From Chrysophaeum taylorii (Eukaryota; Sar; Pelagophyceae; Pelagomonadales; Pelagomonadaceae), in NCBI GenBank assembly GCA_029834535.1, contig JAQMWT010000309.1, forward strand, positions 434,001 through 498,000: DNA of 64,000 nt, in the 5' to 3' direction. The position numbers and the translations under genes were made by a program. Below the pieces are notes generated by a model. It was not told the origin of the DNA. It searched no databases and saw only the letters and a list, made by a program, of their open reading frames with translations. Numbering within the stretch: position 1 is the first letter of the stretch; the number at the start of each line of letters is the position of its first letter. This document shows, piece by piece, positions 1 to 64,000 of this stretch.

Positions 1-3000
1 TCGGCATGTTCCAGCATAGCGCGTCCCCATTGCCACTGATTCCATGCACGCGACATGGTGCTCAGTCGCAAGCGGCTTGCCACGCGAGCCATGCTTGCTA
101 GCCCAGCAGTTTGGCGAGCTTGGGCATGCGACTGCGAGAGGCGGTCCAGATCTTCAGACCTTAACGACTCGTAGTCCTCGATGAGAAGTTGTTGTATTGT
201 GACACAACGCCATCGACTCATTGCTTTCCCGACACTGCCACGGACGATATGTGTGAACGCGCGAGCGATAGCACCAGAGCCCGCTTGTCTTACAACGCTA
301 GCTGTATGCTCGATGGTATCGGCATGTTCCAGCATCGCGCGCCCCCACTGCCACTGATTCCACGCACGCGACATGGTGCTCAGTCGCAATCGGCTTGCCA
401 CGCGAGCCATGGCTGTAAGGCTAGCAGCTTGGCGAGTATGGGCATGCGACTGCGAGAAGTGGTCCAGCTCTTCCGACATCATTGTCTTATAGCTTTCGAC
501 GAGACGTTCTTGCATTGCGGCGCAACGCCATTGATAAAGTGCTTTCCCAACATTGGTGCGAGTGATATGTGCAAACGTGCGTGCGATGGCATCGGAGCCG
601 GCAAGCTTGACTGAGCTCTTCGTATGTTCGACTGCATCGGCATGTTCCAGCATAGCGCGTCCCCATTGCCACCGACTCCAAGCACGCAACTTTGTTCTCC
701 GTCGCAGGCGACATGCCACGCGAGCCATGGTTTCCAGCCCAGCAGCTTGGCGAGTTTCGGAATGCGACTGAGAGAGGCGTTCAAGTTCCTCCAATCTTAA
801 CGTCTCGTTGTACTCGATCGCAGCTTCGTATTCCTCGACGAGATGTTGTTGCATCACAACCCAATGCCATCGATTAATTGCATTCACGACACTGTTACGA
901 TGGAAGCGTGCCAGCGCACGCGCTAAAGCACTGCAGCCCGCGAGCCTGACTGCTTTGTGCGTTTGCTTGATCGCATCGGCATGATCCAGCATAACGCGTC
1001 CCAATTGCCACTGACTCAAAGCACGCGACATTGTGCTCAGTCGCAGCCGACTCGCCATGTGAGCCAAGGTTGCCAGACCAGCAGCTTGGCAAGTTTGGGC
1101 ATGCGACTGAGAGAGGCGGTCAAACTCTTCCGACCTCAAAGTTTCGTAGTTTTCGTCAAGACGTTGTCGCATAACGGCGCAACGCCATCGATAAAGTGCT
1201 TTACCAACACTAGTGCGACCAATACGTGCGAACGCACGAGCAACGGCACCGGAGCCGGCGAGCTTGACGGCGCCCTGCGTGCTCTCGATCGCATCGGCAT
1301 GTTCCAACATCGCGCGTGCCCATTGCCACTGATTCCATGTACGCGACATGATACTTAGTCGCTGGCGACTTGCCACGCGCGCCATGGTTGCCAGCCCAGC
1401 AGCTTGGCGAGTTTCGGCATGCGACTTCGAGAGGCGGTCCAGCTCTTCAGACCTAAACGACTCGTAGTCCTCGAATAGAATTTGTTGTGTTGTGGCGCAA
1501 CGCCATCGACACAGTGCTTTCCGGACACTGCCACGAACGATATGTGAGAACGCGCGAGCGATAGCACCAGAACCCGCTTGCCTGACCAAGCTTTCTGTAT
1601 GCTCGATGGTATCGGCATGTTCCAGCATCACGCGCCCCCATTGCCACTGATACCACGCATGCCACATGGTGCTTAGTCGCAGGCGACTTGCCACGCGAGC
1701 CATGGTTGCCAGTCCACCAGCTTGACGAGTTTCGACATATGACTGAGAGAGACGGTCAAGCTCCCTCAATCTCAGTGCCTCGTAGTTATCAATCGCATTT
1801 CCGTGCTCGTTAACAAGATGCTGTCGCATCACGGCCCAACGCCATTGATTGATTGCTTTCCCGATAATGGGACGACGGTGACGAGTGAACGCACGAGCGA
1901 TAGCACCGGAGCCGGCGAGCCTGACGGCGCTCTGGGATTGCTCGACTGCATCGGCATGTTCCAGCATCGTGCGCACCCATTGCCATTGATTCCAAGCACA
2001 CCACATTGTGCTCAGTCGCAGGTGACTCGCAACGCGAGCTAAGATTGCCAGCCCAGCAGCTTGGCGAGCTTTGGCATGCGACTCAGAAATGCAGCCAAGC
2101 TCTTCTGACCTCAACGCCTTGAAGCTCTCGATCGCATTTTCGTGCTCCTCGACCAGTTGCTGCCACATCGTGGCGCAACGCCATCGACGCAGTGCTTTCG
2201 TAACACTGCTACAATGGAATCGTGCGAACGCACGTGCGATAGAAGCGGAGCCCGCGACCCTGAACGCGCTACGCGTGCGCTCGATCGCATCGGCATGTTC
2301 CAGCATAGCGCGTCCCCATTGCCACTGATTCCATGCACGCGACATTGTGCTCAGTCGCAGGCGACATGCCACGCGAGCCATGGTTTCCAGCCCAGCAGCT
2401 TGGCGAGTTTCGGAATACGACTGAGAGAGGCGTTCAAGTTCCTCCAATCTTAACGTCTCGTTGTACTCGATCGCAGCTTCGTATTCCTCGACGAGATGTT
2501 GTTGCATCACAACCCAATGCCATCGATTCATTGCATTCACGACACTGTTACGATGGAAGCGTGGGAGCGCACGTGCTAAAGCACCGCAGCCCGCGAGCCT
2601 GACTGCGTTGTGCGCATGCTCGATTGCATCGGCATGTTCCAGCATAGCGCGCTCCCATTGCCACTGAATCCATGCACGCGACATGGTGCTCATTCGCAGG
2701 CGGCTTGCCAGACGACCCATGGTTGCCAGCCCAGCAGCTTGGCAAGTTTGGGCATGCGACTGAGAGAGGCGGTCAAACTCCTCCAATCTTAACGTCTCGT
2801 TTATCTTGATCGTAGCTTCGTGTTCCTCGACGAGATGTTGTTGCATCACGACCCAATGCCATTGATTCATAGCATTCATGACACTCTTACGATGGAAACG
2901 TGCGAGCGCACGTGCCATAGCACTGGAGCCCGCGAGCCTGACGATGCTCTGCTTGTGCTCAATCGCATCGGCATGTTCCAGCATCGCACGTATCCATTGC

Positions 3001-4660
3001 CACTGATTCCAAGCAGACCACACCGTGCTCAGTCGCAGGTGACTTGCCACGCGAGCTAAAGTTGCCAGCCCAGTAGCTCGGCGAGCTTTGGCATGCGACT
3101 CAGAAATGCAGTCAAGCTCTTCCAACCTTGACGCCTCGAAGTTCTCGATCGCATTTTCGTGCTCCTCGGTCATTTGCTGCCGCATTGCGGCCAAACGCCA
3201 TCGATTCAGAGCTTTTGAGATATTGGCGCGACAGCGACGTGTGAACACGCGCGCGGTAGCACCGGAGCCCGCGACTTTGACACCTCTCTGCGTGCGCTCG
3301 ATGATAGCAGCATGTTCCAGCATAGCGCGTCCCCATTGCCACTGATTCCATGCACGCGACATTTTGCTCAGTCGCAGGCGACATGCCACGCGAGCCATGG
3401 TGAGGAGCCCAGCTGCTTGGCGAGTTTCGGCATGTGACTGAGAGAGGCGGTCAAGCTCTTCAAACCTTAACGACTCGAAGTTCTCAATTGCAATTTCGTG
3501 GTCTTCGAGAAGATGCTGCTGCATCGTAGCCCAACGCCAACCATGTAGTGCTTTAGCAATCCTGGTGCGACGTAGTCGAGCGAACGCGCAAGCGATAGCA
3601 CCGGAGCCCGCGAGCCTAACAGCGCTCTGCGTATGTTCGATTGCATCGGCATGTTCCAACATAGCGCGGCCCCATTGCCACTGATTCCATGCGCGCGACA
3701 TGCTGTTCAGTCGTAGGCGACTCACCACGTGAGCCGAGATTGCCAGCCCAGCAGATTGGCGAGCTTTCGCATGCGACTGAGAGAGGCGGTCCAGCTCCTC
3801 CAATCTCAACGCTTCGTAGTTCGCGACAAGATGTTGTCGCATCGTGGCGCAACGCCATCGACTCAGTGCTCTTGCAACGCTGCTGCGATGGAGACGACGT
3901 ACAAACGCACGTGCTACAGCACCGGAGCCCGCGAGCCTGACAACGTTCTGTGTTCGCTCGATCGCATCCGCTTGTTCCAGCATGGCGTGCCCCCATTTCC
4001 ACTGATTCCAGGCACGTGATAAGGTGCTCAGCCGCAGGCGACTTGCAAAGCCAGTCAAGCTTGCCAGCCCAGCAGACTGGCGAGCTTCGATGTGCGACTT
4101 GGAGAGGCGGTCCAGCTCTTCCGACTTTGACGCCTCGAAGTGCTCGATCGCAACTTCGTGTTCCTCAAGGAGATGCTGTCGCATCGTGGCCCAACGCCAT
4201 CGATACATTGCATTCGTTATACCGGCGCGTTGGAGACGTGCGAGTGCGCGGGCGATAGCACTGGAACCCGCATGCTTGGCAACGCTGTACGTGTGCTCGA
4301 TCGCATCGGCATATACCAGCATCGCGCGCCTCAGTTGCCACTCATTCCAAGCACGCGACATGGTGCTCAGTCGCAAGCGACTTCCGACGCGAGCCATGGT
4401 TGCCAGCCTAGCAGCTTGGCGGGCTTCGACATGCGATTGAGAGAGTCGGTCCAGCTCCTCAGATCTCAACATCTCGTTGATCTCAATCGCAATTTCGTGC
4501 TCCTCGATAAGATGCTGTCGCGTCGTGGCCCAGCGCCATCGATTCATTGCGTTCGCGATACTTTCGCGACCGAGACGTGCAAACGCACGAACGATAGCAC
4601 CGGAACCCGCGAGTCTGATGACCCTCCGCGTGTGCTCAATCTCGTCGGCATGTTTTTCGA
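1..4660 (-). repeat. Degenerate 318-342 bp in-frame repeat (two Trp motifs per unit)
   Basis: Near-left portion of the giant gene. A block reading (+) as cggcatgttccagcat recurs near 3, 319, 638, 975, 1293, 1611, 1953, 2289, 2625, 2967, 3309, 3645, 3964 and 4300. Each 106-114 codon unit encodes one Ser-Arg-Trp-Arg motif and one Asn-Gln-Trp motif. The copies are diverged but all stay in frame. Confidence 0.8.
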
Positions 4661-7600
4661 CAGTTTTGCCCAAAGAAGCCATTGCCCGCCAATGCCGGAA
4701 TCTGGTTGTTACATAGATTCGAAGCCCTTTCGAGAGCATGGTATGTGCCAACACGATGGCCGCGTGTAGCCGCGTGGCACGCAGTTCGTGCTTAAGCTCA
4801 TCTTCTCGCGATTTCAGGACATTGAGGCTCAGCTCTGCTTGAGCACGTGCTTCCTTTTGCTCGGCCAGAGCCGCCTCGATGTCTTCGTGATTCCGCCGCG
4901 CATCCTCCAAGCTTGTAGACAGGGCCTCAACCTGCTTCAAGTACTTGTTTCGCATGTGCTCGAGAACCGTCTTGTGTGTTGAGTTGAGTTCCTGTTGGTC
5001 TTCGTCGCGTCGCCTTCGTAGCTCGTGGCACCGCTCGTCGCACCGCTCGTGGATTGCTACCCAACGCCATCGAGTCAAATATCGCGCAACGTAAGCGTGA
5101 CCAATCCTCGCTGCAGCGAGAGCCAGAACACGCTGACCTGCTGTTTTCTTGGTATTCACGCAAGAACGTTGCTGTTCCGCGGAATCACTGACTATTTCGG
5201 CGACCTCTTTGGCGTGGGCGGATTTCAGCTGTGAGAGCTCGATATTATGCGTCCGACTCATTTCGTCCGCAGCCGCGCTCAGCGCCTTGAGTTCTTCTTG
5301 AGTTCTACCTACCACGAGCACCGACCACCACCGCGTCAAAGCGCGCGTCAACCTAACGTTTACTATTCGTGAGCTTGCACGTATGATGGTCGCCGAGGCT
5401 ATCCGTCGTGCGGCGGCATGTTTCTCTGCTCTGATTGCGTTGAGCTCATTGTCATGAGAAGTTGACTGTCTGGTAAGATCGTCGTCACGGACGCGATTCA
5501 TTTCTTCCACTACTGCTTCCAAATTCATGGCGTGTGCAGCCGCAAGTTTGAGTTCAAGTTCGTATTGCGTTCGTTGCATTGCTAACGTGGACTGCCACTC
5601 GCTCAATGCTTGCGCCAACCCACCTCGGATCATTCGCGAAGCTGCTCGAGCGATGACTCTGGAAGCCATGCGTTGGTGTTGCGCACATTTGATGCAGAGT
5701 TCAATTTTGTGTGAATTCGTGACTCGGGTGAGTGCATCGGCATGAGATCTATTCATCTCGTTCACAGTCGCTTCCAGCTCCTCAGTATGCAAGTTCTCTA
5801 GTTGATCGAGATTTTCTTGGTTGCGTTGCTGCGTGACTGCAGATCGCCACTGGTTCATGGCGCTTGTCACTCTGCCCTTTATCGTTCGCACGCACGCTCG
5901 GGCGATACTCGCGACCGAAACTTGTTGAATCATCGACTTCTGCGCGGTCTCCTTCGAGTCGCACAACGCACTGAGTTCACTGTCGTAAGCGGCAGTTAGC
6001 CGCGCGAGGTCGTCGGCATGGGCTTGGTGTATCTCGTTAGCAGCTTTTTCCAATTTTTGAAAGTGCATAAGCTCGTCCCGCTCAAGTACGACCACAGACT
6101 TCCACTCTTTAATCGCGTCAAATAACTTGCCTTTCCGCATGCGCAAAACTGACCGACCGATGCGTCGCGCTGCAGCGCGGTGAGTTGCGACCGTCCTCTC
6201 AGCCTTCTCACTCTCGCGTGCACTCGCGAGGTCCAAGAGTTTGGCTGTGTGTTCGTCCGAGACTCTAGCAAGCTTAGCGGTCATCTCGTCGACAGTCGCT
6301 CGCAGTTTCTCGGAGTGCATACTCTCCTGTGCGTCGAGGCATTCTTCGGTGCGCAGCACTGTGAGGGCAGATCGCCACTGCATTACGGCGCGAAAGAGCC
6401 CGCCCTTCACCAGTCGCAGGACTGCTCGAGCCACGCATGTAGCCGCTGCGTGCTCTGCGAGCGCTTTCTTCTCGGCTTCTTTCGAATCACGCAATTCGCA
6501 AAAGGCGCTGTCGTGAGCAGTGGCAAGTCGTTGTAGCTCTTCGGCGTGAGCTTCCGCTTTTTGTGCTACTGCTGCTCGCACCCTGTTCTCGTGTGTGATC
6601 GCTAGTTTTTCCACGCTTCGTTGCTGAGCAATCACGAGATACCACTGCATCATGGCCTGCGTCAATCCGCCCTTCTGCATGCGAGAGAACGATCCCGAAA
6701 GGCTCCCAATAGCTGCACGATACATGATGGCTCTTTGCTCGATGTCCTTCGTTGCGAGCTCAGCCGCATGCGTACTCGCGAGTTGCGAACACACTTCTGC
6801 ATTATCCGCTGTGAGTTTCGCGAGCGAAAGTTCGTGCGATTTTGTGAAGAGGTTAAGCTGTTCTTGGTGTGTTTGGCGCATCTCGTCGACAGCCGCTCGC
6901 ACCTCCTCGGCGTACGTACCGTTAAGCTTGTCAAGGTGCTCTTGCGTGCGCTGTAGCGAAAGTACAGAACGCCACTGCATAACAGCACGTGCGAGCCTAC
7001 CCTTGACCACTCGCGAGAGTGCTCGAGCCACGCTCGCAGCTGCCGCGCTCTGCGCTATGCCATTCATCTCCGCTTGAGTGGACTTGCGCAAGGCCTCGAG
7101 TTCACTCTCGTGAGTTGTTACGAGTTGCGATAGCTCGCACGCATGGGCTGCACTCATCGCATCAGCAGCTGCTCGAAGGTTTCGTGTATGCACACGTTCA
7201 AGCTCTTCTTCGAAATGCTGCTCTGCGAGCACAACGCGCCACTGGTTCATTGCCTTCGACAAATCCCCTTTCTGCACTCGCCACAAGAATCGGGCGAGGC
7301 TCCCAATGGCTGAGTGATGCAGAGCAGCTCCCCTCTCAGCGTCTTTGCTGGCGAGCTCGGCCGTGTGCGTGCTCGCAAGTTGCGCGCGCTCTTCGGCACT
7401 CGCCATCGCAAGTTTCATCAGCGAGCGTTCGTGAGCTCGCATGAGCTTATCGAGCTTCTCATCTTCTGTCCGGCGCATCTCATCGACAGTCGCTTGCAGC
7501 TCCTCAGCGTGCGCAGTGTTTAGCCCGTTAAGTTTCTCCTGAGTGTGAAGCTGTGCGAGCAAAAAGCACCACCGGTTCAGCGCGTGTGACAACCTAGCTT

Positions 7601-10600
7601 TTAGCATTCGCACCAGTGCTCGAGCTACGATTGCAGCTGCTGCGGCCTCGATCTCTGCCTGCTTTGATTTTCGCAGCGCTCCTAGTTCGCTTTCGTGAGT
7701 TGAAGCGAGCTGCGATAGCTCGCCGGCATGGGCTGCACTCATCACACTGGCAGCTTCATGAAGTTCCTGTGTGCACACTCTCTCGAGCTTTTCTTCGACA
7801 CGCTGTTGCGCAAGCATAAGGCACCACTGGTTCATGGCCTTCGACAAATCCCCTTTCTGCATTCGCCACAAGAATCGGGCGAGGCTCCCAGAGGCTGAGT
7901 GATGCAGCACGGCTCTTCTCTCAGCGTCCTTGCTGGCGAGCTCGGCCGCGTGCGTGCTCGTAAGTTGCGCGCGCTCTTCGGCACTTGTCGTGGCGAGGTT
8001 CGTCAGCGCGTGTTCGTGAGCTCGCATGAACTTATCGAGCTTCTCATCTTCTATCCGGCGCATCTCATCGACAGTCGCTTGCAGCTCCTCAGCGTGCGCA
8101 GTGTTTAGCCCGTTAAGTTTCTCCTGAGTGTGAAGCTGTGCGAGCAAAAAGCACCACCGGTTCAGCGCGTGTGACAACCTAGCTTTTAGCATTCGCACCA
8201 GTGCTCGAGCTACGATTGCAGCTGCTGCGGCCTCGATCTCTGCCTGCTTTGATTTTCGCAGCGCTCCTAGTTCGCTTTCGTGAGTTGAAGCGAGCTGCGA
8301 TAGCTCGCCGGCATGGGCTGCACTCATCACACTGGCAGCTTCCTGAAGTTCCTGCGTGCACACTCTCTCGAGCTCTTCTTCGACACGCTGTTGCGCAAGC
8401 ACAAGGCACCACTGGTTCAAGGCCTTCGACAAATCCCCTTTCTGCATTCGCCACAGGAATCGGGCGAGGTTTCCAATGGCTGAGTGATGCAGCACGGCTT
8501 TTCTCTCAGCGTCCTTGCTGGCGAGCTCGAATGTGTGCGTGCTCATAAGTTGCGCGCGCTCTTCAGCACTTGCAGTCGCGAGGTTCGTCAGCGAGCGTTC
8601 GTGAGCTCGCATGAGCTTATCGAGCTTCTCATCTTCTGTCCGGCGCATCTCATCGACAGTCGCTTGCAGCTCCTTAGCGTGCGCAGTGTTTAGCCCGTTA
8701 AGTTTCTCCTGAGTGTGAAGCTGTGCGAGCAAAAAGCACCACCGGTTCAACGCGTGTGACAATCTAGCTTTTAGCATTCGTACAAGTGCTCGAGCTACGT
8801 TCGCAGCTGCTGCGGCCTCGATCTCTGCCTGCTTTGATTTTCGCAGCGCTCCTAGTTCGCTTTCGTGAGTTGAAGCGAGCTGCGATAGCTCGCCGGCATG
8901 GGCTGCACTCATCACACTGGCAGCTTCCTGGAGTTCCTGTGTGCACACTCTCTCGAGCTTTTCTTCGACACGCTGTTGCGCAAGTATAAGGCACCACTGG
9001 TTCATGGCCTTCGACAAATCCCCTTTCTGCATTCGCCACAAGAATCGGGCGAGGCTCCCAGAGGCTGAGTGATGCAGCACGGCTCTTCTCTCAGCGTCCT
9101 TGCTGGCGAGCTCGGCCGCGTGCGTGCTCGTAAGTTGCGCGCGCTCTTCGGCACTTGTCGTGGCGAGGTTCGTCAGCGAGCGTTCGTGAGCTCGCATGAG
9201 CTTATCGAGCTTCTCATCTTCTATCCGGCGCATCTCATCGACAGTCGCTTGCAGCTCCTCAGCGTGCGCAGTGTTTAGCCCGTTAAGTTTCTCCTGAGTG
9301 TGAAGCTGTGCGAGCAAAAAGCACCACCGGTTCAGCGCGTGTGACAACCTAGCTTTTAGCATTCGCACCAGTGCTCGAGCTACGATTGCAGCTGCTGCGG
9401 CCTCGATCTCTGCCTGCTTTGATTTTCGCAGCGCTCCTAGTTCGCTTTCGTGAGTTGAAGCGAGCTGCGATAGCTCGCCGGCATGGGCTGCACTCATCAC
9501 ACTGGCAGCTTCCTGAAGTTCCTGCGTGCACACTCTCTCGAGCTCTTCTTCGACACGCTGTTGCGCAAGCACAAGGCACCACTGGTTCAAGGCCTTCGAC
9601 AAATCCCCTTTCTGCATTCGCCACAGGAATCGGGCGAGGTTTCCAATGGCTGAGTGATGCAGCACGGCTTTTCTCTCAGCGTCCTTGCTGGCGAGCTCGA
9701 ATGTGTGCGTGCTCATAAGTTGCGCGCGCTCTTCAGCACTTGCAGTCGCGAGGTTCGTCAGCGAGCGTTCGTGAGCTCGCATGAGCTTATCGAGCTTCTC
9801 ATCTTCTGTCCGGCGCATCTCATCGACAGTCGTTTGCAGCTCCTTAGCGTGCGCAGTGTTTAGCCCGTTAAGTTTCTCCTGAGTGTGAAGCTGTGCGAGC
9901 AAAAAGCACCACCGGTTCAACGCGTGTGACAATCTAGCTTTTAGCATTCGTACAAGTGCTCGAGCTACGTTCGCAGCTGCTGCGGCCTCGATCTCTGCCT
10001 GCTTTGATTTTCGCAGCGCTCCTAGTTCGCTTTCGTGAGTTGAAGCGAGCTGCGATAGCTCGCCGGCATGGGCTGCACTCATCACACTGGCAGCTTCCTG
10101 GAGTTCCTGTGTGCACACTCTCTCGAGCTTTTCTTCGACACGCTGTTGCGCAAGCATAAGGCACCACTGGTTCATGGCCTTCGACAAATCCCCTTTCTGC
10201 ATTCGCCACAAGAATCGGGCGAGGCTCCCAGAGGCTGAGTGATGCAGCACGGCTTTTCTCTCAGCGTCCTTGCTGGCGAGCTCGAATGTGTGCGTGCTCA
10301 TAAGTTGCGCGCGCTCTTCGGCACTTGTCGTGGCGAGGTTCGTCAGCGCGTGTTCGTGAGCTCGCATGAGCTTATCGAGCTTCTCATCTTCTGTCCGGCG
10401 CATCTCATCGACAGTCGCTTGCAGCTCCTCAGCGTGCGCAGTGTTTAGCCCGTTAAGTTTCTCCTGAGTGTGAAGCTGTGCGAGCAAAAAGCACCACCGG
10501 TTCAGCGCGTGTGACAACCTAGCTTTTAGCATTCGCACCAGTGCTCGAGCTACGATTGCAGCTGCTGCGGCCTCGATCTCTGCCTGCTTTGAGTTTCGCA

Positions 10601-13600
10601 GCGCTCCTAGTTCGCTTTCGTGAGTTGAAGCGAGCTGCGATAGCTCGCCGGCATGGGCTGCACTCGTCACACTGGCAGCTTCCTGGAGTTCCTGTGTGCA
10701 CACTCTCTCGAGCTTTTCTTCGACACGCTGTTGCGCAAGCATAAGGCACCACTGGTTCATGGCCTTCGACAAATCCCCTTTCTGCATTCGCCACATGAAT
10801 CGGGCGAGGCTCCCAGAGGCTGAGTGATGCAGCACGGCTCTTCTCTCAGCGTCCTTGCTGGCGAGCTCGAATGTGTGCGTGCTCATAAGTTGCGCGCGCT
10901 CTTCAGCACTTGCAGTCGCGAGGTTCGTCAGCGAGCGTTCGTGAGCTCGCATGAGCTTATCGAGCTTCTCATCTTCTGTCCGGCGCATCTCGTCGACAGT
11001 CGCTTGCAGCTTCTCGGCGTGCGCAGTCTTCAGCCCGTTTAGTTTCTCCTGAGTACGAAGCTGTGCAAGCACAAAGCCCCACCAGTCCATCACGTGTGTC
11101 AACCTAGCTTTTAACATTCGCACGAGTGCTCGAGCTAAGTTCGCAGCTGCTGCGGTCTTGATCTCTGCCTGCTTTGATTTTCGAAGCGCTTCTAGTTCGC
11201 TTTCGTGAGTTGAAGCGAGTTGCGATAGCTCGCCAACATGGGCTGCACTCATTAAGGTAGCTTGTGCCTCGTGTCTCTGAACGTATACACTTCGGATCTC
11301 TTCGTGGACGTTCTGCTGCGCGAGCACATGGCGCCATTGGTTCATGGCTCGCAACAATCCATCTTTTAGCATCTGCGAGACTGACCTGGCCAGGCTTCCA
11401 ATGGCTGAACAATGCATAATGGCTCTTCGCTCAGCATCTTTGGCCGCGAGTTGAGCCGCGTGCGTGATCGCAAGTTGAGCGCGCTCTTCGGCACTAGCTG
11501 TAGCGAGTTTAGTTAGCGAGCTCTCATGAACTTTCGCGAGTTGATAAAGCTTGTAGTCCTGAGTCTGATGCATCTCGTCGACTGTCGCTTGCAGCCTCTC
11601 AGCGTGAATACTGTCTTTCTCGTCAAATCGCTCCTGGGTTCGGAGAAGTACGAGCATAGAGCGCCATCGTGTTACGGCGCGCGCTAACCTGCCATTCAGT
11701 ATTTGCGAGACTGCTCGAGCTACAATCGCAGCTGCTGTGGCCCTGATCTCAGCTTGCTTCGAATTCCGCAGCGCCTGTAGTTCGCATTCATGAGTTGACG
11801 CAAGTTGCGACAGCTCGCCGGCATGGACCGCGCTCATCACATTGGCAGCTGCCTCGAGTTCTTGCGTGTGCACTTTCCGGAGCTTTTCTTTTATGCGTTC
11901 TTGCGCCATCACAAGGCGCCACTGATTCATAGCCCATGAAAACTCGCCTTTCTGCAGTCGCGAGAACCATCGGGCGAGGCTGCCAATGCCTGCACGATGC
12001 ACGATGGCTCGTAGCTTAGTGTCCTTGCTTGTGACTTCAGCCGCGTGCGCACTCGCAAGTTGCGCTCGCGCTTCAGCACTAGTTGTCGATAGTTTTGTGA
12101 GCGAGAGTTCATGAGCATTCGCGAGCTGATCAAGCTTTTCATTGTAAGTTTGATGCAGTCCTTCGACAGTCGCTCGCATCTTCTCAGCTTTCATAGTCTC
12201 GTTGTCTTCAAGTTGCTTCCGGGTGCGCAGCAATACGAGTGCAGATTTCCACTGTATTACAGCGCGCGCAACCCCACTCTTCATCATTCGTGCGACGGTG
12301 TGGGCGACGCCTGTAGCTGCGGCACGATGCGCGAGCGCTTTCCTCTCTGCATCCTTGGAAGCAAGCAATTCGCCTAGGTCGCTGTCATGAGCTCTGGCGA
12401 GTCGCACGAGTTCACTGGCATGAGCTTCGCTCGACTCGGATAGTATTGCTCGCATCTGTTTCTCGTGTGCGCGCACTTGTTCGTTGCTTCGTTGCTTTGC
12501 GAGAACAATGCGCCACTGGTTCGTAGCCCGTGACAGCTCGCCTTTGTGCATCCGTGACACAGATCGAGTTAAGCTCAAAATGGCAGAGCGACGCAGTATA
12601 GATCTTCTCTCGGCTCCCTTGGTAGCAATTTCGGCTTCGTGCGTATTCGTGAGGTGCGCACGCTCCTCAGCCATGGCTGTCGCGAGTTTCCTGAGCGAAA
12701 GGTCATGAGCATTCTTGAGTTGGCCGAGCTTGTCGTCGTGTGTCTGGCGCATCTCGTTGACACTCGCTCGCAGTCTCTCCGCATTCACAGTCTCTATCTC
12801 GTTGAGTTGCTCCTGGGTGCGCAGCAATGCAAGCACAGCTTTCCACTTCTTCAAGCCGCGCGCCACCCCGCTTGTTAACACTCGCGAAACAGCTCGAGTC
12901 ACACTCGCAGCTGCAGTAGCCTTGATCTCAGCCTGCTTGGAGTTGAGCAGTGCCCCTAGTTTGGTTTCATGGATCGACGCGAGTTGCAAGAGCTCGTCAG
13001 CATGCGCCGCGCTCATCACGTTTTCAACTGCCCGGAGTTTTTGTGTTTGCAGATTCTCGTGCTCATGCTGGAGGTGCAGCTGCGCAAGCCACAAGCACCA
13101 CCGATTTATGGCACACAACATCGCGCAACGCTGCATTGTCAAAACTGACCGAGCGAGATACATGGCGGCGACGTTTTGCACAGCTGCTCTCGCTTCGGTC
13201 TCTTTGGCTTTGAGATCACTTTGGTGCGAGTCTGTGAGCCTAATGAGATAGTTAGCGTGGTCCTCGCTCATCGCATTGAGAGAAGCATCCAATTTCTCAT
13301 TGCGATGCCGCAGAGCAGCCGCATACCGCCACTGGTAAATCGCCTGCCACAATCCAGCTTTGAGCATCCGTGTTAGTGTTCGGGTGATACGTCCAACAGC
13401 CCCATGCCGTGCCATTCTCAGACTCTCAAACTCTATGGTCTTTATTGCCATATCGTGCGTATTGGCGAGTTGATCAAGCTCGACGCGATGAGCCTCCGTC
13501 ATTTCGTCCGCAATTGCTTGCAGTTTATGGGCGTGCGTTTCGTGGCTCCGCCACAGCTCGACCACAATGCGCCAATGGTTCAAAGCTCGCCACAATCTGG

Positions 13601-16600
13601 CGGTTTGCATCCGCGAAGCGACGCGAGCAATGGTTCCCGCGGCCGTGTGCCTGCTGGCTGCTCTCCTCTCACTTTCTCTTATGCTGAGTTCACTTTCTTG
13701 ATTCGCCGAAAGCCGTGCGAGCTCGTTGGTGTGGGCTTGGCCCATCGCAGCCACAGCAGCTTCCAGCTTTAGAGAATGAGCAATATGGACGCGCTGATAA
13801 AAAACCACAAGCCTCCACTGCGTCACAGCACGCACCAATCTGCCTTTCAGGAGACGATTGACAGCATGACAGATGCTGCAAGTGGCCGCCCGGTCTGCGA
13901 GCTTTGTGGTCTCTCGTGTCTGTGAATCGCTCAAGCTGCCTAGCTCAGGTATGTGAGCGCCACTCGGCGGAGTGACTTCGTCCGCATAGCTCGATCGCAT
14001 CCTCTCCATCATATCCTCGCGAGACTGCTTGATGCCGCGCAGGTCGTCGTTGGTGTGAGACTCGCGGAATTCCTCGGCGAGTCGCAGTTGAAGCATGGCC
14101 CGTCGCCACTGATTCCAAGCGCGCACCACGTCGCGTTCACGCAGCCTCGACGCGACGCGCACCAAATTCATCAATGCGGCTCGTCTCTCTGACGCTCGCA
14201 TTCGCGTCTCTTGATACTCAATAGCCTCCTGGTGCGACAGGGTCATGCCTTCCACTTCCAGCCGGTGCTCATCCACGAGCTCTTGTTGCAACGCGATCTC
14301 GCGTGAAAGGCGTTGCTGCATCAACAACCCACGCCAACGACTCAGCGCTCGTGTGACACCTCTCCGATGGAGGCGAGCGAGAGCGCGAGCAATCGCTCCT
14401 GAGCCTGCGACGTTGACAACGCTGGTCTGCGCTCTCGCGATGGACTTCTCGTTATCCGCTGCCAACTTAGCTACGGTCCTACAGAGCGCCGTCGACATTT
14501 TCCAGACATGAAATGATGCCGCAAAGTTGCTTCGCCTGCCGTGCGACAGCATGTTTTGGGCTATGGTAGATGCGGCGTAGAGCCGTGTTGCCACGAGATG
14601 GGCGTTTGAGTCGACGTCTTGCGACACGGCCGTAGCACGGAACTCGGCTTCGAGTTGTGCGAGCTGCGCTTTGTACTGCGCATCCTTGTAGTGTAGCTTG
14701 GATTCCAGAGAGAGAACACTTTCGCGATGATGCTTTGCTTCTTCTTCACTCTTTGAGCGCGTCAAATCGAGATGCTCTAATTCCACTTTGTGAGTTGCCA
14801 AGAGTCGAGCCTCTACGTCTCGAATAGCCTTGTCACAGTCGCGCTTATGGTCTTCGTGCACACGCTTGATTTGGCGCTCGTGCTGCAACTCGCACTCGTG
14901 CCTCGTGCGCTCGAGGCGGGCTTCGTTGAGCACTCGCAGCGATTCCAGCTGTTCCTCCCGAAGCAAAGCCGCGTCGGCCAGCGCCTTGGCGTGCGCCTCT
15001 TGGCACGAGACGAGTTCGGCCTTGTGTCGTTCCTCGAGCTCTGCGACGAGCGCGCGAAAAGCCTCGTCGCGGTCTCGGCGACTCTGGGCCCAGTCGCCGG
15101 TCTGACTGTCAAATGCCTCGGTCAACTCTCTCTGGTGCTTAATGTTTTGGTTTCGCAGCTCTTCGCGGTGGGAGGCTTTGACTTGCTCGAGCTCATCTTG
15201 AAGCGCCAGCACGTGCCGTTCCAGCGAAGCGTCGTGGTCGGCTTTGAGCGCCGCCAGTTGGTCTGAGAATGCAGCGTGCAGCTCGGAGAGCATTGTCTCC
15301 TGTTCCCGCTCGCGCTGCACGTATTCGTCTCCGCGAGATCGCAACGTGGACGCGTGCTCTTGCGTCAGCGCGGCGAGCTCGAGGTCACGAGTTGAATTGA
15401 GCTGGTCGACACGAGTCGCGTGCACCGCCGCGAGGGCGGCCAGAGCGGCGTCCTTGTCGTGTCGATGCGCATCGATGGCGGCATCGTACCGGCGGCGATG
15501 CTCCTCGAGTGCCCGCGATTCAACCGAGGCCAACGACTCGGCGTGGGTCGCACTCAAGCGAGCGAGCTCCGAAGCATGCCGTCGCTTGATACGTTCCATG
15601 GCTGCTACCAAGTGGTATTGGAACGTCGTGACCAAGCGCCATAGGTTCCACGCTCGCGAGAGGCCACCCCCTTTGTTGTGCATTCTCGCGAGACCGCGCG
15701 CGATGTTGTCCAACCCCGCTACTTTGGAGACGGCAAGCCTCGCCTTTTCGATCGCAGCACACTTGTCGGCATCAAGCTCAACGAGTCGTCGTTCGACCGC
15801 CGCAACCACCTTCCACACGTGAAAGCAGCGTCCAAGAACCGTCATCGAGGGTAGTCGGGGTGCCGAGAGGAACCCTTCTGCGACAATGCTCGCCGCCGCG
15901 ACGCGCGCCGAGAGCAACCGAGATTCGGCATCAGCACCTAGAGTCAGGAGTTTCGACTCGGCCTCAGCGAGAGCTGTCTCGTGCGTTTGATCTCGCTCGG
16001 CGAGAGCCACTTCCAGCGCCGCCGCATGAGTGGCCTCGGTCTCGGCCAAAACGCGTTGGTGATGCGCTCCAGCTCGCGACAATTCAGACTCGAATGAAAT
16101 CGCCAGAGCCTCCGTTTCGGCTTCGCGTGCTTTGCGCTCGAGGCCAACCGCAGCCTCAATTGCCTTTTTCTCGTGCTCGTCTCGCGTCGCGAGATTGAGT
16201 TCGTGCTGCGCCGTCAACTCGTCGTGGAGCTGCCGGACGTGCTCGTCCCTGAGCACCGCAGCGCGCTCCTTGGCGGTGGCGATCTCTGCCATGTGCAGAG
16301 CGCGAGACGATTCGAGCTGCTCTTCGTACACTCCGGACTGGGCCGCGAGCTCGGCCTCGTGACGCGCCTCGAACTCGTCGACCATCGCGCGACGCTCCTC
16401 CGCGTGTGTCCTCAACGCCGCTGCCAGTTTCTGCGAGTGTTGGACGTCCTTCTCGGCCTCAACCATCCCGATCGCAGCCGCCAGCTGCTGCTCGTGTTTG
16501 AGCTCGAGCGCTTCGATGCGCCGCTCGTACGCCTCGCGGAGTTCGGCCAACTCCTGGTCATGGGTCTCGAGCAGTGCGTCCCTTTGACGCGCAAGACCGG

Positions 16601-19600
16601 CCTTGGCCCGCGCCGCGAGCTCGAGCTCGCGAGTCCCGAGCGTGGCGTCGTAGTCGTCGTCGCGCGCGTGCAGCAAAGCGCGGCACGCGGTGACGCGCTC
16701 GCGTTCGAGGTGCGTCGCAGTCGCGGATGCCTCGAGTTCGACCTCGAATCGCTTTTCCATTGCTGCCTTTTGCATTTTGAACCGATCCTCGGCGTCGGCG
16801 AGCTCGCGGGCAGCGGCGTCGCGCGTCTCGCGCATAGCATCGCGGTGTTGTGCAAGGAGCTGGGTCTCGGCGGTGGTGCGCTCCGCTGCGAGGATGGTTG
16901 CTTGGTGTCGGAGTGCGTTCTCGAGCTCGACCTGGGCCGCGGCCTTGACAATCACAAGCTCGTGATCGGCGGCGCTCGCGTGCTCGATCGCCTCCTGCAC
17001 GGCCACGTCGTGCCGCTGAGCTTCGGCGACGCGCGCGTCGTGTTGTGCCCCGAGCTCTCTCACGACCTCGCTATGGCGGTTGACGAGGTCAGCCCTCAGC
17101 GCGTCGAGCGCCGCTTCGTGCTCCTCGTCTCGTTTCTTCAACGCCGCGGCGAGTTCGTTCGCGTGTTTGGCTTGGCTCTCCAGAGCCGCGAGCTCGGCGA
17201 CCGTCCGTTTGTCGACCTCGTGCTGGCGTCGAAGCAACTCGAGCTGGCCTTCGAGGTGCGCGACAGCGCTCTGCGTCGCGCTCTCGATAGCCTGCTGCGT
17301 AGTCTTCGCGTGCGTTCTAGAGAGCTCGCGCTCGCGCGCCTCGAGAAACGAAGCATGCTCGCGATCGCGCACACGAAGTGCCTCGAGGAGCCGTGCCTGG
17401 TGCTCCTTATCACTTTCGAGTCTGGCCTTCTCGACGGCGCGTGCGAGCTCCGCGCGGTGCCGGTGCTCGGCGCGAGCCAGCGCGTCGTCGCGTGACGCTA
17501 GAAGCGCGTGATCGTCGAGATCGCGCGAAGCCAAGAGAACGAGCTTTTCGCGATCAAGGATTTCGGCATGTTGCGCGACGAGCGTGGCAACGCACTGGTC
17601 CATCGCACGCGCGTGCTCGTCATCGCGCCGCTTCACGGCCTCGGCGACGGCCGTGTCGACCAATGCGCGTAGCTCCTCGTCGCGTGACGAGCGCAGGTCC
17701 TCGAGCGCGAGCTCGTGCGAGGCTCGAAGCGCCGACACCTCAGCAGCGTGATAGTCACCGACTCGCTCGAGCTCTTTCAATTGCCGTTCGTGGAGGTCGT
17801 GCTGGATATCCTGGCTCGCCTTGCGCTCTCGGTCGAGTGCCTCCGAGAGCGACGAAAGCTCGTCGTTCAGGCGGTATCGCTTCTCGTCCTGCTCCTTTGC
17901 CCCGCCGCGCAACGCTGCGTTGTGCGATGCCTCGCGAGCTTCGAGAGCGAGCTCGTGCTCCGCCTTGGCCTCCTCCAGCGCCTCCTCTAGAAATTTCTGG
18001 CGCTCTTCGTGCTCGACCCGAGCATGCGAGACCGTTTCTGCAACGAGTTGCTCGTACACTTCCTTCTGTGCGGCCAACGCGCGAGAGTGGTCGGCCTCGG
18101 ATCTCACCACGAGCTGCTCATACTCCTCCTTTTGTATGGCCAAATCGCGAGCGTGCTCGGCCTGCGCGCGAGCGGCTGCAGCCGCCAGGACGAGCATGTC
18201 GTGTTCCGCAATCGAAATGTGAGTTGAGGGCAACTCGCTCGCTAGCGCGGCGCCTCCTTTTTCGGAGACGTGCGTCATCACCAGGTCCGCGGCTTCGGTC
18301 GTCGATGCCGTCGCCGCCTCGTCTTGCACCGAATCCGCGGCATCGGTCGTCGTTGCCGTCGCCGCCAAAGGAGATTCCACTTGCTCGTCTTTGGACGATG
18401 CCACCAAGGCATGTCCGGCTTCCCCGTTTTGTCGTGTCGTCCGCTCGACCACCGCCGCGACGTGCTGGTCGTGCTGGTGCACTTTCCTGGAGCAAACAAG
18501 GATCTCGGCGACGATCTGGTCGTGATCGTCTCTCGAGATGAACGACCGAGCGTGTGCGAGCGCCTCCTCGTGCTCTTCCTTCTTGGAAGCAAGGTTCTCG
18601 TCGCCTTCGCTACGTGCTCGGGACACTGCAGGCGCGAGTAGCTTGGCATGCTCCTCCCTTGGTAGATAGTTGGCTGCGATATCATCGTAGACCTCGCGCT
18701 TTGTGAGCTCGACTGCGTCGGCGACAGGCTGCTCGCGTTTTTCGAGGTCTCCCTGCGTGGCGCGTGCGAGCGTATCCACGACGATCTTCTCGTGCGAGAC
18801 AGACGACCGAGCTTGCGCCAGCACTGCCTCGTGTTCCTCTTTGAGTACATACTTAGCAGCGATGGTCTCATCGTTGTCCTCAATCGCGCGTGCAACAGCT
18901 GCGGCCAGCGCCATCGCGTGCTCGTCGCGCCCTTGTGCCACGGCAGCTTCAAGTACTTTGCCGTGTTCGTCGTGAGCTCGTGCCACAGCAGCCTCGAGGA
19001 GTACAGCATGTTCCTCTTTAGAATGGAAATTAGCGGCGATGTGGTCCTCATACTCTCGTTTCGTGCGCCCGACTGCCTCCGCAACGTGCTGCTCGCGGCG
19101 CTCGAGATGTTGGCGGTCGAGATCTTCCCCGTGCTCTTGCAGCAAGCGAGCGTGCTCATCTCTTGGGATAGTCGACGCTGCTATCTCAGCGAGCGCCTTC
19201 TCGTGTTCTTCTTTGAGAACGAAGTTAGCTGCGAGTGCCTTGCCGTGTTCGTCGTGAGCTCGTGCCACAGCAGCCTCGAGGAGTACAGCATGTTCCTCTT
19301 TAGAATGGAAATTAGCGGCGATGTGGTCCTCATACTCTCGTTTCGTGCGCCCGACTGCCTCCGCAACGTGCTGCTCGCGGCGCTCGAGATGTTGGCGGTC
19401 GAGATCTTCCCCGTGCTCTTGCAGCAAGCGAGCGTGCTCATCTCTTGGGATAGTCGACGCTGCTATCTCAGCGAGCGCCTTCTCGTGTTCTTCTTTGAGA
19501 ACGAAGTTAGCTGCGAGTGCCTTGCCGTGTTCGTCGTGAGCTCGTGCCACAGCAGCCTCGAGGAGTACAGCATGTTCCTCTTTAGAATGGAAATTAGCGG

Positions 19601-22460
19601 CGATGTGGTCCTCATACTCTCGTTTCGTGCGCCCGACTGCCTCCACAACGTGCTGCTCGCGGCGCTCGAGATGTTGGCGGTCGAGATCTTCCCCGTGATC
19701 TTGCAGCAAGCGAGCGTGCTCATCTCTTGGGATAGTCGACGCTGCTATCTCAGCGAGCGCCTTCTCGTGTTCTTCTTTGAGAACGAAGTTAGCTGCGAGT
19801 GCCTTGCCGTGTTCGTCGTGAGCTCGTGCCACAGCAGCCTCGAGGAGTACAGCATGTTCCTCTTTAGAATGGAAATTAGCGGCGATGTGGTCCTCATACT
19901 CTCGTTTCGTGCGCCCGACTGCCTCCGCAACGTGCTGCTCGCGGTGCTCGAGATGTTGGCGGTCGAGATCTTCCCCGTGATCTTGCAGCAAGCGAGCGTG
20001 CTCATCTCTTGGGATAGTCGACGCTGCTATCTCAGCGAGCGCCTTCTCGTGTTCTTCTTTGAGAACGAAGTTAGCTGCGAGTGCCTTGCCGTGTTCGTCG
20101 TGAGCTCGTGCCACAGCAGCCTCGAGGAGTGCAGCATGTTCCTCTTTAGAATGGAAATTAGCGGCGATGTGGTCCTCATACTCTCGTTTCGTGCGCCCGA
20201 CTGCCTCCACAACGTGCTGTTCGCGGCGCTCGAGATGTTGGCGGTCGAGATCTTCCCCGTGATCTTGCAGCAAGCGAGCGTGCTCATCTCTTGGGATAGT
20301 CGACGCTGCTATCTCAGCGAGCGCCTTCTCGTGTTCTTCTTTGAGAACGAAGTTAGCTGCGAGTGCCTTGCCGTGTTCGTCGTGAGCTCGTGCCACAGCA
20401 GCCTCGAGGAGTACAGCATGTTCCTCTTTAGAATGGAAATTAGCGGCGATGTGGTCCTCATACTCTCGTTTCGTGCGCCCGACTGCCTCCGCAACGTGCT
20501 GCTCGCGGTGCTCGAGATGTTGGCGGTCGAGATCTTCCCCGTGATCTTGCAGCAAGCGAGCGTGCTCATCTCTTGGGATAGTCGACGCTGCTATCTCAGC
20601 GAGCGCCTTCTCGTGTTCTTCTTTGAGAACGAAGTTAGCTGCGAGTGCCTTGCCGTGTTCGTCGTGAGCTCGTGCCACAGCAGCCTCGAGGAGTAAAGCA
20701 TGTTCATCTTTTGAATGGAAATTAGCGGCGATATGGTCCTCGTATTCCTTTCTCGTCTTCTCGACCGCCTCCGCAACGTGCTGCTCGCGGCGCTCGAGAT
20801 GTTGGCGGTCGAGATCTTCAACGTGCGCGCGAAGAGCAAGTGCGCGTGTCTCTCGAGCCTCGGACAACACAGCCTCGTGCTCTTCTCTAAGCATATAGTT
20901 AGCGGCGAGCGTATCCTCGTAATCGTCCCGCACTTGTGCCACGGCAGCTTCGAGTCCAGCCTCGTGCTCCTCCTTGAGCACGTACTCGGCAACGATTGCC
21001 TCCTCACGCTCGTCTCTCGCTCGCGCCGCCGCAGCTTGGAGGAGCTCGGCGTGCTCGTCCTTCGAAACATAGTTAGCGGCAATGTGGTCGTCGTACTCTT
21101 GTTTGGTCCGCTCGATCGCTTTTGCAAGGTCGTGCTCGCGTTGCTCCTGGAGCGCGGTCTCTCGAGCTTCAGACAGCAGCGCCTCGTGGTAGTTGCGCGG
21201 CACGTACGCGGTCGCGAGGGCCTCCTCGTGCTCGGCTCGCACCCGTGCCACGGCAGCCTCGTGGTCTTCCTTAGGCACAAAATTCGCGGCGATGCGACGC
21301 TCGTACTCCCGGGTGGTCTGCTCAACTTGGTCGTCGCGGTCATCGCGCCTTGGCTGCTGCTGCTGCTGCTGATGCTCGAGCTCGGCCACGAGACTTTTCT
21401 TTTGGAGGAAAGCGCGTTGGACCTCCTCGCGCGCCCTCTCGAGATCGGCTTGATGGTGCTGCTCCAGGGAGTCGCGGAGGTGCTGGACGGCCTTGCGGTG
21501 TCGCGCGCAGAGCGTGTCTTCCAAAGCCCTCAGGGCCTCGGCGTGGGCGTCGTCGAGGCCTCGAATCGCTGCCCGGAGACGATCATCGTCCTGGCTGCCA
21601 CCACCCTCAAAGTGTTGTTGCTGCTGCTGCGAGTCCTTGAATGCCCGGAGCGCCTCGTCGCGCGCCGCCTCGAGCTCTTGTCGCTGCGCGGCCAGCGATG
21701 CCTCGTGGTCGGCGCGAGTCATTAGACCCAGGAGGTGCGGCGGCGCGACCGAGCGGTCGCACGCTCGCTCCGAAGCCTGGACGAGGTCGACGAAAGCGTC
21801 GCGCTCGGCCATCGCTGTCTCGAGCTGCGCGCGCATCGCCCGGAGCTCGACGGCGTGCGCGGCCTCGCAGCTCTGGATGGCCTCGGCGATCGTTTGGCGC
21901 CTGACCACGGGCGACTGAAGCTCGGCCTCGTGCTTTCGCGCGAGAGCGTCGACCTGCGCCCTATGGAGATCCATGATCTCCCGGATATCCCTCTCGTGTG
22001 CCGCCGAGAGCTCGGCCCGCACGCGGGCCGTCGCGACGGCGTGGTCGCGGTCCTTGCGCTGCTCGGCGAGCTGCGCGGCGCGGCCGAGCTCGTCGGACAC
22101 GGAGGTCTTTATCTCTTCGCGACTCGGACTCGACAGCAATAGTTTTGCCACAAGGTCCTCGTGGCGCTGCGACATCGCCGCGAGCTCGCGGTTGTGCTGC
22201 CTCACGAGATCCGCCTTTTGCTCGGCGAGAAGCACGGCAACGTCCTCCTCTTCCTTGAAGTCTATTGTGATCGACTGTTGCGTTGTCTCGATCGTCTTGT
22301 GGACGCTGTCGACGGTCCGTTTCGTCGCCTCCTCGGCCGAACGGATGAGCTCGTCGAGGTCGTCGACCTCGAGGGGGGCGTCGACGAGCTCGGAGAAACG
22401 CTCCGTCGCGCGCCGGCGGATGTGCTCCACTTCCGCCGAGCGCTCCTCGCGCTCCTCCAT
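1..22460 (-). CDS. Giant Sfi1-like centrin-binding-repeat / coiled-coil protein (C-terminus beyond window)
   Basis: Seen: the ATG at 22460-22458 opens a frame that is the same frame read at the left edge, where Trp-Gly-Arg-Ala-Met of a repeat is cut. I found no in-frame stop, giving at least 7,486 codons without an intron. Residues 1 to ~2,200 are Glu/Arg/Ala/Leu-rich coiled coil with little Trp. From ~2,200 to the edge, a motif recurs about sixty times: Ala-x7-Leu then hydrophobic-x2-Trp-Arg/Lys (for example LSRAWNLWRLV, LSKAMNQWCLM). This fits the Sfi1 consensus for centrin binding. Spacing alternates ~45 and ~62 residues near the left edge and is ~97 residues in the middle. Known: Sfi1 forms centrin-coated filaments in yeast spindle pole bodies and in centrioles, with about twenty repeats. 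Inferred: a basal-body or flagellar-root filament protein. The gene is divergent from the next one across 96 bp. The frame stays open upstream of the ATG, but this is the only Met before the neighbour. Family call fairly sure; exact function not. Confidence 0.8.
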   Translation of the reverse strand, partial: MEEREERSAEVEHIRRRATERFSELVDAPLEVDDLDELIRSAEEATKRTVDSVHKTIETTQQSITIDFKEEEDVAVLLAEQKADLVRQHNRELAAMSQRHEDLVAKLLLSSPSREEIKTSVSDELGRAAQLAEQRKDRDHAVATARVRAELSAAHERDIREIMDLHRAQVDALARKHEAELQSPVVRRQTIAEAIQSCEAAHAVELRAMRAQLETAMAERDAFVDLVQASERACDRSVAPPHLLGLMTRADHEASLAAQRQELEAARDEALRAFKDSQQQQQHFEGGGSQDDDRLRAAIRGLDDAHAEALRALEDTLCARHRKAVQHLRDSLEQHHQADLERAREEVQRAFLQKKSLVAELEHQQQQQQPRRDDRDDQVEQTTREYERRIAANFVPKEDHEAAVARVRAEHEEALATAYVPRNYHEALLSEARETALQEQREHDLAKAIERTKQEYDDHIAANYVSKDEHAELLQAAAARARDEREEAIVAEYVLKEEHEAGLEAAVAQVRDDYEDTLAANYMLREEHEAVLSEARETRALALRAHVEDLDRQHLERREQHVAEAVEKTRKEYEDHIAANFHSKDEHALLLEAAVARAHDEHGKALAANFVLKEEHEKALAEIAASTIPRDEHARLLQDHGEDLDRQHLEHREQHVAEAVGRTKREYEDHIAANFHSKEEHAVLLEAAVARAHDEHGKALAANFVLKEEHEKALAEIAASTIPRDEHARLLQDHGEDLDRQHLERREQHVVEAVGRTKREYEDHIAANFHSKEEHAALLEAAVARAHDEHGKALAANFVLKEEHEKALAEIAASTIPRDEHARLLQDHGEDLDRQHLEHREQHVAEAVGRTKREYEDHIAANFHSKEEHAVLLEAAVARAHDEHGKALAANFVLKEEHEKALAEIAASTIPRDEHARLLQDHGEDLDRQHLERREQHVVEAVGRTKREYEDHIAANFHSKEEHAVLLEAAVARAHDEHGKALAANFVLKEEHEKALAEIAASTIPRDEHARLLQEHGEDLDRQHLERREQHVAEAVGRTKREYEDHIAANFHSKEEHAVLLEAAVARAHDEHGKALAANFVLKEEHEKALAEIAASTIPRDEHARLLQEHGEDLDRQHLERREQHVAEAVGRTKREYEDHIAANFHSKEEHAVLLEAAVARAHDEHGKVLEAAVAQGRDEHAMALAAAVARAIEDNDETIAAKYVLKEEHEAVLAQARSSVSHEKIVVDTLARATQGDLEKREQPVADAVELTKREVYDDIAANYLPREEHAKLLAPAVSRARSEGDENLASKKEEHEEALAHARSFISRDDHDQIVAEILVCSRKVHQHDQHVAAVVERTTRQNGEAGHALVASSKDEQVESPLAATATTTDAADSVQDEAATASTTEAADLVMTHVSEKGGAALASELPSTHISIAEHDMLVLAAAAARAQAEHARDLAIQKEEYEQLVVRSEADHSRALAAQKEVYEQLVAETVSHARVEHEERQKFLEEALEEAKAEHELALEAREASHNAALRGGAKEQDEKRYRLNDELSSLSEALDRERKASQDIQHDLHERQLKELERVGDYHAAEVSALRASHELALEDLRSSRDEELRALVDTAVAEAVKRRDDEHARAMDQCVATLVAQHAEILDREKLVLLASRDLDDHALLASRDDALARAEHRHRAELARAVEKARLESDKEHQARLLEALRVRDREHASFLEARERELSRTHAKTTQQAIESATQSAVAHLEGQLELLRRQHEVDKRTVAELAALESQAKHANELAAALKKRDEEHEAALDALRADLVNRHSEVVRELGAQHDARVAEAQRHDVAVQEAIEHASAADHELVIVKAAAQVELENALRHQATILAAERTTAETQLLAQHRDAMRETRDAAARELADAEDRFKMQKAAMEKRFEVELEASATATHLERERVTACRALLHARDDDYDATLGTRELELAARAKAGLARQRDALLETHDQELAELREAYERRIEALELKHEQQLAAAIGMVEAEKDVQHSQKLAAALRTHAEERRAMVDEFEARHEAELAAQSGVYEEQLESSRALHMAEIATAKERAAVLRDEHVRQLHDELTAQHELNLATRDEHEKKAIEAAVGLERKAREAETEALAISFESELSRAGAHHQRVLAETEATHAAALEVALAERDQTHETALAEAESKLLTLGADAESRLLSARVAAASIVAEGFLSAPRLPSMTVLGRCFHVWKVVAAVERRLVELDADKCAAIEKARLAVSKVAGLDNIARGLARMHNKGGGLSRAWNLWRLVTTFQYHLVAAMERIKRRHASELARLSATHAESLASVESRALEEHRRRYDAAIDAHRHDKDAALAALAAVHATRVDQLNSTRDLELAALTQEHASTLRSRGDEYVQREREQETMLSELHAAFSDQLAALKADHDASLERHVLALQDELEQVKASHREELRNQNIKHQRELTEAFDSQTGDWAQSRRDRDEAFRALVAELEERHKAELVSCQEAHAKALADAALLREEQLESLRVLNEARLERTRHECELQHERQIKRVHEDHKRDCDKAIRDVEARLLATHKVELEHLDLTRSKSEEEAKHHRESVLSLESKLHYKDAQYKAQLAQLEAEFRATAVSQDVDSNAHLVATRLYAASTIAQNMLSHGRRSNFAASFHVWKMSTALCRTVAKLAADNEKSIARAQTSVVNVAGSGAIARALARLHRRGVTRALSRWRGLLMQQRLSREIALQQELVDEHRLEVEGMTLSHQEAIEYQETRMRASERRAALMNLVRVASRLRERDVVRAWNQWRRAMLQLRLAEEFRESHTNDDLRGIKQSREDMMERMRSSYADEVTPPSGAHIPELGSLSDSQTRETTKLADRAATCSICHAVNRLLKGRLVRAVTQWRLVVFYQRVHIAHSLKLEAAVAAMGQAHTNELARLSANQESELSIRESERRAASRHTAAGTIARVASRMQTARLWRALNHWRIVVELWRSHETHAHKLQAIADEMTEAHRVELDQLANTHDMAIKTIEFESLRMARHGAVGRITRTLTRMLKAGLWQAIYQWRYAAALRHRNEKLDASLNAMSEDHANYLIRLTDSHQSDLKAKETEARAAVQNVAAMYLARSVLTMQRCAMLCAINRWCLWLAQLHLQHEHENLQTQKLRAVENVMSAAHADELLQLASIHETKLGALLNSKQAEIKATAAASVTRAVSRVLTSGVARGLKKWKAVLALLRTQEQLNEIETVNAERLRASVNEMRQTHDDKLGQLKNAHDLSLRKLATAMAEERAHLTNTHEAEIATKGAERRSILRRSAILSLTRSVSRMHKGELSRATNQWRIVLAKQRSNEQVRAHEKQMRAILSESSEAHASELVRLARAHDSDLGELLASKDAERKALAHRAAATGVAHTVARMMKSGVARAVIQWKSALVLLRTRKQLEDNETMKAEKMRATVEGLHQTYNEKLDQLANAHELSLTKLSTTSAEARAQLASAHAAEVTSKDTKLRAIVHRAGIGSLARWFSRLQKGEFSWAMNQWRLVMAQERIKEKLRKVHTQELEAAANVMSAVHAGELSQLASTHECELQALRNSKQAEIRATAAAIVARAVSQILNGRLARAVTRWRSMLVLLRTQERFDEKDSIHAERLQATVDEMHQTQDYKLYQLAKVHESSLTKLATASAEERAQLAITHAAQLAAKDAERRAIMHCSAIGSLARSVSQMLKDGLLRAMNQWRHVLAQQNVHEEIRSVYVQRHEAQATLMSAAHVGELSQLASTHESELEALRKSKQAEIKTAAAANLARALVRMLKARLTHVMDWWGFVLAQLRTQEKLNGLKTAHAEKLQATVDEMRRTEDEKLDKLMRAHERSLTNLATASAEERAQLMSTHTFELASKDAERRAVLHHSASGSLARFMWRMQKGDLSKAMNQWCLMLAQQRVEEKLERVCTQELQEAASVTSAAHAGELSQLASTHESELGALRNSKQAEIEAAAAAIVARALVRMLKARLSHALNRWCFLLAQLHTQEKLNGLNTAHAEELQATVDEMRRTEDEKLDKLMRAHEHALTNLATTSAEERAQLMSTHTFELASKDAERKAVLHHSASGSLARFLWRMQKGDLSKAMNQWCLMLAQQRVEEKLERVCTQELQEAASVMSAAHAGELSQLASTHESELGALRKSKQAEIEAAAAANVARALVRMLKARLSHALNRWCFLLAQLHTQEKLNGLNTAHAKELQTTVDEMRRTEDEKLDKLMRAHERSLTNLATASAEERAQLMSTHTFELASKDAERKAVLHHSAIGNLARFLWRMQKGDLSKALNQWCLVLAQQRVEEELERVCTQELQEAASVMSAAHAGELSQLASTHESELGALRKSKQAEIEAAAAAIVARALVRMLKARLSHALNRWCFLLAQLHTQEKLNGLNTAHAEELQATVDEMRRIEDEKLDKLMRAHERSLTNLATTSAEERAQLTSTHAAELASKDAERRAVLHHSASGSLARFLWRMQKGDLSKAMNQWCLILAQQRVEEKLERVCTQELQEAASVMSAAHAGELSQLASTHESELGALRKSKQAEIEAAAAANVARALVRMLKARLSHALNRWCFLLAQLHTQEKLNGLNTAHAKELQATVDEMRRTEDEKLDKLMRAHERSLTNLATASAEERAQLMSTHTFELASKDAERKAVLHHSAIGNLARFLWRMQKGDLSKALNQWCLVLAQQRVEEELERVCTQELQEAASVMSAAHAGELSQLASTHESELGALRKSKQAEIEAAAAAIVARALVRMLKARLSHALNRWCFLLAQLHTQEKLNGLNTAHAEELQATVDEMRRIEDEKLDKFMRAHEHALTNLATTSAEERAQLTSTHAAELASKDAERRAVLHHSASGSLARFLWRMQKGDLSKAMNQWCLMLAQQRVEEKLERVCTQELHEAASVMSAAHAGELSQLASTHESELGALRKSKQAEIEAAAAAIVARALVRMLKARLSHALNRWCFLLAQLHTQEKLNGLNTAHAEELQATVDEMRRTEDEKLDKLMRAHERSLMKLAMASAEERAQLASTHTAELASKDAERGAALHHSAIGSLARFLWRVQKGDLSKAMNQWRVVLAEQHFEEELERVHTRNLRAAADAMSAAHACELSQLVTTHESELEALRKSTQAEMNGIAQSAAAASVARALSRVVKGRLARAVMQWRSVLSLQRTQEHLDKLNGTYAEEVRAAVDEMRQTHQEQLNLFTKSHELSLAKLTADNAEVCSQLASTHAAELATKDIEQRAIMYRAAIGSLSGSFSRMQKGGLTQAMMQWYLVIAQQRSVEKLAITHENRVRAAVAQKAEAHAEELQRLATAHDSAFCELRDSKEAEKKALAEHAAATCVARAVLRLVKGGLFRAVMQWRSALTVLRTEECLDAQESMHSEKLRATVDEMTAKLARVSDEHTAKLLDLASARESEKAERTVATHRAAARRIGRSVLRMRKGKLFDAIKEWKSVVVLERDELMHFQKLEKAANEIHQAHADDLARLTAAYDSELSALCDSKETAQKSMIQQVSVASIARACVRTIKGRVTSAMNQWRSAVTQQRNQENLDQLENLHTEELEATVNEMNRSHADALTRVTNSHKIELCIKCAQHQRMASRVIARAASRMIRGGLAQALSEWQSTLAMQRTQYELELKLAAAHAMNLEAVVEEMNRVRDDDLTRQSTSHDNELNAIRAEKHAAARRIASATIIRASSRIVNVRLTRALTRWWSVLVVGRTQEELKALSAAADEMSRTHNIELSQLKSAHAKEVAEIVSDSAEQQRSCVNTKKTAGQRVLALAAARIGHAYVARYLTRWRWVAIHERCDERCHELRRRRDEDQQELNSTHKTVLEHMRNKYLKQVEALSTSLEDARRNHEDIEAALAEQKEARAQAELSLNVLKSREDELKHELRATRLHAAIVLAHTMLSKGLRIYVTTRFRHWRAMASLGKTVEKHADEIEHTRRVIRLAGSGAIVRAFARLGRESIANAMNRWRWATTRQHLIEEHEIAIEINEMLRSEELDRLSQSHVEARQAARLATMARVGSRLRLSTMSRAWNEWQLRRAMLVYADAIEHTYSVAKHAGSSAIARALARLQRAGITNAMYRWRWATMRQHLLEEHEVAIEHFEASKSEELDRLSKSHIEARQSAGLASLTGFASRLRLSTLSRAWNQWKWGHAMLEQADAIERTQNVVRLAGSGAVARAFVRRLHRSSVARALSRWRCATMRQHLVANYEALRLEELDRLSQSHAKARQSAGLAISAHVVSRLRLNSMSRAWNQWQWGRAMLEHADAIEHTQSAVRLAGSGAIACAFARLRRTRIAKALHGWRWATMQQHLLEDHEIAIENFESLRFEELDRLSQSHAETRQAAGLLTMARVACRLRLSKMSRAWNQWQWGRAMLEHAAIIERTQRGVKVAGSGATARVFTRRCRANISKALNRWRLAAMRQQMTEEHENAIENFEASRLEELDCISESHAKARRATGLATLARVASHLRLSTVWSAWNQWQWIRAMLEHADAIEHKQSIVRLAGSSAMARALARFHRKSVMNAMNQWHWVVMQQHLVEEHEATIKINETLRLEEFDRLSQSHAQTCQAAGLATMGRLASRLRMSTMSRAWIQWQWERAMLEHADAIEHAHNAVRLAGCGALARALPRFHRNSVVNAMNRWHWVVMQQHLVEEYEAAIEYNETLRLEELERLSQSYSETRQAAGLETMARVACRLRLSTMSRAWNQWQWGRAMLEHADAIERTRSAFRVAGSASIARAFARFHCSSVTKALRRWRCATMWQQLVEEHENAIESFKALRSEELGCISESHAKARQAAGLAILARVASHLRLSTMWCAWNQWQWVRTMLEHADAVEQSQSAVRLAGSGAIARAFTRHRRPIIGKAINQWRWAVMRQHLVNEHGNAIDNYEALRLRELDRLSQSYVETRQAGGLATMARVASRLRLSTMWHAWYQWQWGRVMLEHADTIEHTESLVRQAGSGAIARAFSHIVRGSVRKALCRWRCATTQQILFEDYESFRSEELDRLSKSHAETRQAAGLATMARVASRQRLSIMSRTWNQWQWARAMLEHADAIESTQGAVKLAGSGAVARAFARIGRTSVGKALYRWRCAVMRQRLDENYETLRSEEFDRLSQSHAQTCQAAGLATLAHMASRLRLSTMSRALSQWQLGRVMLDHADAIKQTHKAVRLAGCSALARALARFHRNSVVNAINRWHWVVMQQHLVEEYEAAIEYNETLRLEELERLSQSHSETRQAAGLETMARVACRLRRRTKLRAWSRWQWGRAMLEHADAVEHTKSSVKLAGSDAIARTFAHITRTNVGKALYQWRCAAMQERLVESYKTMMSEELDHFSQSHAHTRQAASLTAMARVASRLRLSTMSRAWNQWQWGRAMLEHADTIEHTASVVRQAGSGAIARAFTHIVRGSVGKAMSRWRCVTIQQLLIEDYESLRSEDLDRLSQSHAQARQTAGLASMARVASRLRLSTMSRAWNQWQWGRAMLEHA
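7250..11050 (-). repeat. 585-bp (195-codon) tandem array, about 6.5 near-identical copies
   Basis: Equivalent positions fall at 7314, 7899, 8484, 9069, 9654, 10239 and 10824, exactly 585 bp apart. Each unit encodes two Sfi1-like Trp motifs (AMNQWCLML and ALNRWCFLL) and their coiled linkers. Copies differ by only a few bases, and alternate copies are the most alike (two-unit higher-order pattern), suggesting recent unequal exchange inside the gene. Confidence 0.9.
18958..20700 (-). repeat. 282-bp (94-codon) tandem array in the coiled-coil N-terminal part
   Basis: The (+) string ttgccgtgttcgtcgtgagc recurs at about 18958, 19240, 19522, 19804, 20086, 20368 and 20650, a strict 282-bp period. On the coding strand each unit reads as Ala/Glu/His/Arg-rich coiled coil, residues ~590-1,167 of the giant protein. 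Flanking units at 18,700-18,960 and 20,700-21,300 are diverged relatives. Confidence 0.9.
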
Positions 22461-22556
22461 AGGCGTGTGGCAACAGCAAAACCAGGGTAAGTAAGTAAAA
22501 AAAAAAAGTAAAAGGAATAGAATTCGAGCTGCGACTAATAACAAAAGAGAAGAAGC
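22461..22556. promoter_or_regulatory. Short divergent intergenic region (shared promoter candidate)
   Basis: Only 96 bp separate the start codons of the giant Sfi1-like gene (minus) and the two-TM protein gene (plus). It contains an A-rich tract and a GTAAGTAAGT stretch but no clear TATA box. Both 5' UTRs and promoters must fit here or run into the neighbouring coding sequence. Confidence 0.5.
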
Positions 22557-23234
22557 ATGTCGTGCCGCTGCTGCGGGTGCGACGAGGAGACTTGGTTTAA
22601 GGTCAAGGTGTACACGGCGAGCGCGTGTTTGTGGGTCGGGGTGTTCGTTCTCGGGTGCGTGTACATCGTGTACTGGCCTCTCGCTTTGTACGATCAGCGC
22701 GCCAAGCATCGATGGGCGCGGCGCGTTTGTCGTGTCGATGGGTATTACGTGACGAACGACGACCCGAATCGACGTCGACGACTGTCGGACGACGACAGCC
22801 TGACGTACTACGCCGTGCTTCAGGTGACGGTGGACCCCACGGAGAGCGATTCGTACGCGACGACGGCCGTCAAGTTCCCCTCGTGGGCGCGCGGCGTGGG
22901 CGGGGAGACGCTGCACGGCTGGGATACGAAAAAAGAAGCGCGGAAGTGGGCCAAACAGTACGACGTCGACCGGACCTACACCTGCTGGCGGCAACCCGGA
23001 GACGAGGGCACCGTGGCTATCTCGAACCCGGGGTACCACTACGATTGGCAAGTCGGCGTCGGCGCGACGTGCCTCGCCGTGACTGCCGCCCCCATCGTCG
23101 GCCTCTTTCTTCTAGCGATCGTGATGTACTACGTCCTCGTCATCAAGCCCCAGCGAGCGCACCGCGCCGAGGCGCGGAGGCTCGCGATGGTGCGGGCCAA
23201 GGGGGACGCGAGGCTTCAGACGGAGATGGTGTAA
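22557..23234 (+). CDS. Two-transmembrane protein with cysteine-rich N-terminus and extracytoplasmic domain
   Basis: A 225-residue protein from the ATG at 22557. Seen: an N-terminal CRCCGC cluster that could be palmitoylated, one hydrophobic helix (residues ~18-42), a ~125-residue soluble middle with few Cys, a second helix (~168-195), and a basic C-terminal tail. The hairpin topology with the middle domain outside resembles DUF3592 proteins and, more loosely, KCNMB channel beta subunits. I see no diagnostic motif for either, so function is unknown. It is divergent from the giant gene (96 bp) and convergent with the pentapeptide gene; their stop codons are 3 bp apart. Confidence 0.8.
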   Translation: MSCRCCGCDEETWFKVKVYTASACLWVGVFVLGCVYIVYWPLALYDQRAKHRWARRVCRVDGYYVTNDDPNRRRRLSDDDSLTYYAVLQVTVDPTESDSYATTAVKFPSWARGVGGETLHGWDTKKEARKWAKQYDVDRTYTCWRQPGDEGTVAISNPGYHYDWQVGVGATCLAVTAAPIVGLFLLAIVMYYVLVIKPQRAHRAEARRLAMVRAKGDARLQTEMV

Positions 23235-23237
23235 GGA

Positions 23238-23885
23238 TTAAGGACACCCGGCCGAGTCGCGCGTTGGGGCGCCCGTGGTGGGGTTCTCGCCCTCGAGCGT
23301 GGGGTTCTTGCAGATATTCTTGAGGTCGAATTGGCCAATCAAAGCTTCGGTGAAGTCTACGTTCCGGAGATTCGCGCCGTCGAACGACGTGCCCGTCAAG
23401 ACCGCGTTCGCAAAAACGGCTCCCTGCATGTCCGAGCCCTCAAAGCTCACGCGGTCGACGACGGCGTTGGTGAAGTCGGCCTCCTTGAACTTGGAGTTCT
23501 TGGCGTAGGCCTTGGAGAGCATCGTCTCGCGGAACGACGCGCCGCTGAAGTCCGCCTCGGACAGAATAGCGCCCGACAAATCGAAACCGTCGGCCTTGCT
23601 CTTTCCCATGTCGCAGAACCGCAGGTCGTACAGCTTGTCGCGCGCCGCGTTCGCCTGACCCATGCTCGAAGACCGGAACGCGCACCGACTGACGTCATTC
23701 TTGTTCACGGGCGGCAACCTGAATTTTTCCGTTTGGCCGTCGGCGACGGCCGGCACGCCGGGACCAAACAAGGCGCACGCGGCGAGGGCCGCGCACACCT
23801 CATTCCGAAGCTGTGGTGCTGATGCTGGTGACAAACCGGACGCGACACCAACCATCAGCAGCAAATACATCTTCAAACCCTGCAT
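23238..23885 (-). CDS. Thylakoid-lumen pentapeptide-repeat protein (TL17/TL15-like)
   Basis: A 215-residue protein. Seen: N-terminal hydrophobic signal (MYLLLMVGVASGLS), a second hydrophobic segment ending PAVA before the mature start (~residue 49), then A(D/N)F/L-x-x pentapeptide repeats from ~95 to 190 (ADFSGASF, ADFTNAVV, ANLRNVDF). The C-terminus has a Cys-Lys-Asn-Pro-Thr-Leu block and a final TRDSAGC. That ending is typical of the plant lumenal 15/17.4 kDa proteins. Known: these form right-handed beta-helices in the thylakoid lumen; their biochemical role is unclear. The double presequence suits a secondary plastid plus lumen targeting. It is convergent with the two-TM gene. Confidence 0.88.
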   Translation of the reverse strand: MQGLKMYLLLMVGVASGLSPASAPQLRNEVCAALAACALFGPGVPAVADGQTEKFRLPPVNKNDVSRCAFRSSSMGQANAARDKLYDLRFCDMGKSKADGFDLSGAILSEADFSGASFRETMLSKAYAKNSKFKEADFTNAVVDRVSFEGSDMQGAVFANAVLTGTSFDGANLRNVDFTEALIGQFDLKNICKNPTLEGENPTTGAPTRDSAGCP

Positions 23886-24951
23886 TACACTTACCCTCGG
23901 CTGGGCTCGTTCGTCGTCGAGACCATTTTTGTGAGGGGGGAGATAGTGTTATAAGTATTGGAGAAAGAAAAAAAGCCAAGGAAGAGGACAACTAAAATGG
24001 AAGGAAAAGAGAAGAAAATAAAACCAAGCAGGGTGTGTAGAATTAATTACGGTAGAAGAAAAGATGACAGCCGGGAAGGCGCAGGTATGAAGAAAAGGAA
24101 AGGCGAGAAGAAGACGCGGCCGCGGCAGCAGCACGATGCCCACACATCAGAAGGGAAGGCCGATGTGATGGTGTTCCGAGCGAGCGCCAAATATGAGTGG
24201 GTAGCTATATGCTTTACGGACGAGACGCTAGTGTTCCTGTGCCCCTCGTGCCGACCGAAAAACTCTTGCGGCGGTGCTTATTTATTATCTTTGTTGCTTG
24301 TTGATGACACGTGCTTGCAAGAGAAGTCAGGTGGTCCCACCATAAATATCGCTGTCGTCAAAGAAAGAAAGGAAGAAAATGAATGGTTTAAATCGAGCGA
24401 ACTCGAGGCGAGGTGACGACGTTGAACAGAAGAAGACCCGTAGGAGCAGCAGAACGCCGCCGCCGGGTGGCTATCTATTTGCGCGCGACTGTGCGCTGAG
24501 AATAAATCTGCACGGTTAGCGCGTCCCCTCCTCGTCGGCTCCCTCCTCGTCGTACGAGGTGGATCGCATCGCTTGGAAACGGTACTGGAATCAGGCGAGG
24601 ACCGAACCAGCGCCGCCGTGTTTCGCAGAAATTGGGCGTGCAAGACCCCACATCGTCTCAGCAAGATCATTTATTTCGCTGTGTGCAAAAGGGTCATTTC
24701 GTTTTGTTCGAGCCAGCAAGAATATAACGTCAAGGATACTGGAACCTCCGACACGCGGAGAGAGATGGCCTTGACTCGAGTTGAGTTGCGCGTAGAGGCG
24801 CCACAAGAACGGACGAAGATGAAAGTCGAGCACAAAAATAAATGAATAATATTTTTCGAGCTGGGTGCCTCGTGTACCTATCTATCTATCTATCTTCGAC
24901 CCTCGTAGGAGGTAGGTAGGTACAGGTAGGTACAGGTAGGTACACCTACAC
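23886..24951. other. Intergenic, no gene supported; microsatellites at the right end
   Basis: About 1.07 kb between the pentapeptide gene start and the cyclase gene stop. A purine-rich tract lies at ~23,930-24,120. At 24,876-24,950 there is a (TATC)n run followed by an (AGGT/AGGTAC)n run just beyond the cyclase stop. Short ORFs here lack coding character. Confidence 0.6.
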
Positions 24952-27900
24952 CTAGTAGGATGATAAGCCGAGGATGTCGAGCCAATTTGCGCGGTTTTTG
25001 TCGAGATGGTCGCAGCAGATTTGGATCGAGGGGTGGAGGGGCTTGAGTGCGTTGTAGATGGGCCGGACCTTGGCGTCGGAAAAGGCGAGGGTAAGGCGGG
25101 CGTGCTGGTGTGCGGAAGGATCGTTCTGCGGCGAAATCGGGATTCCGAGTCGTCGTTCGAGGTCGCCTTGCTGCCGGAACTCGAGCTGGAGCCTGTCCGC
25201 CCACTTTTTCGAGACGTGCCAGGGTTTGGCGACGTTCGAGACGTCGGCGGCGCGGAGGAGGGCAGGAACGGGGTTTTCGGAGGGGTCGAGAAGTTTTGCG
25301 GAGGACACGTCCGTGGCGAGAATCGCAGAAACCGAAAGCTCCCGGAAGCGTCGGCGGTGTTTTGCGCCGAGGTTTTGGAGCACGTCGAATTCTGGCGTCG
25401 AGAGAGCGAGCCACAGAGTTGCGGCGTGGTGCTGCTCCAATACGGAAAAATCGTTGTACCTGATCGCGAGATGGTGCGACGTCGCGACGAGGAAGGCGTT
25501 GCTCCTTCCGGGGTGGTCGAGGTCGTGGCAGAGGGCCGAGAGGATCAGCGCGAAGACGTCGAGCGACGACAGCTTCGCGACGACGACGACATTATTTCCG
25601 AACCAGGCGGCAGTCAGCGCCACGTCGACGGCGTGGCGGAAATTGTGGTAGGGGTTGTCTTCTCGCGAGAGGCGGCGAACGAGGCGGAGGAGGTTGTCGA
25701 GCTGGAGCGGTGGGACTGCGAAGCGGTCTAAGACGTGGCATCGGTCGACGAGGAGCCGACGCGCGGCCGTCGAGAGCTGGCGGTCGTCTAACTCCCAAAT
25801 ATCAAAGTCCCACTCGTACGGGTCGCCGATAAACTGCTTCAGGACGAGCGGGTCGGATAATGCGAGTTCGAACTGTCGCTCGAGGTCCAGAGTTTTTGTC
25901 GACGCGAGGTTCGCGATCTGCGGGGGAGGGGGGGGCGGCGGCAGATTCTTGACCGTAAAGCTCGCTCGGATTTGAGCAGTTTGTCGCTTTTCCTGCTTCC
26001 ACGCGCCTCTCGGCGGCCCGAGGTCGTGCCAGATCATGGGTGAATCGAGGTCGGTGATATGGAACTTGCGGGTGTCGCCGAGGTGGTCGGGGGTTAAAAA
26101 CGGCTGCGGTTCTCTGACTTCGAGCCAGACCGCGTCGTCTCTAGTGACTTCGTGCTCGTAAACCTCTTGTTTCTGCGCGACTCTCGCTCCCGAAACGACG
26201 AGGCCGACCACAGCATTCTGGGGCTCGGCTTCGGTGAAGGGATTCCAAAGCCCTCTCACCCCTTCGACGCGCACCGTCACCGTGCAGCCACCACCACCAC
26301 CACCACCACCAAAATTGTTGACTACCAAAGAAGAAGAAGACCTGTCCGCGATCGAAGCCGACGGCCTTTCGCCTACGTCTTCTGATCTTCTTTGCGGCGT
26401 AGAGCGCGCGATGACCAGTTTGATCGTCGCAACCCACGAGTCGATATCGTTCCCGCCAAACAAAAACCGTCGCGGTTCCTTGACGCGGTGCGACCCTTTC
26501 GTGTACTCTCGGGCTTCGACGGCGAAATGACACCCGTCGATGACCTCAACCTTGGAGTCTTTCAAAGCGACAACCTGCGTTGGCGTCGCGTCGGTCGCAT
26601 GTCTGAACATCTCGAGATGCGAGCCGCCGCGGATCACGCAGTAGCGCTCCTTCCACTCGGCCTGGACTATCAAGTGGTGATGCCGCTGGACGTGAAGCGC
26701 CCCGGTTTTCAGAATAGTATCTTCCGAAAAAATATTCGCGGCTTGGATGAACTTCTGGGTAACGCTTTCCTCCTTTCTGTTCTGGAATCTGGAGATCCGT
26801 TCCGTGATGAGGCGCCGATCGTCGGCGAGGAGGCGGGTTGTGAGGGTCGGACCGAGGCCCGGCGCCAGCGCGTAAACGTCCTCGTCCTCCACGAGCACGC
26901 CCTTGTCGACGAGATCGTCGAGGGGAACCGGAAGATCGCCGCCGCCGCACAGATCTTCTAGCGCTTGCCGGTCGACGCTTCGGTCCAAGACGGCGACGGT
27001 CTTCAGGAGTTGAATTTCCTCCAACGAACAGTCGTCGAGCCGCCCGAATCCGATGCCCTCGAGCTTCAGGATGCTGGCGCCGCCGCCGCCGCAGCACGGC
27101 CGTCGATTTGTCACTCCCGTCGTCGGGGCGCAGCAGAGTCCTGTCGCCGACCGCGGGCGCATCGCTATCACAACCATTCGACCCTCCTTAGTAGAAAAGG
27201 AAGAGAAGTCGTCGAGGTGGTGGCCGTCGTCCACCAGGAGGATCTTGGCGTCGCGGACGGCTTCGCGAGGCAGAGTTTCCCCGATCTGCGCGGCGACGTA
27301 GGCGATCGAGGCGGTGCGCGGGAGCACGCGCGCCACAAACCAGCCGAGCAAGTCGGTCTTGCCGGAACCGGACTCGCCCTCCAATATTGTGAGGGAGCCT
27401 TCTCCTCGCAGGAGCGCGGCTTTCCTCCGATACAGTCCGAGCCTCGCTTTCTCGAGCCGAGTGATCGTAGAATTTTGCAGCAGCAGCAGCAGCGACGTTC
27501 CATCGTCGTCGTCGTCCTCCTCGATGGGACACACAAACCTGGGAAATGCTGGCTCCATCGCCCGGAGCGCCGCGAGCGCGGACCGCTTGGCCCTCTGCGC
27601 CTGGCGGCAGCTCGCGTAGTCTCGGTGCTGATCGCCGTGAGGATGATAGATCTCGATCGGCTGGGACTTGCCCTTGACCCTAATTGTACCCAAGGCCGTA
27701 AACTCCAAGTCCGGACACTCTTTTTTGATCGAGGCGTCGCACACGATGCCGTCGCTGCGTTGCATGAGCCTTGCGGCGAGATTCACCGAGTCTCCGAGGA
27801 CGGTGAGCTCTCTCCGGTTTACGGACCCCGCGACGCCACAAAAAACGTCGCCACTCGTCAAGCCGATGGCTATTCCCGGGAGCTGCGCGCAGAGCTCGAG

Positions 27901-28875
27901 ACTGCACAACACAGCCCGCACGGGGGCCTCGTCGTCGTCCTGGGAGAAGCACGCAATCAACGTCGAGCCCTTGTCGTCCATCAAGAATTTGTTCACGTCG
28001 CCGCCGTGTTTGAACACAGATTTTTGCGCGGTTCGAAGCACGGAATGCACTCGTTCCACGGCCTGCTGGTACCGCGCGGCCTCGTTGAGGTCGAGGCCCA
28101 GGTTCACAAACAGCACCGAAACGCGCCGCATCTCGCTCTCGAAGTCCGCCGGAACGTACGATTCGAGAGTCTTTTCGAGCCTAATCGACGCGGTCGTCGA
28201 CACGTCGTCCAAAAAGCTCAACATCTTAAAAATTGAGGTCGCCGGGACTTTGTCGAAGGGGGCCTCGGTGTCCAGCAGCACGAACCCGTCCTCTCTCTCG
28301 ACCCCCGTGAAATGTCGCTTCGCAAAAACCCACGCTTCGCGACTGCAAATTACTTGTCCCGAACGTCCTCGATGCTCCGAAGCGAACGCCTGAGCCAACG
28401 GCTCGCCGACGGCCACGTACTCGACCCGCCCCGCCTCGCCCCCGATGTGCAGGATGGTCACCGACCCGACGCCGATGCCGATCTTCACCGATAACTCGAC
28501 TCCCTCCTCCAACTTTGCCGCGTGCAGCGCTCGCTGAATGAGAATCGCAGCTTGCGCCGCCCTTTGGCACACCACTTCGAGCTCATCCTGGGGCCACAGC
28601 ACGATCATCGCGTCCCCCGCGAACTTGAAGATGTCCCCGCCCCCCCCCGCCACGATCTTGTTCATCTGCGAGAAATATGAGTTCAAGTGCCGTCGCAGTC
28701 CGTCGGCACCCTGGCCGTTCTGCGCCATCTTCTCGCTCAACTTGGTGAACCCGCTCACGTCGCAAAACACGCACACCGTCTCCAGCTCCCTCGTCGCCGG
28801 CACCGAGACGCCCTCCGCGCATTGCCGAACGATCAGCGACGGTACGTACGACGCGACCTTCTGGAGCGGTCGCAT
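24952..28875 (-). CDS. Soluble adenylyl cyclase (ADCY10-like) fused to PH, C2-like and class I cyclic-nucleotide phosphodiesterase domains
   Basis: About 1,307 residues from the first ATG (28875); the frame is open to a stop before 28,926 but has no earlier ATG. Cyclase C1 (~30-200) has metal Asp sites in FCDVSGF and KFAGDAM. Cyclase C2 (~245-410) has FVNLGLD, GGDVNKF and VLGDSVNLAARL. Both resemble soluble adenylyl cyclase closely. A P-loop ATPase follows (GESGSGKT ~500; Walker B ILLVDDGHH ~545), as in ADCY10. A PH domain (~730-825), an octa-Gly linker and a C2-like domain (~860-960) come next. The C-terminus is a complete PDEase_I domain: HNFRH ~1,078, HDLDHPGR ~1,115, NDFSVLEQHH, ADVSN ~1,212, QGDLERR. 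Inferred: one polypeptide both makes and hydrolyses cyclic nucleotide, probably membrane-associated through PH/C2. Plant CAPE proteins also fuse the two but in the opposite order. Confidence 0.93.
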   Translation of the reverse strand: MRPLQKVASYVPSLIVRQCAEGVSVPATRELETVCVFCDVSGFTKLSEKMAQNGQGADGLRRHLNSYFSQMNKIVAGGGGDIFKFAGDAMIVLWPQDELEVVCQRAAQAAILIQRALHAAKLEEGVELSVKIGIGVGSVTILHIGGEAGRVEYVAVGEPLAQAFASEHRGRSGQVICSREAWVFAKRHFTGVEREDGFVLLDTEAPFDKVPATSIFKMLSFLDDVSTTASIRLEKTLESYVPADFESEMRRVSVLFVNLGLDLNEAARYQQAVERVHSVLRTAQKSVFKHGGDVNKFLMDDKGSTLIACFSQDDDEAPVRAVLCSLELCAQLPGIAIGLTSGDVFCGVAGSVNRRELTVLGDSVNLAARLMQRSDGIVCDASIKKECPDLEFTALGTIRVKGKSQPIEIYHPHGDQHRDYASCRQAQRAKRSALAALRAMEPAFPRFVCPIEEDDDDDGTSLLLLLQNSTITRLEKARLGLYRRKAALLRGEGSLTILEGESGSGKTDLLGWFVARVLPRTASIAYVAAQIGETLPREAVRDAKILLVDDGHHLDDFSSFSTKEGRMVVIAMRPRSATGLCCAPTTGVTNRRPCCGGGGASILKLEGIGFGRLDDCSLEEIQLLKTVAVLDRSVDRQALEDLCGGGDLPVPLDDLVDKGVLVEDEDVYALAPGLGPTLTTRLLADDRRLITERISRFQNRKEESVTQKFIQAANIFSEDTILKTGALHVQRHHHLIVQAEWKERYCVIRGGSHLEMFRHATDATPTQVVALKDSKVEVIDGCHFAVEAREYTKGSHRVKEPRRFLFGGNDIDSWVATIKLVIARSTPQRRSEDVGERPSASIADRSSSSLVVNNFGGGGGGGGCTVTVRVEGVRGLWNPFTEAEPQNAVVGLVVSGARVAQKQEVYEHEVTRDDAVWLEVREPQPFLTPDHLGDTRKFHITDLDSPMIWHDLGPPRGAWKQEKRQTAQIRASFTVKNLPPPPPPPQIANLASTKTLDLERQFELALSDPLVLKQFIGDPYEWDFDIWELDDRQLSTAARRLLVDRCHVLDRFAVPPLQLDNLLRLVRRLSREDNPYHNFRHAVDVALTAAWFGNNVVVVAKLSSLDVFALILSALCHDLDHPGRSNAFLVATSHHLAIRYNDFSVLEQHHAATLWLALSTPEFDVLQNLGAKHRRRFRELSVSAILATDVSSAKLLDPSENPVPALLRAADVSNVAKPWHVSKKWADRLQLEFRQQGDLERRLGIPISPQNDPSAHQHARLTLAFSDAKVRPIYNALKPLHPSIQICCDHLDKNRANWLDILGLSSY
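26283..26313. repeat. (CCA)n trinucleotide run inside the cyclase-PDE gene
   Basis: Encodes a run of glycines on the minus strand between the PH and C2-like domains. The length is a multiple of three, so it acts as a flexible linker. Confidence 0.8.
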
Positions 28876-29016
28876 CAATTTTTGTATATTTTCAACGGCT
28901 CTACTTGAATCATCATCAGTGGACAAAAATAAGGGAACCCCGACTCATCACTCTAATTATTTAATTTTGTGCTGCTGAGGCAATCAAATCAATCAATAAT
29001 CAATCAATGTCGAAGC

Positions 29017-29218
29017 TTATCGACGAGTTGGTTCTCAGTCACATCGCGGTCTCCTCGTCGCATGGCGACAAGCTTTTGATGGTCACTCTCCGCCGACCGA
29101 CCGACCGACCTTTTTTTCGGCGCTCCTCGTCTACAGGCCCGTGATTCCGGACTGGCTCCTGTCGGTCCGGCCTGGCTCCCATGCTCGGGAGAGGTCTGAA
29201 GTTAGTTAGTTAGTTAGT
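29017..29218 (+). mobile_element. LINE 3'-end remnant with (GTTA)n tail
   Basis: Closely matches 58,411-58,596 and shares its last ~45 bp (cctggctcccatg...ggagaggtc, then GTTAGTTAGTTA) with the 3' end of the LINE at 49,764-50,785. A short terminal tandem repeat instead of poly-A is common in several non-LTR clades. Severely 5'-truncated insertion. Confidence 0.65.
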
Positions 29219-29411
29219 CTCGGTCAAAAAAATGCGGCGCGTCCACTTGAAAAAAGATTGACGTGACGACGAACAATTTTTCCTTTTATTAAAATTAACG
29301 ACGACGACGACAAGAGCTGTGGACATCTCCTCTTGGCCCAGCTCCGACACCAAACCGCTGCTGGGCCGAGACATGCGCGTGGCTATCCTTCTCCTTCGGC
29401 GGCCGCATTAG

Positions 29412-29816
29412 ATCTGGGCACGGTCCTCCTCATCGCACACCTGGCACGACGACGACATCACCTCGGTATTAGTCAATCCCCCGCCCTGTTCAAGGTTCCG
29501 GGGGCTGCTCAACAGAGAGCGACTCTACGACGTCGTCGTCAAGTCGCTAGAGCGTTCTATGCCTGCCCTTCTCAACCTTCTTCGCCTGTCGTCGATCATC
29601 GGCGCGCAATTGGTTTCGAGTTCAAAATATATTCGCGCTCGCGCCACCGACACGACCATCATCTCACCGCCGGGCCCGGTCTTCCCCGTCGAACAGCTGT
29701 TGCTGTGCACGCTGGCCTCGTCTTTGGAGTTTTTTGCCAGCGCGGCATGCCGCAAGCTCGCCAAAATCTGCGCCTTTGACAGCACAGACGTGGCCATGCC
29801 AACTCCCATGTGAAGG
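29412..29816 (+). CDS. Unresolved small coding candidate
   Basis: A frame open from just after TAG 29409 to the stop after 29,813 reads like a helical protein (RLYDVVVKSLERSM, then LLNLLRLSSIIGAQL, then LLLCTLASSLEFF). The internal Met at 29559 would give 84 residues. Upstream of the stop the same frame reads DISSWPSSDTKPLLG, so the real gene may be spliced or carry a stop. I do not recognise a family. The opposite-strand ORF starts with a Val/Ile run from a GTC/GAC repeat and is less convincing. Confidence 0.3.
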
Positions 29817-29932
29817 CGGGGCTCGACGACGACGATGATGACGACGACGATGAGCACCACAACCACTGAAACCAGTCGTTCCTTATACTACTACCCTAAA
29901 TGTGTTGTATCTCTTACCCTAAACAAAAGAGG

Positions 29933-30238
29933 ATGGCGCGGTGGCGTGCCGAGGTTCGCGTTCAGTTCGGGAGCGAAGAAAGCGCCAAGGTCGCGCTCGC
30001 GTCGCTCGACGTCGACGAGGAGCTGCACCCGGAGGTGGTTCGCCGGGACATGATCGTGGCCGACTCGGAGCTCGTTGTGTGCGTTTTTGCCACCACCACC
30101 ACCACCACCACCATTGATAACGAAGAAGACACCAGGCGTTTTGCTTCGGAAGACCCGAAGAATTTGCGGAATTCCGTGAACGGAATCTTCGACATGATCG
30201 CCCTCGTGGACCAGGTGTTTCAGACCGAATTTAAGTAA
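29933..30238 (+). CDS. PCC1: KEOPS/EKC complex subunit Pcc1 (LAGE3-like)
   Basis: A 101-residue protein from the ATG at 29933; an in-frame ATG at 29900 would add 11 residues with no family support. The start AEVRVQFGSEESAKVALASL and the end LRNSVNGIFDMIALVDQVF match the Pcc1/LAGE3/CTAG fold (beta-alpha-beta-beta-alpha), near the usual 80-100 residues. Known: Pcc1 is the dimerising subunit of KEOPS, which makes the tRNA N6-threonylcarbamoyladenosine modification with Kae1, Bud32 and Cgi121. A run of Thr encoded by an ACC microsatellite (30,091-30,114) is inserted in the loop before the last helix. The final 19 bp overlap the end of the convergent EGF-like gene. Confidence 0.85.
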   Translation: MARWRAEVRVQFGSEESAKVALASLDVDEELHPEVVRRDMIVADSELVVCVFATTTTTTTIDNEEDTRRFASEDPKNLRNSVNGIFDMIALVDQVFQTEFK

Positions 30239-30963
30239 TCACAGGCGGGACCGGAGAATCCTGGGAAGCAGTCGCATTCACCTTTGCGGTTGTCGCACGC
30301 GCCGCGGTTCGAGCAGTCGACCTGGCAGAGGTTGCCGGGACGGCCTGTGGCACCCGAGGGTGTCGAGACGTTGGCGCAGTCGGTCTCGTCGCGGCGGGTC
30401 ATGGGATCGTCGCCCGAGGGACACCGTCGCAGGGAGCAGTCCGGACCGAACCACTCGGGGAGTCGTCTCTGGCCGGGCCCGAGCCCGACTTCCCAGGCTG
30501 AGTCGCAGAGACACCCCCGTCCCACCACCGCGTCCCACTCCGCGTAGGTTGTGGCGTTGTGAAGGGGCAACGCGTCCTCGCGCCTCGCGAGCTCGGCCAT
30601 CGAGAGGCATTGGCCGCGGCCCGAACACTCGTTCGGACAACCGCGCGTCGCGCACGCGTCACCTACCCACGAATCGAAGCACGCGCAGGTCCCCGAGATC
30701 CGGTCGCAGAGGCCATTCCGCGAGCACTCGCCGCCGACGCCGGGGCAGGTCCGTTGGGAGCAGTCGAGCATCCTGTCGATGGCAAGGTCCTTGGGGCTTC
30801 CCCACCCTTCGAAGCATGCGCAGGACGCCGACGGCGAGCCGTGGCTCCCGGCGACGCACCGCCCGTGTCCGTTGCAGTAGTTCAACGCGGCGCACCCGAC
30901 CCGCCGCGTCTCGACGATGGCGCCGACCACTCGCAATAATAATAACGCCCCAACGCATGCCAT
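30220..30963 (-). CDS. Secreted EGF-like (tenascin-type) cysteine-rich protein
   Basis: A 247-residue protein from the ATG at 30963. Seen: hydrophobic signal peptide (residues 1 to ~16), then four or five EGF-like/tenascin-type modules. Examples are CNGHGRC...CACFEGW, CSRNGLC...CACFDSWVGDAC, CSGRGQC...CLCDSAW and CSNRGAC...CDCFPGFSGPAC. The last segment ends two residues before the stop region, with no membrane anchor or GPI signal visible. Inferred: a secreted or cell-surface protein; partner unknown. Start is 104 bp from the divergent ARL13-like gene; the 3' end overlaps Pcc1 by 19 bp. Confidence 0.85.
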   Translation of the reverse strand: MACVGALLLLRVVGAIVETRRVGCAALNYCNGHGRCVAGSHGSPSASCACFEGWGSPKDLAIDRMLDCSQRTCPGVGGECSRNGLCDRISGTCACFDSWVGDACATRGCPNECSGRGQCLSMAELARREDALPLHNATTYAEWDAVVGRGCLCDSAWEVGLGPGQRRLPEWFGPDCSLRRCPSGDDPMTRRDETDCANVSTPSGATGRPGNLCQVDCSNRGACDNRKGECDCFPGFSGPACDYLNSV

Positions 30964-31067
30964 TCGCTGGCTAAATAAATAAATAAATAAAGCCTCCCTC
31001 AGGTTCGTTTGATTTCAAAACAGTGTGACTGACGTCACGTGGACTCGGGCAGTTTCGCAGTTCTAGG
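30964..31067. promoter_or_regulatory. Short divergent intergenic region between EGF-like and ARL13-like genes
   Basis: A 104-bp spacer with an ATAAATAAATAAATAA run at ~30,972-30,990 that could supply TATA-like elements. It also contains TGACGTCACGTG at ~31,030, a palindromic CRE/E-box-like core (TGACGTCA plus CACGTG). A shared promoter is inferred. Confidence 0.45.
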
Positions 31068-32339
31068 ATGATGGTGATGGGGACGCGGCCGCAGAGCGCG
31101 CCGGCCAAGGGAAAGGGTTTCGTGACGCGGCGGCGGCGCGACATCGTGAGCAACTACATGGCGACGCACGTTGATCCTTTGATGCACGAGATGATCACCT
31201 ACTTGCTCCTGAAGCAACCCGAAGACGTCCGTGGTTCAATGCTGGAATATTTGCGGAACCCGACGAAGTGCGAGGTGTCTCGCAAGGTGAGCCGCAAGGA
31301 CCGGATCTACATGGTATCCGAAATCTCGCCGGTTCTGACCGAGCTGCTGACGGACGTCGTGAGAGCCAGGCCGCGGAAACCGTCAGAATTTATGATCGGT
31401 TGGCTCTCGAGTCGCGTTCGAGCGAAGCTCGCGGACGCGATCGCCAAGAGCAAGGTGGCGCACAAGAAAATTTTGGTGCTGGGACCCTCGGGCGCTGGCA
31501 AGACCACACTGTTGATGGGTTTGGCGGGCGATCCGGAACCGAAGCCCAAGCCCACGAGCGGGTTCCGGAAGTACGAGTTCGAAGGCATCGCCTTTTACGA
31601 TCTGAGCGGCAAACCCAAGGCCCAAAGGTCGTGGGTCTCGTACTTCCACGACGTCCACGCGGTGATGTTTGTGGTGGATTCGTCGAATCTTTCGGGCGTC
31701 TCCTTCGACCTCGACCACCCGATGATCGTTGGAAAGCCGCTTCTCGTTGTCGCGAACAACAAGCAGGATTTGAACGACTGCGGCTCGGTCGAGGAGGTCG
31801 CGAAGAAGCTGGGCCTCGAGACCTACCAGCACAAGTACAAGGGACTCGTGGCCGCGTGCGCGTGCGTCGCCGGAACGCGCGACGAACGCTTGGATAAAGG
31901 CTTGGAGTGGCTCGGCCAGAAAATCGACGAAAATGCCGCAATCCTGGAGGACCGCGTCCAAGCCGACACAAAAATCGTCGCGGAACGAGATGCCGAAAAC
32001 CAGCGACGTAAGGAAGAGCGCGTCTTTCGGAAGGTCCTGCGCAAGGCTTTCTCCGAGCCGCCGGAGGAGTGTTTTTCCCGCGAAGAGGGGCTCGACTTTT
32101 TCAAAAACGAGCTCGGCGCCGCCGATCTCCCGGCCGAAGCGGTCCATCTCGCGGAAATCTGCAACTACCAAAAGCTCGCCCTGCAGATGATGGGCAACTT
32201 CAAGTGCCCCATCTCCGTGAAGAAGAGGACTCCCATGGACTGGTCTCAGATCCTCGCCTATGTCAACCAGCGCAAAAAGGAAGCCTGGGACGACGTTTTT
32301 ATTGCGCAGGATAATAATAATAATAATAATAATACGTAG
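31068..32339 (+). CDS. ARL13-like ciliary small GTPase with N-terminal RIIa/Dpy-30-type docking domains
   Basis: A 423-residue protein from ATG 31068. Seen: residues ~35-65 (VDPLMHEMITYLLLKQPEDV) and ~95-120 (RARPRKPSEFMIGWL) resemble RIIa/Dpy-30 dimerisation-docking helices common in axonemal proteins. The GTPase domain spans ~130-290: P-loop GPSGAGKT, a G3 region YDLSG where Arfs have DxxGQ (no catalytic Gln visible), FVVDSS, and NKQD at G4. A charged coiled coil follows, then a helical tail ending in a run of Asn from an AAT microsatellite. Known: ARL13B is a ciliary-membrane GTPase/GEF with a coiled-coil tail and atypical switch II. Inferred: ciliary signalling or transport. There is no N-terminal myristoylation Gly, replaced here by the docking module. 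Confidence 0.8.
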   Translation: MMVMGTRPQSAPAKGKGFVTRRRRDIVSNYMATHVDPLMHEMITYLLLKQPEDVRGSMLEYLRNPTKCEVSRKVSRKDRIYMVSEISPVLTELLTDVVRARPRKPSEFMIGWLSSRVRAKLADAIAKSKVAHKKILVLGPSGAGKTTLLMGLAGDPEPKPKPTSGFRKYEFEGIAFYDLSGKPKAQRSWVSYFHDVHAVMFVVDSSNLSGVSFDLDHPMIVGKPLLVVANNKQDLNDCGSVEEVAKKLGLETYQHKYKGLVAACACVAGTRDERLDKGLEWLGQKIDENAAILEDRVQADTKIVAERDAENQRRKEERVFRKVLRKAFSEPPEECFSREEGLDFFKNELGAADLPAEAVHLAEICNYQKLALQMMGNFKCPISVKKRTPMDWSQILAYVNQRKKEAWDDVFIAQDNNNNNNNT

Positions 32340-33186
32340 CACCGCCGACGAAGCACAGCTTTGAGCCACTAGTGTGCACGACGACGAAATGTTGAGGGCG
32401 GTGACTATGGGTCGTCGGAGGAGGATCGAGCCCGCAGCACAGGAATCAAGCATCGACTTCTTCGGAGTTACAAATCGTGCTCTCGGCCAGGCTGTCTTCG
32501 TTCGTCGGCGGGGGCGGGCTCATTCATCTCTGGGGGCAGCAGCATGTGTTGGGCGCTGGCGTCGGTGGCTTGTGTCGATCGACGGGGGGGCGGGCGTCTT
32601 CTTCGATTGAGGGCATTCTCGTCGTTATTCTTGGTGCATATATATATAGACGAAGGATTCGACCGGAGCTTCTTGATGGCGTCCCGAAAGCGGCGAAGAA
32701 TATTCTCGGAGCGTCGCTCCTCCCGGGCGTCGGCCTGCTTCTGCTCCTTCGCCGTAACCCTCGTAGTTGGCGGCGGCCTCCTCCCTCGAGCGAGGAGGAG
32801 GAAATCTCGTAGTCGCGGGCGCAGTCAAAATTCGTCGTCAGAATCGCCGGGTCACCGGCGGCGGCGGCGGCGATTTCCACCGCGGGTTGAATAATTCGAC
32901 GCTCTTGTTTTTATGTATGGCGCGCGGTCGACGTGGCGCGATGCGTCCTCCGAGCGAACAGACGTTTTCGAGACAAAAGTCTCGCGTCCTTGACCACGAC
33001 GGGTGCCTCGGGCGCGCGCGGAGGGAGAGCGTCGCGTACCTCGACCGCACAGGGTTGGAGGGTCGTCGTCGCAAGGCGCAGCGATGATTGGATTGATAAA
33101 CCAGGACCTTGAGATCTCGATCTCGGAGCCATCAAAAATAAGAAGAAGCAACCGCCGCGTCAGACCACCACCACCTCAGATTCGAG
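32340..33186. other. Intergenic; no gene firmly supported
   Basis: About 850 bp. On the minus strand around 32,640-32,790 one frame reads as a charged helix (TAKEQKQADAREERRSEN, then FRDAIKKLRSNPSSIY), but it lacks a good start and other frames compete; a spliced small gene is possible. A TATATATATA stretch lies at ~32,638-32,649. Nothing else is recognised. Confidence 0.4.
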
Positions 33187-34041
33187 ATGGTGCTCGTCTG
33201 GCTCCTGGCGTTAAGCCACCGTCCCGAGCGGCTCGCGTCCGTCGCGCAGGAGGAGGGCCGGTTGGGCGAGGTGTGGTCGCGGGCCTGCGAGGAGCTCGGC
33301 CGCACGCCGACGCCGCGGGAATGGGCCGCGAGCGCGGGGCTGAGCGTCGTGGAGCTAGAGGCGCGACGACGCGCGGCGCGCGAGGCGACTCGGGAATTAG
33401 TCGAGACGCACCAGGGCCTCGTGCGGTCGCTGGCGCGGAAAGTGGCGTGGACGCGGCGCGTGGATGTCGAAGACCTCGCCCAGGAGGGAAATCTCGGGTT
33501 GGTGAGAGCGATCGAGAAGTACGACGGGACGAGGGCAAAGTTCTCTACGTACGCGACCATCTGGATTCGCGCCGCAATGTTCGACCTCGCGCGCCGCAGC
33601 CGCGGGGCCGTCGTCCTCCCGCAGCGCGTGCTGGACATAGAGGCGAAAGCGGGCAGGTTGTTGCGCGAGGAGGAGGACTCGGCGACGACGGCGGCGGCAG
33701 AAATCGGCGTAAGCGAAACGCGACTTCGCGAGGCGCGGAGGCTCGCACAGCTTCCGACGGAGCTCGAGGAGGTCGCGGCCGGCGACGCCGACGCCGTCGT
33801 GGCAGGCTTGCGGCGCGATTTGGCTCGAGCGTTCGACGCTCACCTCGACGCGCGCGAAACGCGCGTCCTAAGGCTGAGGTATGGGCTCGACGACGGCGTC
33901 CATCGGTCGACCCAGACCGTCGCGACGGCCCTCGGGATGTCCAAGGAGACCGTCCGCATGACCTGCCTCAAGGCCTTCCGCAAGCTCCGGGGTACCAAGC
34001 TCGGCGAGAGCTTGCTAGATTATGTGGACCACTTTTATTAA
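33187..34041 (+). CDS. Nuclear-encoded plastid RNA polymerase sigma-70 factor
   Basis: A 284-residue protein from ATG 33187. Seen: region 1.2/spacer (TPTPREWAASAGLS, ~40-53); region 2 (LVRSLARKV, then DVEDLAQEGNLGLVRAIEKYD, then KFSTYATIWIRAAM), with the core-binding and -10 recognition signatures intact; region 3 (~160-195); region 4 (RVLRLRYGLDDG, then VATALGMSKETVRMTCLKAFRKLR), the -35 helix-turn-helix. Known: in plastid-bearing eukaryotes such genes direct the bacterial-type plastid RNA polymerase. The N-terminus is short (MVLVWLLALS could be a signal anchor), so a targeting exon upstream is possible. Ends in TTAA shared with the stop codon of the convergent membrane-protein gene. Confidence 0.9.
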   Translation: MVLVWLLALSHRPERLASVAQEEGRLGEVWSRACEELGRTPTPREWAASAGLSVVELEARRRAAREATRELVETHQGLVRSLARKVAWTRRVDVEDLAQEGNLGLVRAIEKYDGTRAKFSTYATIWIRAAMFDLARRSRGAVVLPQRVLDIEAKAGRLLREEEDSATTAAAEIGVSETRLREARRLAQLPTELEEVAAGDADAVVAGLRRDLARAFDAHLDARETRVLRLRYGLDDGVHRSTQTVATALGMSKETVRMTCLKAFRKLRGTKLGESLLDYVDHFY

Positions 34042-34676
34042 AACGGAAAAACGAGGAGGCCGAAGACCAAAGGAGCTGGGACCCCGAGGGAGGCTCGCAT
34101 CAAGTCTCTCGATGTCGTTTCGGGGTTAAGGGCGACGAGGGCAGGGGCGCAGAGCGAGAGGAAACTAGCGCCGACGAGGCGCGCGAGGCGCCGGTGGACT
34201 CGGTCCTTGTACCGGAAGCGGTAGTGCCGGAGCCATTTTGCGGGTCTCAAAAAGACCCAAACTGCCGTCGTGCCCGTCGCGATCGCGAGGGCCGCGAACC
34301 CGAGGGTCGATGGCAAGATATTTATCCTCGCGGCGAGGCACGCGGCCAGGACCGACACGCCCCACGTCAAATTAGGGTGATCGGGGGCGTGCTCGGTCTC
34401 CCACATCAAGAACCCGACCACCGTGAGCGCGGCGGCTTCGAACATGGCGCCCGCATCGTTTGTTTGCGACCGGGGACACAGAAACAACGCCTGCAAAAGC
34501 AAACAGCTTTTCGACGATGCTACTGTTGTTCGCACCGCGGGCGTCGAGAACCCGATCATCAGGGCCTGCGATAGGGCTACGATCTGCGCGTCGACGCGCC
34601 GCCCAAACGCTTCCAGAATCCGGGCAGGACGCCGCCCGACGACAAAGAAAACAAACAGCACCATCGTTCGGATCAT
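34038..34676 (-). CDS. Multi-pass membrane protein, family unknown
   Basis: A 212-residue protein from the ATG at 34676; the frame continues upstream without another ATG. Seen: five to six hydrophobic segments (MVLFVFFVVG near the start, then around residues 35-50, 78-95, 105-120, 122-142 and 165-182, with a hydrophobic C-terminus). Basic loops follow the fifth segment (RYKDRVHRRLARL). I recognise no family motif. The stop codon overlaps that of the sigma factor within TTAA (34,038-34,041). Confidence 0.6.
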   Translation of the reverse strand: MIRTMVLFVFFVVGRRPARILEAFGRRVDAQIVALSQALMIGFSTPAVRTTVASSKSCLLLQALFLCPRSQTNDAGAMFEAAALTVVGFLMWETEHAPDHPNLTWGVSVLAACLAARINILPSTLGFAALAIATGTTAVWVFLRPAKWLRHYRFRYKDRVHRRLARLVGASFLSLCAPALVALNPETTSRDLMRASLGVPAPLVFGLLVFPF

Positions 34677-35463
34677 TTGCCTCAGCGGCCGCCACTGCCC
34701 TCTGCGTTGTCGCGCCAAGAGGTGCGTTGAGTCAACGGACCTGTGGTTAGGTTAGGGGGCCGTCTCTTGAGAGAGCATTCGGCGCTACGCGGAACGTATA
34801 TGTCTCGTTGCCGCCTGTACTCACATGGGAACAAGAGGCTGGCCGACACATTGGGTTCGAGCGACACATCGAAGAATCAAAGTAAGAGCTCGGAGCTGTC
34901 TCGTTCTCGCCAAGAACAACGTGCTGTTCGAGAACCAGGTGGTACGGTTCCCATCCTTTTCTCAAGTCGACGACCACAAGATTCTGTGAGACCCGACGCG
35001 CCGTACTTGAGTCATGTTGGCCTCGCTCGAGTGGCATTCGAGCGCAACATTTTAAGTTGCGACGACCGAAATGGAGGAATTCTAATCTAGCGATTATAGG
35101 CCAGCCAATTCCGGACGCTCCAGGAGTCGTCGCAACTCATGCAACCAAAGTCCAGTAGCACCTAGGATGTCGCCGCTAGCCCATCAACAACGGACACGGA
35201 AGATGCAACTACAACCAACCTAAGACACTTATCATGATCAGGCGCTTGGGTTGCGATCAAGGCGCATCCGATCGCGGCGGCACAAAACAAACAAACAAAC
35301 AAACAAACAAACAAACAATTCGAACGAAGGCTGCTGCTACGTGCGTCCCGAAACAACGTTTGGCCCTCGTGATTGATCCGTGTCTAGAGGTCGACGCGGT
35401 GGTGGTGGTTTTCGCCCGCAGCCTAATAATCCCCCTCGCAGGCAGCGGCACTCATATAACTGT
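34677..35463. other. Intergenic; no supported gene; (CAAA)n microsatellite at 35,283-35,319
   Basis: About 790 bp. Short ORFs on both strands have no recognisable domains. The (CAAA)n run of about nine units sits at 35,283-35,319. Confidence 0.5.
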
Positions 35464-35913
35464 CTAGTAGTAGTGCACACCATGCCTCCCTTTTTTGGCT
35501 TGGCGTGCGATGGTGCCGTAGGTGGCGCCGTAGAAGTGCTGGGCGCCGTGGATGTAGCCCGAGTATCCGGGGATGACGTCGGGGGTCGGAGACGACGACA
35601 GCTCAAGTTGGTGGAACACTGGTCTCGGTTTTTCGCCGATCACAAAGGTGTTCTTGCCGTCGATCATCTCGGTCGTCGTCGTCGCGAGGAGGCGCGTCTG
35701 GACGCGCCTTGGCTTAGGCGCTTCGGCCAACCCCCGAACGATAACCCCGTAAGTCTTCCCGACGGAGTTTTGCGCGTTCGCGACATACCCCTGATATCCT
35801 GGAATCTGCGGCACCTCCATAAAGACTCCGGTCTCCTTCCTGGGAAAGTAGGACGTCCCGGCGAGGCCGCCCGCAATCGTCTTCCGCAGAGGAACACCTG
35901 TCGTCATCGACAT
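35464..35913 (-). CDS. CIMIP2/FAM166-like ciliary microtubule inner protein
   Basis: A 149-residue protein from ATG 35913. Seen: two copies of an IPGY-x-GY-x8-(V/Y)G-x-TYG motif, at residues ~37-56 (IPGYQGYVANAQNSVGKTYG) and ~113-132 (IPGYSGYIHGAQHFYGATYG), separated by a loop rich in Thr and Pro. This PGYxGY...GxTYG pattern is the signature of the FAM166/UPF0605/DUF2475 group, now known as ciliary microtubule inner proteins bound inside doublet microtubules. Small size fits. Inferred: axonemal structural protein, in line with the other cilium genes in the window. Confidence 0.75.
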   Translation of the reverse strand: MSMTTGVPLRKTIAGGLAGTSYFPRKETGVFMEVPQIPGYQGYVANAQNSVGKTYGVIVRGLAEAPKPRRVQTRLLATTTTEMIDGKNTFVIGEKPRPVFHQLELSSSPTPDVIPGYSGYIHGAQHFYGATYGTIARQAKKGRHGVHYY

Positions 35914-36312
35914 CGCTAACTCTGTATCTTTACGTCTACAGAAGAGAAAACTAATAAGGCTTCTACATTGCGTAGTTGCTGCTGACGTGGAGCTCGCTTC
36001 AGTCTTGATCCTGCCGGTCGTCTTTCGTCAAGCGCTGCGCCAGCCTTTCTTGGGGTGGGGAGGGAGTCAACTGTCGTCGCGGCACAAGCCAACGACGGGC
36101 GGTCCAGGTGACGAGGACACATTTGTTCGGTCCGACCGCGAGGATCAGTCAAGGACAGATCAGGCTGAGCAAGTGGGGGCAGGCGGGAGTCCTTGGGGGC
36201 TGACTGCAGACCGAGCTCCTCGATGAGACCAGCATTGAGCCCTCTCTTCGGTTCGCACGAGACAATTGCCTGCCACTCAGTAGGGCCAGTCTCTTGAGCC
36301 TTTTTTGGGTTT

Positions 36313-36348
<36 letters not shown>

Positions 36349-38287
36349 TCCTTCCGAACGGCGTCGGCTGGCCAACGGCTGCGTGTTTTTGCGGCAGCGT
36401 CCCGCGCCTCCAGTGCCATCTCCGTCGGCGCTGAAATGAAGCTCGGGTGACTGTCGGAAGGGGAGGAGTCCAGTCGTAATTCGGCGATACCATGCGCCTC
36501 GCAGTCAGTCGGACCGTAGGTGCGAATCGAACCTCCGCATCCGCCGGAGCGCCGCCCCCCCGTCGCATTGTGCCTCCTGTTAGACGCTTGTTGTCTGTAA
36601 ATGGCGTCGTAGCGCACGGCCCATCCGTGTAGGTCGTGGGGCAGCCCTGCCTTGTCTCGAGAATGGCAAAAATTGACAAGTCCACGCTCGTCCTACCGTC
36701 GGTATCTGTCTGCGCTCCGGCAGCATGACTCCGCCTCTTCCTCGTCCGCGACCTTGGAACTCTTCCCAAAGTTCCAGTAAAATGGCTCGATCGACAGCCC
36801 GAGAGGCGCTTTGCTTAGGCACCCACTCGCGCAGTGACAGATCCGGACGATGAGATAGCCTATATGCTGGCATAGGCTGAGGATTTTAGGCGTCGAACGA
36901 TGTCGGGCGCGATTGAGCTGTGTTAGAGGCGCCGCGAGTTTTTCAAAGGCTCTCACCGCGCGGCCTCAACACTTGCGTGTCTCTGTATTGAATGTGGTCG
37001 GGCTGGGCGAAGACCGCTTCCAGGGGGGGCGAGGACACTCGACAAAACACACCCCCTAGCATAAAATTTGGCCCTCGGGGGTCGGCGACCTCCTCCCTGA
37101 CGCTTGTCAGTGGCGCTTGGGGGTCTCGGACCCCCCCCCCGGGACGACTGGCATTGCTGCGCCAGACAGCTTCTACTCGTCGTCAAGCTACAGATCAGCA
37201 GGGCATTTGGGACTGGATGGAGGGCTTTGGCGTGCGGACGGTAACCACACGAGAAAGGAAGCCTTACGGGTGCACACCTCCTCGAGGGCGAACTCCTCCC
37301 GCTTGGACCCTGGGGGACATGCCCCTCATGCATCGCGGCAGATCTTCGCATCCCTGTAACGACTGTAGAAAGTAGGCGGCCCGAGCCTAAAAGTTACAGG
37401 TCGCATTCAGTACCTCGTCAAGTATTACGGGGGCTCGGAGTCGCGCCTTTGGCTACGGCGGCACAGCGATCTCTCTGCACCGGCACTCCCTCTGATCCTC
37501 CGAGCCTTCAACGCCCGAGCCTCTCTGAAGACCGGGCCGCCTGGCAAGCAAGGCAGGTTTACCCTCGCGTATGAGACCTCCTCGCGACTAGCGAGGGCTA
37601 GAGACAGGAGCGTAGGCGGCCGGGAACTCCCCCATCTCTTGAAATTTTAGCCCTGAAAAGTCGCAGACCTCCACCTCGAAACTTTAGCGCTGGGGGGTCG
37701 CGACCCCCCCCGCCCAAAATCTCGTTGTCCTCGCGCGCCCCCATCCCCTGGAAGCGGTCTTCGCCGAGCCTCGACATCGAAAACGCCCAACTAGCTTTTT
37801 GAGGTGCGAAGGGGACTTGTCGGGCTACTTGGATGAAGAAGCCCTCGGCGCCAGTAGGTCGTCCCGACCTTGGAATCAACAAAAATAGCGTCTGCGGATC
37901 GTATGCTGGTCGCGAAACGGCAATTTTATGACCACCCTGGTCAACCATGGCCACGCAGGATTTGTAAAAGGCGACTGCTTTCTTTCAGCCTGAAGTGATT
38001 GTGGTTTGCCAGACACTAAACAAAGAGACTGTGCTTGCAAAAGATGCACGAGCCTGAGCGCGTTTTCGAATTGGAGGTGTCTACGAAGTACGCAGCAATA
38101 AAGCACTGATAGTTCGTCGTTGTATCGGTTTGGGAGAGTGCGAAGAAAAAAATGTTGCAAGTCGAGACTCCAAAAAAGTCCGAAAAGTCATTTAGGAGTG
38201 AGTGAGTGAGTGAGTGAGTGAGTGAGTGCCCTTCAAATGGCATAATAGCTGCCTAACTATAGGCCAGCCCAGTGCACGGGGCGTAGA
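35914..38287. other. Gene-poor region: microsatellites and GC-rich palindromes
   Basis: No supported gene. (TTTC)n at 36,313-36,350 creates a long lysine-rich ORF on the minus strand that I regard as an artefact. Two related GC-rich segments occur at ~36,995-37,145 and ~37,620-37,775; they share gaagaccgcttccagggg in opposite orientation. Each carries a local palindrome (gggggtc..gaccccc). (GTGA)n lies at 38,193-38,228. Confidence 0.55.
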
Positions 38288-39109
38288 CTAATCCCAGCGC
38301 CGTGGTGGATGGCGCATGTAGCGTGTAAAATAAAACATATATTTACTGTTCAAGGTTGTGCGTTTCCTTGCAGCATATTTATTACACAGCAAAGTGGTGG
38401 TGATTGACCCGGATTGGACCTCCTCCTCGAGAACGAGCAACTTATGGAGCAGGGCCTTGATTTCCGCGAAGATCTTGTCGTTCTTCTCGTCGAGGTCATT
38501 GAGAATGTGGAGAGGTAGCTGGCGTCCGTGCCCCTGCCGACCTTCTTGGTGGCGAAAGTCGCGCCTTCGTTTGCGCGAGACCACACAAAGGGTCTTGATG
38601 ACACCACCTCGTTTGTCCAAGTCCTTACGCAGATTCCTGTGGAATTTTTTCATCCGCCACCCCCGATCGACCATCTTGCCGCGATCCGCCCTTGAAAGCC
38701 TCAAGTTAAACATGGTAATTAACGAGTCACGTTGTAGAAGCGCTTCTGTCCGCTGTAGTCCTTATAAAGCTCGGAGTTCTTGTTGTAAACAGGCCAGAGG
38801 GAGGTTATGGGATTGCGATGGTCTGCGGCGGCTTCCGAAAGCCAGCCTTGGTTCTGCGCGCGCTTGGCCAACAGCAACGCCGGGACGCCGTGGAAGCGTT
38901 GCAGCGACTCAAAGGTTGATGGCCTCTGGTGTCGCGCGCGACGCCCGCTTCTCGCAGTCCGTATCCACCCACTCCTTCTCCAAAGCTTCCAAAACCTTCT
39001 TCACACGCTCCTCATTTTCCTTTCCCATCGACCGCAAGGCCAAAGCCCGAGCAATAAATCGTTGAGAGACGACGCCATATTCAGCAAAAGTAACGGCTAC
39101 TCGAGCCAT
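38288..39109 (-). pseudogene. Broken coding region of unknown family
   Basis: Three pieces in different minus-strand frames read as protein in sequence. The first is MARVAVTFAEYGVVSQRF (from ATG 39109, to ~38,930). The second is FESLQRFHGVPALLLAKRAQ to YSGQKRFYNVTR (~38,930-38,725, ends at TAA). The third starts at ATG 38713 and runs to 38,288 with a helical end (NDLDEKNDKIFAEIKALLHK). Frame jumps near 38,930 and inside the third piece (~38,580, where PFVWSRANEGATFATKKV is in the alternative frame) suggest a decayed gene or unseen introns. I do not recognise the family; a mobile-element protein is possible. Confidence 0.4.
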
Positions 39110-42100
39110 CCTGCGCGGTGCGCGAGGGCTTCAATGCTAACAACAGCCGCGATGGCTGACATCAATCTGTCGCCGTGCTCGTCCCCTCGTTCTCTCGCTC
39201 GTAGCCTTCCATCCCGCTAGGCCCGCTGGGTCAAGCCTGAATCCACGGGTGCTGGGTCTTATTACGCGAGTCCGTTGATGCATGCACTCGCCCGAGCTTT
39301 GCAGCAGATGTTTGGAGAAGAGCGGGCTCAAAGCGTTGTGGGTGGGCGGGCGTGCTCAGGGAGTTCGGCGACGCTGGACGATGCGCGGAATCTCGATTGG
39401 GTCGAGATTAGAACCAAGGTACCTGCCAGAGAGCACAAGCTCTCATCAACGAGTACTTGCAGCACAACTAACGACCGAGCCGACGGACGTCTGCGTTGTC
39501 GACTCGGAAGAAGCTGGAGGGCTCGCCGCCATCTCAGAGCATCGCCGATGAAACTGGGCATCGAGGCCTTGCAGAAGAGTCTATACGGACAGGAAATTTT
39601 GTGGTCCATTCCAGCCTTCCATTTCGTGGCATCAATCAATTACCTCCAGCAGCAGCAGTGTCATGGAAGTGCCTTGAAGCCTGCCTTTGCTGCACTCTAG
39701 GACTCTGCAGCCCAGTCGAACCGTCTGGCCGGGATAATGCCACGACCTGCGCTCGTCGAGCCAGCGTCCGAACACAGTCGCGCACTACCGTCAAAGCTAT
39801 GCCGAAGACGCGCGAGGTCCTGTCCTTCGGAGTATGGCCTGTCTGACGACAATCGAGAATCCAGACGGAACACGTCTCGGCCAGAAGCTACCCAGCAACA
39901 TGACCGACCCCAAGTTTGTCGCGAAAAGGCTCGAGGTTGGTAACCGGCGACGAGTAGGCGAATGTGCAGACGAGGCGATACTAGCCGTTGCTAACTTCGT
40001 GGTGGTAAAAGCGGACTCGCGCCTCGCACACCAAGCTGCTGGAACAGGAGCGCATTGTGAGTATGGATTGACGCGCTGTGCGAGACAAGTGCTCGGATGG
40101 GGCAGCTCCGACTGCCTTGTCCGTTGGGTCCGTCAAAATTAGCATCCTGCGGTACAGATGTACGAAGTCAAGGCCGAGGTGGCGCGCGCGGCGGCCAATC
40201 GAGCGTACTTCTAAAAGTACCCTTGTTCTCTGCATGCTCCGCAATCTGATGATCGAGAGCATCAAGCAAAACAACTACCTTCGGTGCCAGGTCCGCTTTG
40301 TCTAAGTTAAATATCCAAGGCTCCCTGAAACTTTGTCCCGACGACGTCGCTCGCTCCGCGCGCTGGCGGCCGAAGTTGCGGAGTCCAAGACACTTCTTCG
40401 CACAACATTCGGCTTCTCGGAGAAAGCAATCGACAACTCGCCAGCTCTCATCGCCAAGGTTCAAGAGGAATCGCTGGCAGTGCCGAGCAATACGACGGTT
40501 TCGCCACAGAGAAGAAGAAGATTTGATTCCAGACGAGCACCCAGAGATCGACTGCCACAGAAAGCCAGCAACCTTGGGCTCAAGGACGACGACGTCGTCG
40601 TTGAAAGCGGTAGACCTCGGTCGCCACAATTACGGCGGCGACAACGTCGTCGGCGAGTCGGCCGTAAATCGTGAAAAAAACAAACAAAACGCGACTTCTC
40701 CTGGGCATCGCTGGCAACAGCAGTTGAGAATACCATTCAATCCAAGCAGAGAATTCCTCCGGAGAAGCTAATTACAGTTACCGATGGTAGCGTCCGCCGA
40801 TCCCGCATTGCAAGGAACGCTCGTACATACGCCGGTCGGCTCACTTCGGAGACCGGACATTGCAGCCATTTATATTTTCGACTAATGAAGCAGGCCTTTC
40901 TTGATGATCTGGCCGCCAAATTCTTTGGTGAGAGTAGTGATGGAGATGGGATCTCATTGTCGATTGCTAAGACGGGGAACGCGCGTCTGGGGGCTTGCAA
41001 GCGAGATGCTGGGACGACCACTCGAAGTGGGCATCAGCGGATAAAAAGGGCGTATATGATAGGCACCGTTCTTCTTACCGAAGCAACGGGCATTTGGTGC
41101 CATACTTGGATATGAAGATGAGACGCGGCGGCAAAGCGGTGACTAACACTATCTTTGCCGCCTGGTGCCTTCCCTGCCGACGTTGAGTCGAAACGGCAGC
41201 CGTTCGAGAAGCGAGGGAAGCCATGCCGCAAACAGCTTATCGCAGTAACTCGGCCTGCTGTCGGATCGAGAACACAACACATTTATTTATGCCTGTCGAG
41301 GAGCAGGAGCATCTGCATGCACAACCGAAAGCCGATCGGGGCTACAACTCTATGTTGACTACAGCCGTGTCTAAGGTTGATGTGCCGAGCATGACGACTC
41401 GCAGCCGGCTGACGGATGAACTGCGTAAAAACCGTCGGTTGTTTGTTTGCGAATGGCGTGTTGTGCAGTGCTTGGGTTTGGTCCCAGCTTTTATGCAAAA
41501 GAACATCATCAGCCTCGTCTCATATCGGGGAATCCCCGATTAAGAGACCATTGCGGAAACAGAGCGCCTGGAATTATCGCCCAGAAAGACGAAGAGAAGT
41601 CGATTGCGGCGCAGGTCGCTGCGATTCGAAGGTACCAGACCCTGCACGAGATCTCGAGCACGCCCGTGATTCAAACAACGTCGAGCACGGCCAGGCTCGA
41701 TTTGACAACGACGAGTCAACTTCCTTGCTATGATGGCAAACGAGATGTGATACTGCGACCAACAATACCCTTGATTTTGAGTTTCAGTTGTTGGGAGTGC
41801 GATCCGAATGGTTCTAGAAAGCGCAATTGGAGGGAGGAAAGTCCTGCTGCGATCGACTCACATGAATTTAGGACTGAGGCATTTTTTGAGCTCGACAAAT
41901 TAAATTTTTCGAGTTCGTCGTACTCCTCGGCATCATCAGGCGTGATGATGATTTTTTTTCAAAGAGCGACGCGTGCAGAGTCATCATGCGCGCAGAAGAG
42001 CGACGCCGAGAGGCTGAGAGAGAAAGTGTGGTGACGCCGAGATGTCATTATTATTATGGTTGGCTCGAAGTAAAGTGCCAGAATGATGGGAAACAAAGAA

Positions 42101-42269
42101 GAAAGCCCAAGAAAAGAAGTAGAGAAGCATAGCAAAAAAGGCTGCTGACTCAAGAAGAAGAACAAGAAACACAGTCGATGAGGGCTACCACGACATGTCA
42201 TCAACGGCACTGTGTTTGCAGGCGGTGCTCACGTAGTAGGGTATAAGGGAAAAAGTGGTTTCAACAAGG
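39110..42269. other. Decayed region, no intact gene recognised
   Basis: About 3.2 kb with short overlapping ORFs on both strands. Patches read as former coding sequence on the plus strand (near 40,340-40,500 ALAAEVAESKTLLRTTFGF; near 41,030-41,160 KKGVYDRHRSSYRSNGHL and MKMRRGGKAVTNTIFAAW). They are split by stops and frame changes. This is consistent with old transposon remains, but no family could be named. Confidence 0.4.
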
Positions 42270-42917
42270 ATGTCGGTGTTCGTGTTTGGCGGGAACGGAT
42301 TCGTTGGGTCGGCGATCATTCGGAAACTCGTCGAATCCGGCGTTCCGTGCGTCGGCGTGTCGCGGCGCGCCTCCGACATCGCCCCCTGGCACGTTGCGGA
42401 CGCGATGGATCCATCGACTTATCCTGATATGAGTGGGGCGCGCGCGGTTGTGGTGAGCATGGGTACGCCGCCGCTGCCCTTCGTCGACTACGAGACCCAG
42501 CGCGCGGCTAATGGGGCTTCGAATGTCCGAGTCCTCGAAGCAGCGCAGGCGTTGGGGGTTCGGACGGTCCTCGTCAACGCGACGATGCCGAGGTGGGCGC
42601 CGAGTGGCTACCGCGACGGCAAACTCGACGCCGAGAAGGCCGCGACGGGTGTGGTGCTGAAACCCTCGGCGATCTACGGGACGCGGTACCACAACGGAAT
42701 TCCGATTCCGCTGCATTTTCTCGCTCCGGTGTCGTGGGTGTTCCGCCTTCCGATCGCGGGCAAACTCTGCGAGCTGGCCCCGGGCCTCTTCGAGGGTGCT
42801 CTCGTGCCACCCGTTCCTGTCTCCAAGGTCGCCAAGGCCGCTTTTGACGCCTGCGTTACCGACGACTTCCGCCCCGCTGTCCTCGGTCCCCACGACATCC
42901 TTAGTGTCCTTCCTTGA
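42270..42917 (+). CDS. Atypical short-chain dehydrogenase/reductase (NAD(P)-binding Rossmann protein, COQ11/NDUFA9-like)
   Basis: A 215-residue protein from ATG 42270. Seen: N-terminal beta-strand and dinucleotide loop VFGGNGFVGSAI (GxxGxxG), VSRR after beta-2 (suggesting NADP or a related ligand), VVVSMGTPP at the fourth strand, and LKPSAIYGTRYHNG where extended/atypical SDRs carry the RPS-x-(I/V)-(Y/F)G motif. No YxxxK catalytic pair is evident. This is the layout of the COQ11 (YLR290C)/NDUFA9-related atypical SDRs acting in mitochondria on coenzyme Q or complex I. Subfamily uncertain and no clear presequence. The end overlaps the convergent GST-like fragment by 17 bp. Confidence 0.82.
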   Translation: MSVFVFGGNGFVGSAIIRKLVESGVPCVGVSRRASDIAPWHVADAMDPSTYPDMSGARAVVVSMGTPPLPFVDYETQRAANGASNVRVLEAAQALGVRTVLVNATMPRWAPSGYRDGKLDAEKAATGVVLKPSAIYGTRYHNGIPIPLHFLAPVSWVFRLPIAGKLCELAPGLFEGALVPPVPVSKVAKAAFDACVTDDFRPAVLGPHDILSVLP

Positions 42918-43227
42918 GTTCGCGCTTGCAAAATTGCGCCGGCAAGAAAGGACGCTTGGACTTGGCGGTCTCGAGGTACGCGGCGATCGGCGGGAGTGCG
43001 ATTATTTTCTCGTAGAGCGCTTTAAGGTTTGGGGGGGGGTTGATGTCTATCTCGGCGTAGGTCATGCGCATCGCGTCGATCTGGTAATAAAGGTAGGCGA
43101 GGTGAAAATCGGCGATGGAAACGCGTAGGCTAGCCCCTCCATAAACGCGCTTCCAACTGCGCGAGCTTGGTCCCGGCCTCCCCCCCCCCAACGCGGCCTC
43201 GGCCATCTGCTTGCCGTCGTCCTTCAT
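42901..43227 (-). pseudogene. Glutathione S-transferase C-terminal domain fragment
   Basis: A 108-codon frame whose second half is a GST C-domain: N-capping motif SIADFHLAYLYYQ, then PNLKALYEKIIALPPIAAYL near the end. The N-terminal thioredoxin-fold half is absent. In the poly-G stretch (43,177-43,188) the frame appears to shift, because GTKLAQLEARLW in another frame also fits GST. The upstream side runs into the hAT remnant. Best read as a truncated gene or last exon; catalytic activity unlikely from this piece alone. Confidence 0.6.
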
Positions 43228-43259
43228 AAAAATGAATCGAATTTCGTTTTTTAATTCCG

Positions 43260-45360
43260 CACGTCGTGGAACACGCCCTCGATGCGGCCGTGGGCGCTGT
43301 GGCAGCCTCGAAGGGTAAATCGGATATTACGAGTTACTTCATGGCCTTGCCCAGCCAGGCAAAGCACTCATCCCTGATGGCGACGTTCTCGGCTCGGCAC
43401 TACGCGTACACGTCGCAGCGGATTTTCCCCAAGCGCACCTTTGACTGACGACGAAGATCATCGCAACCTAATTGAGGCGGCGTATTACCGCGGCAGTGGC
43501 GGCGGGAAAGGCAAGCGCCCTCGTTCATATGACTCGAAAGGCGCTGTTTGATGAATGGGTGGACGCTGAATATCGTTGCTTTGTCGTTCGAATCTTGAAG
43601 CACGTCGTTACTACGGAGTGTTATTTATGAAGCGGCGGTTTTCGGCAATCCATTCGCCCAGGTGCTGCATGACGGCGGGACACTCGAGGATAAGTTCAAG
43701 CGACAGGCCATTGCCCTATCCTTCATCTGGCCCGATTGGAGTGGCGTTGAGACGGTGTGCGTGGGCCTCGTTCCAGCTGACGACGGAACCGATTCCGGCA
43801 CGGCTTCTCTGCTCCGTTCTGTGGTCGCGGAGCGTGCGAGAATCGATATCGATTTATCGGCCGCAACCATTGTTCAAGATCGGGCTGCAATTGGCGTCGC
43901 CGAAGAATTTTTTGTTGAGGTAGAAGCATGTGTGACATGCATGATATCTCAAAATTCTCGGCAGCGGCATGCGGCGACTTGACACGATCCAGAGGCAAGC
44001 AGGTGATCAATCCATTCCCAGCTGGCCAGGAGCTGCTGAACAGTGGTGGCCACGATGGAGCCAAGTACTTTTCTTACGGCACTCACGTTTGAAGGATCTG
44101 CATGCGCTTTTGCCATTATAGCCGGGGAAATAAATCGCCGAAGCTCAAGCTCGACCTCAATAAGACGAGGTTCCGGGCGCGATACCAACTTATTCGTTCC
44201 TTGCTGCGTATGCACCACGTCGTGCTCAAACTGTACACGGCTACCAACATTGGACTACCCTGGACAATCAGTGATGAGCAATGGGTGGCGTTGGTTTAAT
44301 TCGAGGCGATTTTTGCTATAACGGATGAGGCCGTTGTTTTCGTGCAACACGAACACTTATGCCTGGGGTCGTGCGCCGCATTGATCAAGCACAACATGAT
44401 CGAGTCTCTGCGAGCTGGGACGCTAGAAGTCATTAATCTCCCGAACATAACTACGAAATCCATGCCACGTAAGACTGTCGATGTTGACGACCTCAGCGAG
44501 ACCGGCAAAATCTGTCTTGAATGGGCTATACTCGAATGTGAGCGTCGTTTTTTTTGCGGGAATAATGAAAACAACTACGTGCGTCACTTCGACTACGAAT
44601 TATTCAACGATCGCGAGCTGATTGCCTTCCTTCTTGACTTTCGGACTATTAACTGCCGGCACCTGTCGTCCAATCAGAAAGCTCAGGCCAGGAAGTTGCT
44701 CAAGCAAGAATATGTGATTTACGCACGGACTACATTCCACCACGAAAACGCAAAGACTTCCTCTGAGTCTGCGCCGCCCTCCGAGCCTGCGCCTGCCCGC
44801 AGTTTCTTGGCGGCACTCGACGCACCCGGCGCTTGGGACGACGACATTAGTGGCGACGCATAGCCTTCTTTTGCTATGCCTGAGAAGAACCAGATGCCCG
44901 ATTTCAATGTGGAGGAGTTTGAACAGGTCTTCACTCTATGGATCATCAGGCTGTCGAGATCGCTCAACTGGAAAGAACATTATCCTGAACTTGAGGAAAG
45001 AAGGATAAAGTCTCAGCTTCACAGATCTGGCTGTGCTCGACGTTGGAAAGCTGCATCGACTGCAAACCAAGGAGCAGTACGGGTTCCTTCCGGACATGGC
45101 GAGAGCCTCCTCTAAGGGATTTTTCAATTGGTACTCATGGCGCGCAGAGCTACTACTATGAGCGCTGCCTGAGCATTGGAAATCTTGCCCCGACCGAGGG
45201 AAAGAAACACGGTCATGCTCGGCGCGGACGAGACGGGCAAAGTTGTTGCCAGCATACTGCGCACGAACAATAATTTCTTCATTGCGGCGGTGGCGGCCCG
45301 GATTTTGAGTACAGGGACCTCGGACACGAGACCAAGTTTTAAAAAAACGCCGAGAGCACC
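43260..45360 (+). pseudogene. Decayed hAT-family transposase
   Basis: Plus-strand pieces in changing frames follow hAT order. 43,662-43,960 reads VCVGLVPADDGTDSG, then ATIVQDRAAIGVAEEFFVE. 43,930-44,050 has CDMHDISKFSAAACGDL, like the hAT Cys-x2-His region, then INPFPAGQELL. 44,130-44,870 has LDLNKTRFRARYQLIRSLL, ISDEQWVALVEFEAIFAI and a long intact stretch to 44,866. 44,880-45,250 has LDVGKLHRLQTKEQYGFLP and YYYERCLSIGNLAPTE, as in the C-terminal dimerisation region. Many stops and frameshifts: a dead copy. Terminal repeats not identified. Confidence 0.65.
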
Positions 45361-45668
45361 ATGATTGATTCCCCGAAGGCTCTTCGGAGATGGAGGTTGA
45401 TGAGGAAGAACCAGACGAAGATACCGAGGTCGGTCGTTCACATCGCCTAAAGTAAGAAACACTGAACCTCATCCACGATAACTCCTCCTTCGCCCCGAAT
45501 TTAACACGAATGAATCTAAGAGCACCAGACCTAGGCAATAATAGCACGCGGGGGGCACGGAACTGACGGGGCGCGCCAGGGACCGGCGCTGGTGTTAAAA
45601 GAAAAAAAGTGGTGTTCACTTCACAAAGGTTCACGATGGCCACATAGGGTGACGTGTTCACTTCAAGT

Positions 45669-45703
45669 CACTTCACCAATATTGCGTGGCTGCTGGTGAA
45701 GTG
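45669..45703. other. Perfect 10-bp hairpin just upstream of the helicase-fragment array
   Basis: CACTTCACCA (45,669-45,678) pairs with TGGTGAAGTG (45,694-45,703) across a 15-nt loop. The surrounding ~120 bp are rich in TTCACTT/GTGAAC words, like the minisatellite that ends each array unit. Confidence 0.6.
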
Positions 45704-45755
45704 GTTCACGTTCACTTGCTGAAGTGAATTCCAAACGCTGGTTGTTTTTGCGGTG

Positions 45756-46794
45756 TCCTAACTACTAATCGACAGATGTTTGTCTGTCTGTTTGTCTGTC
45801 TGTCTGTCCCTCGATTTAGGGTAAGGATCAGGTAGGCGCGAGAGTAAGGATCAGGTAGGCGCGAGAGCCAGACAGTGATCCACCAAGCCGTCTACGGCGA
45901 CCTCGCAGACTATTTCCACGACCCGCGGCGGCTCTTCCAGCGCGCCATTCTCACGCCCCGTCGAAACGATGTTGTCGATGCTGACAACGCGCGCATGACC
46001 GCGGCCTTTTTTTCCCGAAGACGAGGCGTCGGAGTTCTTTTCGGCCGACTAGGTTGGGTCGGAAGCCGACGCCTCGCTCTTTACAGTCGAGTTTTGAACT
46101 TCCTGACAACCAACGGCATGCTGACTTTGATCGCGAGCTTAAAGTCTTCGCAACCTCGACCCGTCGCACGGCCACTGCAACGGTACCAGATACGTGATCG
46201 ATCGTGTCGTTGTCACCGAGGCTCCTCCAACCTGTATCGCTTAAGGCCCACCTACGCCAAACGATCAACAAGAGCCAGGGCTCGACGCCCCGCGAGGTCG
46301 GCGTCCTCTTTCCCAAGCCCGTCTTCTGCCACGTCCAGCTCTACGTGGCTCTCTGTCGATCGGCATCCCCGAGGATATACTCATCTGGGTCGACGACTCC
46401 ACCCTACCCCACACGTGCTGCGCAATACCGATAAGCCCCCTCCCGGCGTCTACACGCACACTATAGGTGAACTTACTGGGACCACGTGAACTTACTGGGG
46501 TTTGAGATTGGGACTAGGTGAACTGAGTGACCAGGTGAAACTGGGACCAGGTGAACATACTGGGGTTTTTAGAGTAAAGTTTTTAGAGTAAACTCAAAGG
46601 TTGGCGGCGCGTGCGGATCAAAGCAGCTTAGATTGGCGGAGGCGAGAGCGACGAGCTCAAAGGAGTTGGTGTGAGCTAGGTGAACTTACTGCCCAGGTGA
46701 ACTTATATGAAACTTACTGCCAAATAATACTGGGACCAGGTGAACTTACTGGGGTTAGAGATTGGGAGTAGGTGAACTTACTGGCCTGCACTTG
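45756..46794 (+). repeat. Array unit 1: decayed PIF1/Helitron-type helicase C-terminal fragment
   Basis: Begins TCCTAACTACTAATCGACAG, then a (TGTC)n run, CTCGATTTAGGGTAAGG, then helicase remains. These are VIHQAVYGDLADYFHDP and ILTPRRNDVVDADNARMT (45,875-46,000), FFPEDEASEFFSAD (frame change at the T-run, ~46,010), LRNLDPSHGHCNGTRYVIDRV (~46,145-46,210), and TINKSQG...VGVLF..VFCHVQLYVALCR (~46,260-46,370). The last three are conserved blocks of Helitron/PIF1 helicases. Ends with GGTGAACTTACTGG minisatellite and CCTGCACTTG. Confidence 0.8.
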
Positions 46795-46810
46795 TGTATA
46801 ATATTTAAAC

Positions 46811-48149
46811 GTCGGGGTCACGACTTGAACGACGGCGCGCTGATACGAGCGACTCCGAATCGGACAGCGACGACGAGGATCGCACGACCGAGATCACCGA
46901 AGCGGTAAAGCGTCGTCGAATCGCGGCGATCACCGCATTTGGTGCGTTTGACTGTGAGAAGCGCCCGGGGCCGACGGGGCCCAAGCTTCGTGCGTCGCGT
47001 AAAGAGTGGCATCATCACGTGCGGACGGAGGGTCCACGAAAATTTCCGCGTATGTATCGCATGGAGGTCGAGCATTTCAACGAGTTGCTGGAGTTGGTGC
47101 GGCGGGAGATAGAGACGCAAGATGTATTGCAAGCCGAGCATTCTTCTGGGTCCGAGGTATGCGCCGAGGTTCGACTTGCGATCAGCATACGCTACCTTGC
47201 TGGGGGGAGCTACCTTGCTGGGGGGAGCTACCTTGACATCTGCTCTAACTTTGGGGTGTCTCCGGCTGAGTTTTATCGATCGATTTGGAGATGTGTTGAC
47301 GCCATCAACAACACGTTCCCTATTGACTGCTTCCCGCTGGACGACGAGACGGAACTCGAGAAACTGAAGGCGGGCTGGGCTCGCAAGTCACGCCGCGCGG
47401 TCCTTCGAGGTGTGGTGGGTGCCATCGATGGTTGCTGCATCTGGCAGAAAAACCCGGGCTGTGCTGTCCACAACCCCATGCGTTACTACTGCGCTCGCAA
47501 GAAAAAGTTCGCACTCTTGCTCGTGGCCATCTGCGACTCGGAGCGGCGCTTCCGCTGGTTTGACAGCTCGGCTACTCCGACGACGACGCCGCACGACAGT
47601 CTTGCATGGGCTAGTACGTTGCTCGGTCAGCGGGTGAGAAGTGGGCATCTGCCTGCCCTTTTTTTTTTCTCATAGGTGATTGCGCCTTTACCAACACCCA
47701 AAGCATGATCACGCCGGGCAACGACGACGACTTCAACTTGGAGCACAGCTCGGTGCGCATCAATATCGAGTGCGCCTTTGGCCTCCTCGTCCGTCGCTGG
47801 GGCATCCTCTGGCGACCCCTCGAGATGGATTTCAACGAGCGCGGAGCCGTTGTTGGCTGTTTGCGTGCGCTTCCACAACTTCTGCATCGACAAAAACCTC
47901 GAGCTCGAAAAAGAGTTGCGAAAGGAGGGCGAGGAGAGACTTGAGGTGCAGCCCGGCCGCCGCTGGAAAGCTCCTTACGTCGATCGCGATGGTGTCCCTG
48001 TCGAGAATCTCGATACCGCGCGTCGATGTGACTACTGTCGCGAGGGCTCGCGCACTGCCGACGAGAGGTCCGATCCCACCCGGCGCACTATGACTCTCGA
48101 GGCGCTCCACCGCGAGGAGGGGCTTCGGCGCCCAAGGTGGCGCCGTTAA
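46811..48149 (+). pseudogene. PIF/Harbinger (HARBI1-like, DDE_4) transposase, one short intron, one frameshift
   Basis: The frame opens after TAA ~46,808; the first ATG is 47052. Seen: N-terminal helix-turn-helix region (LAISIRYLAGGSYL...ICSNFGVSPAEFYR), first catalytic Asp in GVVGAIDGC (~47,420), CARKKKFALLLVAICD, PHDSLAW. Joining 47,625 to 47,676 removes a 50-bp GT...AG intron with a long pyrimidine tract and gives LLGDCAF, the second Asp. VRINIECAFGLLVRRWG holds the Glu. After ~47,860 the frame shifts by one to VRFHNFCIDKNLELEKEL, running to 48,149. The D-D-E triad is present, but the shift suggests inactivation unless it is a second splice. The 18-bp unit encoding YLAGGS is duplicated at ~47,200-47,235. 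Confidence 0.72.
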
Positions 48150-48301
48150 GTAAAGTTAAGTATGACGAAAAGATTCTCCATCTCGGCGCAGTCGGTGAAG
48201 GGCCGGCCACCTCGGGGCTGAGGGAGCTGAGGTGCCGAGGTGCACAGGAAGTAAAGAACGTAAGGGGGTGTTGGTGGACTGCGCGGAACAGTGCGGCGGG
48301 T

Positions 48302-49116
48302 TTAAAGACCAATGGCCTTGTCGGGGATCTCCTCGTCTGCGTTGCTGTCTGCAAGATACGGGGCATCGGCATAATCTTCTATGACGTCTTCTTCGTCGGA
48401 GGACCCCTCGTCCATCCGCGCAGGAGAGCGCCGAGCGACTGGGTGCGAGGACGAGGGCGGGGGTGGTAGAGGAAGGTCTTCTGGTGGCTTCAGAATATCC
48501 AGAATTTTTTGCAGACAGCCTTGATAGTAATCGAGCAAGACGCGCTTAAGTATTTTTTCTCCTTGATAGTGAGCGTCGAGCTTCGGCTGGATCTTGTCAA
48601 ACTCTTCCATCAGGACTATAAGTTAGAGCTGGCCTTCGCTTTCTGGCGCTTTGTCGTCTGGACAAAGATATCTCCATCAACCTTCTCGATGCGGACGGGC
48701 AATTTTAGGGCAGCTACGAGGTTGTCGGTATCGTCGCTTGTTGTGTGTCGCTTCCCCGAGCCCCGGTCCGACCTCACCGAAGCAGAAGACGTCGTAGACC
48801 TCGACATGCCATTGTGAGCGGTCGTGGCTGGCATCAGAGTCAAGCACGAGTAGAAGAAGCCGTACTTGGTGCCAAGCAGATACATAGAGTAGACCGTCGC
48901 GTTGCCTTCGTCCTCCTTGATGAACGATTTAAGATCGGAGGAGATGAAGACCATACCGCTCCGTTCTTCCTCCGACATCAAACCGTCGTCCCCGTCGCCT
49001 TGGCCGGACGCCTGAAACTTGGCAAAGATGCGCTGGCAGTCGGAGCGCAGCTTGGTATGCTCCTCCTTGAGCTTGGTCGCAGTGAAGGCGAACCCCTCGC
49101 GCGCCCTCGGGTTCAA
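48302..49116 (-). CDS. Harbinger-associated second ORF, C-terminal parts (Myb/SANT-like partner candidate)
   Basis: Two consecutive minus-strand ORFs. 48,616-49,116 contains FTATKLKEEHTKLRSDCQRI and FIKEDEGNATVYSMYLLGTKYGFF, with an acidic/Ser linker. 48,302-48,610 contains EEFDKIQPKLDAHYQGEKIL, a proline run and an acidic tail. Upstream, 49,113-49,400 in another frame reads KKNWSKDPCRARMIMGIVL then ETNSYWELLAKTC, and 49,420-49,690 in a third reads RWIKRRAAEQSVPEPRCKAW. Together they may form one protein broken by introns or frameshifts. Its place opposite the transposase fits the Myb-like DNA-binding protein of Harbinger elements, but I cannot see a clear Myb tryptophan pattern. Confidence 0.4.
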
Positions 49117-49763
49117 CTTCCGGACGAGCTCAGGAACATTGGCGGCATACGGGTTGTTGTCGTCCAGTGCAGGATCGTTCGAGTTGTGCAGGTCTTGGCC
49201 AGCAACTCCCAGTACGAGTTGGTCTCCGTGGTGTCGAGTGTTTCTCGAGATGGTGTCGACACAAGGTAGGGGTCTCGTGTCAGGACGATGCCCATGATCA
49301 TCCGCGCTCGGCAGGGATCCTTCGACCAGTTCTTCTTCGTCGGTGCCGGCGGCGAGCGAGCTGCACGCGGCGGGTTGCGCCGGTTCGGGGACGCCACCGC
49401 AGTTTCCGCCTCACGCGCTGCGTCGACAGATGCAGCCTCTGACTGCAGACGCCCTCCAGCTCCGACTCGGCCGAGTCACTCAGTGTGAAGAGCGTGGCAC
49501 TCGTTTCCACCTTCTCGAGGCAAGCCACGAGCGCGGACCAGTTCCAGGCCTTGCACCTGGGCTCCGGCACGCTTTGCTCTGCCGCCCGGCGCTTGATCCA
49601 TCTCCGCCACGAGGTGTTTGTTTTCCGGCCGCGAAACGAACCTTCGGGGTCCAGCTCTGCATCGTCATCGCAGCCCAGCCTGGTTTGATCGATCTTCAGC
49701 GTCGCTGCCCGCCGCTGCGCTTCCTTCGTGGTCCTCGCGCCATGGTCGGTGTGTTTGCTTAAT

Positions 49764-50785
49764 AAGTTTTCACGAACCGGGGTTGGTCCGCTCGCGACGA
49801 CGAGTTTCCCTTCGATGAATCGGCGTACGCCGACGACGTTGCCTTTCTCTTCTGGGACCGCCACATCGCCGCCAGCGAGACACCGCGCCTCATCGAACAC
49901 TGCGACGCCTGGGGCATGGAGGTGCATTGCGGCAACCGACACACGAAAGCGGCGTCCAAAACGGAGATGCTGTTCGTCGCTCGCCCGGCACACCTGTACG
50001 GCGACCCAAAGTCGTTCGACGACACGAACCTCTCGGACATCGAACTCGGGCGCGGCCGCTTCATACCGGTCGTCGACCAGTTTAAGTACCTCGGCTCGGT
50101 CCTCTCGCGCGACTGCCGCGACGACTCAGACGTCGACGCGCGGATCAAGAAGGCGTCTCAGGCCTTCGGTGCCTTGCGGGACTGCATCTTCGCCTCGAAG
50201 TCCGTCTCTGCTCGCGCCAAGCGCCTCGTCTATGTCTCGCTCGTCCTGGCCATCCTCCTTCACGGTGCGGAATCGTGGTGCCTCACCGAGGTCCTGTTCC
50301 GCCGGCTGCGGTGTTTCCACGCGCAGTGCGCCCGCGTCATGTGTCGTGTGACCCGGAAACACACCTGGTCCCACCACATCTCAACGGAGATCCTGCGGCG
50401 GCGCCTCGGCCTCGAGAGTCCATCGACGTCTACGTCACGCGCCGCCAGCTCCGCTGGGCCGGTCACGTCGCCCGCATGCCCTTCTCCCGACTCCCTCGCA
50501 AGATGCTCTCGTCTTGGGTCCGCTCCAAGCGCCCACCGGGGGCTCCGCAGATGACGTACGGGAGGTCGCTCGCCAAGGCACTCCGGAAATGCGACATCCC
50601 CTTCAACTCGTGGCACGACCTCGCACAAGACCGCGCGCAGTGGCGGTCCGCCATCCATGCACTTTCATCCCTCGCCTCTACCCCAACTATGTGATTTTTG
50701 CTCTGTGATCCTGGACCGGCTACTACCGGCCCAGCCTGGCTCCCATGCCCGGGAGAGGTCCGAAGTCAGTTAGTTAGTTAGTTAG
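49764..50785 (+). mobile_element. 5'-truncated LINE (non-LTR retrotransposon), 3' part with (GTTA)n tail
   Basis: The frame open from 49,766 carries the reverse-transcriptase catalytic box AYADDVAFLF (49,823-49,852), then FKYLGSVLSRD, ILLHGAESWCLT and LRCFHAQCARVMCR, the usual end of LINE RT ORFs. At ~50,430 the frame shifts; RRQLRWAGHVARMPF and WHDLAQDRAQWRSAI continue in another frame to 50,694. A 3' UTR with CCTGGCTCCCATG and a (GTTA)n tail follows, ending exactly where array unit 2 starts. Endonuclease and the N-terminal half of RT are missing: dead copy. Confidence 0.85.
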
Positions 50786-51837
50786 TCCTAACTACTAATC
50801 GACATATGTTTGTCTGTCTGTTTGTTTGTTTGTCTGTCTGTTTGTCCCTCGATTTAGGGTAAGGATCAGGTAGGAGCGAGAGTAAGCATCAGGTAGGCGC
50901 GAGAGCCAGACAGTGATCCTCCAAGCCGTCTACGGCGACCTCGCAGACTATTTCCACGACCCGCGGCGGCTCTTTCAGCGCGCCATTCTCACGCCCCGTC
51001 GAAACGATGTTGTCGATGCTGACAACGCGCGCATGACCGCGGCCTTTTTTTCCCGGAGACGAGGCGTCGGAGTTCTTTTCGGCTGACTAGGCTGGGTCGG
51101 AAGACGACGCCTCGCTCTTTACAGTAGAGTTTTCAACTCCCTGACAACCAACGGCATGCTGACTTTGATCGCGAGCTTAATGTCTTCGCAACCTCGACCC
51201 GTCGCACGGCCACTGCAACGGTACCAGATACATGATCGATCGTGTCGTTGTCACCGAGGCTCCTCCAACCTGTATCCCGTAAGGCCCGCCGACGCCAAAC
51301 GATCACCAAGAGCCAGGGCCAGACGCCCCGCGAGGTCGGCGTCCTCTTTCCCAAGCCCGTCTTCTGCCACGTCCAGCTCTACGTGGCTCTCTGTCGATCG
51401 GCAACCCCGAGGAGATATACTCATCTGGGTCGACGACTCCACCCTACCCCACACGTGCTGCGCAATACCGATAAGCCCCCTCCCGGCGTCTACACGCGCA
51501 CGGTAGGTGAACTTACTGGGACCACGTGAACTTACTGAGGTTTGAGATTGGGACTAGGTGAACTAAGTGACCAGGTGAACTTACTGGGACCAAGTGAACT
51601 TACTGGGGTTTTTAGAGTGAACGCAAGGGCTAGCGGCGTGTACGGATCAAAGCAGCTTAGATTGGCGGAGGTGAGAGCGACGAGCTCGAAGGAGAGTGGG
51701 GTGAGTGGATGTGAGCACGAGTGGGCTTACGCCGAACTTACTGGGGTTAGAGATTGGGACTAGGTGAACTTACTGGGACCAGGTGAACTTACTGGGGTTA
51801 GAGATTGGGACTAGGTGAACTTACTGGCCTGCACTTG
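50786..51837 (+). repeat. Array unit 2
   Basis: Same layout as unit 1. Subtype markers: GGCTGACTAGG after the SAD box (as in units 5, 7, 8) but CCGACGCC...ATCACCAAG in the TINKSQG region (as in units 3, 4, 6). Follows the LINE tail directly. Confidence 0.85.
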
Positions 51838-51842
51838 TTTTT

Positions 51843-52897
51843 TCCTAACTACTAATCGACAGATGTTTGTCTGTTTGTTTGTTTGTCTGTCTGTTTGTCC
51901 CTCGATTTAGGGTAAGGATCAGGTAGGCGCGAGAGTAAGGATCAGGTAGGCGCGAGAGCCAGACAGTGATCCTCCAAGCCGTCTACGGCGACCTCGCAGA
52001 CTATTTCCACGACCCGCGGCGGCTCTTTTAGCCAGCGCGCCATTCTCACGCCCCGTCGAAACGATGTTGTCGATGCTGACAACGCGCGCATGACCGCCGC
52101 CTTATTTTCCCGGAGACGAGGCGTCGGAGTTCTTTTCGGCCGACTAGGTTGGGTCGGAAGACGATGCCTCGCTCTTTACAGTAGAGTTTTCAACTCCCTG
52201 ACAACCAACGGTATGCTGAGTTTGATCGCGAGCTCAAAGTCTTCGCAACCTCGACCCGTCGCACGGCCACTGCAACGGTACCAGATACATGATCGATCGT
52301 GTCGTTGTCACCGAGGCTCCTCCAACCTGTATCCCGTAAGGCCCGCCGACGCCAAACGATCACCAAGAGCCAGGGCCAGACGCCCCGCGAGGTCGGCGTC
52401 CTCTTGCCCAAGCCCGTCTTCTGCCACGTCCAGCTCTACGTGGCTCTCTGTCGATCGGCAACCCCGAGAATATGCTCTTCTGAGTCGACGACTCCACCCT
52501 ACCCCACACGTGCTGCGCAATACCGATAAGCCCCCTCCCGGCGTCTACACGCGCACTATAGGTGAACTTACTGGGACCAGGTGAACTTACTGGGGTTGGA
52601 GATTGGGACTAGGTGAATATAGTGACCAGGTGAACTTACTGGGACCAGATGAACTTACTGGGGGTTTTAGAGTAAACTGAAAGGTTAGCGGCGTAAGCGG
52701 ATCGAAGCAGCTTAGATTGGCGGAGGCGACAGCGACGAGCTCGAAGGAGTGGTGTGAGCACGAGTGGGTTTACGCCGAACTTACTGGGGTTAGAGATTTG
52801 GACTAGGTGAACTTACTAACCAGGTGAACTTACTAGGACCAGGTGAACTTACTGGGGTTAGAGATTGGGAGTAGGTGAACTTACTGGCCTGCACTTG
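51843..52897 (+). repeat. Array unit 3
   Basis: Same layout. Has a small insertion (tagc) at ~52,030 inside the first helicase block. Subtype GGCCGACTAGG plus CCGACGCC. Confidence 0.85.
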
Positions 52898-53853
52898 TCC
52901 TAACTACTAATCGACAGATGTTTGTCTGTTTGTCTGTTTGTTTGTCTGTTTGTCTGTCCCTCGATTTAGGGTAAGGATCAGGTAGGCGCGAGAGTAAGGA
53001 TCAGGTAGGCGCGAGAGCCAGACAGTGATCCTCCAAGCCGTCTACGGCGACCTCGCAGACTATTTCCACGACCCGCGGCGGCTCTTTCAGCGCGCCATTC
53101 TCACGCCCCGTCGAAACGATGTTGTCGATGCTGACAACGCGCGCATGACCGCGGCCTTTTTTTCCCGGAGACGAGGCGTCGGAGTTCTTTTCGGCCGACT
53201 AGGTTGGGTCGGAAGACGACGCCTCGCTCTTTACAGTCGAGTTTTCAACTCCCTGACAACCAACGGCATGCTGACTTTGATCGCGAGCTTTAAGTCTTCG
53301 CAACCTCGACCCGTCGCACGGCCACTGCAACGGTACCAGATACATGATCGATCGTGTCGTTGTCACCGAGGCTCCTCCAACCTGTATCCCGTAAGGCCCG
53401 CCGACGCCAAACGATCACCAAGAGCCAGGGCCAGACGCCCCGCGAGGTCGGCGTCCTCTTGCCCAAGCCCGTCTTCTGTCACGTCCAGCTCTACGTGGCT
53501 CTCTGTCGATCGGCAACCCCGAGAATATGCTCTTCTGAGTCGACGACTCCACCCTACTTCACACGTGCTCCGCAATACCGATAAGCCCCCTCCTGGCGTC
53601 TACACGCGCACTGTAGGTGAACTTACTGGGACCAGGTGAATCATCCAAGCAGCTTAGATTGGCGGAGGTGAGAGCGACGAGCTCGAAGGAGAGTGGGGTG
53701 AGTGGATGTGAGCACGAGTGGGCTTACGCCGAACTTTTTAAGCCGAACGGTTAGAGATTGGGACTAGGTGAACTTACTGGGACCAGGTGAACTTACTGGG
53801 GTTAGAGATTGGGACCAGGTGATCTTACTGGCGAACTTACTGGCCTGCACTTG
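52898..53853 (+). repeat. Array unit 4 (shortened 3' end)
   Basis: Same layout, ~100 bp shorter because the GTGAACTTACT minisatellite part after ~53,640 is reduced. Subtype GGCCGACTAGG plus CCGACGCC. Confidence 0.85.
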
Positions 53854-53859
53854 TCTTAA

Positions 53860-55037
53860 TCCTAACTACTAATCGACAGATGTTTGTCTGTCTGTCTGTT
53901 TGTCTGTTTGTCCCTCGATTTAGGGTAAGGATCAGGTAGGCACGAGAGTAAGGATCAGGTAGGCGCGAGAGCCAGACAGTGATCCTCCAAGCCGTCTACG
54001 GCGACCTCGCAGACTATTTCCACGACCCGCGGCGGCTCTTTCAGCGCGCCATTCTCACGCCCCGTCGAAACGATGTTGTCGATGCTGACAACGCGCGCAT
54101 GACCGCGGCCTTTTTTTCCCGGAGACGAGGCGTCGGAGTTCTTTTCGGCTGACTAGGCTGGGTCGGAAGACGACGCCTCGCTCTTTACAGTAGAGTTTTC
54201 AACTCCCTGACAACCAACGGCATGCTGACTTTGATCGCGAGCTTAATGTCTTCGCAACCTCGACCCGTCGCACGGCCACTGCAACGGTACCAGATACATG
54301 ATCGATCGTGTCGTTGTCACCGAGGCTCCTCCAACCTGTATCGCTTAAGGCCCGCCTACGCCAAACGATCAACAAGAGCCAGGGCCAGACGCCCCGCGAG
54401 GTCGGCGTCCTCTTTCCCAAGCCCGTCTTCTGCCACGTCCAGCTCTACGTGGCTCTCTGTCGATCGGCATCCCCGAGGATATACTCATCTGGGTCGACGA
54501 CTCCACCCTACCCCACACGTGCTGCGCAATACCGATAAGCCCCCTCCCGGCGTCTACACGCGCACTGTAGGTGAACTTACTGGGACCAGGTGAACTTACT
54601 GGGGTTGGAGATTGGGACTAGGTGAGCTGAGTGACCAGGTGAAACTGGGACCAGGTGAACATACTGGGGTTTTTAGAGTAAAGGGTTTTTAGAGTAAACT
54701 CAAAGGTTGGCGGCGCGTGCGGATCAAAGCAGCTTAGATTGGCGGAGGCGAGAGCGACGAGCTCAAAGGAGTTGGTGTGAGCTAGGTGAACTTACTGTCA
54801 ATAATAATACTGACCAGGTGAACTTATATGAAACTTACTGGGACCAGGTGAACTTACTGGGGTTAGAGATTGGGACTAGGTGAACTTACGGGCGGAGGCG
54901 AGAGCGACGAGCTCAAAGGAGTTGGTGTGAGCTAGGTGAACTTACTGACCAGGTGAACTTATATGAAACTTACTGGGACGAGGTGAACTTGCTGGGGTTA
55001 GAGATTGGGAGTAGGTGAACTTACTGGCCTGCACTTG
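53860..55037 (+). repeat. Array unit 5
   Basis: Same layout; the 3' minisatellite part is partly duplicated (two GGCGGAGGCGAGAGCGACG blocks at ~54,740 and ~54,892). Subtype GGCTGACTAGG plus CCTACGCC. Confidence 0.85.
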
Positions 55038-56210
55038 TCCTAACTACTAATCGACAGATGTTTGTCTGTCTGTCTGTTTGTTTGTTTGTCTGTCTTTAAA
55101 TGTCGACTGCTAAGAGGGGGGGGTGTGTGTGGGGAGCATGAAGGATGTGGGTGGGTTTGTGGGGTATGAGGGTTTGTTTGTCTGTCCCTCGATTTAGGGT
55201 AAGGGTCAGGTAGGCACGAGAGTAAGGATCAGGTAGGCGCGAGAGCCAGACAGTGATCCTCCAAGCCGTCTACGGCGACCTCGCAGACTATTTCCACGAC
55301 CCGCGGCGGCTCTTTCAGCGCGCCATTCTCACGCCCCGTCGAAACGATGTTGTCGATGCTGACAACGCGCGCATGACCGCGGCCTTTTTTTCCCGGAGAC
55401 GAGGCGTCGGAGTTCTTTTCGGCCGACTAGGTTGGGTCGGAAGACGACGCCTCGCTCTTTACAGTCGAGTTTTCGACTCCCTGACAACCAACGGCATGCT
55501 GACTTTGATCGCGAGCTTAAGGTCTTCGCAACCTCGACCCGTCGCACGGCCACTGCAACGGTACTAGATACATGATCGATCGTGTCGTGTCACCGAGGCT
55601 CCTCCAACCTGTATCGCTTAAGGCCCGCCGACGCCAAACGATTACCAAGAGCCAGGGCCAGACGCCCCGCGAGGTCGGCGTCCTCTCCCCCAAGCCCGTC
55701 TTCTGTCACGTCCAGCTCTACGTGGCTCTCTGTCGATCGGCAACCCCGGGGATATGCTCTTCTGAGTCGACGACTCCACCCTACCCCACACGTGCTACGC
55801 AATACCTATAAGCCCCCTCCCGGCGTCTACACGCGCACTGTAAGTGAACTTACTGGGACCAGGTGAACTTACCGGGGTTTGAGATTGGGATAGGTGAACT
55901 TAGTGACCAGGTGAACTTACTGGGACCAGATGAACTTACTGGGGGTTTAAGAGTAAAATCAAAGGTTGGCGGCGTGTGCGGATCGAAGCAGCTTAGATTG
56001 GCTGAGGCGACAGCGACGAGCTCGAAGGAGTGGTGTGAGCACGAGTGGGTTTACGCCGAACTTACTGGGGTTAGAGATTTGGACTAGGTGAACTTACTGA
56101 CCAGGTGAACTTACTGGGGTTAGAGATTGGGACTAGGTGAACTTACTGGGACCAGGTGAACTTACTGGGGTTAGAGATTGGGACTAGGTGAACTTACTGG
56201 CCTGCACTTG
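55038..56210 (+). repeat. Array unit 6 with ~85-bp insertion in its TGTC run
   Basis: Same layout, but the 5' (TGTC)n run is interrupted at ~55,094-55,168 by a G/T-rich sequence (TTTAAATGTCGACTGC then GGGGGGGTGTGTGTGGGG). Subtype GGCCGACTAGG plus CCGACGCC. Confidence 0.85.
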
Positions 56211-57241
56211 TCCTAACTACTAATCGACAGATGTTTGTCTGTCTGTTTGTTTGTCTGTCTGTTTGTCCCTCGATTTAGGGTAAGGATCAGGTAGGCGCGA
56301 GAGTAAGGATCAGGTAGGCGCGAGAGCCAGACAGTGATCCTCCAAGCCGTCTACGGCGACCTCGCAGACTATTTCCACGACCCGCGGCGGCTCTTTCAGC
56401 GCGCCATTCTCACGCCCCGTCGAAACGATGTTGTCGATGCTGACAACGCGCGCATGACCGCGGCCTTTTTTTCCCGGAGACGAGGCGTCGGAGTTCTTTT
56501 CGGCTGACTAGGCTGGGTCGGAAGACGACGCCTCGCTCTTTACAGTAGAGTTTTCAACTCCCTGACAACCAACGGCATGCTGACTTTGATCGCGAGCTTA
56601 AAGTCTTCGCAACCTCGACCCGTCGCACGGCCACTGCAACGGTACCAGATACATGATCGATCGTGTCGTTGTCACCGAGGCTCCTCCAACCTGTATCCCT
56701 TAAGGCCCGCCTACGCCAAACGATCAACAAGAGCCAGGGCCAGACGCCCCGCGAGGTCGGCGTCCTCTTTCCCAAGCCCGTCTTCTGCCACGTCCAGCTC
56801 TACGTGGCTCTCTGTCGATCGGCATCCCCGAGGATATACTCATCTGGGTCGACGACTCCACCCTACCCCACACGTGCTGCGCAATACCGATAAGCCCCCT
56901 CCCGGCGTCTACACGCGCACTATAGGTGAACTTACTGGGACCACGTGAACTTACTGGGGTTTGAGATTGGGACTAGGTGAACTGAGTGACCAGGTGAAAC
57001 TGGGACCAGGTGAACATACTGGGGTCTTTAGAGTAAAGGGTTTTAGAGTAAACTCAAAGGTTGGCGGCGCGTGCGGATCAAAGCAGCTGAGATTGGCGGA
57101 GGCGAGAGCGACGAGCTCAAAGGAGTTGGTGTGAGCTAGGTGAACTAACTGACCAGGTGAACTTATATGAAACTTACTGGGACCAGGTGAACTTACTGGG
57201 GTTAGAGATTGGGACTAGGTGAACTTACTGGCCTGCACTTG
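56211..57241 (+). repeat. Array unit 7
   Basis: Same layout. Subtype GGCTGACTAGG plus CCTACGCC. Confidence 0.85.
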
Positions 57242-57262
57242 TCCTAACTACTAATCGACAGA

Positions 57263-57298
<36 letters not shown>

Positions 57299-58255
57299 CC
57301 TCGATTTAGGGTAAGGATCAGGTAGGCGCGAGAGTAAGGATCAGGTAGGCGCGAGAGCCAGACAGTGATCCTCCAAGCCGTCTACGGCGACCTCGCAGAC
57401 TATTTCCACGACCCGCGGCGGCTCTTTCAGCGCGCCATTCTCACGCCCCGTCGAAACGATGTTGTCGATGCTGACAACGCGCGCATGACCGCGGCCTTTT
57501 TTTCCCGGAGACGAGGCGTCGGAGTTCTTTTCGGCTGACTAGGCTGGGTCGGAAGACGACGCCTCGCTCTTTACAGTAGAGTTTTCAACTCCCTGACAAC
57601 CAACGGGATGCTGACTTTGATCGCGAGCTTAAAGTCTTCGCGACCTCGACCCGTCGCACGGCCACTGCAACGGTACCAGATACGTGATCGATCGTGTCGT
57701 TGTCACCGAGGCTCCTCCAACCTGTATCGCTTAAGGCCCACCTACGCCAAACGATCAACAAGAGCCAGGGCCAGACGCCCCGCGAGGTCGGCGTCCTCTT
57801 TCCCAAGCCCGTCTTCTGCCACGTCCAGCTCTACGTGGCTCTCTGTCGATCGGCATCCCCGAGGATATACTCATCTGGGTCGACGACTCCACCCTACCCC
57901 ACACGTGCTGCGCAATACCGATAAGCCCCCTCCCGGCGTCTACACGCGCACTATAGGTGAACTTACTGGGACCACGTGAACTTACTGGGGTTTGAGATTG
58001 GGACTAGGTGAACTGAGTGACCAGGTGAACTAACTGGGACCAGGTGAACTAACTGGGACCAGGTGAACTTACTGGGGTGTTTAGAGTAAACTCAAGGGTT
58101 GGCGGCGCGTGCGGATCAAAGCAGCTTGGATTGGCGGGGGTGAGAGCGACGAGCTCAAAGGAGAGTGGGGTGTGTGGGTGTGAGCACGAGTGGGTTTACG
58201 CCGAACTCACTAGGGTTAGAGATTGGGAGTAGGTGAACTTACTGGCCTGCACTTG
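57242..58255 (+). repeat. Array unit 8 (last)
   Basis: Same layout with a pure (TGTC)n run. Ends CCTGCACTTG at 58,255, after which unique sequence (TCATCACCTTAACGCC) begins. Subtype GGCTGACTAGG plus CCTACGCC. Confidence 0.85.
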
Positions 58256-58410
58256 TCATCACCTTAACGCCCTCTTCGAAAAACCCGACCCAAGTCAGGT
58301 CCCGATTTTCTGAAAATCCTCCAAATATCCTGCCCAGTGGTTATTTGGCCAATTTCATTATTATGCCAATTTCATTATTCGGGGTATGGCTGGGGGGCGC
58401 AGACGGAAGG

Positions 58411-58596
58411 TTATCGACGAGTTGGTTGTCAGTCACATCGCGGTCTCCTCGTCGCATGGCGACAAGCTTGATGATCACTCTCCGCCGACCCACCTTTAGG
58501 CGCCCCTCGTCTACAGGCCCGTGATTCCGGACTCGCTCCTGTCGGTCCGGCCTGGCTCCCATGCTCGGGAGAGGTCTGAAGTTAGTTAGTTAGTTA
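58411..58596 (+). mobile_element. LINE 3'-end remnant with (GTTA)n tail, second copy
   Basis: Near-copy of 29,017-29,218 (TTATCGACGAGTTGG through GGAGAGGTC and GTTAGTTAGTTA), sharing its 3' end with the LINE at 49,764-50,785. Confidence 0.65.
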
Positions 58597-58753
58597 TAAT
58601 GTTGTATGATAAAAAAAGCAGGTACTGGAAAAAAAATAGTCGACGCCTCGTTCTGTAGAGAACGGGTTTTATTTATTTAATTAATTAATTAATTGTGTGG
58701 AGAAATATTGGCCCCCAGCGCAGCACAGCGCAGCCCAGCGCAGTGCAGGAAGG

Positions 58754-60313
58754 ATGTTTTGGGTGATTATGCGAATCGTGGGCGTTGCGGGGTTCGGGTA
58801 CATGTCGTCGGAGGAGGACCCGTTCGTGGTGCCGTCGTTCGACGAGGTCCCCGGGCTGCCGCCGGTATTCGCGTCGAAGACTGTCCAGTTGCACGTGTCC
58901 GTCCTTGCGACGCTGGACCTGGTTCTCTCGAATTACGAGACGCCCATCGCGATCCGGTTCACGGACCTCTTCGACGTCATGTTCTGGAACTGCCAGGCAT
59001 CGTACCACGAGGTCTGGCTCGACGCGGTGACTCTCGAGCGGCCGGCGACGGCGGTTCCGTACGCTTCGCTCCACTCGAGCGACGCGCGAGCTCTGTGCTG
59101 CGTTTACGCGGCAGCCGCCGCGTTCGAGGAGTTGTTCGAAGAATCGGATGCCCAGACCTTTACCGAGGGCTTCGCGGCCCAGCTTCTCGGAATCACCGAG
59201 GTCGGGTTGCCCGAGGAGCTCGCGTCGTGCAACGTTACGTCCGAGTGCGCGGCCGACTACGCGGAAGCTGGCGGGTACGAACCGCGGGCCGTGGGGGCCG
59301 CCGTTGCTTACGGTGTCCTTCGCGGATGGGCCGACGACGACGGCTGGAACGCCGACGGAAGTCGTGGGCAAAACGGCCGCGACTGCACGGCGAATTGCAG
59401 ACCATATCAGGACTACAGCGGCTACGACCCGACTACTAATAGCAGCTGCGCCGCCCGAGCGTCGTGCTGGGAACCGCTGCAAGAAGACAACGGTCGGGGG
59501 TTCTTCGTGCGACAAGAACACGTGGTTCCGCACGTTGGTCCCTACGCGCGGCCGCGCGTCTTGACGCGCGCCGAGGTCGACGCCCGCGGCCTCCCCGCCC
59601 CCGACTACGACTACGATTTGGAAGCTACCCTCGTCATCGACCGACTCAGGGAGCTCGACGACGAGACCAAGGCGGCCATCGAGTTCTTCGACGACAAAAC
59701 AGCCGTCGCCATTCTCTGGGTCGTGGCAGTGGCGACCAAGTACGGCGCTTCCCTCTCGCTCGAACGTCTCGTTTGGCTCTTGGTCGGCTACACGGCTGGC
59801 GAACTCGACGCGACGATCGTCGTGTGGAACGAAAAGGTTCGCCACTCTTTGGTGCGAACGACCACCGTTATCCAGCAGCGCAGTGGACTGGTCGAGACGT
59901 GGGCGGGGCCTCATCGTGGCCTCGGGGAGATCGACCGCAGAGACTTCCAGCCGTATATCAGGGTCATGCCGCACGCCGAATTTCCGTCCGGCTCGGGCTG
60001 CCTCTGCCTCGCCGTCGAAGACTTTTCCGACGCGGCGCTCTTATACCTCTACAACGACACGACAGCCCTTCCGGTCGTGGTGCCCGTCGCCGCTGGATCC
60101 TCGTCGGTCGAGCCCGGGACGACGCCAGCCGAAGATCTTCTCCTCGTCTACCCGAGCGTCAAGGACTACCGCCTCGCCTGCGGCTCCACGCGCCTCGCCG
60201 GCGGCATGCACTTCACCGCCGCGGTCAACGCATCCTACGATCTCTGCGACGGCATCGGAACGGCGGCCCTTTCCTTCGCGACGGCACTCCTTGAGAATTC
60301 GCCGCTCGCTTGA
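58754..60313 (+). CDS. Vanadium-haloperoxidase/PAP2-like protein with the PSGH histidine replaced by serine
   Basis: A 519-residue protein from ATG 58754 (frame open further upstream without an ATG). Known: vanadium haloperoxidases bind vanadate with Lys, Arg, Ser-Gly-His, Arg and His. Seen here with matching spacing: Lys361 and Arg368 in WNEKVRHSLVRTT; PSGS (Ser412-Gly413-Ser414) in HAEFPSGSG where PSGH is expected; Arg480 and His486 in RLAGGMHF. So all vanadate ligands but the acid-base His of PSGH are kept. The N-terminal half (~20-330) is helical with several Cys (e.g. CTANCRPY, CAARASCW). MRIVGVAGFG near the start is only a weak signal. Inferred: a diverged haloperoxidase-like or phosphatase-like enzyme of uncertain activity. 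Confidence 0.7.
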   Translation: MFWVIMRIVGVAGFGYMSSEEDPFVVPSFDEVPGLPPVFASKTVQLHVSVLATLDLVLSNYETPIAIRFTDLFDVMFWNCQASYHEVWLDAVTLERPATAVPYASLHSSDARALCCVYAAAAAFEELFEESDAQTFTEGFAAQLLGITEVGLPEELASCNVTSECAADYAEAGGYEPRAVGAAVAYGVLRGWADDDGWNADGSRGQNGRDCTANCRPYQDYSGYDPTTNSSCAARASCWEPLQEDNGRGFFVRQEHVVPHVGPYARPRVLTRAEVDARGLPAPDYDYDLEATLVIDRLRELDDETKAAIEFFDDKTAVAILWVVAVATKYGASLSLERLVWLLVGYTAGELDATIVVWNEKVRHSLVRTTTVIQQRSGLVETWAGPHRGLGEIDRRDFQPYIRVMPHAEFPSGSGCLCLAVEDFSDAALLYLYNDTTALPVVVPVAAGSSSVEPGTTPAEDLLLVYPSVKDYRLACGSTRLAGGMHFTAAVNASYDLCDGIGTAALSFATALLENSPLA

Positions 60314-63300
60314 CGACTTTGTTTCCATCAGGAGTAATAATAATAAACTGCTTCGTTTCGCTCATAACTACCTATTCAAATCCTTGAGGAGGACGATTTG
60401 AATAGCTATACTTATAAGCGCGAGCGCGATGGTCGGGAAAAAACAACGCGTCGTCTGCGCGAACTTTGACAGTCCTGCGTCTCTCTCTCGCGCGATTACC
60501 GGTGAGCACATCATCCTGCTTCGTCTCTTGAAAATGTTTCCCGCCATCAAGGCCGCCGCCACATGTACAGAAGAAGGAAAGTAACCGAGGTTAATTAACC
60601 TGCGGTAGCGCCAGAAAATCGCACGCACTAAAAATTTGTCTAGATGATGAGGACTAAGTAAGCGTTTCGATGCGAACTTCTTCTTCTTCTTTAGCGCTCG
60701 CCATAGCAGTCCCCCGCCCACAAGCACAGGACCCATCTTTTTTCAGGCCCCGTGCTCGCGACGCTTCTTCGGTCCCCCTTCAGGTCTGCACTCAGCAGTG
60801 ATACAATCGAGACGAATCTCGGCAGCGAAAATCCCCTCCTTGTGTACAAAAACAACAACCACTTTTCCAGTCCTCCGAGACGCATTCTTACCAGCGAGCG
60901 TCCGCTGATTGATTCTCCGCATGTACGCCCGATGCTCCAGCAGCTGAAGCTGGCACAGCAAGAGTGATTTCCGCGCACAACGCCCTCGACAGCCAGAGCG
61001 CCGTGTTGTTTCTTTCGTCCACACGCGCGTCGAACGTCGGGATCCTTGCCCTCTTATTCGTTTTGCTTGCCACGCCCAAGCTTGCCATACCGATTTTCGT
61101 TACAACTGGATTTGCTCGCGCTCTGCGGCCACCTCGTGCGGCATCGTCCCAGGAGGGTCTCCTCAACCCCGTAGAACCACTGGAAATCGCGCCAGTGTTA
61201 CTTATGCCCACATTCCCTTCATGCTCTTGCGGGGCCCACCTTTCTTCCCTCATCTCGAACATCCTCGATCACCTCGCCTACGTCGCCCACACTCAAACGC
61301 GCCGAGCTCGTCCTGGGCCTTTTCAAGAACTACATTGAGGACGCCAAGCAGACTTCGCGCTTATACCGAGCACCCCCCGCCCCTCGAAGCGCGCTTCGAC
61401 CACACCCAGGCACCTCGCCTTTTCTTATAAATACAAGAATGGTGCGCGGTGCTGTCAAGCAGTAGAGCGCACTCGTCACACTTCCCTTTTCGGAGGCGCT
61501 CGGGAAGTTCCGTAAAATCTTAAACTTTCCGCGCGCCTTATAGTGGAATACAAACTTCGCTCAACTATTGACTAAAAACCCCCCGTGGACAACACCGCGC
61601 GGACCCAGCCAGACGCGCCGGAGCTTTCGTCCAATTGAGGATTTCGTGCGACAATTTTGGGCCGTCTTGAAATCACTCTGTCTACCTATGGTGGACAGCG
61701 GCTGGCGTTGACGGCTTTTGTTCGCGGGGGGGGTCTCGGAGCCACCCGGCGCGGCGACCTCGGCGGCAAGCGCGAGTCACGGCCTAGCAGTCTTGAAGAT
61801 GCCGAGAGAGTCCGATTATTCGTCCTTTTTCTTGGGCTGGGGCGCGTCACCGATGATGATGATGAACTTGGCTCGAAGCGACGAAGGGACTTAGGAGCTC
61901 CTTCTCGAGCTGGATCCAGCGAGGGGGCCATGCCATAGGCTATGGCATCGTTTTCGCGGTTGCACGCCCGGTACTTAGGTTGTTGTAATGGCCCACGGAC
62001 TAGTGGTTCCACCATAAACACGGGCGTTGGTCGTGTTCTCGGCGCCGCGTCCGCGCCGTAGACTCTATTATACTCATTGATGATGATCCCCTTCGCGTCA
62101 CCCCGCTGCCTCGAGCTCGGCCAAATCATTGGCCGCCTTCAATATCCGAGTGGCTCCTGCGGCGCGCGCCAGCGCCTGCGCGTCCGACTCGCGGAGCACC
62201 TCGAAAAGGCTGTAGTAGACTTAGCTGGAAGCAGCAACAAACTCGTGTCGCTCTTCTTCAAAGGCCGCCGCCGGTTGAAGACCATGATTCCCCACGATGG
62301 TGGTGATTACGCTGACCGCCGCACTTACGAGGACGTACCTTCTCTTCCTTCGGGGAAGGAGACCCCAACGCGCGGCGTCTTGTAAGCTGGCGACAATTGC
62401 CACAGTCGTGCGACGGGTTATGTCCTTAGGGTCATCAAGGCCGCCGCCCATCCTCCAAGGACGGACGCCTTGGAACCAGTCCACAGAGCCAGCGACAGTG
62501 GTTGATCGACATACGTAGTGGAAGCGCTCAATGAGCCCTGCTTGGGGGTCGCAGGTAATGCTGTCGGGGCGACAACTCTGCGGTCGCGAAGATGGGCCCA
62601 TAGCTCGAAGGAGACCTCGAGCAACAACAACTCGAGCAGCGCCGGGATGTTCTTCGGGCAGACCGCTTTTTGAAGACGGCTGCCAGGTCTCGAGGAGAAG
62701 TGCACTGACAAAAATCCCTGGCATCATTCGTTCGCGTGCCGGATCCCATTACGCGCCCGCGTCGGTCGTCCGTAATTTAGAGCCGCCGTGATGTTTTAAT
62801 TTGCGACATGTCGTCGTCGTCGTAGCAGCGCGACCTGAGGATACTTTCGCAGCTCGGAATCAAGGCGGAGGCGAAGTGACTCCTTCGTGCCACCGAGTTG
62901 ACAGACAGACGACGGAGCCCGAGGCAGCCGTCGAACGCGCGGTGGACCGGCACCTCGGGGAGACAATAGCTGTGGCTGTCCAAAGAAAGGTCGACGAGAC
63001 TGAAACGCAGCTGGGCTCGCGCGACCTGAATCTCGTTGGCCGGGCGGATTCAACTCGGGGGCAAAGCAGACGGAGCGTATTAGAGAATCAACTCTCCAAA
63101 CGTAAACAGGTCGCCTAGTTGTGATGCACCATGGAGAGTAGCGCGAGTTGAGAATCGTAGCCGCAAACCAACAGAAGAAACTGCCCGATCCTCCCAACTC
63201 GAGATGATCCCGCGGTGACCACGCCTCGGCGCCTAGACGCCGGGGTTCGCGAGCAGAAGAACAAGTCACAGGACTATTATTCACTTTTGGCCCAAAAATA

Positions 63301-64000
63301 CCTCCGGAAATTTGTATCTCCAGAGTTTTGCTCCCGCCAGAGAGACAGAAGCCTGCGTCTGTTTTGCCGAGCCCTCGAGCATACTACCGAGCTCGTCGTG
63401 GCGATACTGCAACGACTGGTTCCCGCGTCGAAGGATTCGAACCGCAGATTGCACAACGCACGAGGCATTCTACGCGGCGTCCGAGGAAAAGAATCCCGAT
63501 GCTTGCAGCGGGCACGTGGCTCATCTGCGACAGCAGCGAGAGTGTCGCTTCTTGGTGGATTTTCCGAGTCGGTCAGTCAACGGGTTGACTCTGAGCGGGA
63601 TGCGCTCCGGCCGCAGAGCCCTCCGGCTGTCGAGCCAAACGACAAGATGCAGCAGGGCGCGCGAGGCAGACTCCGTTTCCGCCTGCCCGCGTTTTCAATC
63701 GCGGCCAGGCGCTTTGTCAGCGGCACCGATATCTTCCCCGCGGCGTGCGAACGGTACAAGAAGCCTCGTTGATGACACCGTACGGTCGACGACACTAAAA
63801 ATCACCCGACGTTAAAAATTACCCACTTCTTGGCGAAATGGTCATCAGTTCCGCGGCGAGGAAGATTCCACCAGAGCCGAGCCCAAGGTGGCCGAGCACC
63901 CCGAAGGTACGGAAGTAGCCTGGGCCGCCCCCAACGACAGCCCGGGAGAAGCGGCGGCGAGAAAAAACGGCTCCTAAGAAGCGAGGTTTTCAACGAGAAA
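60314..64000. other. Gene-poor region; no supported gene
   Basis: About 3.7 kb. Some patches read like former coding sequence (plus 61,290-61,350 LKRAELVLGLFKNYIEDAKQ; minus 62,129-61,900 INEYNRVYGADAAPRTRP, then QPKYRACNRENDAIAYGMA; minus 62,727-62,221). None has a recognisable domain or a clean gene structure. Consistent with decayed mobile DNA. Confidence 0.4.

Follow-up and report, generated by a model that had tools for sequence, protein, structure and literature searches.

A 12,639-codon open reading frame in Chrysophaeum taylorii predicts a giant protein with an array of about 150 Sfi1-like motifs

The window, the whole 64,000-nucleotide stretch of Chrysophaeum taylorii DNA that was analysed (C309:434001–498000), contains the start of a very large open reading frame on its minus strand. 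The frame begins with an ATG at window position 22460 and stays open past the left edge. The following features were assigned (residues are numbered from this ATG):

1..22460, minus: giant open reading frame, in-window part; codons 1–7486 of 12,639, continuing to contig position 418541
20784..22460, minus: charged N-terminal segment without Trp, residues 1–559
18711..20783, minus: 94-residue (282-bp) charged repeat found by TRF, seven copies, no Trp, residues 560–1250
15861..18710, minus: further charged, Trp-free segment with a hydrophobic period, residues 1251–2200
4671..15815, minus: middle Sfi1-like array, residues 2216–5930, 35 profile copies, 195-residue unit
3..4691, minus: distal Sfi1-like array, in-window start, residues 5924–7486, TRF period 339
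24952..28926, minus: 1,324-residue frame with guanylate/adenylate cyclase and cyclic-nucleotide phosphodiesterase domains; a PH-like match is below the cut-off
31068..32339, plus: Arf-family GTPase domain with a Dpy-30-like motif ahead of it (E = 0.0013, below the cut-off)
58697..60313, plus: frame matching the second helical-bundle domain of VCPO (E = 4.1e-15)

The cyclase–phosphodiesterase frame combines the synthesis and the breakdown of cyclic nucleotides in one predicted protein near the giant gene.

The earlier note had described an unbroken frame of at least 7,486 codons and proposed that the contig be extended leftwards to find its stop. Both points were borne out: the frame closes with a TAA at contig position 418541, which is 15,459 bases to the left of the window's first base, and the gene (C309:418541–456460) has 12,639 codons (37,920 bp including the stop; 12,856 codons from stop to stop) and contains no N. 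The remaining five frames across the same DNA have 225–420 stops apiece, which rules out chance, and the giant frame is almost certainly a real, single frame. Its start is uncertain, since one more in-frame ATG lies 83 codons upstream of the chosen one. An AATAAA is found inside an A-run within 50 bases past the TAA. The best explanation is one gene without introns, encoding a single 12,639-residue protein with a calculated mass of 1,428 kDa (≈1.43 MDa) and pI of 9.65; no intron is necessary for the frame. The view that the lack of introns over >22 kb is itself remarkable was weakened by the rest of the genome (70.8 Mb in 697 contigs searched), in which open frames with EF-hand matches reach 3,816 codons.

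The predicted protein is best explained as an acidic, charged, coiled-coil-like head (residues 1–2200), followed by about 150 Sfi1-like motifs and a short basic tail. The head has no Trp and is highly charged (475 D/E vs. 299 K/R), with a hydrophobic period of about 3.65 in residues 60–560 and about 3.7 in residues 1300–2200. Between these segments, the 94-residue repeats (TRF period 282, 6.6 copies, 98% matches) start at residues 580, 674, 768, 862, 956, 1050 and 1144, and are ≈98–99% identical at the DNA level. The period peak of this array, 3.95, is at the edge of the scanned range, and a coiled coil is therefore not demonstrated for it. Prolines are nearly absent from the Trp-containing arrays, with nine in residues 2200–11480. 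AF2 models of two array pieces, made from alignments of the protein's own copies (19 of the 32 windows possible in the distal array and all 8 in the middle array), were predicted to be helical in 220 of 231 and 275 of 281 residues at low confidence (pLDDT 53 and 57; pTM 0.24 and 0.22), suggesting helical pieces with no confident tertiary arrangement. A Foldseek search with the low-confidence model returned a single match, with an E-value of 7.4.

The Trp motifs span residues 2216–12538. A home-made profile of 40 positions, based on 138 copies picked with a regular expression, detected 147 copies in the giant protein at a threshold of 5 bits (the weakest scoring 6.9 and 7.8 bits), a number that was judged from the assembled sequence and depends on the quality of the assembly. 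Of these, 35 are in the middle array, 102 in the distal array, which runs on beyond the left edge of the window as far as residue ≈11458, and 10 are C-terminal. The "about sixty" Trp motifs reported previously agree with the 63 copies that have their Trp inside the window; a further 84 lie to the left. Five additional, near-canonical [FL]xxW[KR] sites were found outside the profile copies. With the Trp set to 0 (position 1, so that −3 and −7 are positions 4 and 8, respectively), the Trp is present in all 147 copies, and bulky hydrophobic residues occupy −19 in 141, −12 in 138, −7 in 145 and −3 in 145. Residue −4 is Ala in 140 copies, and +1 is K/R in 74 and Gln in 51, while −8 is hydrophobic in only four. 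A relaxed inverted triad, with hydrophobic residues at −7 and −3, matched 155 times, compared to a mean of 19 and a maximum of 31 in shuffled sequences; in the opposite orientation, there were 30 matches, which is inside the shuffle range (mean 19.5, maximum 32). The published minimal centrin-binding motif, [FLW]xxW[KR] (PMC10180636), occurs 52 times (shuffle mean 6.3, maximum 13), or 4.1 times per 1000 residues, vs. 0.43 in the other stop-to-stop frames of at least 150 residues, coding or not, at contig positions 384001–498000. By sequence, the array is one of inverted 1-4-8 centrin-binding triads in the Sfi1 orientation.

The 146 Trp–Trp intervals are dominated by a few values: 47 residues (47 times), 59 (34), 66 (17), 110 (11) and 85 (10), with 27 others. 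Most fall between 47 and 110 residues, and the smallest is 40. Intervals of 85 or 110 residues, which together give the 195-residue unit, account for 21 of the 34 in the middle array. In the distal array, autocorrelation peaks at exactly 106 residues, and this unit alternates with one of 113 (47 + 66). The intervals 59 and 66, and likewise 47 and 40, differ by seven residues, from which we do not claim a register, because the period of the Trp-free parts is nearer 11/3. Assuming a 33-residue footprint, spacings of 40–110 would leave 7–77 residues between putative centrins, so that a straight rod would not allow centrin–centrin contacts of the yeast type.

Two types of site alternate in the distal array. 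Trp is present at −3 in 49 of the 102 copies and absent there in 53, where Leu or Met is found in most cases, and neighbours share a type in only four of the 101 adjacent pairs. The spacing from the first to the second site is 47 residues, followed by 59 or 66, with few exceptions. Over the whole protein, 55 of 147 copies have Trp at position 4, and 39 of these 55 carry Met at position 8. Peptides from Toxoplasma that combine Phe or Trp at position 4 with Leu at position 8 bound centrin only with Ca2+, those with Val or Ile at position 8 were intermediate, and Trp-Leu-Leu peptides bound tightly with little sensitivity to Ca2+ (PMC9406199). The combination of Trp at position 4 and Met at position 8 is outside the peptide data encountered in that source. 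By analogy with these peptides, the distal sites with Trp at position 4 might load mainly in the presence of Ca2+ and the Leu/Met type more constitutively.

The motif copies are under purifying selection. In 1,261 of the 1,275 pairs formed by 51 distal units (those with dS > 0.02), the median dN was 0.205, the median dS 0.548 and the median dN/dS 0.40. For the six key motif positions, dN/dS was 0.04, 0.35, 0.34 and 0.17 in four classes of 45, 51, 8 and 10 copies, respectively, against 0.37, 0.53, 0.45 and 0.68 for the rest of the motif and 0.38, 0.47, 0.43 and 0.46 for the flanks; the conservation of the key positions is partly due to the choice of set, since the copies were gathered with a Trp-anchored seed, and Trp has no synonymous codon. 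The additional constraint on the key positions is mild in the Leu/Met-type copies (0.35 vs. 0.53) and in the 85-spaced copies (0.34 vs. 0.45).

The earlier note had proposed a filament of the Sfi1 type. The motifs themselves stood up, with the Trp in every copy and the triad far above shuffled sequences, while membership in the family did not. Pfam Sfi1 (PF08457) matched none of the five pieces into which the protein was divided at E-values up to 1 (all but four boundary residues covered), a result that speaks against membership and that the earlier note had itself named as one that would refute its proposal. The strict consensus Ax7LLx3[FL]x2W[KR] had no match in residues 2201–12560, and the core Lx3[FL]xxW[KR] had two, not above shuffled sequences (maximum 3). 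The repeated arrangement of Trp at position 1 and hydrophobic residues at positions 4 and 8 is present in the Sfi1 orientation, and a repeat period near 33 residues is absent. A profile of 39 of the 56 non-redundant copies retrieved no Sfi1 chain from PDB sequences, its one match being a calcium-channel chain (E = 0.98). When profiles were compared, its Trps aligned with those of the Pfam-Sfi1 protein that this genome encodes, at a probability of just 3.2%. We therefore do not file the giant protein as a member of the Sfi1 family. That it works like Sfi1 is the best reading of its sequence and is partly supported; that it is Sfi1 does not stand.

The genome does contain a separate, conventional Sfi1-type frame, C531:185678–186967, which was the sole match returned by the genome search with PF08457 (two candidates scored). 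In the six repeats compared, this frame resembles the giant array in having a hydrophobic residue at −3 in six and at −7 in four, but differs in that four of the six carry Phe at position 4 and that its Trp spacing is mostly 27–30 residues in the matched part. The giant-array profile found no match in it. EF-hand matches are located ≈10 kb from this frame, in a frame of 2,571 codons.

Several named Pfam and NCBIfam families matched the giant protein (all five pieces scanned with Pfam, three of five with NCBIfam), and were rejected as sums over repeats, because no single stretch passes alone and the best stretch has 24–50 residues. These were Gly_acyl_tr_C (whole-protein E-values of 1.8e-23, 3.6e-6 and 0.6 in three pieces), TRASH_HVO_1752_C (1.1e-9), NikR_C (1.8e-4, just over the cut-off), FPRL1_inhibitor, KATNA1_MIT and the amidase PRK06707 (7.1e-7); weaker matches were rejected as well.

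At ≥8 bits, the profile found no copies in other six-frame open reading frames of at least 40 residues at contig positions 384001–508000 or in C531:176001–196000, and two copies on contig C664. There, 345 bp at C664:318678–319094 are 98.8% identical to codons ≈11,023–11,137 of the giant frame, and a scan of the surrounding 30 kb gave no further motif copy; this looks like a recent, dispersed copy of a piece of the giant frame. A query with residues 2600–4100 from the middle array gave 62 matches in the genome, of which 61 were in the gene itself and one was the isolated C664 fragment, and a query with residues 1–1200 at E-values up to 1e-6 retrieved the giant gene only; no second full copy was found with these two queries. 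Of 53 pattern matches in IMG/VR, none was confirmed as a viral relative.

The genome encodes possible partners for such motifs. At least 146 EF-hand matches were found (150 of 388 candidates scored), and 25 EF-hand loci that were examined include at least four with centrin-like frames (on C551, C497 and two on C245). The best PDB matches of the centrin L022 are 3kf9 (Caltractin) and 3qrx (Centrin/Caltractin), and three of its four EF loops look canonical by eye. Calmodulin is present at two loci with the same 148-residue frame. Matches to radial spoke 3 (E = 9.7e-78) and SAS-6 (E = 1.0e-23) indicate that the host has, or had, flagella and centrioles. It also has 84 light-harvesting matches, five of them on the contig of the giant frame. 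Light-harvesting genes are clustered on C88, C539, C390 and others, and over a dozen have scores identical to the decimal. Contig C697 carries PsaA and PsaB and is presumably the plastid contig. For one light-harvesting protein and for PsaB, the best solved relatives are chains of 9ygv (229 vs. 210 bits for the next, and 1532 vs. 1524), which we take to be photosystem I of giant kelp (code given in PMC13219633). An ochrophyte host is accordingly the most likely, although PsaB entries that we take to be from cryptophytes and haptophytes scored only 0.7–2.3% lower.

We infer that the giant protein would be loaded with centrin, respond to Ca2+ and reside in the basal-body apparatus as an Sfi1-like filament of the rhizoplast type, a reading to which we assign a probability of about 0.6. 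Its parts differ in strength: the partner is probably of the centrin type, and the Ca2+-responsive, basal-body-associated fibre has somewhat less than an even chance. Each motif would form an amphipathic helix that buries its Trp, −3 and −7 residues in the C-lobe of a centrin, and a single molecule would form a rod carrying roughly 150 centrins. As a straight helix with a rise of 0.15 nm per residue, this rod could be up to ≈1.5 µm long for the array, or ≈1.9 µm for the whole protein. The heads would bundle molecules side by side, and Ca2+ would alter the occupancy or shape of the centrins, so that the fibre shortens or stiffens without ATP. In the presence of Ca2+, fibres of Sfi1p decorated with centrin are believed to coil up and become shorter, and the original source of centrin was the rhizoplast, which in some green algae connects the nucleus to the basal bodies (PMC6070942). 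Together with the span of 1.5–1.9 µm, this makes a rhizoplast or a similar connector between nucleus and basal body the preferred place. The basal-body ruler proposed in the earlier note is possible; a Ca2+-responsive fibre of the rhizoplast type fits at least as well.

A more specific version is doubtful: that the protein is the Ca2+-contractile backbone of a rhizoplast in this chlorophyll-c alga, a 1.4-MDa, ATP-free spring comparable to a ciliate myoneme, in which the alternating sites act as a cooperative switch. The Leu/Met-type sites would always be loaded, with neighbouring centrins held apart until Ca2+ fills every second site, those with Trp at position 4, leading to a cooperative contraction within one polypeptide.

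We considered the possibility that the protein is a purely structural, rootlet-like coiled-coil fibre, in which the Trp motifs pack against each other without an EF-hand partner. The Trp-free, charged head with its 94-residue repeats would suit such a fibre, as would the wide spacing, which, unlike in yeast, keeps centrins from touching on a straight rod. However, the hydrophobic positions obey the centrin triad, and in each of the four classes of copies the constraint on the six key positions exceeds that on the remaining motif, strongly so in two. We consider this explanation unlikely. It is also improbable that calmodulin or an EF-hand protein other than centrin is the partner of the motifs, which would make the protein a different kind of giant Ca2+-sensor scaffold. 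The two calmodulin loci and the many EF-hand matches would provide partners, and hydrophobic anchors on a basic helix suit the relatives of calmodulin generally, but a Trp at 0 with hydrophobic residues at −3 and −7 is the inverted 1-4-8 triad of centrin targets, and three IQ-type patterns each had no match in the 12,639 residues (shuffle means of 0.005, 3.0 and 2.9).

Expansion, collapse or a forced frame during the assembly of repetitive DNA is very improbable. Stretches of the giant frame are up to 99.9% identical over 900 bp (at a lag of 390 codons), as such an artefact might produce, but the longest exact repeat is between 500 and 700 bp, the 51 distal units have diverged to a median dS of 0.55, and the frame persists through unique and repeated parts alike, with no N. 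Spectrin-like three-helix repeats, which have a period of 106 residues and a conserved Trp, would match the distal autocorrelation peak, but can hardly be upheld, considering that the 106-residue unit alternates with 113, occurs in part of the protein and gives way to 195 in the middle array, that no spectrin family was among the matches of the five pieces at E-values up to 1, and that AF2 gave long helices without a confident fold, with the one poor Foldseek match.

The Sfi1-like, centrin-loaded filament can be compared with several known systems. The yeast Sfi1 consensus is AX7LLX3F/LX2WK/R, with 21 repeats at a period of 33 residues (PMC5112337; consensus also PMC8622359), and human Sfi1 binds up to ≈25 centrins (PMC5112337, PMC8622359). 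The giant protein shares with both an array, here predicted to be helical, of Trp motifs with a 1-4-8 triad, but has ≈150 motifs at a spacing other than 33, and matches neither the strict consensus nor the Pfam family. TgSFI1 of Toxoplasma resembles it in the invariant Trp, in Phe, Leu or Trp at position 4, in a variable, mostly Leu, position 8, and in having sites that differ in their dependence on Ca2+ (PMC9406199). It differs in having 32 sites, and the available text of that paper does not mention an alternation of site types.

The closest parallels in scale are found in ciliates. The "about twenty repeats" taken as a yardstick for Sfi1 in the earlier note overlook the giant scaffolds of protist myonemes, described as having hundreds of centrin or spasmin sites (PMC12661445). 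Like the giant protein, the scaffolds of the Spirostomum myoneme and PtCenBP1 of the infraciliary lattice of Paramecium (model in PMC6189993) are long, repetitive and thought to carry many centrins or spasmins, and their Ca2+-triggered shortening has a counterpart in the response proposed here. The host of the giant protein, by contrast, is a photosynthetic alga, and the spacing of mostly 47–110 residues, the two alternating site types and the Trp-free, charged head probably set it apart from the ciliate scaffolds. Literature on Sfi1 in algae, stramenopiles, rhizoplasts and giant centrin scaffolds (mostly non-subscription sources, at the level of titles and the beginnings of abstracts) contained no giant ochrophyte Sfi1-like protein, and the available rhizoplast-related text treats Sfi1p in general and names no algal scaffold gene. 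Giant centrin scaffolds are thus already known, and the novelty appears to lie in the host, the wide spacing, two types of site in strict alternation and a charged head that lacks Trp. The giant gene provides a concrete candidate for the scaffold of a fibre that is operated by calcium at the flagellar base. If this is true, giant centrin scaffolds are not a speciality of ciliates, but occur as a variant in a new branch of life.
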